Assembly: GCA_964036045.1 (NCBI GenBank)
Contig: OZ038383.1
Coordinates: 111,077,188 to 111,141,187, forward strand
DNA: 64,000 nt
Reading direction: 5' to 3'
Source: Eutreptiella sp. 'Long Island Sound 2002'
Lineage: Eukaryota; Euglenozoa; Euglenophyceae; Eutreptiales; Eutreptiaceae
This document shows, piece after piece, positions 1-64,000 of the stretch. Position 1 is the first letter of the stretch. Every line of letters starts with the position of its first letter. Made by a program: the position numbers and the translations under genes. Under the pieces are notes generated by a model. That model had not been told where the DNA came from and did no database searches. It saw only the letters and a program-made list of their open reading frames with translations.

Positions 1-711
1 TCCAACCAAAAGTGGTGATAACACATTTTGACCTATGGAATGAAAACACCCAATCAGGATATGGAGTGGACCCCTTAATCCCCTTTCAATGTGAAGTAAA
101 ACATCTTTTCCTGAGTTGACTGAGCACTGACATACCTAAAGTAGAGCCTATGAATTTATCTATGTTTTTCCATGAATTCTTAGCTATCCTAGTGGTATGC
201 ACCCTAGGGGGCTGGGCACCTCTTTTTGAGAGGTCCTGGGTTCAATTCCTGGTCAGCCTAGCTAAGTAGGAAGATCCCATGTGACATGGCAGTGACCTCA
301 TCGCCACATACCATGCCACCTCAGCACATATGGGAGCCAAAACAAAGAGTGCACATCTCCTAAGATGGCACTATGGAGAGAGAGTGATCCTGAGGCAGTT
401 TTCTAACTCTTTTCCAAAAATATTTCAGCTATCTTTGTGAATATGCATTCATATGTGACCTGAGTTGCAGTTTCTGTGAATATCCAATCATCTTTCACTG
501 TTTACACTGCAGCCCTTCATGCTTTGATCCTGAATTACCTTCTCCTTGCATACTATTGGCTTGGGCTATCCTGGATTGACTTGGCTTTACTGTATTTCAA
601 CAAACAAAAGCTTTTCATCATCCAAAACAAGCAGCAGGACACCCTACAGCAACAACAAGCAGCAGGAGAAGCAAAAACACAGTGCTGAAAACACTTTAAA
701 CTTTTCTGGCA
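1..711 (+). repeat. Dispersed repeat, copy A (cut by window start)
   Basis: This stretch is closely similar to the reverse complement of about 33,811-34,505. Similarity ends sharply at the shared string CTTTTCTGG(C/T)AG (701-712 here). Copy B extends further at its other end, so copy A is truncated by the window edge. It contains a tRNA-like pol III segment. It could be a solo LTR of gypsy element 1, because copy B lies where that element's 5' LTR should be, or an independent dispersed repeat. No coding capacity is evident. Confidence 0.75.
183..260 (+). other. tRNA-like (Lys UUU-like) segment with B box
   Basis: GGTTCAATTCC at about 239-249 fits the pol III B-box consensus, and CCTAGTGG near 188 resembles an A box. 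A perfect 5-bp stem (ACCTC/GAGGT) encloses the 7-nt loop TTTTTGA, which would place UUU as anticodon. The T arm pairs with wobbles. The variable loop is only one base and the acceptor stem pairs poorly, so this is a degenerate tRNA-derived sequence inside a repeat and not a functional tRNA gene. Confidence 0.5.
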
Positions 712-2359
712 GGAATGGGAGAATTATGGACGAATCCACGCAAAAACGAAGCGACGACACCAAAATCCGTCAAATGACGGCCTAGAAGTTTTCTAAGACA
801 ACACACCTGAGCAGAATGCAATTGTGCATCAGAGGCACATTTTTATAAAAATTATAGTCATCTCTAGATTTTCTAAATCAAGAAATTCCTACGCATAAAA
901 AGGCGGCGCGCAGGAGCGGCTCCTAGCGAAGCGCCGGAAAATGCAGAAATAATGGCATTATAAACGTATGTCTCACGTAGTCTTGAAAATGACAAGACAC
1001 ACATTAATAAATAAACATACAGATTCCACGTACACTAATAGAAGTATCAAAAATTCAAGAATTCGAATATCAACGAAAAAGACTTCAATGAATCAGGTAT
1101 AAACTACAGGTATGCTCGTCTCGTATGCCGCATACACATTGCTCGTCTCGTGTCTCCGTGAACGAGTCTTGTAGCAGCGCTAACAACGATAGGACGCGAT
1201 AGAGGGATTGATTAGAAAGATTGCAGATGATTAGAGGTCAGATCAGGGTGATTAGACATACACACAAGTGCATAGCAACGTTCTTCGCGTGCGCCCCGTT
1301 TTTCTCCTCACCTTGCTTCACTTCCCAGCGGTAGGTAAGGTAGGTACGCCCAGGTGGGGCCACCCCCTGGTGGAGTTCGAGATTGCGCTGAAGATGGGCA
1401 GGTTTGCCCAGGAGAGTCGTGCATGCTCGCACATTCACACACGCATTGAAGGGTAGGCAACGCGAAGTGCGCACGGTAAACCTTGATTAGGCTACCCAGG
1501 GGCTCCTCCGTACGTTCTTTAAGAGAACCTGAGGAGTCCCTTAACGCTTGCTTGCTTGACAGGGTAGCTGATCTTTCAGCGCGTTTGCGGACAGTGTATT
1601 ATAGGTCACACTGAGAACCGTATAATACGGGGAGTGTGGCTTGCTTCCTCCGCCGCAAACAACCCTTCATTTGCCTTTGCTTTACAGGTGCGCTGGTAGG
1701 GTGATTGGTGCAGCAGCATACCATTTTTTTCATGTCCTGCTAAACAAGGGCGCAGATCACACAAACAAGTAACTCCCCTCTGCCTGTGGCAGAGCAGGGA
1801 GTCCGACTCCATCGACATCTGCGCCGTGCACGCAAGAGCACCTCTTCCCTCCAAGCCCTAGCAGGGGAAACGCCTTGTGGCGTCCCCTGTTAGGCCACAG
1901 TTGCTTAGCAGCGCTGTGTTCTCTTGTCCTCTTCACAGGAGGGTCGCTAGGACCCACGACATGTTCTTCAGCAACACCCAGTAGAGTGTGCGTGTAGGAG
2001 TGGTAGTCCTGAGTGGGGGCTTGAGCCAGTTGCCCCAGTGCTCGCCCACCAGGATGGTGCCACTGTAGGGTGTGTAGGACCTGAAGTGCGTGTGTCACTG
2101 TCCCACCCGTTTCCTGCAATTTTAGCAGGGTTGGTGGGCTGTGGCAGTGGTTAGGTCAGTGTTTTGGCCACTTAGCAAAACGGCGTTTTCATGCCTTCAT
2201 AGCTTTTTGCCACCCCTCCCTGTAGTAGACAGATAGGTAGGGAAAACAATACCTGGATTAGTATGCTGGGTATTCCCCAAAGGCCACACCCTCCGACCTG
2301 CACTCTTCCTCTTCCTTTGTCCTTCTCCATGTACCTCCCCACCGACCTTTGTGCCCATT
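712..2359. other. Unassigned intergenic stretch
   Basis: I see no recognisable protein, RNA gene or repeat family here. Short open frames (for example minus-strand 1757-2119) have no identifiable domain. Small inverted repeats are present: AGGAGCGGCTCCT near 912, and an arm pair around 1500-1540. Confidence 0.4.
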
Positions 2360-2825
2360 ACGACACGCTTACTCTTGGGCGTCGCAAAAAACAAAGAGTC
2401 CAAGACATAAAGAATAAGTAGCATAGCATGAATGTATTAAACAAACACGCCTACTCTTGGGCGTCGCAAAATACAAAGAGTCCGCAAACCAACGGTTAAG
2501 TAGCATATGCCGCCATGCAAGCATTAAGACACGCTTACTCTTGGGCGTCGCAAAAAACAAAGAGTCCAAGACATAAAGAAAAAGTAGCATAGCATGAATG
2601 CATTAAACAAACACGACTACTCTTGGGCGTCGCAAAATGCAAAGAGTCCACAAACCAACGCGTAAATAGCATACACCGCCATGCATGCATTAAGACACGC
2701 TGACTCTTGGGCGTCGCCAAAATCAAAGAGTCCAAGACGGGAAGAATAAGTAAGACGCCATAGGAAGCAATGTGTAAAGAAAAATGTTTCAACGAAAACA
2801 AAGAGTCCGCAACGACGCGGCCGCG
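2360..2825. repeat. Tandem repeat, about 166-bp dimers of 83-bp monomers
   Basis: Five to six monomers each carry ACTCTTGGGCGTCGC followed by an A-rich run and AAGAGTCC. Alternating monomers differ (AAGACATAAAGAATAAGTAG type versus CAAACCAACG type), so the higher-order unit is a dimer of about 166 bp. ACTCTT and AAGAGT in each monomer form a 6-bp inverted pair. The array ends where the 65-bp minisatellite begins. Confidence 0.85.
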
Positions 2826-2879
2826 GTATGGCACACGCGAGCACGCACCCACACCCACACCGCACACACCCCGCAACAC

Positions 2880-5800
2880 ACCGAGCACGCGCACCGGTGA
2901 ACAGGGGCTGGGAGGCCCAGGACACCACACGCACAACACAACACGCACCACACGAGCGCACCAGCGCAAAAGGGCCAAACGGCACACGCAACACCACGCG
3001 CAGAGCGTGCACACCGGTGGACCGGAGCCAGGAGGCCCAGGACACCGTACACACAACACCACACACAGAGCGTGCACACCGGTGACCATGAGCCAGGAGG
3101 CCCAGGACACCGCACACGCACCACCACACACAGAGCGTGCACACCGGTGGACGGGAGCCAGGAGGCCCAGGACGGCGCACACGCACCACCACACACAAGG
3201 AGTGCACACCGGTGAACAGGAGCCAGGAGGCCCAGGACACCGTACACGCACACAGAGCGTGCACACCGGTGAGCAGGAGCCAGGAGGCCCAGGACACCGT
3301 ACACGCAACACCACACACAGAGCGTGCACACCGGTGAACAGGAGCCAGGAGGCCCAGGACGCCGTACGCGCGACACCACACACAGAGCGTGCACACCGGT
3401 GAACAGGAGCCAGGAGGCCCAGGACACCGTACACGCAACACCACACGCAGGGCGTGCGCACCGGTGAACAGGAGCCAGGAGGCCCAGGACACCGTACACA
3501 CAGCACCAGAAGCAGAGCGTGCACACCGGTGAACAGGAGCCTGGAAGCCCAGGACACCGTACACGCAACACCACAGACAGAGCGTGCACACCGATGAACA
3601 GGAGCCAGGAGGCCCAGGACGCCGTACACGCAACACCACAAACACAGTCTGCATACCGGTGAACAGGAGCCAGGGGACCCAGGATGCCGTACACACAACA
3701 CCACACGCAGAGCGTGCATACCGGTGAACAGGAGCCAGGGGAGCCAGGACACCGTACACACAACACCACACGCAGGGCGTGCGCACCGGTGAACAGGAGC
3801 CAGGAGGCCCAGGACACCGTACACGCAACACCACACACAGAGCGTGCACACCGGTGAACAGGAGCCGGGAGGCCCAGGACACCGTACACACAACACCACA
3901 CGCAGGGCGTGCGCACCGGTGATCAGGAGCCAGGGAGCCCAGGACACCGTACACGCAACACCACGCACAGGGCGTGCACACCGGTGAACAGGGGCCAGGA
4001 GGCCCAGGACGCCGTACACGCAACACCACACACAGAGCGTGCACACCGGTGAACAGGAGCCGGGAGGCCCAGGACACCGTACACACAACACCACACGCAG
4101 GGCGTGCGCACCGGTGATCAGGAGCCAGGGAGCCCAGGACACCGTACACGCAACACCACGCACAGGGCGTGCACACCGGTGAACAGGGGCCAGGAGGCCC
4201 AGGACGCCGTACACGCAACACCACACACAGAGCGTGCACACCGGTGAACAGGAGCCGGGAGGCCCAGGACACCGTACACACAACACCACACGCAGGGCGT
4301 GCGCACCAGTGAACAGGAGCCAGGAGGCCCAGGACACCGTACGCGCAACACCACGCACAGAGCGTGCACAGCGGTGAACAGGAGCCGGAAGGCCCAGGAC
4401 ACCGTACACACAACACCACACGCAGGGCGTGCGCACTGGTGAACAGGAGCCAGGGAGCCCAGGACACCGTACACGCAACACCACACACAGGGCGTGCACA
4501 CCGGTGAACAGGAGCCAGGAAACCCAGGACGCCGTAGACGCAACACCACACACGGAGCGTGCACACCGGTGGACAGGAGCCAGGAGGCCCAGGACACCGT
4601 ACACACAACACCACACGCAGGGCGTGCGCACTGGTGAACAGGAGCCAGGGAGCCCAGGACACCGTACACGCAACACCACACACAGGGCGTGCACACCGGT
4701 GAACAGGAGCCAGGAGGCCCAGAACGCCGTACACGCAACACCACACACAGGGCGTGCACACCGGTGAACAGGAGCCGGGAGGCCCAGGACGCCGTACACG
4801 CAACACCACACGCAGGGCGTGCGCACCGGTGAACAGGAGCCGGGAGGCCCAGGACACCGTACACACAACACCACACGCAGGGCGTGCGCACCGGTGAACA
4901 GGAGCCAGGAGGCCCAGGACACCGTACGCGCAACACCACGCACAGGGCGTGCACACCGGTGAACAGGAGCCAGAAAGCCCAGGACCCGGACACGCAACAC
5001 CACACGCAGAGCGTGCGCACCGGTGAACAGGAGCCGGGAGGCCCAGGACACCGTACACACAACACCACACGCAGGGCGTGCACACCGGTGAACAGGAGCC
5101 AGGAGGCCCAGAACGCCGTACACGCAACACCACACACAGAGCGTGCACACCGGTGAACAGGAGCCGGGAGGCCCAGGGCGCCGTACACGCAACACCACAC
5201 GCAAGGCGTGCGCACCGGTGAACAGGAGCTGGGAGGCCCAGGACACCGTACACACAACACCACACGCAGGGCGTGCGCACCGGTGAACAGGAGCCAGGAG
5301 GCCCAGGACACCGTACGCGCAACACCACGCACAGGGCGTGCACACCGGTGAACAGGAGCCAGAAAACCCAGGACGCCGTACACGCAACACCACACGCAGG
5401 GCGTGCGCACCGGTGAACAGGAGCCAGGAAGCCCAGGACACCGTACGCGCAACACCACACGCAGGGCGTGCGCACCGGTGAACAGGAGCCAGGGAGCCCA
5501 GGACACCGTACACGCAACACCACACACAGGGCGTGCACACCGGTGAACAGGAGCCAGGAAGCCCAGGACGCCGTACACGCAACACCACACGCAGAGCGTG
5601 CGCACCGGTGAACAGGAGCCAGGGGGCCCAGGAAACCGTACACACAACACCACACGCAGGGCGTGCGCACCGGTGAACAGGAGCCAGGAGGCCCAGGACA
5701 CGGTACGCGCAACACCACGCACAGAGCGTGCACACGAGTGAACAGGAGCCGGGAGGCCCAGGACACCGTACACACAACATTACACGCAGGGCGTGCGCAC

Positions 5801-6795
5801 CGGTGAACAGGAGCCAGGAAGCCCAGGACACCGTACGCGCAACACCACACACAGAGCGTGCACACCGGTGAACAGGAGCCAGGAGGCCCAGGACACCGTA
5901 CACGCAACACCACACGCAGGGCGTGCGCACCGGTGAACAGGAGCCAGGAGGCCCAGGACACCGTACGCGCAAGACCACGCACAGAGCGTGCACACCAGTG
6001 AACAGGAGCCGGGAGGCCCAGGACACCGTACACACAACACCACACGCAGGGCGTGCGCACCGGTGAACAGGAGCCAGGAAGCCCAGGACACCGTACGCGC
6101 AACACCACACACAGAGCGTGCACACCGGTGAACAGGAGCCAGGAGGCCCAGGGCACCGTACACACAACACCACACACAGAACGTGCACACCGGTGAACAG
6201 GAGCCAAGAGGCCCAGGATGCCGTACACCCAACACCACACGCGGGGCGTGCACACCGGTGAACAGGAGCCAGGAGGCCCAGGACACCGTACACGCAACAC
6301 CACACACGGAACGTGCACACCGGTGAACAGGAGCCAGGAGGCCCAGGACGCCGTACACGCAACACCACACGCAGAGCGTGCGCACCGGTGAACAGGAGCC
6401 AGGAGGCCCAGGACGCCGTACACGCAACACCACACGCAGAGCGTGCACACCGGTGAACAGGAGCCAGGAGGCCCAGGACACCGTACACACAGCACCACAC
6501 GCAGGGCGTGCGCACCGGTGAAAAGGAGCCAGGAGGCCCAGGACACCGTACGCGCAACACCACGCACAGAGCGTGCACACCGGTACACAGGAGCCAGGAG
6601 GCCCAGTACACCGTACACACAGCACCACACACAGAGCGTGCACACCGGTGAACAGGAGCCAGGAGGCCCAGGACACCGTACACGCACCACCACACACAGA
6701 GCGTGCACACCGGTGAACAGGAGCCGGGGGGCCCAGGACACCGTACACACAACACCACACACGGAGCGTGCACACCGGTGAACAGGAGCCAAGCG
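2880..6795. repeat. 65-bp minisatellite array (about 60 copies)
   Basis: The unit is GCGTGCACACCGGTGAACAG followed by GAGCCAGGAGGCCCAGGACA and CCGTACACGCAACACCACAC, about 65 bp, repeated head to tail with scattered substitutions and a degenerate left margin (2,880-3,010). The unit lacks stops in all three minus frames, and 65 is not divisible by 3. Each frame therefore reads through with a 65-residue superperiod, which explains the giant minus-strand open frames of 1,585 and 1,541 codons. I regard those as by-products. Diverged copies in the same orientation recur at 25,330-25,500, on the far side of the non-LTR element. Confidence 0.92.
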
Positions 6796-7299
6796 GCGCG
6801 GCACACCACACGAGCAACCCGCCCCCAAAACGAACCCAGCCCACGCCGCCCTGCAGGAAAGAAACACCATGTCAGACCACCAAGACCAACCGTCCGGCCA
6901 AGGCCAACCCAGCGGGTACGAAGAGGGTGGGCAGGCAGGGCAGGCCGGGGAAGAGGGACAGAGGGACAAGGCGGGGGAAGGGAGAGGAGGGGTCCGAACC
7001 CCCCCCCCCCAACGTGCACACACCCCACTGCTGCGCGCCGGGCCACAGCCGGGCGCCAACAGGGCCCGCCATGGAGCCAAACGGGCCCGCCAGAGAGAGG
7101 GTGTGTCCCCGCGCCTGCGCAACAACACGCCAGGGCAAGGAGCGCGCGCCACACACAGGCCAAGCAGGGCACACGCGCAGCACCGCACGCCAGCACGCAC
7201 CACGGCACAAGAACACGACACCACCACGGCAAACACCCACACCCGACGACGAACGAGCCGCCAAGAACAAGTCCAAGCCCCGTAGTCCCCACAGCGCGA

Positions 7300-7683
7300 C
7301 AGCCGCCGTCCGGATGGACGTGTGTGCGCCCGGCAGTGAACCCAGCCCCTGCCGGCTACGAACCAGCCGCCGTCCGGATGGACGTGTGTGCGCCCGGCAG
7401 TGAACCCAGCCCCTGCCGGCTACGAAACAGCCGCCGTCCGGATGGACGTGTGTGCGCCCGGCGGTGAACCCACCCCCTGCCGGCTACGAAACAGCCGCCG
7501 TCCGGACGGACGTGTGTGCGCCCGGCAGTGAACCCAGCCCCTGCCGGCTACGAAACAGCCGCCGTCCGGAGGGACGTGTGTGCGCCCGGCAGTGAACCCA
7601 GCCCCTGCCGGCTACGGAACAGCCGCCGTCCGGAGGGACGCGTGAGCACCCGGCGCCACCTGCCGGACGGGCTACGAGACCAC
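7300..7683 (+). repeat. Six 64-bp tandem monomers in the 5' leader
   Basis: Copies start at 7300, 7364, 7428, 7492, 7556 and 7620, exactly 64 bp apart. Each begins CAGCCGCCGTCCGGATGGAC, with GTGTGTGCGCCCGGCAGTGA next. The last copy is diverged. Tandem 5' monomers are typical of promoter-bearing 5' UTRs of non-LTR elements (mouse L1 is the well-known case), so a promoter role is likely but inferred. Confidence 0.85.
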
Positions 7684-9727
7684 CGGGCCCGCGCCACCCG
7701 GAGGGATGAGTGCTCAGTTATCGCAAACCACACGCCCAACGGTACCACAGCCAACACCACCCGCAATGACACACTATCACCACCACCATGCACGCCCACC
7801 CGCCACCACACACCCAGGGCCCATCATCAGGGCCGCCTGCCGACACCACAACCACCAAGCAGTCCAGCCACAACCACCACCACCACCTGCCACCGGCCGC
7901 CCACAACATCACCAACAACACCCTCCCCCCCGGCAGCACTCACGACGCCGTCGCCAAGCACACCACCAACCGCCCCGCACCACACCTGCCACACCCCCAC
8001 ACTCCACACCACCCACACCGGAAACCGCCAACACCGCCGTCCCACCCTTACCACCTGCAGCACTGTCACCATCGACGTCGCCAGCGGCACCACCACCACG
8101 CCCGACCGCACCGCGCGAACAACACGCCCACAACCAGCACCCAACTTCAAACACCCACACCGACACCACCCACGCCGACCAGACCCCACAACACCCACGC
8201 AACGCACACGCCGGCCACGCTCCACCAGACAACACAAACTACCACACGCACGGCAACAGCGCACCCGACGCCCACAGACCCCCCGCAACCCGCGCCACGT
8301 ACACACCAACACGCACACCCGCACCCAACCACGCCCACCAAGCGCCCAGCGCACCGACCACCACGCGCACAGGCAAGCGCCCAACGCCGGCACCGACTCC
8401 GCAGGCAGACAGGCAGACAAACCAGCCCGTCGGCATCACCAACAGCACCATCACCCAAACCACCACCTGCGGCACCAACGCCACCATCGCCCGTTGCACC
8501 AACGGCAAACCCCTCTCCGGCCCCCCACCACCCGTTCCCAACGCGTCACCTACGGCACACACCGGCCTCACCGTCACCCAGTACATCGCCTACGTCACCC
8601 TCGCCATCGGCACCACCGACGACACCACCGCCCACAGCACCCCCAGCAACACCCTACGTAGGGACAGTACCAGCGGCGCCACCAACCGGCACACCACCTG
8701 CAACACCCACATCAACATCGCCACCACCCATGACATCACCCGCAGCGCCCTCACCATCGATGTCACCGGCAGCACCCTCACTGCCGGCATCACCAGTCGC
8801 GCCACCGCCCACTGCACCACTTACAGCGACCACCGGAGCCGCAGGCCCCCCCAGCGCCCGCCCCGTCACATATGACACCAACAGCGTCACCAACCCCGTC
8901 GCCGCCCGGCGCGTCACCCGAAGCACCCACGTCAACAGCACAAACCCGTTTCGACGCCTACAGCACCCCCCCGTAGGCGTCACCAGCATCTCCTCCACCC
9001 ATTGCATCGCCCAAGGTGCCCCAGCCCAACCCACTGCGCCTTCGGCGCACACATACCCGACACCCACGCAAACCAACCACGCCCACAGTGCCCACCACCC
9101 CATCAGCCCACGCCATGAACACACCCACACGCATGCCCACGCCCGGCCACCCCACCCAGACACAAACCAGGAGCCGCAGGCACCCACGCAAGCGCCACGC
9201 CACCACTGCCGCAAACCACCCGCCGTCAGCCCCCCCCGGACCGGCGCCCTGGGAACCGGAAGCCTGGGGGCCGGCGCACACACAGGGAACCCAGAGCACA
9301 ACAGCCACCCGGCCCCCGTCCCCCACGACACCCACGCCCACACCGGCGCCGACACCGGCACACACCCAAACCCACACACAGCACCACAGCCGACCCCCCC
9401 CCCAAAAAAAAACAAAGCCAAACAAGCCAACGAAAAGAGAGGAGTAAGGGACAGGCAGAGGAAGGGGCCACGGGGGGAGCAGAAGGCAAACAAGCAAGCC
9501 CACACACGCGCGCCCCCCCCCCCCCAGCCAACCCGACCCCCCATGTCCCGCACCCTCCCAGGAACCGCAAAGCCCAAGACCACCCCCCAGGCACCACCAC
9601 AACAGACCACCATGAGGAGCCGCCGAGGACGACACACGACACACCACCGCCAAACACACGGTCGACACCGACACAAGCCCCACCCCCACAACCCGCCGCA
9701 CCCACCGCTGCGGCGCCCCAACACACA
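7684..9727 (+). other. C-rich low-complexity leader, open in several frames
   Basis: This stretch is rich in CAC, ACC and CCC and poor in T. Frames stay open by composition (for example 7788-9836, 7706-8875), but translations are monotonous T/P/H mixtures without domains and no frame is preferred. It is probably a 5' UTR, or a low-complexity N-terminal extension of ORF1. Runs of C (for example around 9,512-9,525) could hide frameshifts. Confidence 0.45.
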
Positions 9728-12700
9728 ATGGTGCCCCCATGGATGCGGTACAGCCCAAAAACCCCCTTCAGCCAGCCGACCAGAGACCACCACGGGACGC
9801 ACCAAGGGGACGCCGCGAAATACCCACCCACAGTGAGGCCCCAACACCCCCTACCCGCCGGCAACCTACCACGGGCCCACCCCACACCCGAGCAAATAGC
9901 CCCCCCCCCACCGTGGAAACGATACACCCCAGCCACACACCGCCACTCACCACCCGCGGGCACCGCACCGGGGCCACAACACGCCCAAGAAGCCGCGACC
10001 CACCGACTTGCGGACCCCGCAAACGCAATACCCCGCACCACTGGGCCCACTCAACGGTGTGCCGACACCCCCAAGCACCACACGACCACACCCCCCTGGT
10101 TGCGACACTCCAGTCCCGCACACCCCGCCCCAGGGGACCCCAGGCCCCACGCCACACCGACCCCGCACGGGCCACGTACTGAAACACACCAGGAGGACGA
10201 TCAAGAGACCACGCGGGGCTGCCCAACACCGCCAGAGGACAAACCACGGGCGACAACCCACCCCGGCAGACCTGGACAGGGTGCCCCCCCCCCCCAACGG
10301 GAAGGCCACCACACCGCACAACACCACCATACCGCACCGCACCCCCCTCCCCCACCCGGGGGCACGGGACACCACAGCCCACCAACACAGGAACGAAGCC
10401 GCGCCCTGCCGACTCCGCACCCGACCCCACCGGCACCACCCCTGGAAACCCCGCACACCTCGCGCCAGCTCAACACCCACCACCGGCCACAACCCGAACC
10501 GCACACAGGGGCAACACCACCGGCCAGGACAGCCACCAGCGTGCAGCCACACACCACAACCACGCCAAACGGCGCGCCTCCCCCGGCGCACGACTCCGCA
10601 CCGGCCGCCGCACGTGCCCCGAACACCAGCATCACACGCCCACCGTGCCATGAAGCAGCACCCCAGCACGTGAACACGCACGCCGACCCCATGGCCCTGG
10701 ACATCGACAGCCTGCTAGAACTGGAACTCCAACACACGGAGGACACGGAGCATCATATCCACCTCACCCCGCCGGAGCTCGAGCCCACAGCAAGCGGCCC
10801 CGCGGACCCCAGCCCGCATAATGCCCCCCCGCGCCCCCCCCCCCGCGAGAGGGCGCCCTGGACGCACCTGTCCAACGCCCTGCGGCGCCACCAACCCACC
10901 CACGAAGCCAGCAACGGGCCCGCCGAGTACCGGACGTCACTCCAGCACGACCTGCCCGACGTCACGGGGCCGGGACTCCACGGGTACACCACCGCCCCCC
11001 CCCCTCCAGGAACCCCCACACAAGAATGGGGGGACGAGTACGCCGTCGACGTCACCGACATGACGGCATACGTGGAAAGCGTGGAGGACCCGGAGAGGGA
11101 CACCGTCCTCAGCCTCCTCGCCTACCACAGCTGGAGATGGTGCCACCAGGTCACCCTCCACCGACCGCAGGATAGGCCCCGCCAGTGGTCCCCAGAGCAA
11201 ACGGCGAAGTGGGACATAATCCTCCAACTCACCCCCGAGGGCTTCTACATCCCCACGCACAGCGGATTACCCGGCGCCGCACCCAATGCACGGGCGCTGC
11301 CGCTGGCCCAGCCCCAGGAGGACGACGCAGACGCACCCCCCCCGGAGGAATGTAATTGGGACCCCCCCACAGCCACCACCGAACGCATGCCGCACCGGCT
11401 CACCAAACGTCACCTCCCCCACGACTACCATGCCACCAACGACTCGCGGGGACGCCACACACTGCCCCTGCAGTGGGCATCACCCGAAGGCACCTTCACG
11501 TGGGGGGAAATCCTCCCCGGCACCGTGGCGCTCACCTACCTGTGGCTCCAGGACGCGGAGACGCACGCGCAGCCCCCCGGCACACACCTCCTCCTCACCC
11601 TGGAGGGAGAGGCCGCCGTCGAAAACGTCCACACAGCGGAAGGAGAGGACTACGTGACGGCGAACGCAGACACCGCAGTGTGGCTACACGCTCACGAGCA
11701 CACCACACCCCCCACCGTAGTACCGGGGTCACACCCCTGGCACGTGGTCATCGTGCGACTGCCCACAGGAGCAGACACAGGAAGCGCCCAACAGGGATGG
11801 GCGGACAGGTGGGCACACGTGTGCGCCTCCCTGCACGAAGGGCTGCACAGACCCTCCCTCACCAGTCACACCCTCGAGCCGGCCCCCACCACGGCCGAAT
11901 CCCACACCGGGGCGGCCCCCCCCACCGGAGTCTGGGCCTACACGCGCACCCTCCACCGCGAGGCAGCGGAAGCCCTCAAGACCGCCATCTCCAACCACCA
12001 GGGCCTCGTGCACACCCCCCACGATAACACAAAAAAGGGCTCCACCCTATGGTTGCACCACCCCGCACCAGAAGGGGGCCTGCAGCCACCGGCAGACCAG
12101 CCTGGCATCGGCCCAGACCTCACGGCGATCACCCGCGCCGTCGCCGCCATGGCCCAGCAAGTTGGGGCGCCACCCCAGTGGGCACCGTCCATCATCAAGG
12201 AAACGGCGGCACGCCACAACCCAGCTTTCACACACTTCCGGGGACGCCCCATTCATCCCACCCTACCGGACCTCGACCTCCCCGCCCACGATGCGTGGGC
12301 AGTCCACATCCTCGTGCCCCACGACACCGCGCCCAAAACAGGGGACGCGACAGCACGCATCACCAAACAACTCCCCAATACCGCACTCCACTACGACATA
12401 CCAACGCCAAACGTCATCGTCACCCACAACACGGGTCGCGACCACTACTACCTCCAGGCCACGCATGAGCGCTCCCCCGTCACCATATACACCTTCACCA
12501 CCTACCCTGGCCTCCAGCCACCGCAACACCACCCGCGCCCGGCATGGAAGCATCCCCTACACGTCGCCCCGACCCCGCGCAAAAGGCCCGCCCACCACGC
12601 GCCGCCTCCCGCCGACAGCACCGCCCTCCACACCCCCCGCAGACGGGCCGCGGCACACCACCAAAGCGACCTGCTCCCTCGCATTAACGCTGGACCCGGC

Positions 12701-14017
12701 ACCGTCACCGAGGCCACCCACAAAAGCACCTTGAACCTATTGGCTCGCAAGCTACGCCCCAAATTGGCACTGGAGGACACGCTCTGGATATACTATGGCG
12801 AAAGCCGCACGGCACGGGTGGCGGACCTCCGCAACATCATCCCCCGCCACATCCAGCGCGCGGTGGGGCCCTTCACCGTGTACGCGGTACCGCACCCCAT
12901 AACAGCCCCATGCACCCACTGCAACCCTCGGTGCGCGCTACCATGCGCAGGCGCTCTGCAGCAACCCCTGCCCACCCCTACCTACAGGGGGGGCATATTC
13001 CTCGGCACGATACCCGGGGACCCACACCCCTACATCCTGCCCGCAGCGGACCGCCACCACGCCATACCGCTACACCTTGTCGAGCACCTGGAGGTGGGAC
13101 CATCTGCCTTCCAGAAGCGCCCCCCCCACACCCCATCCGACGGACGCCCGCCAGATGAGCCGACACACGCCACACCTGGACCCAAACGCGCCATCGCACT
13201 CCTCACCCTAAAGGCGGAAGCCACGATCGCCCAAGAGCTGGAGGGGGAAAACCACCTCATGGTGGAAGGGCTGACGGAACACGTCCTGATCGCAGCCATG
13301 TACGCCACGGCGTCCGCATCCTGCCTCTGGGAGGACCGCCCCTCCCCACCTCTAGCCCAAGCAGCGCAGGACGCCCCGGACACGGGCCCCACCGCCGAGG
13401 ACATCCACCAAATCCTCAACATACGAGCACCCCCGAAGACCCACCCTGCGGTCTGCCCCATCCAGCTCGTCAGCTGGGACGCCATGGACGCCCCTCTGAC
13501 CACCACGGAGGTCCACATCCTCAAACACCGGGACACATGGTGGACGGTGGAATGGGACGACCACGGCAAGGTCAGACGGGCAACGTCACACGCCCCCGAC
13601 GACGAAGTCCCACCCCCACCACGCGGAGGAGACCGCTTGCGACTGGCCGCACGCATCCCCCACGCCCGAGAGGCAGCCTGGGAAGCGCTGCACTACGCCC
13701 TCTACTGGGCGCAGGGGGCGCCAGAAGGCCCCCTCCCCCCGGAACGCACCCCAGCGTGGACACGCCACGCCACCCGCTACACGGCCCACATGCGCCGCCA
13801 CGGGGCAGGCACCGGGCACCGGCTCCTCACCTGCCCCACGGACCCGCCCGACGCCCTGCAGGAGGCCGAGGAAGTGCTTGGCCTCATGACCAAGCAAGTG
13901 TTCCAGCTGAAGGACCCCGTCCCCACGTCCAAGCCCGACGTCCCAGCCGCCCGCGAACACCCCGTGTTTGCACTGGGCCACGCACCCGTACAGCAGCCCG
14001 AGAGCGCACCTCCCTAA
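9728..14017 (+). CDS. ORF1-like protein of the giant non-LTR element
   Basis: There are 1,429 codons from ATG 9728. The first 320 or so residues are P/T/H-rich low complexity, and from an in-frame ATG at 10,691 (MALDIDSLLELEL) the composition becomes balanced, so 10,691 is an alternative start. The remainder has regular hydrophobic spacing, a Cys cluster (CTHCNPRCALPC, about residue 1062) and a W-rich SH3/tudor-like stretch (HRDTWWTVEWDDHGK) near residue 1270. I recognise no named domain and no RRM or esterase typical of LINE ORF1s. By position it should be the RNA-binding or particle-forming partner of ORF2, which is inference. The stop is TAA at 14,015 followed by CGG. The same frame continues open into the next segment with no ATG for 150 bases. 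Confidence 0.75.
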   Translation: MVPPWMRYSPKTPFSQPTRDHHGTHQGDAAKYPPTVRPQHPLPAGNLPRAHPTPEQIAPPPPWKRYTPATHRHSPPAGTAPGPQHAQEAATHRLADPANAIPRTTGPTQRCADTPKHHTTTPPWLRHSSPAHPAPGDPRPHATPTPHGPRTETHQEDDQETTRGCPTPPEDKPRATTHPGRPGQGAPPPQREGHHTAQHHHTAPHPPPPPGGTGHHSPPTQERSRALPTPHPTPPAPPLETPHTSRQLNTHHRPQPEPHTGATPPARTATSVQPHTTTTPNGAPPPAHDSAPAAARAPNTSITRPPCHEAAPQHVNTHADPMALDIDSLLELELQHTEDTEHHIHLTPPELEPTASGPADPSPHNAPPRPPPRERAPWTHLSNALRRHQPTHEASNGPAEYRTSLQHDLPDVTGPGLHGYTTAPPPPGTPTQEWGDEYAVDVTDMTAYVESVEDPERDTVLSLLAYHSWRWCHQVTLHRPQDRPRQWSPEQTAKWDIILQLTPEGFYIPTHSGLPGAAPNARALPLAQPQEDDADAPPPEECNWDPPTATTERMPHRLTKRHLPHDYHATNDSRGRHTLPLQWASPEGTFTWGEILPGTVALTYLWLQDAETHAQPPGTHLLLTLEGEAAVENVHTAEGEDYVTANADTAVWLHAHEHTTPPTVVPGSHPWHVVIVRLPTGADTGSAQQGWADRWAHVCASLHEGLHRPSLTSHTLEPAPTTAESHTGAAPPTGVWAYTRTLHREAAEALKTAISNHQGLVHTPHDNTKKGSTLWLHHPAPEGGLQPPADQPGIGPDLTAITRAVAAMAQQVGAPPQWAPSIIKETAARHNPAFTHFRGRPIHPTLPDLDLPAHDAWAVHILVPHDTAPKTGDATARITKQLPNTALHYDIPTPNVIVTHNTGRDHYYLQATHERSPVTIYTFTTYPGLQPPQHHPRPAWKHPLHVAPTPRKRPAHHAPPPADSTALHTPRRRAAAHHQSDLLPRINAGPGTVTEATHKSTLNLLARKLRPKLALEDTLWIYYGESRTARVADLRNIIPRHIQRAVGPFTVYAVPHPITAPCTHCNPRCALPCAGALQQPLPTPTYRGGIFLGTIPGDPHPYILPAADRHHAIPLHLVEHLEVGPSAFQKRPPHTPSDGRPPDEPTHATPGPKRAIALLTLKAEATIAQELEGENHLMVEGLTEHVLIAAMYATASASCLWEDRPSPPLAQAAQDAPDTGPTAEDIHQILNIRAPPKTHPAVCPIQLVSWDAMDAPLTTTEVHILKHRDTWWTVEWDDHGKVRRATSHAPDDEVPPPPRGGDRLRLAARIPHAREAAWEALHYALYWAQGAPEGPLPPERTPAWTRHATRYTAHMRRHGAGTGHRLLTCPTDPPDALQEAEEVLGLMTKQVFQLKDPVPTSKPDVPAAREHPVFALGHAPVQQPESAPP

Positions 14018-14020
14018 CGG
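14015..14020 (+). promoter_or_regulatory. UAA-CGG: candidate readthrough stop (ORF1 / next segment)
   Basis: TAA is followed directly by CGG, and the frame on both sides is the same. The 51 codons after it are basic (RRRQGAQKRK, KPAPKPRAKPK) and precede the first ATG at 14,171. This suggests translation enters from upstream. CAA-to-TAA mutation is the alternative. Confidence 0.5.
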
Positions 14021-14524
14021 GGACAACCCGCTGCCCGGCGCCGCCAAGGTGCGCAGAAGCGCAAGGCCCCCACACAGGCCAAACCCGCGCCAAAGCCAAG
14101 GGCCAAGCCGAAGAGCTGGACCAAAGAAGAAGCCGCTGCCCTGTATCCCGAATACGCCATCGGCACCCGGGTGCAGCTGCCCTTCGAGTACCCCACGGCC
14201 GCGGGCCCCCCGGAGTGGATATGGGCCGCAGGGGAGGTCAAGCACCGGTACCTCAACACCGGGAACCACCAGGGGTTCAAGATCCACGTCAAGTGGGACC
14301 CGGCCACCCCCAACGACAAGAAGCTGGGGCGCACCATCGAACTCTGGCGAGACCGAACCGGTCGTGAGATGGTCCCCATGCAGCTGTGCACCCCCGACAC
14401 GGAGCACCTCACCGGCACCGAGTACACAGGCGAAGTCCACAATGCATGGGCCCTACCCCAGCCCCAGAAGCGGAACCGCAGGGCAGCCGCAGCTCAGGGC
14501 GTCATCGACCTCCTCGACGCCTGA
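14018..14524 (+). CDS. Small basic/W-rich protein segment between ORF1 and ORF2
   Basis: This is a 168-codon segment in the same frame as ORF1 and ORF2. It starts directly after TAA-CGG and ends at TGA 14,522, again followed by CGG. Residues 1-40 are K/R/A/P-rich. Residues 45-150 look folded (YAIGTRVQLPFEYP, WIWAAGEVKHRYL, FKIHVKWDP, IELWRDRTG), a pattern of short beta strands with aromatic residues that resembles a tudor/chromo-barrel fold, although I cannot name it. The first ATG (14,171) would drop the basic N-terminus. It may be a stand-alone product, an ORF1 C-terminus made by readthrough, or the start of a fused ORF1-ORF2 polyprotein. Confidence 0.65.
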   Translation, partial: RGQPAARRRQGAQKRKAPTQAKPAPKPRAKPKSWTKEEAAALYPEYAIGTRVQLPFEYPTAAGPPEWIWAAGEVKHRYLNTGNHQGFKIHVKWDPATPNDKKLGRTIELWRDRTGREMVPMQLCTPDTEHLTGTEYTGEVHNAWALPQPQKRNRRAAAAQGVIDLLDA

Positions 14525-14527
14525 CGG
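14522..14527 (+). promoter_or_regulatory. UGA-CGG: candidate readthrough stop before ORF2
   Basis: TGA-CGG is in frame. The EEP endonuclease that follows has its N-terminal Asn motif (INILN, about 14,602) upstream of the first ATG (14,666), so initiation there would lose a catalytic motif. Decay of CGA to TGA is the alternative. Confidence 0.55.
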
Positions 14528-17500
14528 GGCCAGGGCCGGACACGGCCCGCCCCCCCAACTACCGGTCCCCGGAAACCGGCGCCTGCGGAAGCCCACGCCC
14601 GCATCAACATCCTCAACGAGCCCGCGGTCACCTACGACCCCACCAAGGCCGCCACACTGCAAGCCATGCCCGGGCCGCACCCCCAAGGCGCAGACCTCCT
14701 GGGGTTCCTGGAGCAAGCCCTCCGCAGAGCGGACCAACCCGAACCAGCACCGATCCTGGACCCGGAGGGGAACAAATATCACGCCCACTGGGAACGGGGG
14801 GTACCCCTCTACCACAAGACGTCGGTCACGGTACATGCCCACCCCGACCTCGGATTGGATGGTCGCCTCGGGGCGTACGAGTGCGTGGGGCCCGGATGGC
14901 AGCTAAACGTGCTACTCACGCACGTCCCATTCGGGGAGGAGACCAAGGACTTCCTGGACACCCTGAGCCTGGCGTACCGCCGACTCTCCCTCCTGGCACC
15001 CACCATCATCATAGGCGACCTAAATGCCGCCCCCACCGACGACGACCGCACCGGCTGACCCACAGCCACCGACACAGCTGTCTGGGACGCCATGCAACAA
15101 CTGGGCCTCACCGACCTCACGGCAGGACTCACCGGCACACCCTCCCATTACCTCCACCAAGCCGGCACCCACCCATCCCGCATCGACATGTGCTACGGGG
15201 ACCCAACCACGGTGCGCGTCCACGAAGCAGCCTACGGGGACCTCCCGCCCACAGGCACGGGCCACCGGCCCCTCTACATCGACCTCATCATCCCCAACCT
15301 ACCCCCACCCGCGGCCACCCTGCCAGACGACACCCTCCCACCCACACTGCAGTTCCCGGCCGAGGACGACCACGGCGCCTGGCACAGGTATAACAGGGCC
15401 CTACACGCCATCCTGCGCCGCCCGGGTGCACCGACACTCACCACCGCCATGCGCCGGGCGGCACAAGCATGCGGCATGGAGCGTGACACCAACCACACGG
15501 GAGCACCACCAGACCTCACCCTCCAGCAACTCGTCCATGACATCTGGACCACGAAAGGGGAACTCGCCACCCTGCTACGCCCCAGCACACCGGAGGCACG
15601 AGACCGGGACGCCCACCTCCGTGCGCTCCTCACCACCCGCCGCCACCAACTCCAGGAATGGCACGCCCACCGCATAGCGGCCGCAGCCCAAGAACGCGAA
15701 AGATACGGCAGAAACGACACGCCGTACAAGTCCCTACGGTACGTCAGCCGCATCCTGGAGGACACGGGGCGCCGTACCATCCACGCGGTACACACCCCCG
15801 AAAGAGGCCTCACCAATGACCCCGACGCCGTCCTCCAGGCAGTCCTGGACAGCTTCCAGGCACAACACGGGGACGCCCTCCCCGAGCTCGACCCCCACAC
15901 CAGAAACACCATCCGCGAGCATGTGCCCAGGGTCTTCAACCGGGAACAGTGGCGCGCCATCGAACACGACCCCTTCAGCATCTCAGATCTGCAACGCGCC
16001 CTAGACCGCCTGAAGAAGGGGGTCGTGCCCGGCGTCGACGGTTTGCCGGCCGAAGCGTACCAACGTCTCACCCTGCCCATCAAACGCCGCCTGGCAGCCC
16101 GCCTGTGGGACATCGTCACGGGCGCCACGCCCATCCCCCCTGAGTGGGCCAACCTGGTCCACCCCCTCTACAAAAAGGGGGACTGGGCGCAGCCGGGGAA
16201 CTGGCGGCCCATAGTCTGCGCCACCACCCAGGTCAAGCTGGCGTGGACGCTCATCCTAGGCCGCATCGCGCCAGCGGTCTTCGCCCACGTGCCCGCCAGC
16301 ATGTGGGGAGCCATGGCCGGCAGGTCCCCCCACGAGGCCATCTTCCTCCAGGACACCGCACTGGACATGAACCCCTACGAGATGATCATCGCCTCCCTCG
16401 ATGTCCAAGGCGCGTTCCCCCACGCCCCACACCGGCTCCTCACGGAGGTATGGGATGCCATGGGCCTCCCATTCCTATCCTTCATGACCGGGTACATCCA
16501 GACCCGACTCTACGCCGTCATCACAGCCGCAGGCCTCACCCCCTGGACCGGCACAGACAGCAGGGTCCCCCAGGGAGGCACCGAAGGCCCCTTCCTCTAC
16601 CTCCTCGTCAGCCTGCCACTGGCATTCGAGCTACCACGGGTATACCCGGGGTACGCCCCATACCCGCTACGGTCCCCCCTCATTAACTTCGCAGATGACA
16701 ACCTCCTAACTACGGCCACCCGCCACCGCGACCCTGAGAGCGCAGGGCTACCAACGACCACCGAACAAGCGTCCGCCATTCTCCAACTCACCACAACCTA
16801 CCTGGACGCCCACCAGCTCCTAGTGCACCCCCGCAAATCAGTCGGGCTGGCCGACGCCAAGACCCCCACCCCCCACATCCGGAAAGGCGAACCCCTACAC
16901 CTGGAAGACACCACAGTCCACCTGGGAGTCACACAGGCCACGCGGCACCACCACATCACACTCCCAAGCAAGCTAGAAGAGCGCCTCGCCCGGCTACCCC
17001 AAATTGCCAGGGGGGACCTCCTGTCTACGCAGGGCCTGGCGTACTTCATGGAAGCAGTGCTCAACGCGGCCATCGGGTACCAAGCCCTGCACCTCCCGCG
17101 CCCCCAAGACGCACTACGCCACGCTCGACAGCAAGTGACAAAGGCATGGGCGCAACACGGAGGCTGGCCCACGTCTTTCCCCAAGGAAGCCATGATGGCC
17201 CACTGGCGCTACTACGGAGACAATACGGGCGCCCTGGTCGACATGGCCTATGCCAAACACGCAGCACACCTCCCACACAGGGTAACACACAACCACCAAC
17301 CAGAAGTTCACGAGGCGGCAGCCATACGCATAAAAGAAGCGCAAATGGCCCGCAACACCTGCCCCCGGTGGATACTGGCGCAACACGGCGTCTCCACCTC
17401 CGTGGGCACGGGCATCTGGGCCCAGCTACAACTCCTCCTACCGCACCACACACACGCCATCCGGACAAACCACCACTGCGATCAACAGGGGCCACTCGTG

Positions 17501-19849
17501 GCCACACACACCGACATCCACCGAAGCCCAGCAGGCGAGGTGGCCACCCTGCGCCTCGTAGGGGCCACCATCACCATAGTGTATATCACCCCAACACAGA
17601 TGAAGATCATGGCCCAATGCGACGCCCACCACGCCCCGTTCCTTTCCGACCCACAATGGCCAGCACGCCACGTCTTCCAAGCGTACCTCCGCGCATGTGC
17701 TACGAAGGCAGGGCGCGACATGCCGGGGCCCAAGGACATCGACACGGCGTACACAGCCTTCCAGCGCCAGCAGCCCCGGCCCCGCCCGAGCGAGCACGAG
17801 ACCCCCAACGACGGCAGCACGACGCAGGGGGAGCCCACGCCGTCAGCCGAAGGCTGGACACCACCCACCATCCTGCTACTAGCACCAAACGGCCACAAAC
17901 ATGCTACCCGCACTGTCCAGCGACACCATGCCCCCTGGTCCATCCCCAAACACAATGCACCGGAGACCGATGTACCACCAGTCAAACACAGTGACCAGGG
18001 CATACCACGCAAGTGCTGGCACTGCGGCCCGGCAGCCGTCGACACTCCGTGGCCCCTGCTGCACCTCATCTCCACCCACTACCGCACCACCACCGCCGCC
18101 GCCACCGCCGACCAGCAGGCATGGCTCTCCCCCTGGTTTCACACGGTACCCCCAGACCACCCGGCGCACGTAGCCTGGACCCGAACACCCACGGCGACAT
18201 GGACGTTCACCAACGAGCGGGCAGACCCGGACAGCGTAGCCATGGAGTACGACCGCTGCGACCCACACCGCGCAGGACCTCAGGAGGCACCCATGCGCCC
18301 CCTACAGCACAAATGCCCCACCCTCCGCGGCGACAAAGACGACAAGGAGCGGCGACAGACCACCACGTGCCAGAAGTTCCACCAGCATACGGGATACCTC
18401 TTCCACCTGATGTACGCGTATATCACCCAGGGACGCCCAGACAGGGGCCTCCTCCGCCTCACCCCACGAGCCCAGGCCATCATCACCCAGGGGATAGGCG
18501 TCTATGCAGCGCCACTACTGCAACCCACGCAAATCACCGCCAGCACCGCCCATGGGAACCCCATCTACGTCTATCACCCCACAGCAATCGCCCGCCTACC
18601 CATACCCAGCGACACCGACATCATCTACTTCACTGACGCACCCGGCACCCAGCAACGCACCCCCACGGTCAGTTGCGCCTCCGTGCGCATCACCCGGCAC
18701 GCGGACGGCCTCCACGTGGAACACCACACCGGGGCCACCATCTTTGGGGCGTCCTCCCACGGCGAACTGCGCACCATGGCAGACGCCGTCACCGCCACAC
18801 CGGCACCCACGACGATCCGGCCCCGCAACATCTGGGTAGTCGTGGACGCCACGGTCGACATCCACCTCACCAGGCGCCTTGCGGACATGCCCCTCCACAA
18901 AGCACTCGAGTCCGGCCTCACCACACAAGCGTTGGGACTATGGATGGCCTTCAAGGGCATGCACCCCCAGGACGCCCTACACATCGTCAAACAGGAGTCA
19001 CACCGCTACGCATACGGCAATGGACGCGCAGACACGCAGGCCAAACACCAGAACACCAACTACACCCCAGGGCTCCAACGCGTGCGACTGGACACCCCAC
19101 ACCACAGCCACCTGCAGCACCTGCCCCCGATACCCCCGGCCACACAGCCCCCCCAATGGATGCCCGAGGACACGCCGTACACGGATCGAGACAAGCAGTA
19201 CCACTACCCCACACCCATCCAGCAACTGGCCACCACACTGGGCCGCCGAGCGAACACCGAACTCCTCCGACGCCTCGAAGACTCCGTCCACACCCCCCTC
19301 TACTACTCCGCCCTGCGCCCGGATAGCCTCCCAGCACACCTACAAAAGCCCCGACTCCAACTCGCCCTCCAACAACTTCCCCTCCTCACCCGATACCACC
19401 GATGGTATACGCGCCGCTCGATCCACGTCCCCGCAGGACACACCAAATGCATCTGCAGCCACGCGGAAGAAGAAACATGGGACCACTTCAAGGCGTGCCC
19501 CCTGTACAGAGGACTGGACACCCTCACAGACTGGAACCCAACCCACACCATCGCACAGCACGCCAGATGGCTGGCGCAGTCCCCGGCGACCCAGCAACTC
19601 ACCACCGTCCTCAAGCAGACGGAGGTGCTGGAGGCAGTCCGCAGGGGACTCGTCCCCACTGCCGTCTACACCTTGCTACGCACCCACGCGGAGGACCCCC
19701 AGGCCACGGTGGCGCACATGCAGCGGACGGCCGTTGCCAAGACGGCGGAGCAGCTCACATACCGCAACCACAAATACCTGCAGCATGCGGCAACCCTGCC
19801 CCCAACAGACCAAGCCCACCTCCTCAAACTCCTGTTCTACCAACCATGA
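14525..19849 (+). CDS. ORF2: EEP endonuclease - reverse transcriptase - RNase H - zinc knuckle
   Basis: About 1,774 codons, counted from 14,525, carry out target-primed reverse transcription. EEP endonuclease: INILN (Asn about 30), FLEQ (Glu about 63), GDLN (about 164), SRID (about 218), GHRP (His about 247). RT: NWRPI, then motif A DVQGAFP (about 626), motif B VPQGGTEGP and motif C FADD (about 722). RNase H: FTDAPG (about 1369), SSHGELRT, VVVDAT and GNGRAD (about 1499). A CxC...H...C knuckle (CICSHAEEETWDHFKACP, about 1643) lies near the C-terminus. All catalytic motifs are present. One in-frame TGA at 15,056 (followed by CCC, not CGG) splits the EEP domain between GDLN and SRID. It looks like a mutation (CGA to TGA?), so this copy is probably inactive unless that stop is read through. 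The terminal TGA (19,847) overlaps an ATG as ATGA. Confidence 0.92.
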
Positions 19850-19951
19850 GAACCTACCCCGTGACATACCAACACGGAACCCCCACCACGTCTACACACC
19901 GTCCACCGAGCACAGCACTGGCACAGCACACACGGACACCACAGGCACCGC

Positions 19952-20563
19952 ATGCACTCCCACCAGCATGCGCGCGCCACCAGCCCCCATCCCCCCACGC
20001 CGCCGTCCGTCCACAGGTACCACCAACCACCAGCCACCGCATGTCCCCTCTGCGTTCGCCAGCGGCTACCACAGACAGCCCTGCCCTGCAACCCAGACCA
20101 CTGGGTCTGCCTGGGAGCCGCGCACCGCCTCACCCACTGCCCCCACTGCGGGGGCCTCAACCCCCGCCACCGCGAGCGGCCCGCGGCCCCAGCCGCACCC
20201 CCCCCCGCCAGCCACCCCAGCTTCTTCGGGTTCCTCACCGACACCCTCCGGGACCACCTGGGAGGCTACTACGTGGCGGACGCGGCGGACCACGCATGGA
20301 CCATAGCCGTGGCCACGGGCAGCACACCCCTGCCCCCCCACAGCCCACCCCTACGCCACAGCGGAGGCGGCTTGAACGTGGCGGCCCGCCACATCCTCCT
20401 CGCCCTATACCTCCACCACCGAGACCTACACCTCCCAGACCCACAACCCCCCGCCCCCCAAGCAGCAGCTCTGACGCCGGAAGCGTGGGCCGACACGGCA
20501 CCAGAGGAGATAGCAGCCAACCTCCGAATCACTTGCCGCCGGTTCAATCACGCCCTCGGCTGA
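19952..20563 (+). CDS. Zinc-ribbon-like protein downstream of ORF2
   Basis: This is a 203-codon frame, same phase as ORF2, from the ATG at 19,952. Two CxxC pairs (ACPLC, Cys 31/34; HCPHCGG, Cys 63/66) make a likely zinc-binding ribbon. A folded-looking stretch follows (FFGFLTDTLRDHLGGYYVADAADHAWTI shape, then AARHILLALYLHHRDL). The family is not recognised. An ORF after the RT ORF is unusual for non-LTR elements. It ends TGA 20,561 followed by CGG, and the frame continues with sensible sequence lacking an ATG for 140 bases. A competing open frame (19,402-22,632, frame 1) is low-complexity and judged spurious. Confidence 0.65.
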   Translation: MHSHQHARATSPHPPTPPSVHRYHQPPATACPLCVRQRLPQTALPCNPDHWVCLGAAHRLTHCPHCGGLNPRHRERPAAPAAPPPASHPSFFGFLTDTLRDHLGGYYVADAADHAWTIAVATGSTPLPPHSPPLRHSGGGLNVAARHILLALYLHHRDLHLPDPQPPAPQAAALTPEAWADTAPEEIAANLRITCRRFNHALG

Positions 20564-20566
20564 CGG
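20561..20566 (+). promoter_or_regulatory. UGA-CGG: candidate readthrough stop
   Basis: TGA-CGG is in frame. The next codons encode ordinary protein (PLSALLYPAHHL, EGWASFRDAHLAAPDE) before the first ATG at 20,705, so coding seems to run across the stop. Confidence 0.5.
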
Positions 20567-22054
20567 AAGGGAACACCTTACCCACTCAGCGCACTCCTCT
20601 ACCCGGCACACCACCTCCACCCCGCACAACAGAAGCCCCCGGAGGGCTGGGCGTCTTTTCGGGACGCCCACCTGGCCGCACCCGACGAGGCCACCGCCAC
20701 GCGGATGGGCCTCACGGACCAGGAAACCTACGTCAGAGGCCTCAAGACGAGCCTCCAAGAGGCACAGCGCTGGCACGCCCGCTCCCCGTCGCCCCAACGG
20801 GTACAGGGGGGTTCACCCAGCCCCGACACCCACCAGGCCAAGAAGACCAAGACAGGTCAGGGGGCCCGCCAACGCGCCCGCCAGCAGGGCGTGACGCCCC
20901 GACCAAGGCCCGGGTCCAGCCACACCGCACCACCCCACGCCCAGACCCCCGGGGCACACCAACAACACCACCACCGCCAGCGCCCACCACACCCACCGTA
21001 CCGCAGCACCCAAACCCTGCAGCCCAGTCAGCCACCACCGCCCACACACGTCCACACCATGCCAGGACCACCATACGCGCAGAGCCAGGGGACATGGCAC
21101 CACCAACACCACCACCACGCCCCCGTCCCTCCCAACCCCTACCCCCTAATACCCCCATGCTACAGCGACCCCCACCAGCTACATCCCCACCACGCCCAAG
21201 CACAACCAGGCCCCGCGAACCACCCACCTCACATAGCGCACATCACCGCACCACACCATCACGTATTCCACCACCACCAGCCCCTGCCACCACACCCACC
21301 AACGCCGGGGTACCACACACAACCGGCACACCCTCCACACCACCACCACGCGGTCCAGCACCACCCGCCGCCCCCGCTACACGGGCCCACGACATACGAG
21401 CCACGGTACACCCCCATGGACCCGCGAGGAGCCGCGCACGCACACCAGCAACACCAGGGCCTAGTAGGAGCGACCCACCACCACCAACAGCCCCCCCACC
21501 CACACCCCATACCAGCGAGCACCATCCACCAGCAGCCATCCATCACATACGGACCACAGCCCGGCCGGGGGGCTCATGCGGCCGCCTCCCACCCGCACCC
21601 CGGCACCACAACCAGTCAAGAACCGCAAGGGCCACACGGCGCACACACGCAACACCCACACGACCCACAGGGACGCCCGGACCCCCAGCCAGCACAACAC
21701 CCATCCCCGCCCCCCCCGGCCCACCACCACCAGCAGCCCCCCCACCCACACCCCATACCAGCGAGCACCATCCACCAGCAGCCACCCATTACATACGGAC
21801 CACAGCCCCACCTGGACGCTCATGCGGCCGCCTCCCACCCACACCCCGGCACCACAACCAGTCAAGAACCGCAAGGGCCGCACGGCGCACACACGCAACA
21901 CCCACACGACCCACAGGGACGCCCAGACTCCCAGCCAGCACAACACCCACCCCCGCCCCCCCCACCACCAACAGCGCCACCCCCACACCACCCCCCCCCC
22001 CCCCCGAGACCAGGCCACGGACACAACACGCGGCAGCCAGCACCAGCCAATTGA
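20564..22054 (+). CDS. His/Gln/Pro-rich protein segment
   Basis: This segment is in frame with the zinc-ribbon segment. The first 65 residues or so are ordinary (ALLYPAHHLHP, WASFRDAHLAAP, MGLTDQETYVRGLKTSLQEAQRW), then comes a basic stretch (KKTKTGQGARQRARQQG), then about 350 residues of H/Q/P-rich sequence with a two-copy 82-residue repeat. Histidine clusters (HHHHAVQHH) suggest metal or nucleic-acid binding, which is speculation. The frame closes at TGA 22,052, soon after a run of 15 C (21,991-22,005). Past that run the convincing protein is in another frame, so the true gene probably crosses there and this copy has a homopolymer indel. Confidence 0.5.
   Translation, partial: RKGTPYPLSALLYPAHHLHPAQQKPPEGWASFRDAHLAAPDEATATRMGLTDQETYVRGLKTSLQEAQRWHARSPSPQRVQGGSPSPDTHQAKKTKTGQGARQRARQQGVTPRPRPGSSHTAPPHAQTPGAHQQHHHRQRPPHPPYRSTQTLQPSQPPPPTHVHTMPGPPYAQSQGTWHHQHHHHAPVPPNPYPLIPPCYSDPHQLHPHHAQAQPGPANHPPHIAHITAPHHHVFHHHQPLPPHPPTPGYHTQPAHPPHHHHAVQHHPPPPLHGPTTYEPRYTPMDPRGAAHAHQQHQGLVGATHHHQQPPHPHPIPASTIHQQPSITYGPQPGRGAHAAASHPHPGTTTSQEPQGPHGAHTQHPHDPQGRPDPQPAQHPSPPPPAHHHQQPPHPHPIPASTIHQQPPITYGPQPHLDAHAAASHPHPGTTTSQEPQGPHGAHTQHPHDPQGRPDSQPAQHPPPPPPPPTAPPPHHPPPPPRPGHGHNTRQPAPAN
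21483..21975 (+). repeat. Two-copy in-frame tandem duplication, 246 bp
   Basis: ACCAGCGAGCACCATCCACC recurs at 21,511 and 21,757, exactly 246 bp (82 codons) apart, and similarity spans the whole unit. It lies in the His/Pro-rich segment and keeps frame. Confidence 0.85.
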
Positions 22055-23030
22055 CGTCGATACCCCCGCCGACACACGCCACCGCGAATCCCCCCTCCCG
22101 CGACCGCCACAAGAGACCCCATCACCGGACCCCACGCGCGACAACGACGACCACCCCCCCCAACCCACACCACCCCCCCCATCACACCCCGCACCACCAG
22201 CCGCCGCACCGGCCGAGCCCTACGCCCTACACAACCCCGCAGCGGTACGGCAGCACCTCCGGGGACTCGGGGAACAGGACGTCGTGCTGTACCTCCGCAC
22301 CTCCGGCACCAGCAACCCCATCCGGGCGGCCACCCTGGTCCAGGCGGCCACCCTGGGGGAAGGCGTCAGAGACGTCCTCTTCGACGCCTTCCTCCACGTC
22401 GCCCGACACGAGCGCCCCCCACACGCCACCCCAGACGGCGAGAGCCCGCCCCCCACGGAGAGCTGGATCCGGGTGCCCCCCGTCGACTCGGGGCGACACC
22501 TGGTCGGAGACCCCGTGCCGGGGCGGGTGGACACCAAGGGCCGCACCCGCTACCACGAGCCCGACATGGCCCACCCCCCACCCGACGCCACCCCCGACAG
22601 CACCAAAGAGTGGGAGCGGGAAACATGGGTAGCCCGGATGGCCTCCCTGAGCAACTTCCGGCACCACGTCCCGGGGGACATCCCCACCCCCGACGAGCAG
22701 CAGCCAGCCCCCACCACGTACATGACCCTCATGTACAATCTGCACTACACCCTCTCCACCACCAACTACCACGCACCCACAGACCACTGGGTGGTACACG
22801 GCACCGACTCCCTCCGCCCCGCCGACTACACCCCCCCCCCACACAACCCAGGCCCCGACACGTACGCCAGGGGGGACGACCCGGACGACCCCCACATCTG
22901 GGGCACGTGGGAACCCAAATCCCTGGACACGCTGCTCTCCATCCGCAGCGGCTACCAGGGCCTTGGTAGGGCGATGTATTGCTTTGACAAGTGGACCCAA
23001 CGGACCTGGGGGATCCCCACAGACCGATGA
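22006..23030 (+). CDS. Unknown folded-looking protein, downstream ORF of the non-LTR element
   Basis: Frame 0 is convincingly protein-like from about 22,060: QPIDVDTPADTRHRE, EPYALHNPAAVRQHLRGL, DVVLYLRTSGTSNPIRAATL, STKEWERETWVARMASLSNF, MTLMYNLHYTLSTTNY, GLGRAMYCFDKWTQRTWG. There is no suitable ATG at its start, and upstream the same frame (from 21,576) reads low-complexity sequence. I infer it is the continuation of the preceding His/Pro-rich frame across the poly-C run. The family is not recognised. It ends TGA 23,028 (followed by GTG), and the frame stays open beyond. Confidence 0.6.
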
Positions 23031-23309
23031 GTGTGGCCGGTCACGCTGCGCCCCCAGCAGAGGGAAGCCCCCCCAAACCGCAGGGGACCCACCCCCCCAC
23101 GCCCCACCATCCTACAACTATGCCCCTACATGGTGGCAGCCCGCCTCATGAAGCTGCTGTGGCCGGGCCCAGACACCCCCACCCAAAACTACCCCCACCT
23201 CACAGAGGAGGACATGCCCGGCATCCAGCGATGCTTCTTCCAGACCCTCCACTACCTCCAGCAAACACACCCGCACGTCCTGGAGCAGATATGGCCACCC
23301 CCCGGGTAA
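23031..23309 (+). CDS. Short continuation segment
   Basis: There are 92 codons in frame with the preceding segment after TGA 23,028. No ATG marks its start, and it begins at GTG. The last 60 residues look folded (LCPYMVAARLMKLLWPG, EEDMPGIQRCFFQTLHYLQQTHPHVLEQIW). It ends TAA 23,307 followed by CCC, with the frame again open beyond. It is most simply part of the same protein, interrupted by CGA-to-TGA and CAA-to-TAA changes. Confidence 0.5.
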   Translation: MWPVTLRPQQREAPPNRRGPTPPRPTILQLCPYMVAARLMKLLWPGPDTPTQNYPHLTEEDMPGIQRCFFQTLHYLQQTHPHVLEQIWPPPG

Positions 23310-24737
23310 CCCACGTGCCCGCGCAGCCGAGACAACGCCGCCACGCCAGCACCAGCACGCACGGATCACCAGGGAAAACGCGCGCACACGCCCGGTGCCC
23401 GAACCTGCACCCTCGTTCTCGCTACTTACAGGACCCAGCATCATACGCCCGCCCCCGAGGCCCAGGACCCTCCGCCGTCTCCCACAGCCCTCTCCTCCGC
23501 CTCCGACTCCACAACCTCCACCACCACGACCACCTCATCCACCACCACCACCACGTCCTCATCCAGCACTCCACCCCCCAGGCCGCGGGAGACACCTCCC
23601 AAACGGGCCTCCAAACCCGCCCCCACCGCGAGCAGCCCCGCCGCCGCCAAGGCCCGCGCCCCGACGAAGCCCACACCCACGACCCAGCCGAAACCCAAGG
23701 CCGCCGCCAAACGGCCACCCAAACCCGCCAGCACGCCACGACCGCAACTCGCAGCCAAGCCCAAACCCAAGCCCAAACCCGGCGCCACGAAGGCAGCGCG
23801 AGCCCGGCCCCCCGAGGACGTCCTCTATGACATCCGGCCCCAGCCGTCCCAGGCCCGAAGGCAGCAGCGCCCAGCGCGGCGCCCCCCCACCGTCACCGAC
23901 GCCACCGCCACCACCTTCATGGCGGAGCGCGCCGCGGCCGAAGCGCGACGCACCTCGTCCCGCCACCTCTCAAAGCCCGCACCCCAGGCCCACGGACCGC
24001 TCCCGACCAAGCCAGAACGACGCCAGGGTCCACCAGCAGCGTCCCCATCCCCCTACCAACCCTCGATGACAGCCCACATACAACACATGCCCCACTACCG
24101 CCGCCGCCGCGAGTCCCTGCCCAACCCCGAGGCGGAGACCGTACGCGCACACCCGCGGGTCCACATTCGCGTGCGCCCCCTCTCCCCACGCACCCCCACG
24201 GAACAGGACTACGAGGAATCCCCCAGGCCCGCCACCGCCACCGGTCCCCACGACCCCGTCACACCCACCCACGCCCACTCCTCCGCCCAAGACCGCAGGC
24301 CCGCCCAGGAACAGTGGTGGCAGCGCTGGACCCACACGCAGCTCTGGGAGCTGCGAAAGTGGGCCCGGGGAGAGCCCTCCCTCGAGGGCCTGGTCCATCG
24401 GCCCCGCAAGGGGTCTGTGGAGAACTGCCGCCTCCAGCCGGCGGGGGGTCGGATGCCGCAGGCCGCATGGGAAGCCATGCTGGCCGATGCGCTCCACCCC
24501 CCTGGGAGTCCACCCCCGCAACCTCCCCGCGCCCCAGGACCACCCGTATGTCCTCAGGCGCCTGCGGGAGACCCTCCAGGAAACGCAGCGAGACGGCATC
24601 CGCCTGTGGGACATCACCCAAAGCCCAGCCCCGCACACACACACCCCCTCACCACCCCACAAGCGTCGGCGCACCGACACCGGCGACACCCACAGCACCC
24701 CAGGAGCCCTGCGCACCACACAACACTACGCGCCTGA
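23310..24737 (+). CDS. Lys/Ala/Pro-rich (linker-histone-like) protein segment
   Basis: 476 codons are open in frame with the preceding segment. The first ATG is 23,919, but a strongly basic region before it (about 23,570-23,800) reads KAAAKRPPKPAS, AAKPKPKPKPGATKAARA, like H1 tails or AT-hook-type linkers. That implies translation does not start at 23,919. The C-terminal half has a compact region (QEQWWQRWTHTQLWELRKWARGEPSLEGL, QAAWEAMLADAL). The basic tail suggests nucleic-acid binding. No family is recognised. It ends TGA 24,735, followed by CCC. Confidence 0.5.
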   Translation, partial: PTCPRSRDNAATPAPARTDHQGKRAHTPGARTCTLVLATYRTQHHTPAPEAQDPPPSPTALSSASDSTTSTTTTTSSTTTTTSSSSTPPPRPRETPPKRASKPAPTASSPAAAKARAPTKPTPTTQPKPKAAAKRPPKPASTPRPQLAAKPKPKPKPGATKAARARPPEDVLYDIRPQPSQARRQQRPARRPPTVTDATATTFMAERAAAEARRTSSRHLSKPAPQAHGPLPTKPERRQGPPAASPSPYQPSMTAHIQHMPHYRRRRESLPNPEAETVRAHPRVHIRVRPLSPRTPTEQDYEESPRPATATGPHDPVTPTHAHSSAQDRRPAQEQWWQRWTHTQLWELRKWARGEPSLEGLVHRPRKGSVENCRLQPAGGRMPQAAWEAMLADALHPPGSPPPQPPRAPGPPVCPQAPAGDPPGNAARRHPPVGHHPKPSPAHTHPLTTPQASAHRHRRHPQHPRSPAHHTTLRA

Positions 24738-25272
24738 CCCCCCGGCCAGCGGCGCCGCCATCTAACCCCGTTACCCAGCAAACCACCACCACGGGGCGCC
24801 ACGCCAGGCCCCGCCCAGAAGTCACCAAACGAACCGGACACCGAAGGAAGCCAGCGCACACGACAACGAGCACCACTACGCCCAAAGGCACCGAACCCAG
24901 GCCCGCTAACGTCGCAACCGCCTAACGGAGCCAGAACCCAAGCACAAGGCAAACCCGAGCCACACCCCGAAACCGCTAACCCTTGAATCCTAACCAAGCC
25001 CGCCGAGGGAACAACGTAACCACAGCCCACACCCACAGCCCACACAGCCGCCTAACCAGCCAGCTCCAGAAGCAAAGAGACACCTCACCAAACCCACCCT
25101 GACCCAAGCCCGTGTACATCAGGACGCGCGAGCCACACCCCTGGGGCGCGACCGCCGCCACAGCACCGACGACACACGCCTGAGGACACAACGCTATTGC
25201 ACCGCCGCACCAGCTGCCCATGCCTGTGCCTGCAGTGTACGCGCACCCCTGTTTTTCTCTTTATTGTTTTTT
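24738..25272 (+). other. Putative 3' UTR of the non-LTR element
   Basis: This is less C-dominated than the ORFs and carries recurrent TAAC motifs (CGCTAACG, CCTAACGG, GCTAACCC, CCTAACCA). No convincing protein is seen. Confidence 0.5.
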
Positions 25273-25319
25273 CTTTTTTTTTTTCCCAAAAAAAAAAAAC
25301 AAGAAAAAAAAACGAAAAT
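25273..25319 (+). other. T-run/A-run near the 3' end of the element
   Basis: A T-run, CCC and then A-rich runs (AAAAAAAAAAAA, CAAGAAAAAAAAACGAAAA) form a T/A inverted pair at the point where element sequence gives way to minisatellite. It is consistent with the A-rich 3' tail of a target-primed insertion. The preceding T-run is unexplained. Confidence 0.6.
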
Positions 25320-25329
25320 TAGGGGGGGA

Positions 25330-25500
25330 GGAAGAGGGACACAACCACCCAGGACACCGCACATGCAACACAACACACCGAGCGAGCACACCGGTGAACA
25401 GGAGCCAGCCGGTCCAGGACACCGCAGACACACCACAGCAAACCGCGCGGGCACACCGGTGAACAGGAGCCCAGCGGCCCAGGACACTGCACACACATAG
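25330..25500. repeat. Diverged copies of the 65-bp minisatellite (3' flank)
   Basis: Two to three units in the same orientation as 2,880-6,795 carry CCAGGACACCGCA, GAGCACACCGGTGAACAGGA and GCACACCGGTGAACAGGAGC. Their presence on both sides of the non-LTR element indicates insertion within the array. Confidence 0.85.
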
Positions 25501-26279
25501 GGCGGCCGGTGGACGGGAAAGAACCAATACCCCATGGGTCGGACGCACTGGGGCGACCCAGCCGACCCACCGGGCCAGTAGCAGGAGCGGTACTCCAAGG
25601 CCACTGGTCCGAGCCCGGCCAGGCTGCATCGGGGACCATGGCAAACGTCACCCGGAGCCATGGAAGCAACCGGTGACAGGCGAGCCGGTACACAGTCCAG
25701 GAGGGGGTCACCTGCCAAGCAGAGTGGCCCCGCAACTCAAGCCACAAGGGTGAGGCCGTCGTACCGTAGACAAGCGGGAGCAATACCCCTTGTGGTGAGA
25801 GATACTCCACGCGGCTGGGCAGCCCCCCAGAGCTGCCGCCCAAAGGAGGGGGCATGTGGCCCTACCCATGGACACATGTGGGGACACCCTCCCACCTGGG
25901 ACACATGGACCGGGTGGCCGCGACAATGCCTTCCCAAGCACATGCGGGAGCGGCTCAAGAGGCACCTGACATAGGGCAGTGGGAGGGACAGGACGTCCCC
26001 TTGGTAAGACCTTCTTCCTGCAATGTCAAAGGAGGCATCCCGAGCTCCCGAAGATACCTACCTACCTACCTACCTCCCCAAAGGTTTTGCGCCAGCACAG
26101 AAATTGGGCGCTTAGGGGAGGGGAGACCCGGGGCGTACCCCGTGGCATCAATAAGCCAACCCTCCAGGTTTAGCAAGCGTGCAGACTTGGGTATAATTAG
26201 GACACCACTTCTGCGGCTTGCTCTCAGGACCTTAGGAATAGCACACTCACACATAGGCTTTGGCAGGTAAGGGTAAGGT
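25501..26279. other. Unassigned stretch between minisatellite and gypsy 1 pol
   Basis: No gene is recognised. It should include the 3' UTR of gypsy element 1, but nothing here matches the candidate 5' LTR at 33,811-34,598, so a 3' LTR is missing or unrecognisable. A (CTAC)4-5 microsatellite lies at about 26,058-26,077. Confidence 0.4.
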
Positions 26280-28922
26280 TCAGTCCCTAGCTTTAGTCTT
26301 GGAGGCAAGCGTCTCAGCGAGCCTCAGCAACTCACCAAGGTTGTTCTGGGACAAGTAGTCCAGCAGAACTGAGTTTAGGCGTCCCTCAGGTAGAACAAAT
26401 GCAGAGAAGGGCTCCCAGGTGGCCTCTCCGACTCCAAACCCTTCCCAGAGGGTGAGGAAGCGGCAACCCTGGCGATAGCGGTGGCGTAGGACAGACTTCA
26501 CCAGGTAGAAGCCCTCCTTAGCCATCTCCTCGGCGTTCATGTCGGAGAGTTCACCTTCAACTTCCATAGGGCTGGCAGCCCCTTGTAGGTCCAGAGTGGC
26601 GATTTCCTCGTCGTTCAGCTCCCACTCCTCCCCACAGAGGTCTTCAGGATCATAGTAGCGCTTCGAGTGTTGAGCAGCGCACACCAGGGTCCCCCCTAGA
26701 CGGGGAGAACACCGCACGGTGATACGGTGTCCATCCACTGATAGAATCTTGTACGGCCCGAAGTATGGGTCATCGCTGGTAGAGCGTGGCCAGGCGGGTA
26801 GTCGACTGTGGTGCACCAGCACCCAGTCCCCCTCTTGGTAGGAGGCCGGTACTCGGTGCTTGTTCTTCTTGTTCCACTGACGCTCCCTCACTCTCTGGAG
26901 CATAGCCTTGGCCTTGTCCCCCTTCGCTACTTGCTCTTGGACCCATTCACCCACAGAAGAATGGGTGTCCTCTGGATAGGGGGCATGTAGGAACCACGCC
27001 GGGCGCCCTAGGAATAGCTCATGGGGCGAGTAGCCAGTAGCTGAACTCTCTTGGGAGTTCATTATCAAGGATATGACGGGGAGTAGTCTCACCCAGTCTC
27101 TGGTGCGTTCAGTTTTGCACCAGATCCTTACATTCTCCTTGAGGACACGGATCTGTCGCTCACATAGGGGGTTGCTCGTGTGAGAATAGGGAATCCCCGT
27201 AGACACCTGGACATTGAGGGATCTCAGGACCCTCTTGTACCAGCCAGTATCTGAGCGTACTCGTACGTCCTCATCGGAGTTGATCTCCTTGGGCGCCCCA
27301 TAGACACAAAACCACTCCTCCAGGAGTATCTTGATAGTCTCCTCCCCGGTCATGTGCTTGGTACATGGGAACACCCTGGTAAACCTGGTCAACCCACAGG
27401 TCACCACGAGGGCGGAGTCATAGCCCCCGAACTTCGGCATCTCCGTGTAGTCCACGTATAGAACACTGTTAGCACAGTGAGGGATGAGCAGGGTCGAGTA
27501 GAGACCTCTGTCCCTGATATCCCCTGGTTTACAGGACCGGCACGGGCACTTGTCCACGATAGGCTGGAGGGTTTTCGGCAGTTGGTCGTCAGTCCACGTA
27601 GTGTGGAACCACTGCTTGAACAGCCTCAGGGTACGGTCAGCACCCACATGACCGCTGGACTCATGGGTCCACTTCAGCAGCGCTGGGACTCGGTCGGTAG
27701 GCACCACAATGCGGTCCTTGTGCCAGAGGTAGCTCTTTTCCCTCTTCCACTGGTCTTGGTTGACCAGGAGGGGTTCAAGGCGTTTCTCCAGGCGCTTATA
27801 GATGTCCCCAAACTCCTTCAGGTACTCCGATTGTTGGAATCCATCCAGGGGGCGTATCATCGTCATGTTGAGGTCCAAGTGGACGTCCATACGGCTGAAC
27901 GCCTCCTTAGCCAGCGCTTCAGACCGGGCACCAATCAGGGCGTCGAAGTTGTTGCGGCTGATGTAGTCGGCACACTCGTTCTTCACTCCCTGGATATGGT
28001 GTACCGTCAGCCGTAGTTGACTGAGGTAGGTCCACCAGCGTCGTAGCTTGGCCTTCTCGGGTGGGGGACCCTTCTGAGAACTGCGGACCGGTTCTTGGTC
28101 GCACAGCCAGACCACAGGGTTACTCCCCAACAGTCGTGCTTGTGAGGATAGCACCAGCATACCCGCGAGCAATTCCTGCTCATAGGTGGAGTAGTTCCCC
28201 CTGGCCTGGTTCCACTTCCAGTTCCAGTGGCCCAGAGGTACTAGGACCCACTTGTCGTCAGGGTAGCTGTGCTTGAGGGTTCCATCTCGGTTGAGACCTT
28301 CCGTCCCCCATTGGGAAATGGCCGAGTCGAACTCCTCCTTCTCTAGTGCTTGCCATTGGAACAACGTTCCACCACCGCCCACATTGCTGGCGTCGGTCAC
28401 CAGGATAATCCCCCCTTGTGCCCCAGGCACGCCCAAGTATTTAGCGTTGGCTACCTTGTCTTTGAGCTCGTAAAACGCTTGTTGCTCTTGTGGGCCCCAG
28501 CGCCAAGTAGTACTCTTCTTGATCAAGTCCGTCAGAACGGCGCTGGTGTAGATGAAGGTTTTGATGTGGCGGCGATAGAAGTTGCACGCCCCAATGAAAC
28601 TGCGTACATCATCAAGTCCTTTCTTGGGGTCTTCGTGTCGTACCTGGGCATCCATCAGGGGTTTGGCCTTAGAGGCCGCTGGGGTCCACCACCCATAGCC
28701 AACGTCAAACCCCAGATACTGCATGGTCTCCTGCATGAACTCACACTTCTCCAGCGTGAGTCGTGTGTGGTTCTCCTGGCAGACCGCAAAGAACTCACCC
28801 AAGAGGATTAGGTGATCCTCCTGGGTATTGGTCCCGAGGCATACATCGTCGATGTGAGCCTCCATCTGGGCACCACGGGATATGAGCTCCTGCACCTTAG
28901 GTCTCCTTCGTAGGATGGACAA
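26280..28922 (-). CDS. pol: Gypsy 1 pol, C-terminal part: RT (end) - RNase H - integrase - chromodomain
   Basis: 880 codons. It opens just before the RT catalytic motif HIDDV (about residue 25; normally Y/F-x-D-D). RNase H follows with VTDASNVGGGG (about 175), STYEQELLAGM and the ending CADYISR. The integrase zinc region is HESSGH...CPCRSC, and its DDE core has YVDYTEMP, INSDEDV and NPLCERQIRVLKEN. The chromodomain near residue 810 (LTLWEGFGVGEATWEPFSAF) would guide insertion to marked chromatin. The frame is one base out of register with the upstream pol part: a single-base deletion near 28,930-28,940 in RT separates them. The stop is TGA followed by ACC. Confidence 0.92.
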   Translation of the reverse strand: MSILRRRPKVQELISRGAQMEAHIDDVCLGTNTQEDHLILLGEFFAVCQENHTRLTLEKCEFMQETMQYLGFDVGYGWWTPAASKAKPLMDAQVRHEDPKKGLDDVRSFIGACNFYRRHIKTFIYTSAVLTDLIKKSTTWRWGPQEQQAFYELKDKVANAKYLGVPGAQGGIILVTDASNVGGGGTLFQWQALEKEEFDSAISQWGTEGLNRDGTLKHSYPDDKWVLVPLGHWNWKWNQARGNYSTYEQELLAGMLVLSSQARLLGSNPVVWLCDQEPVRSSQKGPPPEKAKLRRWWTYLSQLRLTVHHIQGVKNECADYISRNNFDALIGARSEALAKEAFSRMDVHLDLNMTMIRPLDGFQQSEYLKEFGDIYKRLEKRLEPLLVNQDQWKREKSYLWHKDRIVVPTDRVPALLKWTHESSGHVGADRTLRLFKQWFHTTWTDDQLPKTLQPIVDKCPCRSCKPGDIRDRGLYSTLLIPHCANSVLYVDYTEMPKFGGYDSALVVTCGLTRFTRVFPCTKHMTGEETIKILLEEWFCVYGAPKEINSDEDVRVRSDTGWYKRVLRSLNVQVSTGIPYSHTSNPLCERQIRVLKENVRIWCKTERTRDWVRLLPVISLIMNSQESSATGYSPHELFLGRPAWFLHAPYPEDTHSSVGEWVQEQVAKGDKAKAMLQRVRERQWNKKNKHRVPASYQEGDWVLVHHSRLPAWPRSTSDDPYFGPYKILSVDGHRITVRCSPRLGGTLVCAAQHSKRYYDPEDLCGEEWELNDEEIATLDLQGAASPMEVEGELSDMNAEEMAKEGFYLVKSVLRHRYRQGCRFLTLWEGFGVGEATWEPFSAFVLPEGRLNSVLLDYLSQNNLGELLRLAETLASKTKARD

Positions 28923-28929
28923 GATCTTG

Positions 28930-31207
28930 TTCTAAGCTCTTGGAATAGAGCGGATGCGTTAGCCACGCCAAACGGCATGACCTTCCACTTGAACACCCTC
29001 CCCTGAGGGGTGATGAAGGCCAGTAGTTCCTGTGCGTTGGGCGTCAGGTCCACTTGCCAGAATCCGCTCCTCTTGTCCATCTTGGTCTTGTAGCGGCAGG
29101 AGGCTATCTTCTCCAGGGTAGACTCCATATTGGGAATGGACCCTGAGTGGTTCAGCGTCTTCTTGTTCAGCTCTCCGTAGTCCACTACCAGCCGGTTGGC
29201 TGTGGACCCAGGTTTAGCCACCAGGAAACAGGGGCTGCAGTGTAGGGGGTAGTCCCCGTCCTTGTACTCCAGGACTAGGCCAGCGTCGATACATTCTTGT
29301 ATCTGTCGCTCGATCTCATCGGCCTGCTCTTTAGGAGCTGGATAGGGTCTTCTCCGGATCTTGTGACCCACGAACTCGAGTTTCAGCTTGAGGTCCATCT
29401 GTACCAGCTTGTCACATGAGGCTGGGGGGGGTAGTTCTCCGAACACCTCCAGATAGGTCCTTATAAGCTTCTGTACCCGCGGGTCCAAAACTTTGATCCT
29501 GTCCTCCATGTCCTCGTCAGAGTGTAAGTTGCTTGCCCCCTGAATAGACGTCGGGAGGTGGTCCTCCACCGACTCTTCGCCCGTGGTAGTGTCCATCAGC
29601 CCTTGGTAGGCATATAGAAGGTCTTGTTCAACCATCTCCGGTGGACGATGGCAACATAGGCACGCTCGAGGGGGTTCACATACACATTCCTCCGAGAGGT
29701 CGTCCTCCTCTGGGGTCCTCACATGGGCGCCCCACACGCTCTTCATGAGCTTAAGATCCACCTCCCTTTGCCAGGTGGTGATCTTCTGTTCGAGGTCCTC
29801 CTTCAATTGGGAGAGGTCTCCCATACGTCCTTGCCTCAGTGGCCATGAGCTGCGGGTAGGCTTCGCGTAGCATAGCTTTTTCGCCACCATCTTCCTCTTG
29901 GAATCCACATACTCCCTGAGCCTGGATCGGGGGTCCAGCTCCTCATCCACGGGGTCTTCCACCCTCATGGAGAGTAGGGGTTTTAGTGGGGCGGCGTACT
30001 CGGCGTTCTCCACTTCCTCCACACAAGTCTGCACGAAGAAGGCGTCGTGCTCAGTTTCGTCATCTGAGTGGATAGAGCTAGGTAGCTCAGATAGTCCACA
30101 CTCAGAGACTCCATCAGGAACAGGTACATGGCAGGGAGAGTTGGGGGCGTTGGTGTCAGTCATGACGTACTCATCTCCTCCGGGTGTAGTCTCAACAGCA
30201 TCTTGAGGTCGTAGGCGATCCTTCAAGTCACCCAAGGCGAGTCCGTCGCTTTCTCGTTGTATAGCCTGGACCAGGGTCGGGTCCAAATCCTCCCAGGGGA
30301 TGGAGGTAAGACCTCTGTACACCATGCTCAGCATAGTCCCCCATCCGGCTTTCCCAATAGGCGTCTTACGACCCAGAGGCACGTAGATGGCCTCATCAGG
30401 TAACCGAACAGAGCTGATAGTCAGCCTGTCCAGGAGGTTTCGCCAGTATTCGTTGCCCCCATGGGCTCCCGAATCGGGGGAACAAAGGACCATACGGGAA
30501 CGTTCCAAGGCCACCTTGGTCAGCACCTTCCCCAGTTCACTGAACCTGGGGTTCCCGTAGGCCATCCCGAAAGAGGGCCAGTAAAATTTGTAGCTGCAGT
30601 TCTTCCCCTTGCTGCAGTAAAGGTCCAGTACATGCTGCTTGTCGCTGGCGAACAACTCCACGCTCAGGTCTTCTCGAGAGTAACCCAACTCCTTCAGACC
30701 TTGGTCTAGGACTTCCCCCAATAGTTGATAGTTCCCAGTTTTGGAGGCCGCCGTCATGGTCGAGGGCTCCTCCTTCGATAGTTTCAGGTAACTCGAGGTA
30801 TGTTCCGACTGCTCCAGTGGCACAGACTCTCTGCCACTGCCGTGGTCCACGTAGAGGAGGTAGGGCGCTTGCAACGTCAGGGATTGTATCTGGGAGTGCT
30901 GTACGAAGAATTCAGTCCCCAGTACAAAGTCGAAGGCCTCAGTGTCCATCACATAGAACCGATGGGCGATAGTCCGGGGGCCCATAGGTACCTCCACTTC
31001 ACAGTCCCCGCAGCTGTGCACCACATGTCCATCCCCCATACGTATAGCAGCTGTGGTCATGGTGTTCTTCAGGCTCCCACAAGGTAAAATTTTCTTGGCC
31101 ACTATAGATATTGTGGCGCCAGTATCCAATACCCCCAGGTATTCGCATCCCCCTAGTCGGATACGTACCCAAAACACCAGGTCTTGGGTGCCACCAGAGC
31201 GTCCCCG
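28930..31207 (-). CDS. pol: Gypsy 1 pol, N-terminal part: protease - methyltransferase-like - RT
   Basis: It is in frame with gag directly after UGA-CGG. The retropepsin motif GVLDTGATISIV is about 30 residues in, with FDFVLGTEFF as its second signature. Next, about + coordinates 30,310-30,670, comes a segment resembling Dam-type N6-adenine methyltransferase domains of retroelements: VELFASDKQHVLDLY, YGNPRFSELGKVLTKV, RSRMVLCSPD, YWRNLLDRLT. The catalytic (N/D)PP(F/Y) reads NPRF, so activity is doubtful. An acidic linker leads to RT with LVVDYGELNK, KMDKRSGFWQVDL and VMPFGVANASALFQEL. The frame is lost there by one base. The first usable start codon after the stop is a GTG, so pol most likely depends on readthrough. 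Confidence 0.9.
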
Positions 31208-31210
31208 TCA
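31205..31210 (-). promoter_or_regulatory. UGA-CGG readthrough site between gag and pol (gypsy 1)
   Basis: Gag ends ...CPAEF, then TGA CGG, and pol continues in the same frame into protease. A 6-bp inverted pair ACCCAA/TTGGGT lies about 20-45 bases downstream and could form a stimulatory hairpin. UGA-CGG is a known type of leaky context in plant RNA viruses. Confidence 0.75.
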
Positions 31211-33709
31211 GAACTCCGCGGGACAGGTCACCTCGAACCCCTTGTTCCGCAATTTGCGGGCCATCCTCATGAAACGGCTCCTCTTCTTAGCGTTGCCGTT
31301 ATCACCACCTTCATGCTCACGCTTGGCTCCTTGTTCTTGCTGGGCCTGCGTTTGTGAGCGTGCGGTAGGACCAGACTGCCCTCCAGAGGGCTCGGAGTTC
31401 CCCCCTGGATTAGGGTTGGGGTTACCTCCGTTCTTGTCCTTGTTCTTGTTGTCGGGCTGGCCGTTAGCGCCTCCTCCTCGTCCACCTTGACCCCTGTCTT
31501 GCCCTTGACCACGTCCTTTCAACTTGCCTTTGCCGGAGTCGTTGCCTTTGCCTTTGCCTCCACCTGTGCCTGAGCCTTTGCCAGGATCTTCACCCTTAAG
31601 CTTCGCCGATAGGCGTTGCTTATGGTAGCACTCATCCTTGTAGTGCTTCCGCTTCCCGCAGAATGCACACGTGATGGTGCACCTGTAATGATCCGGCAGC
31701 TTCGCTTTGGCGCCGGTGTTCTTCTCCTGCTGCTTCCCCTGGACTACGAAGCAGTCTCGCTGCTCGCAGTCAGGGGCGTGCTGCAGGTGGCCCTGCTCGT
31801 CTCTGGCATCACACCAGAATAGCTCCTTCACGTTCTCCATGATACGGGCGTGGGCGTGTTCCGGGGTAGTCCCCTGCCCAGGTCGGGACCCTTGGTACCC
31901 TTTGCCATGAACTCCAGAACCTCCTCCTCCAGGACGGTAATTGTTCAAGTGCTGGTCGCTCTCCTTCTCCAGCGCCAGCTCCAGGAGTAGCACGCATAGA
32001 TCCTCGTAGCGGAGGGATCTAGCCTTGCGCTCCGCCGTCGAACGGCACTCGTCCCATAGCTCTCGAGGGAGCTTGGCCACCAACCAGAACAGCAGGTCGT
32101 CGCTGCTGTAGGAACCGGGCGTCAGTCGTCCAGCCCAGTGATCCAGGTCAGCCAACAGCTCAGAGACCCTGCCAGGTTTGGGGTTGTTGGGCAGCACGGG
32201 CAGGTTCTGGATCTCGGCCCTGATGGAGAGGTCGGTTTCGTAGGTCGGGTACTGCCTCTCCAGGGCAACCAACACATTGGCAAAGGTGGCGGAGTTAGTC
32301 ACGATCTGCCTGACCTGCTTCTCCAGGTACTTGGTCTTGCAGCACTGCAGGAGCAGATCGCATTTGACTCGCCCACTAGCGTGGGTTTTGCCGGTCAATC
32401 GGAGAAACCGGCCAAAATTCTCAGCGAACTCGCTGAGGTCCTTGCCTGTGAACTCAGGCAGGTTCACCACGATCTTGGAGGTGGCAATAGCCTTCGCCTC
32501 CTGAGACCTGCGTCCCTCAGGGCGTCGGGTCTTCTTCTTCTTCTTCTTCTTCTTCTTCCCCTTTGGGTCCTCGGGGTCCTCCGGGTCATCGTCCTCCGAG
32601 GGCGAAGTAGAAGTCATCGACGGCGGCTCATCATCGGAGGGGTCTCCGCCTAGATCACTAGAGCCATAAGGCTCCACGTCCACCATTGCCCTTAAGGCTG
32701 TCAGCCCCAGCCGGTCCAGCTCGGCCCTCGTAGAGTTTGTCACGTGGCTGTAGGGCGGTTGGGCCGTTCTTTGTACGAATGGACTTCTCGGTATAGCTGC
32801 AGGAGTCGGCATCGGTCGGCTCCTCAGGCTCCCCAGGGTGTTTGTCAACCCTGCCGCCAGGTGGTTGGCCTGTACTCGGTGGGGTGACATTCCCACCGTG
32901 GTAGGTGACGCTTGGGGCGGTATCATCAGGGGCTCCAGTTTCTCTCGGATCTCTTGAGTGAGGTCGCCCACGATTTTTGAAGTGGTTCCTCGGAGCACCT
33001 CGTTGATCTCCGACCGCGTCAGGGACCTGTTGGAGGATCTCCCCGATCCTCTACTCCTGCCTCCAAGAGACTCTGGTCCTCTCCTCAACCCACTCAAGGT
33101 TGCATACCCAGGTGCATACCCAGGTGCATACCCAGGAACATCCACATAGGTTCCAGTAGCGGGTAGTGGATGGGGATATTCAGCCGCGTACCATCGCGGC
33201 GCAGAGCTGGAAGCCACCGGCTCACTGGCAGTAGTTGCCTCAGGGAGCGCAGTGGTAGGTGGGCCCATACCATAGGCGGGGTAGGGAGGCATGCCAGTAG
33301 AGCCTGTGCCCTCTGCCATAGGCGGGTTGGTTATGGGAGTGGATGTTGCGGCGGCTGGGTCTGGAATTGGGAGTGTGGTGGTCATAGGAGAGGGTGATGC
33401 GTGGAGGCCAGAAGCGCTTGGTGCGCCTTCGAAGGTAGGGTCATTCTTCAGGTCTAGCCCTTGTTCCTCTCTCTCGTCTGCTTCGTCTCCAGCATCCTTC
33501 TCGCTCTCTCTCTTCCTCTTCACAGGCTGAGAGACCACCTCTTCGACTGATAGGGCCCCGAAGGCCGTCTGGAGTCCATCCAGCGAGTCCTCAGCCGCTT
33601 CCACTGGCCCATGTAAGGGCTCCGAAGGTACAGCGCCAGGTGCTGGCCTTGCCGGTGCCTCAGGCGCTGGCGCTGTCTTCACGTCGGCGTCCTCCTTCCT
33701 TGTATCCAT
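31208..33709 (-). CDS. gag: Gypsy 1 Gag
   Basis: 833 codons from the ATG at 33,709. The N-terminal 350 residues are P/S/T-rich with a GYAP triplication (12-bp unit, near 33,105-33,140) and an R/S-rich patch. A poly-Lys run comes from a (CTT)n tract on the + strand at about 32,531-32,558. The capsid-like core follows (FTGKDLSEFAENFGRFLRLTG ... LLFWLVAKLPRELW). One CCHC zinc knuckle, CAFCGKRKHYKDEC, sits near residue 680 and should bind genomic RNA. The C-terminus is a G/N/K-rich tail. It forms the particle that houses reverse transcription. The frame is intact; it ends at TGA with CGG directly after. Confidence 0.9.
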   Translation of the reverse strand: MDTRKEDADVKTAPAPEAPARPAPGAVPSEPLHGPVEAAEDSLDGLQTAFGALSVEEVVSQPVKRKRESEKDAGDEADEREEQGLDLKNDPTFEGAPSASGLHASPSPMTTTLPIPDPAAATSTPITNPPMAEGTGSTGMPPYPAYGMGPPTTALPEATTASEPVASSSAPRWYAAEYPHPLPATGTYVDVPGYAPGYAPGYATLSGLRRGPESLGGRSRGSGRSSNRSLTRSEINEVLRGTTSKIVGDLTQEIREKLEPLMIPPQASPTTVGMSPHRVQANHLAAGLTNTLGSLRSRPMPTPAAIPRSPFVQRTAQPPYSHVTNSTRAELDRLGLTALRAMVDVEPYGSSDLGGDPSDDEPPSMTSTSPSEDDDPEDPEDPKGKKKKKKKKKTRRPEGRRSQEAKAIATSKIVVNLPEFTGKDLSEFAENFGRFLRLTGKTHASGRVKCDLLLQCCKTKYLEKQVRQIVTNSATFANVLVALERQYPTYETDLSIRAEIQNLPVLPNNPKPGRVSELLADLDHWAGRLTPGSYSSDDLLFWLVAKLPRELWDECRSTAERKARSLRYEDLCVLLLELALEKESDQHLNNYRPGGGGSGVHGKGYQGSRPGQGTTPEHAHARIMENVKELFWCDARDEQGHLQHAPDCEQRDCFVVQGKQQEKNTGAKAKLPDHYRCTITCAFCGKRKHYKDECYHKQRLSAKLKGEDPGKGSGTGGGKGKGNDSGKGKLKGRGQGQDRGQGGRGGGANGQPDNKNKDKNGGNPNPNPGGNSEPSGGQSGPTARSQTQAQQEQGAKREHEGGDNGNAKKRSRFMRMARKLRNKGFEVTCPAEF

Positions 33710-33794
33710 CTTCAGTCGCCCTTCTGCTTATATGTGCCTGTACTCGGCGCACTGGATGTACGGCGCGGGGTTGCTGCCGGTGCGCAGAGACAGA

Positions 33795-33810
33795 CTGCCT
33801 CTTGCTACCA
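33795..33810 (-). promoter_or_regulatory. Candidate primer-binding site (initiator Met tRNA)
   Basis: The minus strand reads TGGTAGCAAGAGGCAG just inside the candidate 5' LTR of gypsy 1. The first eight bases match the complement of eukaryotic initiator-tRNA 3' ends (TGGTAGCA), and the following AGAGG nearly matches. Confidence 0.5.
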
Positions 33811-34598
33811 GAAAAGTTTATAGTGGTTTCAACACTGTGTTTTTGTCTCTCCGGCTGCTTGCTGCTGGTGTAGGGTTTCCTGCTGCTTGTTTTTGGAGAT
33901 CAAAACCTTTTGTTTGCTGAAACATAGTCAATCCAGGATAACCCAAGCCGGAGGTGTGCAAGGAGAAGAGAATCAGGATCAAAGCATGAAGGGCTGCAGT
34001 GTAAACAGTGAAAGATGAAAGGATATTCACAGAAACTGCAACTCAGGTCAAATCGGATTGCATATTCACAAAGATAGCTGAAATGTTTTGGAAAAGAGTT
34101 GGAAAACTGCCCCATGGTCACTCTATCTCCATAGTGCCATCTCAGGAGATGTGCACTCTTTGTTTTGGGTCCCATATGTGCTGAGGTGGCAGGGCATGTG
34201 GCGATGAGGTCACTGCCATGTCACATGGGATCTTCCTACTTAGCTAGGCTGACCAGGAATTGAACCCAGGACCTCTCAAAAAGAGGTGCCCAGCCCCCTA
34301 GGGTGCATACCACTAGGACAGCTAAGTATTCATGGAAAAACATAGATAAATTCATAGGCTCTGCCTTGGATATGTCAGTTCTCAGTCAACTCAGGAAAAG
34401 ATGATTTGCCTCACATTGAAAGGGGATTAAGGGGTCCACTCCATATCCTGATTGGGTGTTTGGTTCCATAGGTCAAAATGTGTTATCACCACGTTTGGTG
34501 GGACCAATACTAAGATAAAAATGCCTTGATGCTCAGTGCATCCCTAATACAACTAGAGTATGCCTCAAAGCATTGGAAAAGCACTTTTTCTTACTGAG
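33811..34598 (-). repeat. Dispersed repeat copy B; candidate 5' LTR of gypsy 1
   Basis: It is the inverted counterpart of 1-711 and lies directly upstream of the PBS-like site and gag, where a 5' LTR belongs. The sense-strand 3' edge reads CTTTTC before TGGTAGCA and not the usual CA, so the LTR assignment is uncertain. The far edge is placed at about 34,598, where gypsy 2 gag homology starts. Confidence 0.6.
34243..34325 (-). other. tRNA-like segment, copy B
   Basis: This is the reverse complement of the tRNA-like box at 183-260, with the same B box (GGTTCAATTCC) and the same ACCTC/GAGGT anticodon-like stem. Confidence 0.5.
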
Positions 34599-34600
34599 GG

Positions 34601-35883
34601 AGCTGGACATTGCCAAGATCGAAATGGTCAAGAGCTCCGAGGTCGCCACCGCCACCCAGAAGCTGCTGGACATCGCCAGGGGCGAGACCAGGCAGCTGAA
34701 CAAGGTCATCAGCGGCCTGCAGCAGAGGCTGGATGCGCTGGAAGCCCGTGGGAGCGTCGGCAGCGACCACCCACCCCTGGAGTCTGGCTCGTTGGACGAC
34801 GGCTGGGGACCCGGACCAGGTCCAGGCAGACCCCACGCCCCCGGCGGAGCCCCCAGGAGTCGCCCCAGCGCCAGTGCCCCCTCTCTCACCGCCCCCTCTC
34901 AGCACAGCGCGGGCCGCCGCAACGAGCGCGTGCCGCCCGGCAGTGGCAGTGAGGATTGGCGTGATGAGTGGCTCAGCGCGGAGTACCACAACCGCCGTGC
35001 TCCACCGCGGACACCGGTACGCCCCCGACGCCCCGCACCAGCCCTGGAGCCCATCCCAATGGCTGGTGGACGTTATGGTGGACTCAGGGATGAGGTGCCC
35101 AGAGGAGACGTGGACTGGGATGTCGGCCGAGGTGAGGACCTGGACCTGGACCTGGAGGAGTTCGACATGTCCCCGCCGCGCGGTGTACGACGGGAGGCCG
35201 CTGAACGCAGCCGCCGGCGCCGTGATGAGGAGGCATACATGGAAGCAGTACGGCGTGAACATCTAGGTTCGGCGTACATGGAGGAACCACGGCGTGGCCT
35301 CGCAGATATCGGTGAGGAGATGGAGGTGGCAGCCGTGGGAGTCCGTGGGAGAGGTCGATGGGAACCTCGGTCGACCTCACGGCCGGCGTTCATGGTCTCT
35401 AAGGCCGCGGATGCCGCCGTGTGGGAAGACCTGAAGGACATCAAGCCCCCCATGTACGATGGAAACCCTTCCAACCTCGACCGCTTCTTGGAGAAGCTGG
35501 ACGATTGGGGGGTGACCGTCACTGAAGACATGGATCCCGCAGATGCGGACAAATATGTCTTCAGCCGGTTCAGGTACCGCCTGCCGGAAGTGCTCCAAGA
35601 GCTATACTTCGTGGCGACCAAGGAGGGGAAAATCAAGACCCTCAAGGAAGCCAAGAAGTGGCTCAACGAGCAGGAGCGGGTGGACGCTCCGCAGGTGGCT
35701 TTTTTTTTTTTTGCACTGAACGGCGCCTTTTTGTGGCTGGCCAGGCCGCAGGTGGCTGCCAAGCGGTGGAAGTCCATCAAGCTTCAGCATGATGGACGGG
35801 AGATCCGCCTACGGGACTGGCGAGACTTCCGAGGGCAATACACCCTCTTCCGCCGCAACGTGGAGGACTGGAACGAGGGTGAG
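34601..35883 (+). pseudogene. gag: Gypsy 2 gag, first fragment
   Basis: It matches the element 3 gag from ELDIAKI onward: coiled-coil end, S/P-rich middle, and the capsid-like core starting IKPPMYDGNP. A 57-base in-frame insertion (35,689-35,757 including duplication) adds 19 residues with four Phe in a row. The frame is lost near 35,881 by an 11-base deletion relative to element 3, inside the core. Confidence 0.85.
35689..35757. mobile_element. 45-bp retroposed fragment with poly(T) and 12-bp duplication
   Basis: CCGCAGGTGGCT occurs at 35,689-35,700 and 35,746-35,757. Between them are 12 T and then GCACTGAACGGCGCCTTTTT plus 13 more bases. Element 3 has a single CCGCAGGTGGCT-like site with no insert. 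Read on the minus strand, the insert is a short unique sequence ending in poly(A) between target-site duplications, the hallmark of LINE-mediated retroposition. Confidence 0.75.
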
Positions 35884-36244
35884 CCTGCTCTCCATGCTGC
35901 CGGAAGCATGGATCAAGAGGGTCACCAAGGACGAAGCCAAGAGAGCCAAGTCCAACCACACGGTCAAGATGATGCTCCCCAAAGAGTATCATACGAACGT
36001 GGTGGCTTGGACGAGGAAGAACGTGGCCCGGGTTGTCAAACGGCACTCCCTGCGGAACGCTCTCCTCATCACCGTCTCGGGCGATCGCGAGAAGACCGCG
36101 ATGTGGCGCCTTGACGAGTGTGACGTGAGCGGCCAGACCATCCGTCTGCAGGCCATCCCGGCGCGGATGAGCTGCGACGAGATCCTGGAGTGGGTTGGAG
36201 AGGAAGTACTCAAGGAGTACCGGAACCTCCACCACACCCGCTGA
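35884..36244 (+). pseudogene. gag: Gypsy 2 gag, second fragment
   Basis: It continues the gag core (LPEAWIKRVTKDEAKRAKSNHTV to EYRNLHHTR) in frame 2. It ends where about 20 bases present in element 3 are deleted near 36,241, creating a TGA. Confidence 0.8.
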
Positions 36245-36890
36245 CGTCAACTACGTTGGCGAGGGGCCTGGCGGGGAAGCTGCCATGGACCCAGCAGGAG
36301 CCGATGGCGATGAAGCTCTCGTCGACGATGACGACAACGATGAGCCCGCCGAGATGCCCGTTTGTGCCCTCGTGGCCCACAACGGCGCGGGGAGCAACCG
36401 GGGAAGCTGGAAGCCCCTGCAGCCGGGTTGGAAGAAGAAGGAGAAGAGGGACCCTCGCCGCATTGGCGACCCTCCGCTGTCCTTTGGGGAGTTCATACGA
36501 CCTCACCCTCAGGGCTGTTTCGTGTGTTATGGTAGGAAGAAAGGCTTCAACCATGACCACTGAACATGCCCCACCCACCAGGCCGACACGGAGGCATACA
36601 AGAAGGCGCACGGGTCGAAGAAGCGTGCACCTGCGGGTATCCGGGAGGCCAAAGTGGAGGTCGACAAGGACGAGCTCTCCAAGCTGATGTCGGTGGGGAC
36701 CGAGTTAGCCAAGGAGATCCAGGAGATCAAGAGGAACTGGGTCCCCAGGTCGGACAACAAGAACAAGGAGAACAAAGAGAATGACCAGAACAAGGACAAG
36801 GACAAGAAGCCTAGGAATAGGAGGAAGAAGGGTATCAACGAGGTTGATGCCGAGGAGAATACCCCTACTTCCACAACCGATGCCCCCTAG
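36245..36890 (+). pseudogene. gag: Gypsy 2 gag, third fragment with zinc-knuckle-like motif
   Basis: Frame 0 carries an acidic stretch (ALVDDDDNDEPAE), then a Cys/His motif (CFVCYGRKKGFNHDH...C) split by TGA 36,561, where element 3 has CTA. A K/N/E-rich C-terminus follows, to TAG 36,888. TAG-CGG at its end is identical to element 3. Confidence 0.8.
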
Positions 36891-36893
36891 CGG
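36888..36893 (+). promoter_or_regulatory. UAG-CGG readthrough site between gag and pol (gypsy 2)
   Basis: The gag stop TAG is followed by CGG, and pol continues in the same frame with no ATG at its start. The hexamer and its surroundings are conserved in element 3 (48,554-48,559). Confidence 0.7.
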
Positions 36894-39800
36894 AGCCCCT
36901 GCTGCCAAGGGCCCCAGCTAGGGCGGTCGCAGGATGGTGTCGTGGGAAGCGCCACACCATCCCAGTCGGGAGTCAATAAGCACAAAGGGACTGCCGCGGG
37001 CGGAAGGCCCGGACCGGCACCCAGTCGCGGAGGCGGGGTGAGGGCAAGTGATGGCACGAACCCTTGCACCCGTCCATCCTTCGCGACCAAGAATGTGTTT
37101 GATGTACTTCAAGATCTATCCGAGAGTATCGGAGGATCACCCAGACCGCAGCTGGATGCTGCAGATGGGCAGCCTGAGCCCATTGTCCAGGACCTGCACC
37201 AGTCGCTTGTCGAGCTTCTGGAACGGCCGGAGATCCTGAGCTTGCACGCCGTGCGCCGAGTTGGGCGTGAGCGGCAGTTGCACCTTAAGGTCCGTGCCTT
37301 ATGCGGGGAAGTGGAGAAGGTCTTCGACGTGTTGGTCGACACGGGCGCTCAGGTCAGCTTGGTCAAGGCTGGCCTACTTCCGCCAGAGTGTTTGACCGAC
37401 AGTCGGAAACCTGTCAGGCTGAAGGTGGCGAACGGCCAGTACATGGTGGGAGGCACGAGGGAAGCGGCCATTGGGCTGCAGTTTGTGAACCACCTTGAGC
37501 TGAGCCGCCCAGACCTCGGCAAGGAAATCCTCCTGCAAGGTCGCTTCTACGAGGCCGAGATGGACTGGGACATGATCGTTGGGTACGACTTCATGATGGA
37601 GACGGACTCCGGCGTCCTCCCGGCCCAGGCCTCCATGACCCTGTACCAGGACGACCAGCTCTCGTGGCTTTCGTCACCTGAGCACCATGTGGAATGCCAA
37701 TGGATCCACCCCAAACGCAATCAGCTCGAAGTAGCCGCGCTGGACACTGAGCCAACTGGGCCAGCAAACCAGGAGTACGGCGTAATGCCGGAAGTGGCGA
37801 GCTGAGTGGTTGCGGACCTGGGAGCTTCGGATCTGGCCCTGGATGCGTTCTCTTCAGGAACCTCCGCCCATCTTCGGATTTGTGAGAAGTACTGCAGCGC
37901 CCAGGACTCCGCGTGGAAGAAGCACTGGGGTCCGCATCAGGGATTGATGTGGATCCATTGCCCCCGTTGGGACATTCCAAGGGGGATAGCGAAGATTCGC
38001 AAGGAACGCTCCAAGGCAGTGCTGGTTGTTCCTAGGGGATGCACCGAGGAGGGAAGTACCCGACATTGGGTAGTCTCATTGACCAACATGACCTTAAACA
38101 GGGTCTTCCTACCGGCTGGAGAGAGTGTCTATCAGGACGCTAAGGGACAGCCCATGCCACCCCAGAGATGGCCAACGGAATTCCACTATGTGGATCGGGG
38201 CCTTGATCAGGCCGACACCACGGACTTCGTGTGTGTCAACCGTATCATAGCGGAGCCATGGCGGCAATGTTTCGCGGTTTCCCCTGTTGACATCGGAGAA
38301 TCGGAAGTCCCCCTCACGGAAGAGGAGTTGGATCTGGTTCAGGGGTATATGGATCAGCCCTTTCACGACTGGGGAAGCCAGCGTGATGGCAAAGGCCAGG
38401 ACAAAGCCTGGTGGGAAGTGGACTCCATCGTCTCCGGTTCCTATGATGGGAATACCTTCGTACAGGGGGTGCTGGACTACATGTCCAGCCAGGACGAGCC
38501 GATTGGCGGTAACCCAACCACCTACGGCGATCTGTTCCGAGGCAAGACCAGAGATGGTCCTTTGGGCCACCTGGGGAGACCACCTGAGCCGAAACCGAGC
38601 GGGGTCGCTACCCCTCAAGTAAGCTCAGTGGTCCAGGAGCCCGGAAAAGCCAAGGCGGAGTCCGATGATTGCCCCAAGATCCAGGCATTGAGGGCCAGGC
38701 TGAAGCAGAAGTATGGGGACACCTTCTTGAGCGGAAAGCCTGTATTTCCCCCACCGGTGCGTGGACCGTATGGCGAGTCCAAGATACGACTGAAGCAGGA
38801 CCCCCGTGTGTATCGGCAACGGGAGTTTGCCCAGAGGGGCGAGAGGAAGGAGGCCATGGAGAAGATCCTCCGTGACTTCATTGAGAGAGGCTGGCTCGAG
38901 CCGTGCCACTCCGAATGGGCCTCTCCGTGCTTCGTCGTCCCCAAGAAGGTGGCGGGTGAGTGGCGACTCGTGGTCGACTACCGCGGCCTAAACGCCCAAA
39001 CGCAGCACGACAGCTATACGCTGCCCCTCATTGAGGACATGCTGCAAAAACAACACCGGCGGAGGATCTTCACGGTGATTGACCTGAAACATGGTTATCA
39101 TCAGATGCCTCTCGCCGAGGAGTCCCGTGCCTGCACAGCCATGAGCACCCCACTTGGACCTCTCCAGTGGAAGGTGATGCCCATGGGCGTTACCAACGGC
39201 AATGCGGCTTTTCAGCGGATGCTGGAGAACCTGCTTGAGCCGGTGCGTGACTGTGCGGACCCCTTCGTGGACGACGTGATCATCGCGTCCGGGGACCCCA
39301 GCATGAGCTACGAGGAGCTCCTGGAGGCACATGAGAGGGACGTCACTCGAGTGCTGGACCTTCTGGTTCGGCACAAACTCACGGGCAGCAGTGACAAGGC
39401 CACCATTGCGGTGAGCGAGGTGGTCTTCGCTGGCCACGTAGTCGGGAACGGGCAGCGAAAGCCCATACCTGGCAAGGTGGCCGCAATCGAGCACTGGGAA
39501 AAGCCCAAAACGGTCTCTGAGCTACGGGCGTATCTGGGGTTCTGCAACTACTACTCGGGGTATATCAAGATGTATGCCGAGTATGCAGCCCCCATGACGA
39601 CCATGCTCAAGGGCAACCGAGAGGAGACCAAGAAGGGGTCCAAGAAGGCTCTGGTCTGGACTGAAGAATCCGACCGTGCCTTTGAGGGGATGAAGCAGGC
39701 GCTGCTATCCGCAGTGGGTCTGCACCTCGTGGATCCCGACCGAGGGTTCGTCCTGCGCACCGACGCTTCCGACTACGCCGGTGGCGCTGTGTTAGAACAA

Positions 39801-41867
39801 GTGCTTGACGATGGGAGGCACGTGCCCGTGGCCTTCTGGAGCCGAGTCCTGGCGGAAGGCCAGAGACGGACGTGGACGCCCCGAGAAAAGGAGGCGTATG
39901 CCATCGTCATGGCTCTCAGGAAATGGGCTGGGTACATAGCCCTCCATCCTGTCACCGTCTGCACCGACCATCAGAGTCTGCAGTCGAGGCACAAGGAGCA
40001 CGTGGACACCCCCTCTGGTCCCGCCTCCCGACGGGCAAGATGGCATGAGACCTTGGCCAAGTTTGACCTCACGGTTGTGTATATTCCTGGAAAGATCAAC
40101 ACCGTGGCGGACTGTCTCAGTAGGTGGGCCTATCCCGCCAGCAAGGGCATGACGGATATCTCTGCCCATGGCGATGAGGCTGAGACCGCTGAAGCCAAGA
40201 AGATCATTGAAATGGAGCGCCTGATGGAGGAGGAGGGTGTTAAATGCTTCGTCGTCATGGCTGCGGATGCCCCCCTCGGAACGAGGATGGGCACAGCGGT
40301 CAGAGTACTCGTCCCTGATGGAGCTGAGTCCGACAAGCACCTCTTCCCTGAGTCTTGCCTCCAGGACGACTGGTCCGACGACTACGCCAAGTCTGAGGCT
40401 CTTCAGGCCAAATATAGGGCTGTGACCGACCGTGATGACGGGCAGAAGTGGCCAAAGGGGCTGACTGAGGAAGATGGCAAGCTCTACCGGAACGGTAAGC
40501 TGCTAGTACCGGAGTCCCGAGTGCTCGAGCTTTGTGAAGCTTGGCACCACCACATGCTGCACCCAGGGGTCAAGAAGCAAGCCCTTGACATGCAGCGCCG
40601 GTTCGAGATCGACCATATCGGTCTCCACACCGCCATCAAGAAGGTCAGGAAGGGTTGCTCGGTCTGTCAGGCCTGCAATCCCGATAACCGGAACGTCAAG
40701 GGGGAAGCCCAATGGACTCCGGTTCCTGACCAGCCTATGGAGAGCGTGGCCATGGACGTCTTCTCCATGCCCGAAGTGCACATAGGCAAGGAGACCTTTG
40801 ACTGTGTGGTCCTTTGTGTGGATCGCCACAGTGGCTACGTAGTAGCCGTTCCGGCACGCAAAAAGGGGCTGCTTGCCAAGGAAGTGGCAGTCATGATGAT
40901 TCCTCATTGGCTGACCATCTTTGACATCCCCCGCACCATTTGCAGTGACCGAGGGCCCCAGTTTACTGGTGGCTGGTTCAAGGCCATGTCTTCCCTCATG
41001 GGAATACGTCACGCCAAGAGCGTCGCCTATCTCAGCCGGTCTAACGGCCGAGCTGAAGTGGCTGGACGGCAGCTGTTCGAGAAGCTGCGCAAGATTCACA
41101 TCACCAATCCACGTCGGAACTGGTTTGAGGAGATGTGGCCCGCTCTGAAGGCCCATCATGACACCCCCACTCCGGGTGGTTTGTCCCCGCACCAGACTCT
41201 GTTCGGCAGGGACTTCCTGGGTCGGGGACTTCCCTTGTCTGGTGATGGCATGGCCATGGATGGCAAGGAATTCTTTGCGCGGCAAGAGGCAACGGCGCGT
41301 GACATCCGCCAGCAGCTCGAGAAGGAGCATGCTGAGCGTCAGAAGTCCGCCCCGAGCTCGACAGCGCAGAGGTTCAGGTTGGGAGACCCAGTATGGGTGA
41401 TCAGACCCCGCCCTATGGGCCCCCACCGCACCAACACCTGGTTCACACCCGGAGAGGTGGTCCGCAGGATTGGTGAGGACACCTATCGCATCAAGGTGGG
41501 TCACGGACAGTTCCGGGAGCGCCACGAGAGTCAACTCCGTGTGCGGGAACCCGACCTCCGTGGCCAACATGTGTCCCTGAGCTATGCCGCACATGACGCC
41601 GATTCGGACGACGACTATGCTGAGCAGGACGACTACACAGTCGAGAAGATCCGGGCCAAGCGTCCGAACGCCTCGGCACCCGGACCCCTGGAGTCCAAGG
41701 TTCGTTGGCGAGGCTATGGGCCGTCCCACGACACCTGGGAGCCCGTCTCCTCGTTCGTGCCGCGGATCAATACCCCCTTCATGGACTACATCCGCAAGCA
41801 CAAGACCAAGATCCATGTCTCGGACTTGGCAGCACTCACCCAGGCGATTGCAGCCAGGGGTGCCTGA
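36891..41867 (+). CDS. pol: Gypsy 2 pol: protease - methyltransferase-like - RT - RNase H - integrase - chromodomain
   Basis: One frame of about 1,658 codons is broken by a single TGA (37,803) where element 3 has CGA. Retropepsin: VLVDTGAQVSLV near 37,330. A methyltransferase-like segment (37,820-38,150: LALDAFSSGTS, WIHCPRWDIPRGIAKI, KAVLVVPRGC) lacks the NPPF-type catalytic motif. RT: LVVDYRGLNAQT, FTVIDLKHGYHQ, MPMGVTNGNAAFQ, and PFVDDVII near 39,262. RNase H: RTDASDYAGGAVLEQ near 39,757. Integrase: HHMLHPG...CSVCQAC, MDVFSMPE, CSDRGPQFTGGW, NGRAEVAGRQL. The chromodomain KVRWRGYGPSHDTWEP lies near 41,700. The nonsense change sits between protease and the methyltransferase-like part; otherwise the gene is intact. 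The stop is TGA followed by TCA. Confidence 0.95.
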
Positions 41868-43343
41868 TCATCGCCCTGAGCTCTCCCCTGATACATTTTG
41901 AGCGCTTGTGAGGTCGACGGATTGTCCCTTACTTGCTTGCTCTCTTACATCTTCCGGTGACCTGCCATCAGAGTGGCCATATACCCCCCCCTGCTGAATC
42001 CAGAGGAGGATGGCCCCTCTCTTCTTCTACTCGTCACTCCCCCGCCTGCTGAATCCTTGAGAAACCAGGCAGGACGACTGACCATTTTTTTTGAGCTCTT
42101 AGGGCCTTGAAGCCTATACGACGTTGCGCAACGGATGCCGCTGTCATCGGCATTGCGATTTTATGGTGTGTGGTCTGGTCCCATGGCACTTGCGGGGTCC
42201 AGACCAGTCTACGTGTGTCTGCAGACTATATATGGCCTGAACTCAGGCGTTTTCCTGTCCACCCTCCTGCATATGCCTTATCCTAACCGGGGCGTGGTTT
42301 GGCGCTCTGTCCAGAGTGTGTTTACACGCCTTTTACCCCGCTTATCGCTTGTTTTTCTGTCCCCCAGGATATGTGCTTCTGTATGTTGAGTTTGTCAGCC
42401 CATCACCGAAAAGGGGACTGTGATTCCCCCGAGGGGATGCGAATCGACTACGAAGGCGCCTTGAGTCGCCGTTTACATGCTCCTACGCAAGGTCCAGCCT
42501 GGACCAGTACCTAAGTACAGATTCTTCTGTTTGAGTGGCTGTGATGTGCTGAGATCCTGATGGCACCAGGCGGGATGCGCAGTTGCCTGAATGCACTCCC
42601 AGCGGTCCGCCACTGTCAGTCCCAGTGTGAGCCTACCGACTCGCAGACGCACTTGCAGTCGGGTGGGGGCCTCCGGTGCTCCTGACCTCGGTCAGTCTGC
42701 CTGGGAAACTAGTGGTTTGAGGAGTCGACGCCTCCGCCCACACTGCATGAGGACTCCCTCATGTATGGCCTTCGTGGTAATAGGGCGAGGGAAAAGACGG
42801 CCTTGATGCCCGATCCCTTAAGGAGGAGCTCGTTCGGCTGTACCACTCTGGACTCGCGTCGTGGATATGGACATGGTGCGCCCGAGGAAGGACCCATGGG
42901 GACTCTCCCCCAGCTGGCGGGCCTTGGGAAGCTTGGGGTAGCCTGATGGATCTTTGTGGTCGCTTTCGACCTGTGGGACCACCTCGGTCGTCGTGTGAAG
43001 CCTATGTTGGCCGTGTATGCCACTGCCACTGTGGTAGTGACCGTCGCAGCCGGCACCCGGTGCGCCTGGTATGGGTTAACGGGTCCTTTGGATGCCGAAC
43101 AATCGCCGCCAGGACCCGGGACTTGATACTTGATACTATACTTGAAGTTACAAGACTCTACAGCACTATACCTGTCTTACCGTGGGTTGACGTCGGCAAC
43201 CTGGCCCAAGACCAGCCTGAGGTGTGTGGTACGACTACCCCCCCCCCAGGGGATGGTCCGGGGATACCCCCCACCCTCAGGGGATGGTCCTGGGTACCCG
43301 CTGCCATGCGTGGTGTTATCGAGCCCCCCCCAGGGTTTGCTCT
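41868..43343 (+). other. 3' untranslated region of gypsy 2
   Basis: About 1.48 kb lie between the pol stop and the PPT. Short open frames have no recognisable domain. A small direct repeat of CAGGGGATGGTCC occurs near 43,247-43,290. Confidence 0.65.
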
Positions 43344-43354
43344 AAGGAGGGGGG
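43344..43354 (+). promoter_or_regulatory. Polypurine tract
   Basis: AAGGAGGGGGG sits directly before the LTR's first bases TG, the standard primer site for plus-strand DNA synthesis. It fixes the LTR start. Confidence 0.85.
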
Positions 43355-46300
43355 TGAAGCGGTACCCAGAACCCCATGACCATGGTGGGGTATACAACCG
43401 GTCTCTGTGTGCCCACTAACCCCATGTACAGAGGGGAAGACGCCCGGTGAAGCCCTGTGAGAGCCCGGCAGGAGCGTGTCCCTTGCCGTAAAGCCCCCGT
43501 GACGGCATTCCGGCCACATGGGGCATGTTACCATGTACCGGCAAACTGCCATTTGCCGGTATCTTACTATTTCACGCCAATCTGCCCCGCACCGCCTTCG
43601 GCCGTCGATTCGGCAACCTAACCCTAACAACAGATGTAGGTAAGATGTGTTTGTGTGAGAGATCTGGGCATTTCAGCTATTAGCGGCCGCATCGGTAACC
43701 GATGCATCGCCCGCTGAGATTTACACATCAGAATATCAGGAATCAACAGGGTTTTATTTTCATATTGTTTCCGTAAATGTTCACGCTTCCGTTCTGATAA
43801 TCAATGTTTTGACTGCTGGCGGTTGGCTCGCAACTTTAGCGTAACCGCCAGTTTAACTGTTATTTACAGACATTTTAGCGCAATCCGTGACGAAGACTCT
43901 AAAGTCTTCAGGAATTGCATTGATGCATCTGCAATTTTCACATTGTACACTCGCAACCTTAATCCGAATTTTTCAGGATGTCGAAATCGGATTTTCGACT
44001 TCGACATCCCCGCACTCGATTTGACCTCTTTCGAGTGGACCTACGTGCTTCCCTATGCACGAATCAACTTTCCTTTTGTCTTGCCCTCCATTTGTCTTAG
44101 AGATATGGGCAAAACAAAGTTGATTCGTGAGGCCACTTGTGAGGGTCATATCTCGTGCTGCTTGCGAGGAATGGCAATAAGGAAGCATGGGACGTATTCA
44201 CAATACTCCCGACGTAATTAGGAAAGCTTTATACGCCTTGCGTCTCCACACGTGCGCGTTAGCGTAATGGATCATGGTCAAGAGGGTAGAGTTTGCGTTA
44301 TAACTCTTTGGCCATGATATTGCGTGCGTTAAGATAACTTTCGAGTGTAGCGCGCGAGTGTTGGTGTTGCATAGGAACTTTCCTTGAGTTTCTATGAGCG
44401 ATTGACACAAAGTTATGCCCTTGCAGGGGCATGACATATCGTGGGGGGAGCTACCTTTTTGGGCAGTATGTGGTATGTGCCATGTGTTGTATTGTGTGCC
44501 CATTTGGCGGGTTTGGCTAAGAGCGATACACCCACCAATGGACCTCATATTGCACGAGGCTCTTCCTTATACTCCCGACGATCAATTGCAAGCCTAACCT
44601 TCGTGGAGGGAAGCTTGTGTGGCGATCCCAAAGCGATGCGTTGGGAGCAAGGTGTGTGTTTTGCAATTTTCCATATTTTCATGTGCCCACTTGGGAAGTA
44701 GCGCTCGTAACCTTTCAAAGCGCCCCAAGTGGAGCACATATGTGGAATCGAAGGTCATTGGTGTCAAGTTATTGTGTTTAGAAGGATGGGTCGATTACTC
44801 AATCCAAGCCGAAGATATTATAATATATTTGTGCGCCCTTCAAGGCACTTTTGGGTGTTTTTTCGCCAATATTGCTGTTTTTTGCCCGTCATGATGTCAA
44901 GTGGCGACCGTGTATCTCAACGTTGCGCTCAATTGACATCATGACCCAAGTATGTTATGAGGGTACATACTTCGGTGCCCAACATATCTTAGACCCGGCG
45001 AATAACTCCTCTTGGGCTTGGCATACCGTGGCCGCCATGTTGGCGATTTGGGACTATCCCAAATCATGGGCTCACTTGGCGACCCTGCCATTCCCAAAAC
45101 GAGAGGAGTTGGGCGACGCCCAAAAATTATGTTGGACACGTATGACTTGATACCAATCCTATGGCACACTCCGGTCCAAGTCGGGCATGTGCCTCATTTG
45201 CCCCAACCATGAGTGTGCGCATTTTCGGCCATTTTGAGCAATTTTCCACATTTTCTGCCCGCCGTGCACCATGTTCAGCTACCTCGTGCACGCCGGACGC
45301 ATGGACCAATGGACCATATATGACATGGGTGTTATGCATATTGGTCCCCATGGTTCACACACCACGTGGGTGAAGCGGAGCAACCTTCGTTAAGGTGCTA
45401 GCGCAAAGTGAGTGTGGGCAATTTTGCCATTTTGGCATTTGAGGACCCAATTGGGATTGTCACCACGCCGAGTGGCATGGAGATCTTTGAGAGCCAAGGG
45501 CATGGGAGTCTCAGTTGGACTCCCGGTGGATCGCGTATGGAATGGCAGATCCCATCTCCAAGCCGGCGTGAAGATATACTATTGGGAGCACCCCCGAATT
45601 TTGGCTCATTTCGAGCAGCCAAAATGACCCCATCTTTGGACCCCAATTTCACCCCCCCGTGTGGTCAATTGGCGGTCCCATATCTCTATGCCCACAGGGA
45701 CCCCGGACCTAATTTCAAGTTGTACACTCAGATAGAAGTCCTAGGTCCTGCCTCCTGTCCTCTGAGCCATTGGCCTTGCCCTGGCCGGGCGAGCCACGCG
45801 TAAGAATGATGCCAATTTTGGTGATTTTGGCATCATGACCCCACTTGACGAACCCGTGGTGCCCTGATGCCGGGACCTCAGAGGGAACCAGGTTGGGTGA
45901 GGGCTCCAGCAAATTCGTACTCGAAAAGCATAGGGTCAGTTGCCTCGTCCCTACCTCTGGCGGGTCCGGACGAGGGGTCAATTTTGGAGATTTTTGAGCT
46001 AATATCAGTTTGGGCTGAAACAGCCCATTTTCAGCTACCAACTCCTAGGGGATAATGGCGGGGCCATATCTCTCGCTCAGAGAGGAGCTGGGACCTGCCG
46101 TTAAAGGAGCATAGGACACTACTGTCGGTTGGCCTTGGGGTTCGTTGGTTCCCAGGAACTCGCCTGTGGCTGGGCAGGACACCTCCCTTTTGGCAGGGTT
46201 TCAGGGTCCGGACTGAGCAGGGCATGGGTTGTGTTTGAGCCCCCGCCCCCACCAGCCACTGAGAGCGTCGGACCTGGGATTAGGATATGAGTTGGGACTG

Positions 46301-46540
46301 AGTGTCTATTGTCCTGTGATGCCCTTACCCCAGTCCAGTCTTAACCCCATGTGTACATATCCTGATGTGTTGCTGTACATACTTTTGTTCCCTTGTTTCA
46401 GAGTGGCAAGGATCCTGAAACGCTTTGTCACATGACACGAGCGTAATGATGCCCTTGTGAGCGTAGTGCTTTGCCTGCCTGCTCACCTGTGCGTGTCCAC
46501 CGCAGCGTCCCGTGGCCAGGCCCCCCACGGGAACGCGTCA
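43355..46540 (+). repeat. 3' LTR of gypsy 2 (3,186 bp)
   Basis: It starts TGAAGCGGTACCC after the PPT and ends ACGCGTCA. It is highly similar over its full length to the reverse complement of 53,301-56,489. It contains the palindrome GCATCGGTAACCGATGC at 43,689-43,705 and many hairpin-prone stretches. Both copies hold a roughly 130-codon open frame (43,823-44,221) that I do not regard as a gene. LTRs this long are at the upper end for gypsy elements. Confidence 0.92.
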
Positions 46541-48556
46541 GCACGGCTCAAGCCAGCCTCTCTCGATGAAGTCACGGAGGATCTTCTCCATGGCCCCCTT
46601 CCTCTCGCCCCTCAGGGCAAACTCCCGGTGCCGATACACACGGGGGTCCTGCTTCAGTCGTATCTTGGCCTCGCCATCCGGTCCACGCACCAGTGGGGGA
46701 AACACAGGCTTCCCGCTGAAGAAGGTGTCCCCATACTTCTGCTTCAGCCTGGCCCTCAATGCCTGGATCTTGGGGCAATCATCGGACTCTGCCTTGGCTT
46801 TTCCGGGCACCTGGACCACTGAGCTTACTTGAGGGGTAGCGACCCCGCTCAGCTTCAGCTCAGGCGGTCTTCCCAGGTGGCCCAAAGGGCCATCTCTGGT
46901 CTTGCCTCGGAATATGTCGCCGTAGGTGGGTGGGTTACCGCCGATTGGCTTGTCCTGGCTGGACATGTAGTCCAGCACCCCCTGCACGAAGGTGTTCCCA
47001 TCATAGGAACCGGAGACGATGGAGTCCACTTCCCACCAGGCTTTGTCCTGGCCCTTGCCCTCACGCTGACTTCCCCAGTTGTGAAAGGGCTGATCCATAT
47101 ACCCCTGAACCAGATCCAACTCCTCTTCAGTGAGGGGGTCTTCCGATTCTCCGATGTCAACAGGGGAAACCGCAAAGCATTGCCGCCATGGCTCCGCTAT
47201 GATACGGTTGACACATACGAAATCCGTGGTGTCGGCCTGACCAAGGCCCCCATCCACATAGTGGAATTCTGTTGGCCATCTCTGGGGTGGCATGGGCTGT
47301 CCCTTAGCGTCCTGATAGACACTCTCTCCAGCCGGTAGGACGACCTTGTTTGAGGTCACGTTGGTCAATGAGACTACCCAATGTCAGGTACTCTCCTCCT
47401 CGGTGCATCCCATGGGAACGACCAGCACTGCCTTGGAGCGGTCCTTGCGGATCTTCGCTACCGCCCTTGGAATGTCCCAACGGGGGCAATGGATCCACAT
47501 CAATCCCTGATGCGGACCCCAGTGCTTCTTCCACGCGGAGTCCTGGGCGCTCCAGTACTTCTCACAAACCCGAAGATGGGCGGAGGTTCCTGAAGAGAAC
47601 ACATCCAGGGCCAGATCCGAAGCTCCCAGGTCCGCGACCACTCGGCTCGCCACTTCCGGCATTACGCCGTACTCCTGATTTGCTGGCCCAGTTGGCTCAG
47701 TGTCCAGCGCGGCTACTCCGAGCTGATTGCGTTCGGGGTGGATCCATTGGCATTCCACATGGTGCTCAGGTGACGAAAGCCACGAGAGCTGGTCGTCCTG
47801 GTACAGGGTCATGGAGGCCTGGGCCGGGAGGACGCCGGAGTCCGTCTCCATCATGAAGTCGTACCCAACGATCATGTCCCAGTCCATCTCGGCCTCGTAG
47901 AAGCGACCTTGCAGGAGGATTTCCTTGCCGAGGTCTGGGCGGCTCAGCTCACGGTGGTTCACGAATTGCAGCCCAATGGCCGCTTCCCTCGTGCCTCCCA
48001 CCATGTACTGGCCGTTCGCCACCTTCAGCCTGACAGGTTTCCGACTGTCGGTCAAACACTCTGGCGGAAGTAGGCCAGCCTTGACCAAGCTGACCTGAGC
48101 GCCCGTGTCGACCAACACGTCGAAGACCTTTTCCACTTCCCCGCATAAGGCACGGACCTTAAGGTGCAACTGCCGCTCACGCCCAACTCGGCGCACGGCG
48201 TGCAAGCTCAGGATCTCCGGCCGTTCCAGAAGCTCGACAAGCGACTGGTGCAGGTCGTGGACAATGGGCGCAGGCTGCCCATCTGCAGCATCCAGCTGCG
48301 GTCTGGGTGATCCTCCGATACTGTCGGATAGATCTTGAAGTACATCAAACACATTCTTGGTCGCGAAGGATGGACGGGTGCAAGGGTTCGTGCCTTCACT
48401 TGCCCTCACCCCGCCTCCGCGACTGGGTGCCAGACCGGGCCTTCCGCCCGCGGCAATCCCTTTGTGCTTATCGAATCCCGACTGGGATGGTGTGGCGCTT
48501 CCCACGACACCATCCTGCGACCGCCCTAGCTGGGGCCCTTGGCTGCAGGGGCTCCG
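46541..48556 (-). pseudogene. pol: Gypsy 3 pol fragment: protease - methyltransferase-like - start of RT
   Basis: It is in frame with gag after TAG-CGG. Protease: LVDTGAQVSLVKAGLLP. The methyltransferase-like segment matches element 2, again with HCPRWD in place of an NPPF motif. An in-frame TGA at 47,384-47,386 replaces the CGA of element 2, a second independent CGA-to-TGA nonsense change in this family. RT is lost after IERGWLEPC, and the apparent stop at 46,538 is supplied by the neighbouring LTR's TCA end. No ATG lies near the start of the frame. Confidence 0.9.
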
Positions 48557-48559
48557 CTA
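48554..48559 (-). promoter_or_regulatory. UAG-CGG readthrough site between gag and pol (gypsy 3)
   Basis: Gag ends TTDAP, then TAG CGG, with pol in the same frame. It is identical to the site of element 2. Confidence 0.7.
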
Positions 48560-51289
48560 GGGGGCGTCGGTTGTGGAAGTAGGGGCACTCTCCTCGGCAT
48601 CAACCTCGTTGACACCCTTCTTCCTTCCCCTGTTCCTAGGCTTCTTGTCCTTGTCCTTGTTCTTGTCGTTCTCGTTGTTCTCCTTGTTCTGGTTATCCGA
48701 CCTGGGGACCCAGTTCCTCTTGATCTCCTGGATCTCCTTAGCTAACTCGGTCCCCAACGACATCAGCTTGGAGAGCTCGTCCTTGTCCACCTCCACTTTG
48801 GCCTCCCAGATACCCGCAGGTGCACGCTTCTTCGACCCGTGCGCCTTCTTGTAGGCCTCCGTGTCGGCCTGGTGGGTGGGGCATGTTAGGTGGTCATGGT
48901 TGAAGCCTTTCTTCCTCCCATAACACTGGAAACAGCCCTGAGGGTGAGCTCGTATGAAATTTCCAAAGGACAGCGGAGGGTCGCCAATGCGGCCAGGGTC
49001 CCTCTTCTCCTTCTTCTTCCAACCCGGCTGCAGGGGCTTCCAGCTTCCCCGGTGGTTCCCCGCGCCGTTGTGGGCCACGAAGGCACAAACGGCCATCTCG
49101 GCAGGCTCATCGTCGTCGTCATCGTCGACGACAGCTTCATCGCCATCGGCTCCCGCTGGGTCCATGGCAGCTTCCCCGCCAGGCCCCTCGCCAACGTAGT
49201 TTACGTCGCGGTCGCCGGGCCTCAACCCGCGGGTGTGGTGGAGGTTCCGGTACTCCTTGAGTACTTCCTCTCCAACCCACTCCAGGATCTCGTCGCAGCT
49301 CATCCGCGCCGGGATGGCCTGCAGACGGATGGTCTGGCCGCTCACGTCACACTCGTCAAGGCGCCACATCGCGGTCTTCTCGCGATCGCCCGAGACGGTG
49401 ATGAGGAGAGCGTTCCGCAGGGAGTGCCGTTTGGCATCCCGGGCCACGTTCTTCCTCGTCCAAGCCACCACGTTCGTATGATACTCTTTGGGGAGCATCA
49501 TCTTGACCGTGTGGTTGGACTTGGCCCTCTTGGCTTCCTCCTTGGTGACCCTTTTGATCCATGCTTCCGGCAGCATGGAGAGCAGGCGAGCCTGCTCGTC
49601 ACCCTCGTTCCAGTCCTCCACGTTGCGGCGGAAGAGGGTGTATTGCCCTCGGAACTCTCGCCAGTCCCGTAGGCGGATCTCCCGTCCATCATGCTGAAGC
49701 TTGATGGACTTCCACCGCTTGGCAGCCACCTGCGGAGCATCCGTCCGCTCCTGCTCGTTGAGCCACTTCTTGGCTTCCTTGAGGGTCTTGACTTTCCCCT
49801 CCTTGGTCGCCACGAAGTACAGCTCTTGGAGCACCTCCGGCAGGCGGTACCTGAACCGTCTGACGACATATTTCTCCGCGTCTGCGGGATCCATGTCTTC
49901 AGTGACGGTCACCCCCCAATCGTCCAGCTTCTCCAAGAAGCGGTCGAGGTTGAGGGGGTTGCCGTCGTACATGGGGGGCTTGATGTCCTTCAAGTCTTCC
50001 CACACGGTGGCATCCGCGGCCTTAGAGACCATGAACGCCGGCCGCGAGGTCGACCGAGGTTCCCATCGGCCTCTTCCACGGACTCCCACGGCTGCCACTT
50101 CCATCTCCTCCCCGGTATCTGCGTGGCCACGCCGTGGTTCCTCCATGTACGCTGAACCTGGATGTTCACGCCATATTCCTTCCATGTATGACTCCTCATC
50201 ACGGCGCCGGCGGCTGCGTTCAGCGGCCTCCCGTCGTACACCACGCGGCGGGGAGATGTCGAACTCCTCCAGGTCCACGTCCAGGTCCTCACGTCCGCCG
50301 ACATCCCACTCCACGTCTCCTCTGGGGACCTCATCCCTGAGTCCACCATAACGTCCACCAGCCATTGGGATTGGCTCCAGGGGTTGTGCGGGGCGTCGGG
50401 GGCGTACCGGTGTCCGCGGTGGAGCACGGCGGTTGTGGTACTCCGCGCTGAGCCACTCATCACGCCAATCCTCACTGCCACTGCCGGGCGGCACGCCCTC
50501 GTTGCGGCGGCCCGCGCTGTGGTGAGAGGGGGCGCTGAGAGAGGGGGCACTGGCGCTGGGGCGACTCCTGGGGGCTCTGCCGGGGGCGTGGGGTCTGCCT
50601 GGACCTGGTCCGGGTCCCCAGCCGTCGTCCGACGAGCCAGACTCCAGGGGTGGGTGGTCGCTGCCGACGCTCCCACGGGCTTCCAGCGCGTCCAGCCCCT
50701 GCTGCAGGCCGCTGAGGACCTTGTTCAGCGACCTGGTCTCGCCCCTGGCGATGTCCAGCAGCTTCTGGGTGGCAGTGGCGACGCTGGCGCTCTTCACCAT
50801 CTTGATCTTGGCGATGTCCAGCTCTCTCTGTGCGCGCGCGGCGACCCTGGCGATGCGAGTCATCTCGCCCTTGCCCGTGTCTACCTCACGCTCGAGGTAC
50901 TGGACCCTCCTGCGGAGGTAGACAATCCACCGCCGGGTGGCATCCGGGTTGCCGTCCCCTGATGGGTCGTCGGGGTCCCCAGGGGGTTCTCCAGGAGGGC
51001 CTCCACCGAATCCGCCGGGTCCAGGGGGTCCTCCCCCGCCCGGTGGTCCGCCTCCAGGGGGTCCACTGGGTGGGCGTCCTCCAGGGGGTCCTGATGGTCC
51101 TCCGTCAGGGGGTCCCGGTGGGTCTCCGCCAGGTCGCCTCGGTGGGTCCGAGGATGGGGGCTTCTTCGTGTAGTCGAAGTCCATGTCGTCATCCTCGTCC
51201 ATGTCGCCCCACCTAGGCGTCTCGGTCTCGGAAGACTCCGAGCTCCGGTAAGGAGGAGGGAGATCCTCATCCTCACCTTCCGGCTCCAT
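48557..51289 (-). CDS. gag: Gypsy 3 Gag (intact)
   Basis: The first ATG is at 51,289 (MEPEGEDEDLPPP); the frame is open further upstream to 51,490. A G/P-rich repeat (GGPPGGGGPPGPGG) is followed by a coiled coil (WIVYLRRRVQYLEREVDTGKGEM ... LNKVLSGLQQGLDALEARG), an S/P/R-rich linker, and a capsid-like core (IKPPMYDGNPLNLDRFLEKLDDWG ... LLSMLPEAWIKRV). A Cys/His motif (CFQCYGRKKGFNHDHLTC) likely binds zinc and RNA, and a K/N-rich tail ends the protein. It is a structural protein of the particle. The frame is uninterrupted, unlike gag of element 2. It is in the same frame as the upstream coiled-coil ORF, separated only by TAG. Confidence 0.9.
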   Translation of the reverse strand: MEPEGEDEDLPPPYRSSESSETETPRWGDMDEDDDMDFDYTKKPPSSDPPRRPGGDPPGPPDGGPSGPPGGRPPSGPPGGGPPGGGGPPGPGGFGGGPPGEPPGDPDDPSGDGNPDATRRWIVYLRRRVQYLEREVDTGKGEMTRIARVAARAQRELDIAKIKMVKSASVATATQKLLDIARGETRSLNKVLSGLQQGLDALEARGSVGSDHPPLESGSSDDGWGPGPGPGRPHAPGRAPRSRPSASAPSLSAPSHHSAGRRNEGVPPGSGSEDWRDEWLSAEYHNRRAPPRTPVRPRRPAQPLEPIPMAGGRYGGLRDEVPRGDVEWDVGGREDLDVDLEEFDISPPRGVRREAAERSRRRRDEESYMEGIWREHPGSAYMEEPRRGHADTGEEMEVAAVGVRGRGRWEPRSTSRPAFMVSKAADATVWEDLKDIKPPMYDGNPLNLDRFLEKLDDWGVTVTEDMDPADAEKYVVRRFRYRLPEVLQELYFVATKEGKVKTLKEAKKWLNEQERTDAPQVAAKRWKSIKLQHDGREIRLRDWREFRGQYTLFRRNVEDWNEGDEQARLLSMLPEAWIKRVTKEEAKRAKSNHTVKMMLPKEYHTNVVAWTRKNVARDAKRHSLRNALLITVSGDREKTAMWRLDECDVSGQTIRLQAIPARMSCDEILEWVGEEVLKEYRNLHHTRGLRPGDRDVNYVGEGPGGEAAMDPAGADGDEAVVDDDDDDEPAEMAVCAFVAHNGAGNHRGSWKPLQPGWKKKEKRDPGRIGDPPLSFGNFIRAHPQGCFQCYGRKKGFNHDHLTCPTHQADTEAYKKAHGSKKRAPAGIWEAKVEVDKDELSKLMSLGTELAKEIQEIKRNWVPRSDNQNKENNENDKNKDKDKKPRNRGRKKGVNEVDAEESAPTSTTDAP

Positions 51290-51490
51290 GGGGACGTCTC
51301 CGCCTCCTCCGCCAGCCACTCCTCGGCGATGTCGGCGGCCTCCTTCATCCCCGTCGCTGGCGGTGAAGAAGGGGTCGCTGTCGTGGGGGTGTCCACCCGC
51401 TGGCCTCCGTGGCCTCTCGGGGGTCTTCCCCTTGCCCTTCCTCCGTCGATAGGCAGTGGGGCCACTGCTCCCACTGCTGCCAGTGTCCGC

Positions 51491-52921
51491 CTAATCCAGC
51501 GTCATCTTGGAGGAGGCGTCCCCTTCGAAGAGCCTTCGAAGGGTCTCCACTCGTGATCCTCCCGGGGGAGTCTCGCGGCGGAGCTTGGCCTCTGCCTCCT
51601 CCATTGCGGCGGCGGTGGCTGCGGCAGCTCGCCTTTCGGCCTCCTCCCGGGCCCGAGCCGCCTCGGCTTCCCGGGCCTGCTGCAGCCGCGCCTTCTCCGC
51701 TTCCAACGCCGCCAACTCCGCCTCTGTCTTTGCCCTCTCCTCAGCGACCTTCCGTCGCGCGGCCTCGATGGCGTCCTTCTTGGCGGCGTCCGCCTGGGCC
51801 TTAGCCGTTGCTTCGGCGTGCGCCCTTTCCTCCGCCTCCTTCTTTGCCCCCTCTTCGGCAAGCGCCTCTTCCAGCGCCTTCACCTCGGCCTCCTTGCAGG
51901 CAATGGCCTCCTGCGTCAGGCGGGCTTCCTCGTCGGCTGCCGCCACCTCACCCTTGATCTGGGCAGTCGCTGCCTCATGGGCGGCTTCGGCCGTGAGTCC
52001 GGCCGCAATGGCTGCCACGGTCGAGGCGTGAATGGCCATGCCATGCTGCCACTCCGCAGCCTCCTGCTGGGAGATGCGGACGGCGCCCTCCATGGCAGCG
52101 TTCTGCTGCGTGGCCCGTTGCCGGGCAACCCGAAGGTTGCAGGGCACCCCACAGGCGCGCTCACAGGCGCGCGCCATGTCCCTTTGGTCGGGAGCGACGC
52201 TGCTGCTGGAGCTGGCCTGGTCGGCCGGCATCCTCCCGCGGTGGGCCGACTCCACGTCGCTGCTGGGGCCTGACTTCCTCAGGAGCGGCAGACGGGGCTT
52301 GGCCCTGGTCTGCTTGGCGACTTGGAGGTAGTCGCCAAGGGTGGTGTGGCCGGGGTGGTGACAGCCACTGGCCCGTTGGGGGCTGGGGGCTGGGGTTCCG
52401 CCCCTGGCGCCTTGGGCGGCTTCGGCGGCCAGGGATTCCTGGTACTCCCGCCACTTCCGGTCCCGCTTCCTGTCCCCGGCGGACCGCTTCTCCTTCCCCG
52501 GAGACGCGCTGCTGCTGCTGCCCTGCATCCTGCGCTCGCTCCCCGGTTCCGGGAAGTTCTTCTCGATCATGTCCCACATGGAGACATTGATCGTGGCGCC
52601 CGACGGGTACTCGTTGGGCTTCTCGTCCTCCTCAATCCCGTCAGGGCGCAGCCCTTCGCCGGGCCTGTCTGGCCGGGTCCAGACCCTCCAGCGCCTCTGC
52701 TGGAAGCGGAAGGCAAACCCTTCCACCCGCAGCCAGTCTTCGACTGCCTGCAGGCGGTCGGGGCCCATGTCCTGGCGGAGCTCGAAGCTCCCGGGCATGC
52801 CGCCTTCGCACTGGGGGTGGCTGTGGCGGTAGTGCTGGTCCCAAACCAACCCACGCAGTAGGCGCACTGCATGGGGGTGCAGCCGCGGCCACATCTTACC
52901 CGCTTCTTGCCAGTTTACCAT
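51491..52921 (-). CDS. Extra 5' ORF with long Ala/Glu coiled coil (gypsy 3)
   Basis: 476 codons from the ATG at 52,921. The N-terminal 100 residues look folded (WPRLHPHAVRLLRGLVWDQHYRH, LQAVEDWLRVEGFAFRFQQRRWRVW). A basic/serine-rich linker follows, then about 230 residues of A/E/K/R-rich coiled coil (EAEVKALEEALAEEGAKKEAEE ... AREEAERRAAAATAAA). I recognise no family. By position it is a Gag N-terminal partner or extra structural protein. Its stop is TAG (51,491-51,493) followed by GCG. The same frame then stays open through RRRKGKGK into gag, so a single Gag of about 1,450 residues interrupted by CAG-to-TAG, or readthrough, is possible. Confidence 0.8.
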   Translation of the reverse strand: MVNWQEAGKMWPRLHPHAVRLLRGLVWDQHYRHSHPQCEGGMPGSFELRQDMGPDRLQAVEDWLRVEGFAFRFQQRRWRVWTRPDRPGEGLRPDGIEEDEKPNEYPSGATINVSMWDMIEKNFPEPGSERRMQGSSSSASPGKEKRSAGDRKRDRKWREYQESLAAEAAQGARGGTPAPSPQRASGCHHPGHTTLGDYLQVAKQTRAKPRLPLLRKSGPSSDVESAHRGRMPADQASSSSSVAPDQRDMARACERACGVPCNLRVARQRATQQNAAMEGAVRISQQEAAEWQHGMAIHASTVAAIAAGLTAEAAHEAATAQIKGEVAAADEEARLTQEAIACKEAEVKALEEALAEEGAKKEAEERAHAEATAKAQADAAKKDAIEAARRKVAEERAKTEAELAALEAEKARLQQAREAEAARAREEAERRAAAATAAAMEEAEAKLRRETPPGGSRVETLRRLFEGDASSKMTLD

Positions 52922-53300
52922 GGCAGCGGGGGGCGTACTTGGTCTTGAGGTCCTTGGTGGGCTCTCGTTCCGCTCAACGGACTGGTCCTGGTGGTGGTTG
53001 TTGAAGCGGGTGACGTAGCACTGGACTGGGAGTGCGGCCGGTGCTGGTCGGCTGGTGGTTGTGGAGGTGGGTGACGCGACTGGGTGTGCGGCCTTGCTGG
53101 TTGGCCGATAGGACTCGCTGATGAGGGAGTCCTGGTCTGTCCACCTCCTTCACGGTCTCGGCGCTGCTGCCGGGCGGCGCTGCGAGCCGCTGCGCTGCGC
53201 TGCGAGCTGCGAGCTGCGAGCTGCTGCGCTGCGCTGCTCGGGGTTGGTGGCCCCGAGTGGCACGCGGGGGATGGGTAACCCCGCGGCGGTGAAACGCTTT
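52922..53300 (-). other. Leader between 5' LTR and first ORF (gypsy 3)
   Basis: About 380 bases. No clear PBS is seen: the first bases after the LTR are AAAGCGTTTCACCGCC on the minus strand. A GCTGCGA-type simple repeat lies at about 53,175-53,240. Confidence 0.6.
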
Positions 53301-56300
53301 TGACGCGTCCCCGTGGGGGGCCTGGCCACGGGAGGCTCCGGTGACACGCACAAGCAAGCAGGCAGGCAAAGCACTGCGCTCACAGGGGCATCAATTACGC
53401 TCGTGTCATGAGACAAAGCGTTTCAGGATCCTTGCCACTCTGAAACAAGGGAACAAAAGTATGTACAGCAACACATCAGGATATGTACACATGGGGTTGA
53501 GACTGGACTGGGGTAAGGGCATCACAGGACAATAGACACTCAGTCCCAACACATATCCCAATCCCAGGTCCGACCCTCTCAGTGGCTGGTAGGGGCGGGG
53601 GCTCAAACACAACCCATGCCCTGCTCAGTCCACACCCTGAAACCCTGCCAATAGGGGGGGTGTTCCGCCCAGCCACAGGCGAGTTCCTGGGAACCAAGGG
53701 GGTCCAAGGCTAACCGACAGTAGCTCCCCATGCTCCCTGATCGGCAGGTCCCAACTATTCTCTGAGCCAGAGATATGGCTCCGCCATTATCCCCTAGCAG
53801 TTGGTAGCTGAAAATGGGCTGTTTCAGCCCAAACTGATATTAGCTCAAAAATCTCCAAAATTGACCCCTCGTCAGGACCGGCCAGAGGTAGGGACGAGGC
53901 AACTGACCCTATGCTTTTCGAGTACAAACTCGCTGAAGCCCTCACCCAACCTGGCTCCCTCTGAGGTCCCGGCATCAGGGCACCATGGGTTCGTCAAGTG
54001 GGGTCATGATGCCAAATTCACCAAAATTGGCATCATTCTCACGCGTGGCGCGCCCGGCCAGGGCAAGGCCAATGGCTCACAGGACAGGAGGCAGGACCTA
54101 CAACTTTCATCTGAGTGTACAACTTAAAATTAGGTCCGGGCTCCCTGTGGGCATAAAGATATGGGGCCGCCAATTGACCACACGGGGGGGTGAAATTGGG
54201 GTCCCAAAAAGGGGGTCATTTTGGCTGCTCGAAATGAGCCAAAATTCGGGGGTGCTCCCAATAGTATATCTCCACGCCGGCTTAGAGATCGGATCCGCCA
54301 TTCCATACGCCATCCACCCGGAGTCCAACAGAGACTCCCATGCCCTTGGCTCCCGAAGATCTCCATTGCACTTGGCGTGGTGACAATCCCAATCGGGTCC
54401 ACAAATGCCAAAGTGGCAAAATTGTCCACACTCACTTTGGGCTAGCACCCTAACGAAGGTTGCTCCGCTTCGCCCACGTGGTGTGTGAACCATGAGGACC
54501 AATCTCCATAACACCCATGTCATATATGGTCCATTGGTCCATGAGTCCGGCGTGCACGAGGTGGCTGAACATGGTGCACGGCGGGCAGAAAATGTGGAAA
54601 ATTGCTCAAAATGGCCAAAAATGCGCACACTCATGGTTGGGGCAAATGAGGCACATGCCCGACTTGGACCGAAGTGTGCCATAGGATTGGTATCAAGTCA
54701 TATGTGTCCAACATATCTTTTGGGCGTCGCCCAACTCCTCTGGTTTTGGGAATGGCAGGGTCGCCAAGTGAGCCCATGATTTGGGATCGTCCCAAATCGC
54801 CAACATGGCAGCCACGGTATGCCAAGCCCAAGAGGAGTTATTCGCCGGGTCCAAGATATGTTGGGCACCGAAGTATGTACCCTCAAAACATACTTGGGTC
54901 ATGATGTCAATTGAGCGCAAGGCTGAGATACACGGTCGCCACTTGACATCATGACGGGCAAAAAACAGCAATATTGGCGAAAAAACACCAAAAAGGGCCT
55001 TGAAAGGCGCACAAATATATTATAATATCTTCGGCTTGGATTGAGTAATCGACCAATCCTTCTAAACACAATAACTTGACACCAATGACCTTCGATTCCA
55101 CATATGTGCTCCACTTGGGGCGCTTTGAAAGGTCACGAGCGCTACTTCCCAAGTGGGCACATGAAAATATGGAAAATTGCAAAACACACACCTTGCTCCC
55201 AACGCATCGCTTTGGGATCGCCACATAAGCTTCCCTCCACGAAGGTTAGGCTTGCAATTGATCGTCGGGAGTATAAGGAAGAGCCTCGTGCAATATGAGG
55301 TCCATTGGTGGGTGTATCGCTCTTAGCCAAACCCGCCAAATGGGCACGCAATACGACACATGGCACATACCACATACTGCCCAAAAAAGGTAGCTCCCCC
55401 CACGATATGTCATGCCCCTCCAAGGGCATAACTTTGTGTCAATCGCTCATAGGAACTCAACGAAAGTTCCTATGCAACACCAACAATCGCGCGCTACACT
55501 CGAAAGTTATCTTAACGCACGCAATATCATGGCCAAAGAGTTATAACGCAAACTCTACCCTCTTGACCATGATCCATTACGCTAGCGCGCACGTGTGGAG
55601 ACGCAAGGCGTATAAAGCTTCCTAAATTACGTCAGGAGTATTGTGAATACATCCCATGCTTCCTTCTTGTCATTCCTCGCAAGCAGCACGAGATATGACC
55701 CTCACAAGTGGCCTCACGAATCAACTTTGTTTTGCCCATATCTCTAAGACAAATGGAGGGCAAGACAAAAGGAAAGTTGATTCGTGCATAGGGAAGCACG
55801 TAGGTCCACTCGAAAGAGGTCAAATCGAGTGCGGGGATGTCGAAGTCGAAAATCCGATTTCGACATCCTGAAAAATTCGGATTAAGGTTGCGAGTGTACA
55901 ATGTGAAAATTGCAGATGCATCAATGCAATTCCTGAAGACTTTAGAGTCTTCGTCACGGATTGCGCTAAAATGTCTGTAAATAACAGTTAAACTGGCGGT
56001 TACGCTAAAGTTGCGAGCCAACCGCCAGCAGTCAAAACATTGATTATCAGAACGGAAGCGTGAAAATTTACGGAAACAATATGAAAATAAAACCCTGTTG
56101 ATTCCTGATATTCTGATGTGTAAATCTCAGCGGGCGACGCATCGGTTACCGATGCGGCCGCTAATAGCTGAAATGCCCAGATCTCTCACACAAACACATC
56201 TTACCTACATCTGTTGTTAGGGTTAGGTTGCCGAATCGACGGCCGAAGGCGGTGCGGGGCAGATTGGCGTGAAATAGTAAGATACCGGCAAATGGCAGCT

Positions 56301-56489
56301 TGCCGGTACATGGTGACATGCCCCAAGTGGCCGGAATGCCGTCACGGGAGCTTTACGGCAAGGGACACGCTCCTGCGGGGCTCTCACCGGGCTTCACCGG
56401 GCGTCTTCCCCTCCGTACATGGGGTTAGTGGGCACACGGAGACCGGTTGTATACCCCACCATGGTCATGGGGTTCTGGGTACCGCTTCA
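53301..56489 (-). repeat. 5' LTR of gypsy 3 (3,189 bp)
   Basis: On the minus strand it begins TGAAGCGGTACC (56,489) and ends ACGCGTCA (53,301). It matches the LTR of element 2 end to end with scattered substitutions and small indels. Confidence 0.92.
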
Positions 56490-56927
56490 CGAGCAAGCAA
56501 TTTCCGTTTGACCTATGCACAGAAGGAGGGAGTGGGTGGGTGCACAGGGAAAGCGCCCCAACGTGTGGATGCCTGGATGAGGCACATGCATCGCGAGCAC
56601 AACGCATGCTCCATTCGACTAACATACCTTTGATTCGTGTTCTGACCTGTGCAGAGCGAGAGAGGTGAACATCCAAACCCCCAACGAACGCAACGGTGAC
56701 AACCTTAGCGTTTTGACAAAACTAACGACACGAACGCAATGCATGCGTGTGACATGACAGTAATATACCGGTGAGGCGGGTTGTCCGCCTGCTTTGTTGT
56801 ATGGTTGGCTGTTAAGTTCTTTTTCCTAAAGTTTATAAAATTTTTGGTGCAACTGTGCAAAAATTTCTTTTAAAAGCGTTAAAAACCACGGCTCATACCT
56901 TCTTATCCAGGAGCAGTTTACCCTTCT
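56490..56927. other. Unassigned stretch
   Basis: Flank of the LTR. I see no gene. A small hairpin, GGCGGGTTGTCCGCC, lies near 56,776. Confidence 0.4.
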
Positions 56928-57801
56928 GATGCGTATGAGGCTCCTCTGCCCCTACGCTAGGCATCAGTGAGAATGGGAGCCCCATTGGCTCTGGCACCAG
57001 CTATCAGACTGGAAGCGCGCCCCGCATAGCCAAGCGCGCGCACAGGATAGTACGCTGTCTTGAGTAGTTTGAAGTTCTGTGAATTTCATGATTTTATAAT
57101 TAATTTTATATTTTTTCGTGATTGTCATATGTTCTTATGTAACATTCATGCATGGCGGCTCTGGTTGATTCCTGTGTTTCACAGGATGCCAGAATGTGTC
57201 ACCGGAGAGCGATGCAAGGCTCCTAAGATGGTTTAAGCGCCAACGCGCTTGATGTGGACTCCAGCGCAATGACGGAGACCAAAAAGCAGCTTACTGAAGT
57301 GTTCTTTGTGTCACTCATGCAGCACAGAGCAATCAAGCAGGGAGCAAAAGTTTGAAAAGCAAAATGGAGTTCGCCAAGCTGTGAGTTTTGTATCGGAAGC
57401 AGGGATTTTATAAATCTTCATAGGTCTTAGGAGGCTCAAGTTGCATGGTCAAAATCACACCAAATGCACCCAATTTGGACCATGCAAAAAAAAAGTTTTT
57501 CACAGGCTCTGTTTTTGAAAACAGAATATTAGTCCAAAGAAAGTAGCTTTCTTACCATTTGTGCCATTTCGCGGCTTTTTTCGGACAGCCGAAGACAAAA
57601 AAAAACTATAAAAGGAATAAATAAATCTTATGATTTCAGTGGAAAATGATGTGCCTTTAGCGGAAATTGGCCAAGAAATACATTTTGCGTTCCCCTTGTT
57701 TTTTGAATGAACATGGTTTGCAGAAAAAATGATTGCAACATCATTTTCTGTTCCGCATGTTCATTGCATACCTGGAAAAATGATTTATTGATGGAATTCT
57801 A

Positions 57802-57819
57802 TGCGCGAGGCCTCGCGCA
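57802..57819. repeat. Palindrome, copy 1
   Basis: TGCGCGAGGCCTCGCGCA is a perfect 18-bp palindrome and a core of the 20-bp form at 58,095 and 58,908. Confidence 0.85.
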
Positions 57820-57905
57820 ATCAAGACCAAGGATCATTAGAACAGAAGCATGGCGGATGGAATATCAATGCAAATCATATGCAACATGTGGTTCAAGGGC
57901 TCCCC

Positions 57906-57925
57906 ATTGCGCGAGGCCTCGCTCA
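57906..57925. repeat. Palindrome, copy 2 (imperfect)
   Basis: ATTGCGCGAGGCCTCGCTCA is the same motif with one change in the right arm. Confidence 0.8.
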
Positions 57926-58094
57926 TAACTTACTAAACCAAAAACCTCATCCGATTCATTTTCCTTTGGAAAGACGGCTTCAGGGTCGAGTGGTCTTAGT
58001 ACCCACCCCACGGTTTGATTTTTGATTTGCACTGCCCGAAAAAAGAGGTATAGGTTGTTACTTTCAAGTTCTGGGACTGCATTCCAGTCCTCAT

Positions 58095-58114
58095 TGCGCG
58101 AGGCCTCGCGCAAA
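58095..58114. repeat. Palindrome, copy 3
   Basis: TTGCGCGAGGCCTCGCGCAA, a perfect 20-bp palindrome. Confidence 0.9.
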
Positions 58115-58889
58115 AAAAGGCCCAGAAAATATATTCTTTGTACCATCGTGGTGGGTTCTCATCTGATAGCGCTTGTGCACAACCTTCACTGAAGCAACGA
58201 GTACCTAAATTGTCGTTGAGTCATTGAAATTTACCAGAACCTTGCCCCCCCCGGAGGCGGAAAAACTCTTTTTGGGCTTGGTCAGCCCCTGCGCTTGGCA
58301 CTCTCCTTCCCCCAGGGCACCATCTATCTCCAGGTATCGAACATCATCTTGATAATTGGTGTCGTTTGCACTACATTGCATTTTACTCTCCAAACAATCA
58401 GTTTTTTTGGCCGGAACAAACGCTCAAAAAAGTGCCACACATGGCAAATTCATATTTTCTTTGCACATTTTACTTTGATCTATAGTCAACAACGGCAGGA
58501 TCAATTTTTCTTAAGCCAAAGCTACAAGGGGGGTCCCTGTCCAGCTCAGCGTCATCTGTTGAGAGGACATGCTTCATGTGTTAGCAGTGATACTCTTTTT
58601 TTTGCTTGACACTCCCCATAAGTTGTGGCAGGTGTGCATCATGAGCAATGCTGAAGGATGCACCCTGTGCAACACCTCCAACGTATGTGCTCCTTTTGTT
58701 AGGAATGCAACAACATTTGAAATGATTTCTTGAGTCATCAATTAGTTTTGCAACGCTTGTTTAGAACACTGAATGTCCGCCCGCGTAAACATATTGTACA
58801 ATGTGATCAAGTCAAGGGTGCCTGTAATGTCATTCCAGTGTAGGCGCCTGCTTGATTCCTCAATTCTACTATCATTACCTGACTTTGGA

Positions 58890-58945
58890 GGGGCAATGGA
58901 CTGCTCCTTGCGCGAGGCCTCGCGCAAGAAACAGTCCATTGCCCC
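58890..58945. repeat. 56-bp hairpin containing palindrome copy 4
   Basis: GGGGCAATGGACTG and CAGTCCATTGCCCC are exact 14-bp inverted arms around TTGCGCGAGGCCTCGCGCAA (58,908-58,927) with 4-base spacers on both sides. Confidence 0.9.
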
Positions 58946-61900
58946 AAAAAAAGGCATTTTTTGGACCCATCAGGACCAAGAAAAGGCCAAAATTCCTTAC
59001 ATAAGAGTTCTTTTGGTGTTCGAAAAACGGCTTGATTTTTTGCAAGTCAAAGAATGGTTCTTTTGATGTTTCTTCAGGCCGTGTATTTTGGGCACTTTCT
59101 GTCGTTTTATACCATGCAACTTGAGCCGCCTAAGTAGGTTTTGAGAGTACCCAAGGGAGTCACGATGATTTTCAGACCTCAAAGACCCAAAAAGAGACCT
59201 GCTTCGGTGACCAAAAGCCTCAGGGTAGCGCCGTATGCTTCAAAACCATCTTACCACCCTTGCAGGCCAGTGCAGCGGCGCTGCAGCGCCTTTTCGTGAG
59301 AAAGCCCGCGTGAAGGATGCCGAGTTGCTGCTGCATCGCGAACGCAAAGGAAGCAGCCAGGCGCCGCCAGCTGTCCAGTAGGCAAAGGAGCTAGGTGCCA
59401 AGTCATGTAAACGTTGCGCGCAAGCCCCAAGCGCTGCGCAAGACACAGACGACGCCGCGTGCAAGGTCCACCACTGCAGTGATGAGCAAGACCAGGGCAA
59501 CGTCGTGTGCGAGCCCAGGATGCTCTCTACGACCGTGAGGACGCTGTCCGCACGCATTTTTGTTGCGTGCAAGCACAACACGCCGCGTGGTCCCTGAGTA
59601 TGGCGCGTGCAAGCCTCAAGCGCTGCGCGCAAACCCAAGAAGACGCTGCGCGTAAGCGGCGCACGCTGCTCGCAAGTCCAACGCGCCAATTTCATGTGAC
59701 GCTTTCAGAGGGTTGTTCGCCTTTGCTCATACTGTCTTACTGTGTGGTTGTTTTGGGAGAGCAGAATGTAGGGTTACATGTGCCTCATTCCGATGAATGT
59801 AAATATTCGACTTTAGCTTCTCTGCCACTGTGACCTCTGAGGTTGCGCGTGCATGTGTGTCTGGGTGTACTTATGTGCAGGCTTCCTTTTGTTTTGCGAT
59901 CTAAGCTGTTTTTGCCCACCTTAGGCCTAGAGGCTAAGGGTGAGCACGCTCAAGCCTTGGGGTGGGCGCTGCAGCCCAGGTGAGTCCGAGGGACCATCGT
60001 TCAAGGCCCATGCTTTGCGCTGGACCTGAAGTTTGTTTTAGTCGTTGTTTCTTTTTAACACCCCTAATGCCTCACTGCAAAGACTTGTCCTTTGGGCAAG
60101 TCTCTTAAGAAGGCGGGTGATGCGTATGAGGCTCCTCTGCCCCTACGCTAGGCATCAGTGAGAATGGGAGCCCCATTGGCTCTGGCACCAGCTATCAGAC
60201 TGGAAGCGCGCCCCGCATAGCCAAGCGCGCGCACAGGATATTACGATGTCTTGAGTAGTTTGAAGTTCTGTGAATTTCATGATTTTATAATTAATTTTAT
60301 ATTTTTTCGTGATTGTCATATGTTCTTATGTAACATTCATGCATGGCGGCTCTGGTTGATTCCTGTGTTTCACAGGATGCCAGAATGTGTCACCGGAGAG
60401 CGATGCAAGGCTGCTAAGATGGTTTAAGCGCCAACGCGCTTGATGTGGACTCCAGCGCAATGACGGAGACCAAAAAGCAGCTTACTGAAGTGTTCTTTGT
60501 GTCACTCATGCAGCACAGAGCAATCAAGCAGGGAGCAAAAGTTTGAAAAGCAAAATGGAGTTCGCCAAGCTGTGGGTTTTGTATCGGAAGCAGGGATTTT
60601 ATAAATCTTCATAGGTTTTGAGAGTACCCAAGGGAGTCACGATGATTTTCAGACCTCAAAGACCTAAAAAGAGACCTGCTTCGGTGACCAAAAGCCTCAG
60701 GGTAGCGCCGTATGCTTCAAAACCATCTTACCACCCTTGCAGGCCAGTGCAGCGGCGCTGCAGCGCCTTTTCGTGAGAAAGCCCGCGTGAAGGATGCCGA
60801 GTTGCTGCTGCATCGCGAACGCAAAGGAAGCAGCCAGGCGCCGCCAGCTGTCCAGTAGGCAAAGGAGCTAGGTGCCAAGTCATGTAAACGTTGCGCGCAA
60901 GCCCCAAGCGCTGCGCAAGACACAGACGACGCCGCGTGCAAGGTCCACCACTGCAGTGATGAGCAAGACCAGGGCAACGTCGTGTGCGAGCCCAGGATGC
61001 TCTCTACGACCGTGAGGACGCTGTCCGCACGCATTTTTGTTGCGTGCAAGCACAACACGCCGCGTGGTCCCTGAGTATGGCGCGTGCAAGCCTCAAGCGC
61101 TGCGCGCAAACCCAAGAAGACGCTGCGCGTAAGCGGTGCACGCTGCTCGCAAGTCCAACGCGCCAATTTCATGTGACGCTTTCAGAGGGTTGTTCGCCTT
61201 TGCTCATACTGTCTTACTGTGTGGTTGTTTTGGGAGAGCAGAATGTAGGGTTACATGTGCCTCATTCCGATGAATGTAAATATTCGACTTTAGCTTCTCT
61301 GCCACTGTGACCTCTGAGGTTGCGCGTGCATGTGTGTCTGGGTGTACTTATGTGCAGGCTTCCTTTTGTTTTGCTATCTAAGCTGTTTTTGCCCACCTTT
61401 GGCCTAGAGGCTAAGGGTGAGCACGCTCAAGCCTTGGGGTGGGCGCTGCAGCCCAGGTGAGTCCGAGGGACCATCGTTCAAGGCCCATGCTTTGCGCTGG
61501 ACCTGAAGTTTGTTTTAGTCGTTGTTTCTTTTTAACACCCCTAATGCCTCACTGCAAAGACTTGTCCTTTGGGCAAGTCTCTTAAGAAGGCGGGTGATGC
61601 GTATGAGGCTCCTCTGCCCCTACGCTAGGCATCAGTGAGAATGGGAGCCCCATTGGCTCTGGCACCAGCTATCAGACTGGAAGCGCGCCCCGCATAGCCA
61701 AGCGCGCGCACAGGATATTACGATGTCTTGAGTAGTTTGAAGTTCTGTGAATTTCATGATTTTATAATTAATTTTATATTTTTTCGTGATTGTCATATGT
61801 TCTTATGTAACATTCATGCATGGCGGCTCTGGTTGATTCCTGTGTTTCACAGGATGCCAGAATGTGTCACCGGAGAGCGATGCAAGGCTCCTAAGATGGT

Positions 61901-62196
61901 TTAAGCGCCAACGCGCTTGATGTGGACTCCAGCGCAATGACGGAGACCAAAAAGCAGCTTACTGAAGTGTTCTTTGTGTCACTCATGCAGCACAGAGCAA
62001 TCAAGCAGGGAGCAAAAGTTTGAAAAGCAAAATGGAGTTCGCCAAGCTGTGGGTTTTGTATCGGAAGCAGGGATTTTATAAATCTTCATAGGTTTTGAGA
62101 GTACCCAAGGGAGTCACGATGATTTTCAGACCTCAAAGACCTAAAAAGAGACCTGCTTCGGTGACCAAAAGCCTCAGGGTAGCGCCATATGCTTCA

Positions 62197-64000
62197 CTTC
62201 CGCACCTCTTTTTGTGGAGTGCGGTTCTGTTGCGCTTGTCTGCGACTTGAAGTGTTGGACTATAAATGACGATTTCTGATGTCTTTTGGTCAATTTTTAG
62301 CGACTTGACTTCTTGAATTGCTAACCCTTTCGCTAAACCACAGGATTCACTCCTGGTTGGGTCCAATTTCTATTTTTTTCAGCTCCTTCACCTCTGTGCA
62401 CTTCATCAGGAGTATTGCTCCGCCTTGGCCCTTGGTCAGGACGCTTACTAAAACCTTGTTTATACAGCGATCGCCGTCCGCATTAGAGCGTTCGACAGTA
62501 CCCTAGTGGGCAAGCATGTACACTCTAAGGAGGAGGTCCTGGCCACTACCCCCACATTTTTACCAAACGTTTTCGCCGCACGCTGGTGACTTTTGAGGAA
62601 TGCCCCTTCGAAGGGAAATCATTCACGGTACATTACACTGTTTTTCACGGGTACCTACAGTGTGGTAAGCTTCTATGAACTGATGAAAGTGTCATTAGCT
62701 GGTTTGAAGCATTTTCTGAGGTAACTTTGGGGAAAGTTGAGCCTTTTTCCTTGGTCCTACTAGCTTGATCAACTAGTACCTCAGGGGGGAGTAAGAAAAA
62801 GTCACTACCATGTCTTTCTTGGGGTACTTGATCCAGGCCAAGCCCCCCCCAACCCTCGGGAAGGTGTTGAGACTAACACTTAATCATTTTTATCACTCTT
62901 TTGAAGCTTGAAGTACACTTTCTCAAAGTGACTAGGGTTATAACCCTAGCCCCCCCATGAAATTCACCCCTACCACTCAAGTGAGCGGAGGTATCTTCGT
63001 TTAGGGAGGTAATACTGAAATAAAGTGGGCACTTCATGCCTTGGGCCTTGTAGGTTAAGCCTGGTGGTTTCCCACCTCAGGACCCCAATACTCAAATGTT
63101 TCTATCACTCAATGTGGTTCTACTTTTTAACTGATTCTGAATTCAGTTGCTTGGCCATGGTGGCCAAGCCATATCCTGTGTCTGGCCAAACTCCTATGCC
63201 CAAGATTCCTAACCAACTCCATTGCATCCAAAAGAGTGCAGATGAAGTGCTTGGAACTATCCTGAGGACCTGAACCATGCCATTTTTCACATAAAATGAT
63301 CTATTTTGTTTATAAACCATTGAAGCATTGTATTTAGACTTACATTTGTCTATCTGCAGCCCCTCTTTGTTACACATGTTTTGATTGTGGAAAGATTTAT
63401 CGTGATTCCATTTATCCGGTGCCCGGACTTGCTCTACTTTATCTGTGTGTGGACCTCATTTTGACTTGTGGAAAATCAGCAAGGTTTTCTAAAACAAATA
63501 CAAAGAACAAGCACAAGTGTGGGCAAACCAGAAACCTTTTCTCGGGGTTTTTGTCACTCAAGGTGCACTGATGGTTTTGTACCCTCTTGACTCGGGATCG
63601 GTATTAGATTCGTAGATTCGCGTTATGTACAAAACAAAGCGCATGCACAATAGATTCAATGCTCGTGCAGAACAATACCTTATGTTTCGTCCAAGCGAGA
63701 TTTGAGATTTAGGTAATGTGAATCTTGATTGCAGAATAGACCTAAATATACGGCATCATTTCTTTGAGCTACGGTGATAGATATGCTTTGAGTTGAGTAC
63801 GATGCTTGAGGAGTAGTCTCCAGATGTGGGCTTCTGCTCTACAACCGGTTCGCAAAACTAGGAATAGAAATACGAACAGAATAGGAATACAAATTTACGG
63901 CGATAGTGTGCTACACTACCTACCACCCCCCTTTGCCATTCCCCATAGTTGCAAATATTCCGCGGTGCTTGCGGCACTTTTTGCACCCGCAACCTCCACA
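62197..64000. other. Unassigned stretch to window end
   Basis: I see no recognisable gene, RNA or repeat family. A small palindromic cluster ACTAGCTTGATCAACTAGT lies near 62,759. Base composition is ordinary compared with the C-rich element further left. Confidence 0.4.

What the first reader, a model, noticed from the sequence alone, without database searches (positions are those of the whole stretch)
14015..48559. Shared stop-CGG readthrough code in three unrelated retroelement families
Six in-frame stops are followed directly by CGG: UAA 14,015; UGA 14,522; UGA 20,561 (non-LTR element); UGA 31,210 (gypsy 1 gag/pol); UAG 36,888 and UAG 48,559 (gypsy 2 and 3 gag/pol). In every case the next protein continues in the same frame and has no ATG at its beginning. 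All six are at protein boundaries. Final stops of the same elements are followed by TCA, ACC, GAA and CCC. Stops that look like damage (15,056; 23,028; 23,307; 36,561; 37,803; 47,386) are followed by CCC, GTG, CCC, ACA, GTG and CAT. UGA-CGG is an established leaky context in furo- and pecluvirus-type viruses. Use of all three stops with CGG across LTR and non-LTR elements of one genome would be a host-wide recoding habit I do not know of.
Basis: partly seen in the sequence, partly recalled or inferred. Interest (0 to 1): 0.92.

Follow-up and report, generated by a model that had tools for sequence, protein, structure and literature searches.

The report
Leaky stops between retroelement genes
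Three retroelement families in this genome keep a stop codon, each time followed by the letters CGG, between two genes in the same frame, which fits a known trick for making a little of the second protein; but two of the six reported sites are ordinary damage and a fourth family does it without CGG, so it is no genome-wide rule.

Summary
The six stop-CGG strings are in the sequence. Copies in the same 2.28-Gb assembly split them. UGA-CGG 14522 (non-LTR ORF1/endonuclease-RT): 96 of 100 listed copies are UGA-CGG, 99 keep a stop. UGA-CGG 31210 (gypsy 1): 20 of 20 copies. UAG-CGG 36888/48559, two copies of one family: stop 30 of 30, CGG 28 of 30. But UAA 14015 and UGA 20561 are private damage: 0 of 19 and 0 of 16 aligned copies have a stop. 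So UAA drops out, leaving three families, the two gypsies distantly related. At 14522 the 47 codons between stop and first in-frame AUG evolve as coding sequence in that frame; in both gypsies the protease DTG motif precedes the first AUG. This fits programmed readthrough of the known type II context. A fourth family (gypsy B, 539 places) keeps an in-frame gag/pol stop followed by purine codons: 97 of 100 listed keep a stop, none has CGG, and the stop switches between UAG and UGA. A host-wide stop-CGG rule is not supported; CGG shared by an LTR and a non-LTR lineage remains notable. No translation was measured; the host is unidentified.

The parts
9119..14521 (+). non-LTR element, ORF1 region (stop-to-stop stretch; true start not set); the in-frame stop at 14015 inside it is private damage
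   Evidence: P0156 runs through 14015 and ends at 14521; 0 of 19 copies have the 14015 stop
14522..14524 (+). UGA, junction stop ORF1/ORF2
   Evidence: 99 of 100 listed copies keep a stop; 20 of 20 fetched copies TGA-CGG
14525..14527 (+). CGG after the junction stop (type II context)
   Evidence: follows in 97 of 100 listed places, 96 of them behind TGA
14525..19846 (+). non-LTR ORF2: endonuclease (Exo_endo_phos) and reverse transcriptase; in-frame stop at 15056 is damage
   Evidence: PF03372 E 9.7e-05, below its cut-off; PF00078 E 3.5e-14; P0121 and P0122 cross 15056
19952..21900 (+). third ORF of the same repeat unit (end approximate, frame change near 21.9 kb); the stop at 20561 is private damage
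   Evidence: ATG and base periodicity; 16 of 20 copies align at the expected spacing, 0 of 16 with a stop at 20561
31211..33727 (-). gypsy 1 gag-like ORF
   Evidence: no Pfam match
31208..31210 (-). UGA, gypsy 1 gag/pol junction stop
   Evidence: 20 of 20 copies
31205..31207 (-). CGG after the gypsy 1 junction stop
   Evidence: 20 of 20 copies
26283..31207 (-). gypsy 1 pol: protease, RT, RNase H, integrase, in two overlapping frames in this copy
34519..36887 (+). gypsy 2 gag (damaged copy)
36888..36890 (+). UAG, gypsy 2 gag/pol junction stop
   Evidence: 30 of 30 copies keep TAG
36891..36893 (+). CGG after the gypsy 2 junction stop
   Evidence: 28 of 30 copies
36891..41864 (+). gypsy 2 pol: protease, RT, RNase H, integrase, chromodomain; in-frame stop at 37803 is damage
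48560..53149 (-). gypsy 3 gag region (same family as gypsy 2); in-frame stop at 51493 is damage
48557..48559 (-). UAG, gypsy 3 gag/pol junction stop
48554..48556 (-). CGG after the gypsy 3 junction stop
46541..48556 (-). gypsy 3 pol, 5' part (stop at 47386 inside)

Best explanation
At three junctions (non-LTR ORF1/ORF2 UGA-CGG, gypsy 1 gag/pol UGA-CGG, gypsy 2/3 gag/pol UAG-CGG) the stop is a working part of the element: most ribosomes stop and release the structural protein, and a minority read the stop as an amino acid and go on in the same frame into the enzyme part, which sets the ratio of structural to enzyme protein. CGG right after the stop is the leaky context known as type II. Shown here: the stop is kept across copies, the frame is kept, and the sequence after the non-LTR stop is under coding constraint before any AUG. 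Inferred: that readthrough happens, that CGG causes it, its rate, and the amino acid put in. The sites 14015 and 20561 are damage and do not belong.
For: Stop kept in 99 of 100 listed places, 20 of 20, 30 of 30, while other in-frame stops of the same elements are private. Same frame in 4 of 4 families, gypsy B included. Between the 14522 stop and the first in-frame ATG (47 codons) pN/pS is 0.44 in frame against 0.98 and 1.67 in shifted frames; the endonuclease match starts at profile position 22 at residue 44, before the ATG at 48 leaves room for the domain start, and three proteins of a diverged sister family align from residue 30. Protease DTG lies at residue 28 (gypsy 1) and 150 (gypsy 2), the first ATG at 50 and 185. 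UGA-CGG is the type II motif (PMC3542737, passages).
Against: No translation data. pN/pS is 0.90 in the first 150 nt after the gypsy-2 stop and 0.84 in the last 150 nt of ORF1. No common 3' RNA structure is shown. The copies are young (mostly 94-99% alike), so keeping a stop is partly shared descent. One listed place lacks the stop and one database protein, P0129, reads a residue there. UAG is not the usual stop of the type II motif. In a yeast reporter the similar Tca2 junction gave no readthrough (PMC2194720).
Confidence: 0.72

Rival explanations
1. The downstream frame is started on its own: ribosomes reinitiate, or enter internally, at a non-AUG codon after the stop.
For: No AUG near the stop does not exclude a non-AUG start; Tca2 shows that such a junction can mislead, having a promoter in it (PMC2194720, passages).
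Against: A fresh start could use any frame, yet 4 of 4 families keep the same frame, and three of them carry CGG.
Confidence: 0.15
2. A short in-frame intron over the stop is removed in some RNAs.
For: None found; not testable here without RNA.
Against: Coding constraint directly after the 14522 stop and after the gypsy-1 stop (pN/pS 0.39, 25 variants) leaves little room, but the gypsy-2 region is weaker (0.90).
Confidence: 0.05
3. UGA and UAG are sense codons in this host.
For: Two stops stand inside otherwise continuous frames.
Against: Elsewhere in intact copies the frames avoid stops: the RT search lists many open frames of about 1658 aa, and single copies gain stops at places where the other copies have none.
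Confidence: 0.02
4. All six are decay or chance, and CGG is a coincidence of how the stops were picked.
For: True for 2 of the 6 sites, 14015 and 20561.
Against: The other three junctions are family features kept in nearly all copies read.
Confidence: 0.03

Closest known systems
Type II viral readthrough (furo-, peclu-, tobra-, alpha- and coltiviruses; PMC3542737, passages read)
   Same: UGA followed directly by CGG, same frame onward
   Different: Here in retroelements; one family uses UAG; the usual 3' extended stem-loop is not shown
Fission-yeast Ty3/gypsy elements Tj1, Tosmo1-3, Tcry1 (PMC10085805, passages read)
   Same: Ty3/gypsy gag and pol split by an in-frame stop in a type II-like context
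   Different: TGA followed by CTA or CTG, not CGG
Tca2 of Candida albicans (PMC2194720, passages read)
   Same: In-frame UGA between gag and pol
   Different: Followed by a purine-rich spacer and possible pseudoknot; reporter negative in S. cerevisiae
Gammaretrovirus type III readthrough (UAG-G with pseudoknot; PMC3542737)
   Same: Gypsy B resembles it: UAG followed by a purine at the gag/pol junction
   Different: No pseudoknot tested; gypsy B also uses UGA

Membership tests
Type II readthrough signal | UGA followed by CGG or CUA | tested here: met
   Non-LTR 14522 and gypsy 1; gypsy 2/3 has UAG instead
Type II readthrough signal | Extended stem-loop starting about 8 nt after the stop | tested here: inconclusive
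   Started 5 nt after the stop, z at 90 nt is -0.96 (14522), -1.33 (31210), -1.75 and -1.89 (gypsy 2, 3); at 200 nt -0.5, -0.17, -2.62, -2.84; a terminal stop reaches -2.39 at 140 nt
Type II readthrough signal | Measured readthrough | not testable with these tools
   No translation data
Ty3/gypsy elements (gypsy 1, 2, 3) | Protease, RT, RNase H, then integrase | tested here: met
   for gypsy 1 and gypsy 2; chromodomain in gypsy 2 only; gypsy 3 pol not scanned past its first part
Non-LTR element with AP-type endonuclease | Endonuclease and RT in one ORF, no LTRs | tested here: inconclusive
   Exo_endo_phos match is below the curated cut-off, but P0121 and P0122 carry PF03372 and PF00078; LTRs and clade were not searched for
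Host-wide stop-CGG recoding habit | In-frame junction stops of the genome's retroelements are followed by CGG | tested here: not met
   3 of 4 families yes; gypsy B 0 of 46 copies and 0 of 100 listed places

The most novel reading that the evidence does not exclude
In this host stop-CGG is the favoured leaky context, and an LTR lineage and a non-LTR lineage came to it separately; the non-LTR element would then be a case of ORF1/ORF2 expression by type II readthrough, which my searches did not show in print. In the same genome gypsy B keeps a stop at one place while the stop and its next codon change fast, as if the leak rate were being retuned.
Probability: 0.35. Interest if true: 0.75.

Novelty: new variant of a known kind. 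Interest (0 to 1): 0.52.

Why it matters
Readthrough between gag and pol is known, but a stop-CGG boundary in about a thousand places of a non-LTR element, with coding constraint before any AUG, would add a way for such elements to make ORF2. Several high-copy families in one genome with different stops and contexts form a natural test set for what makes a stop leaky, and gypsy B shows a stop held in place while its letters change.

Tried and rejected
Rejected: 14015 and 20561 as junctions; 51493 as a third gag boundary; UAA as part of the pattern; 'three unrelated families'; a universal CGG rule. Led nowhere: RNA folds as a common 3' signal; IMG/VR scan for relatives of the pol protein, 101 stretches matched a pattern and none was confirmed; an L1-like family (5 copies) has no in-frame ORF1 junction in the stretch read and says nothing either way; host identity was not established (paper search gave nothing useful). 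Not reached because the genome search was mostly unavailable: junctions of the diverged families behind P0021 (4545 member sequences) and P0130 (758), and whole-genome censuses for gypsy 1 and gypsy 2.
Full report
Observation. The two elements with UAG (36888 and 48559) are inverted copies of one family, and the gypsy-1 pol is a distant relative of that family, about 24% over 300 residues.

Test by copies. The window lies in an assembly of 2.28 Gb in 2205 contigs, unnamed here. For the gypsy-2 family 40 of 3474 candidate places were scored and 30 loci read, the window's own copy included: the junction is TAG in 30 of 30 and CGG follows in 28 (one CAG, one GGG). For gypsy 1, 40 of 940 candidates were scored and 20 of the 39 other places fetched: TGA-CGG in 20 of 20. 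These are the best-scoring copies, so the young and well kept are favoured. For non-LTR 14522 a pattern with an open hexamer found 1042 places with up to three mismatches in the flanks (control, pattern read backwards: 1 and 0); the tool lists 100, all with perfect flanks, which again favours well-kept copies. By my count of that list: 96 TGACGG, one each TGATGG, TGACCG and TGACAG, and one without a stop, TGCCGG.

Two of six are damage. At 14015, 20 copies were fetched, 19 aligned and none has a stop; at 20561, 20 fetched, 16 aligned, none has a stop. Database proteins agree for 14015: P0155, P0156, P0157 and P0159 run through, and P0156 (377 member sequences) ends exactly at the 14522 stop. 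So ORF1 ends at 14522, the endonuclease-RT frame follows (P0121 and P0122, 469 and 425 member sequences, cross the damage stop at 15056), and a third ORF lies downstream in the same repeat unit.

Is the far side translated without its own start? At 14522 the first in-frame ATG is codon 48. Over the 47 codons before it, 20 copies give 16 silent and 18 replacement variants, pN/pS 0.44 in frame against 0.98 and 1.67 in shifted frames; 2 of the 20 copies are flagged there with a stop or indel. The Pfam endonuclease match (below its cut-off) starts at profile position 22 at residue 44, so the start of the domain should lie before that ATG, and three proteins of a diverged sister family align from residue 30 at 46-50%. 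In gypsy 1 the protease DTG is at residue 28 and the first ATG at codon 50; in gypsy 2 at 150 and 185. The gypsy-1 pol side gives pN/pS 0.39 on 25 variants. Results less friendly to the reading: pN/pS 0.90 in the first 150 nt after the gypsy-2 stop, 0.84 in the last 150 nt of ORF1, one listed place without the 14522 stop and one protein, P0129, with a residue there.

Is CGG a rule? CGG makes up 0.6-1.8% of codons in five coding stretches, so three families out of four with CGG is well above chance, although two of the three are related and I compared no set of terminal stops. The fourth, gypsy B, was met independently of CGG, through the RT search (copies picked there for long open frames). 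Its gag/pol junction is an in-frame stop with a purine codon after it: of 46 copies read, TAGAGG 30, TAGGAG 9, TGAGGG 5, TAGAGA 1, TAGGGG 1. A census found 539 places with exact flanks; by my count of the 100 listed, TAGGAG 68, TAGAGG 21, TGAGGG 5, three other stop-bearing singles, and three without a stop; none has CGG. Among six copies read over 1901 nt, 5 of the 6 hexamer positions vary against 61 of 1895 positions outside it. The stop is held while its letters change; I have no explanation for the speed of this change.

Structure. Folding 100 nt from just before the stop gives z -1.8 (14522), -1.0 (31210), -2.3 and -3.4 (gypsy 2 and 3); the two damage sites give -0.25 (14015) and -0.74 (20561), and four control stops -1.39 to +0.41. 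In gypsy 2/3 the stop is part of the predicted stem. Started 5 nt after the stop, nothing passes -1.9 at 90 nt; at 200 nt gypsy 2/3 reach -2.6 and -2.8, while a terminal stop reaches -2.39 at 140 nt. No common 3' signal is shown.

Comparison. The type II motif is defined as UGA followed by CGG or CUA, often with an extended stem-loop about 8 nt downstream, and UAA-CGG is listed for a pomovirus (PMC3542737, passages read). In-frame TGA with CTA or CTG between gag and pol is known in fission-yeast Ty3/gypsy elements (PMC10085805, passages). Tca2 is a caution: its UGA junction gave no readthrough in a yeast reporter (PMC2194720, passages). Searches for readthrough and retrotransposon with UGA CGG (0 papers), with CGG (8 papers), and for non-LTR with ORF2 (3 papers) (listings only) showed no non-LTR case of this kind; the library is partial.

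Verdict. Real junction stops at 14522, 31210 and 36888/48559; damage at 14015 and 20561. Most likely mechanism: programmed readthrough, not measured. No host-wide stop-CGG rule.

Noticed in passing
Gypsy B junction, L101-L106 and L112-L151: The stop hexamer varies between copies (5 of 6 positions) while the flanks hardly do, and a stop is nearly always kept. Unexplained.
   Followed up: partly
19952-21900: A third ORF after the RT ORF travels with the non-LTR element: it aligns at the expected spacing in 16 of 20 copies; its first part is rich in Cys-x-x-Cys pairs by eye.
   Followed up: partly
2356-7355: Long array of a 65-bp GC-rich minisatellite (about 59 overlapping copies reported), with a related 150-bp piece at 25348-25497.
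   Followed up: no
1-715 and 33802-34503: A 0.7-kb inverted repeat, 90.5% alike, on either side of the non-LTR and gypsy-1 region; could be LTR sequence.
   Followed up: no
59135-62196 and 56927-57425: Direct repeats 99% alike (1585 bp, and a 499-bp part in three places) near the end of the window.
   Followed up: no
gypsy 2 pol relatives, P0089: Relatives of the pol at about 50% come mostly from short metagenome contigs and one eukaryote transcript named EG_transcript_113; that this prefix means Euglena gracilis is recalled.
   Followed up: no
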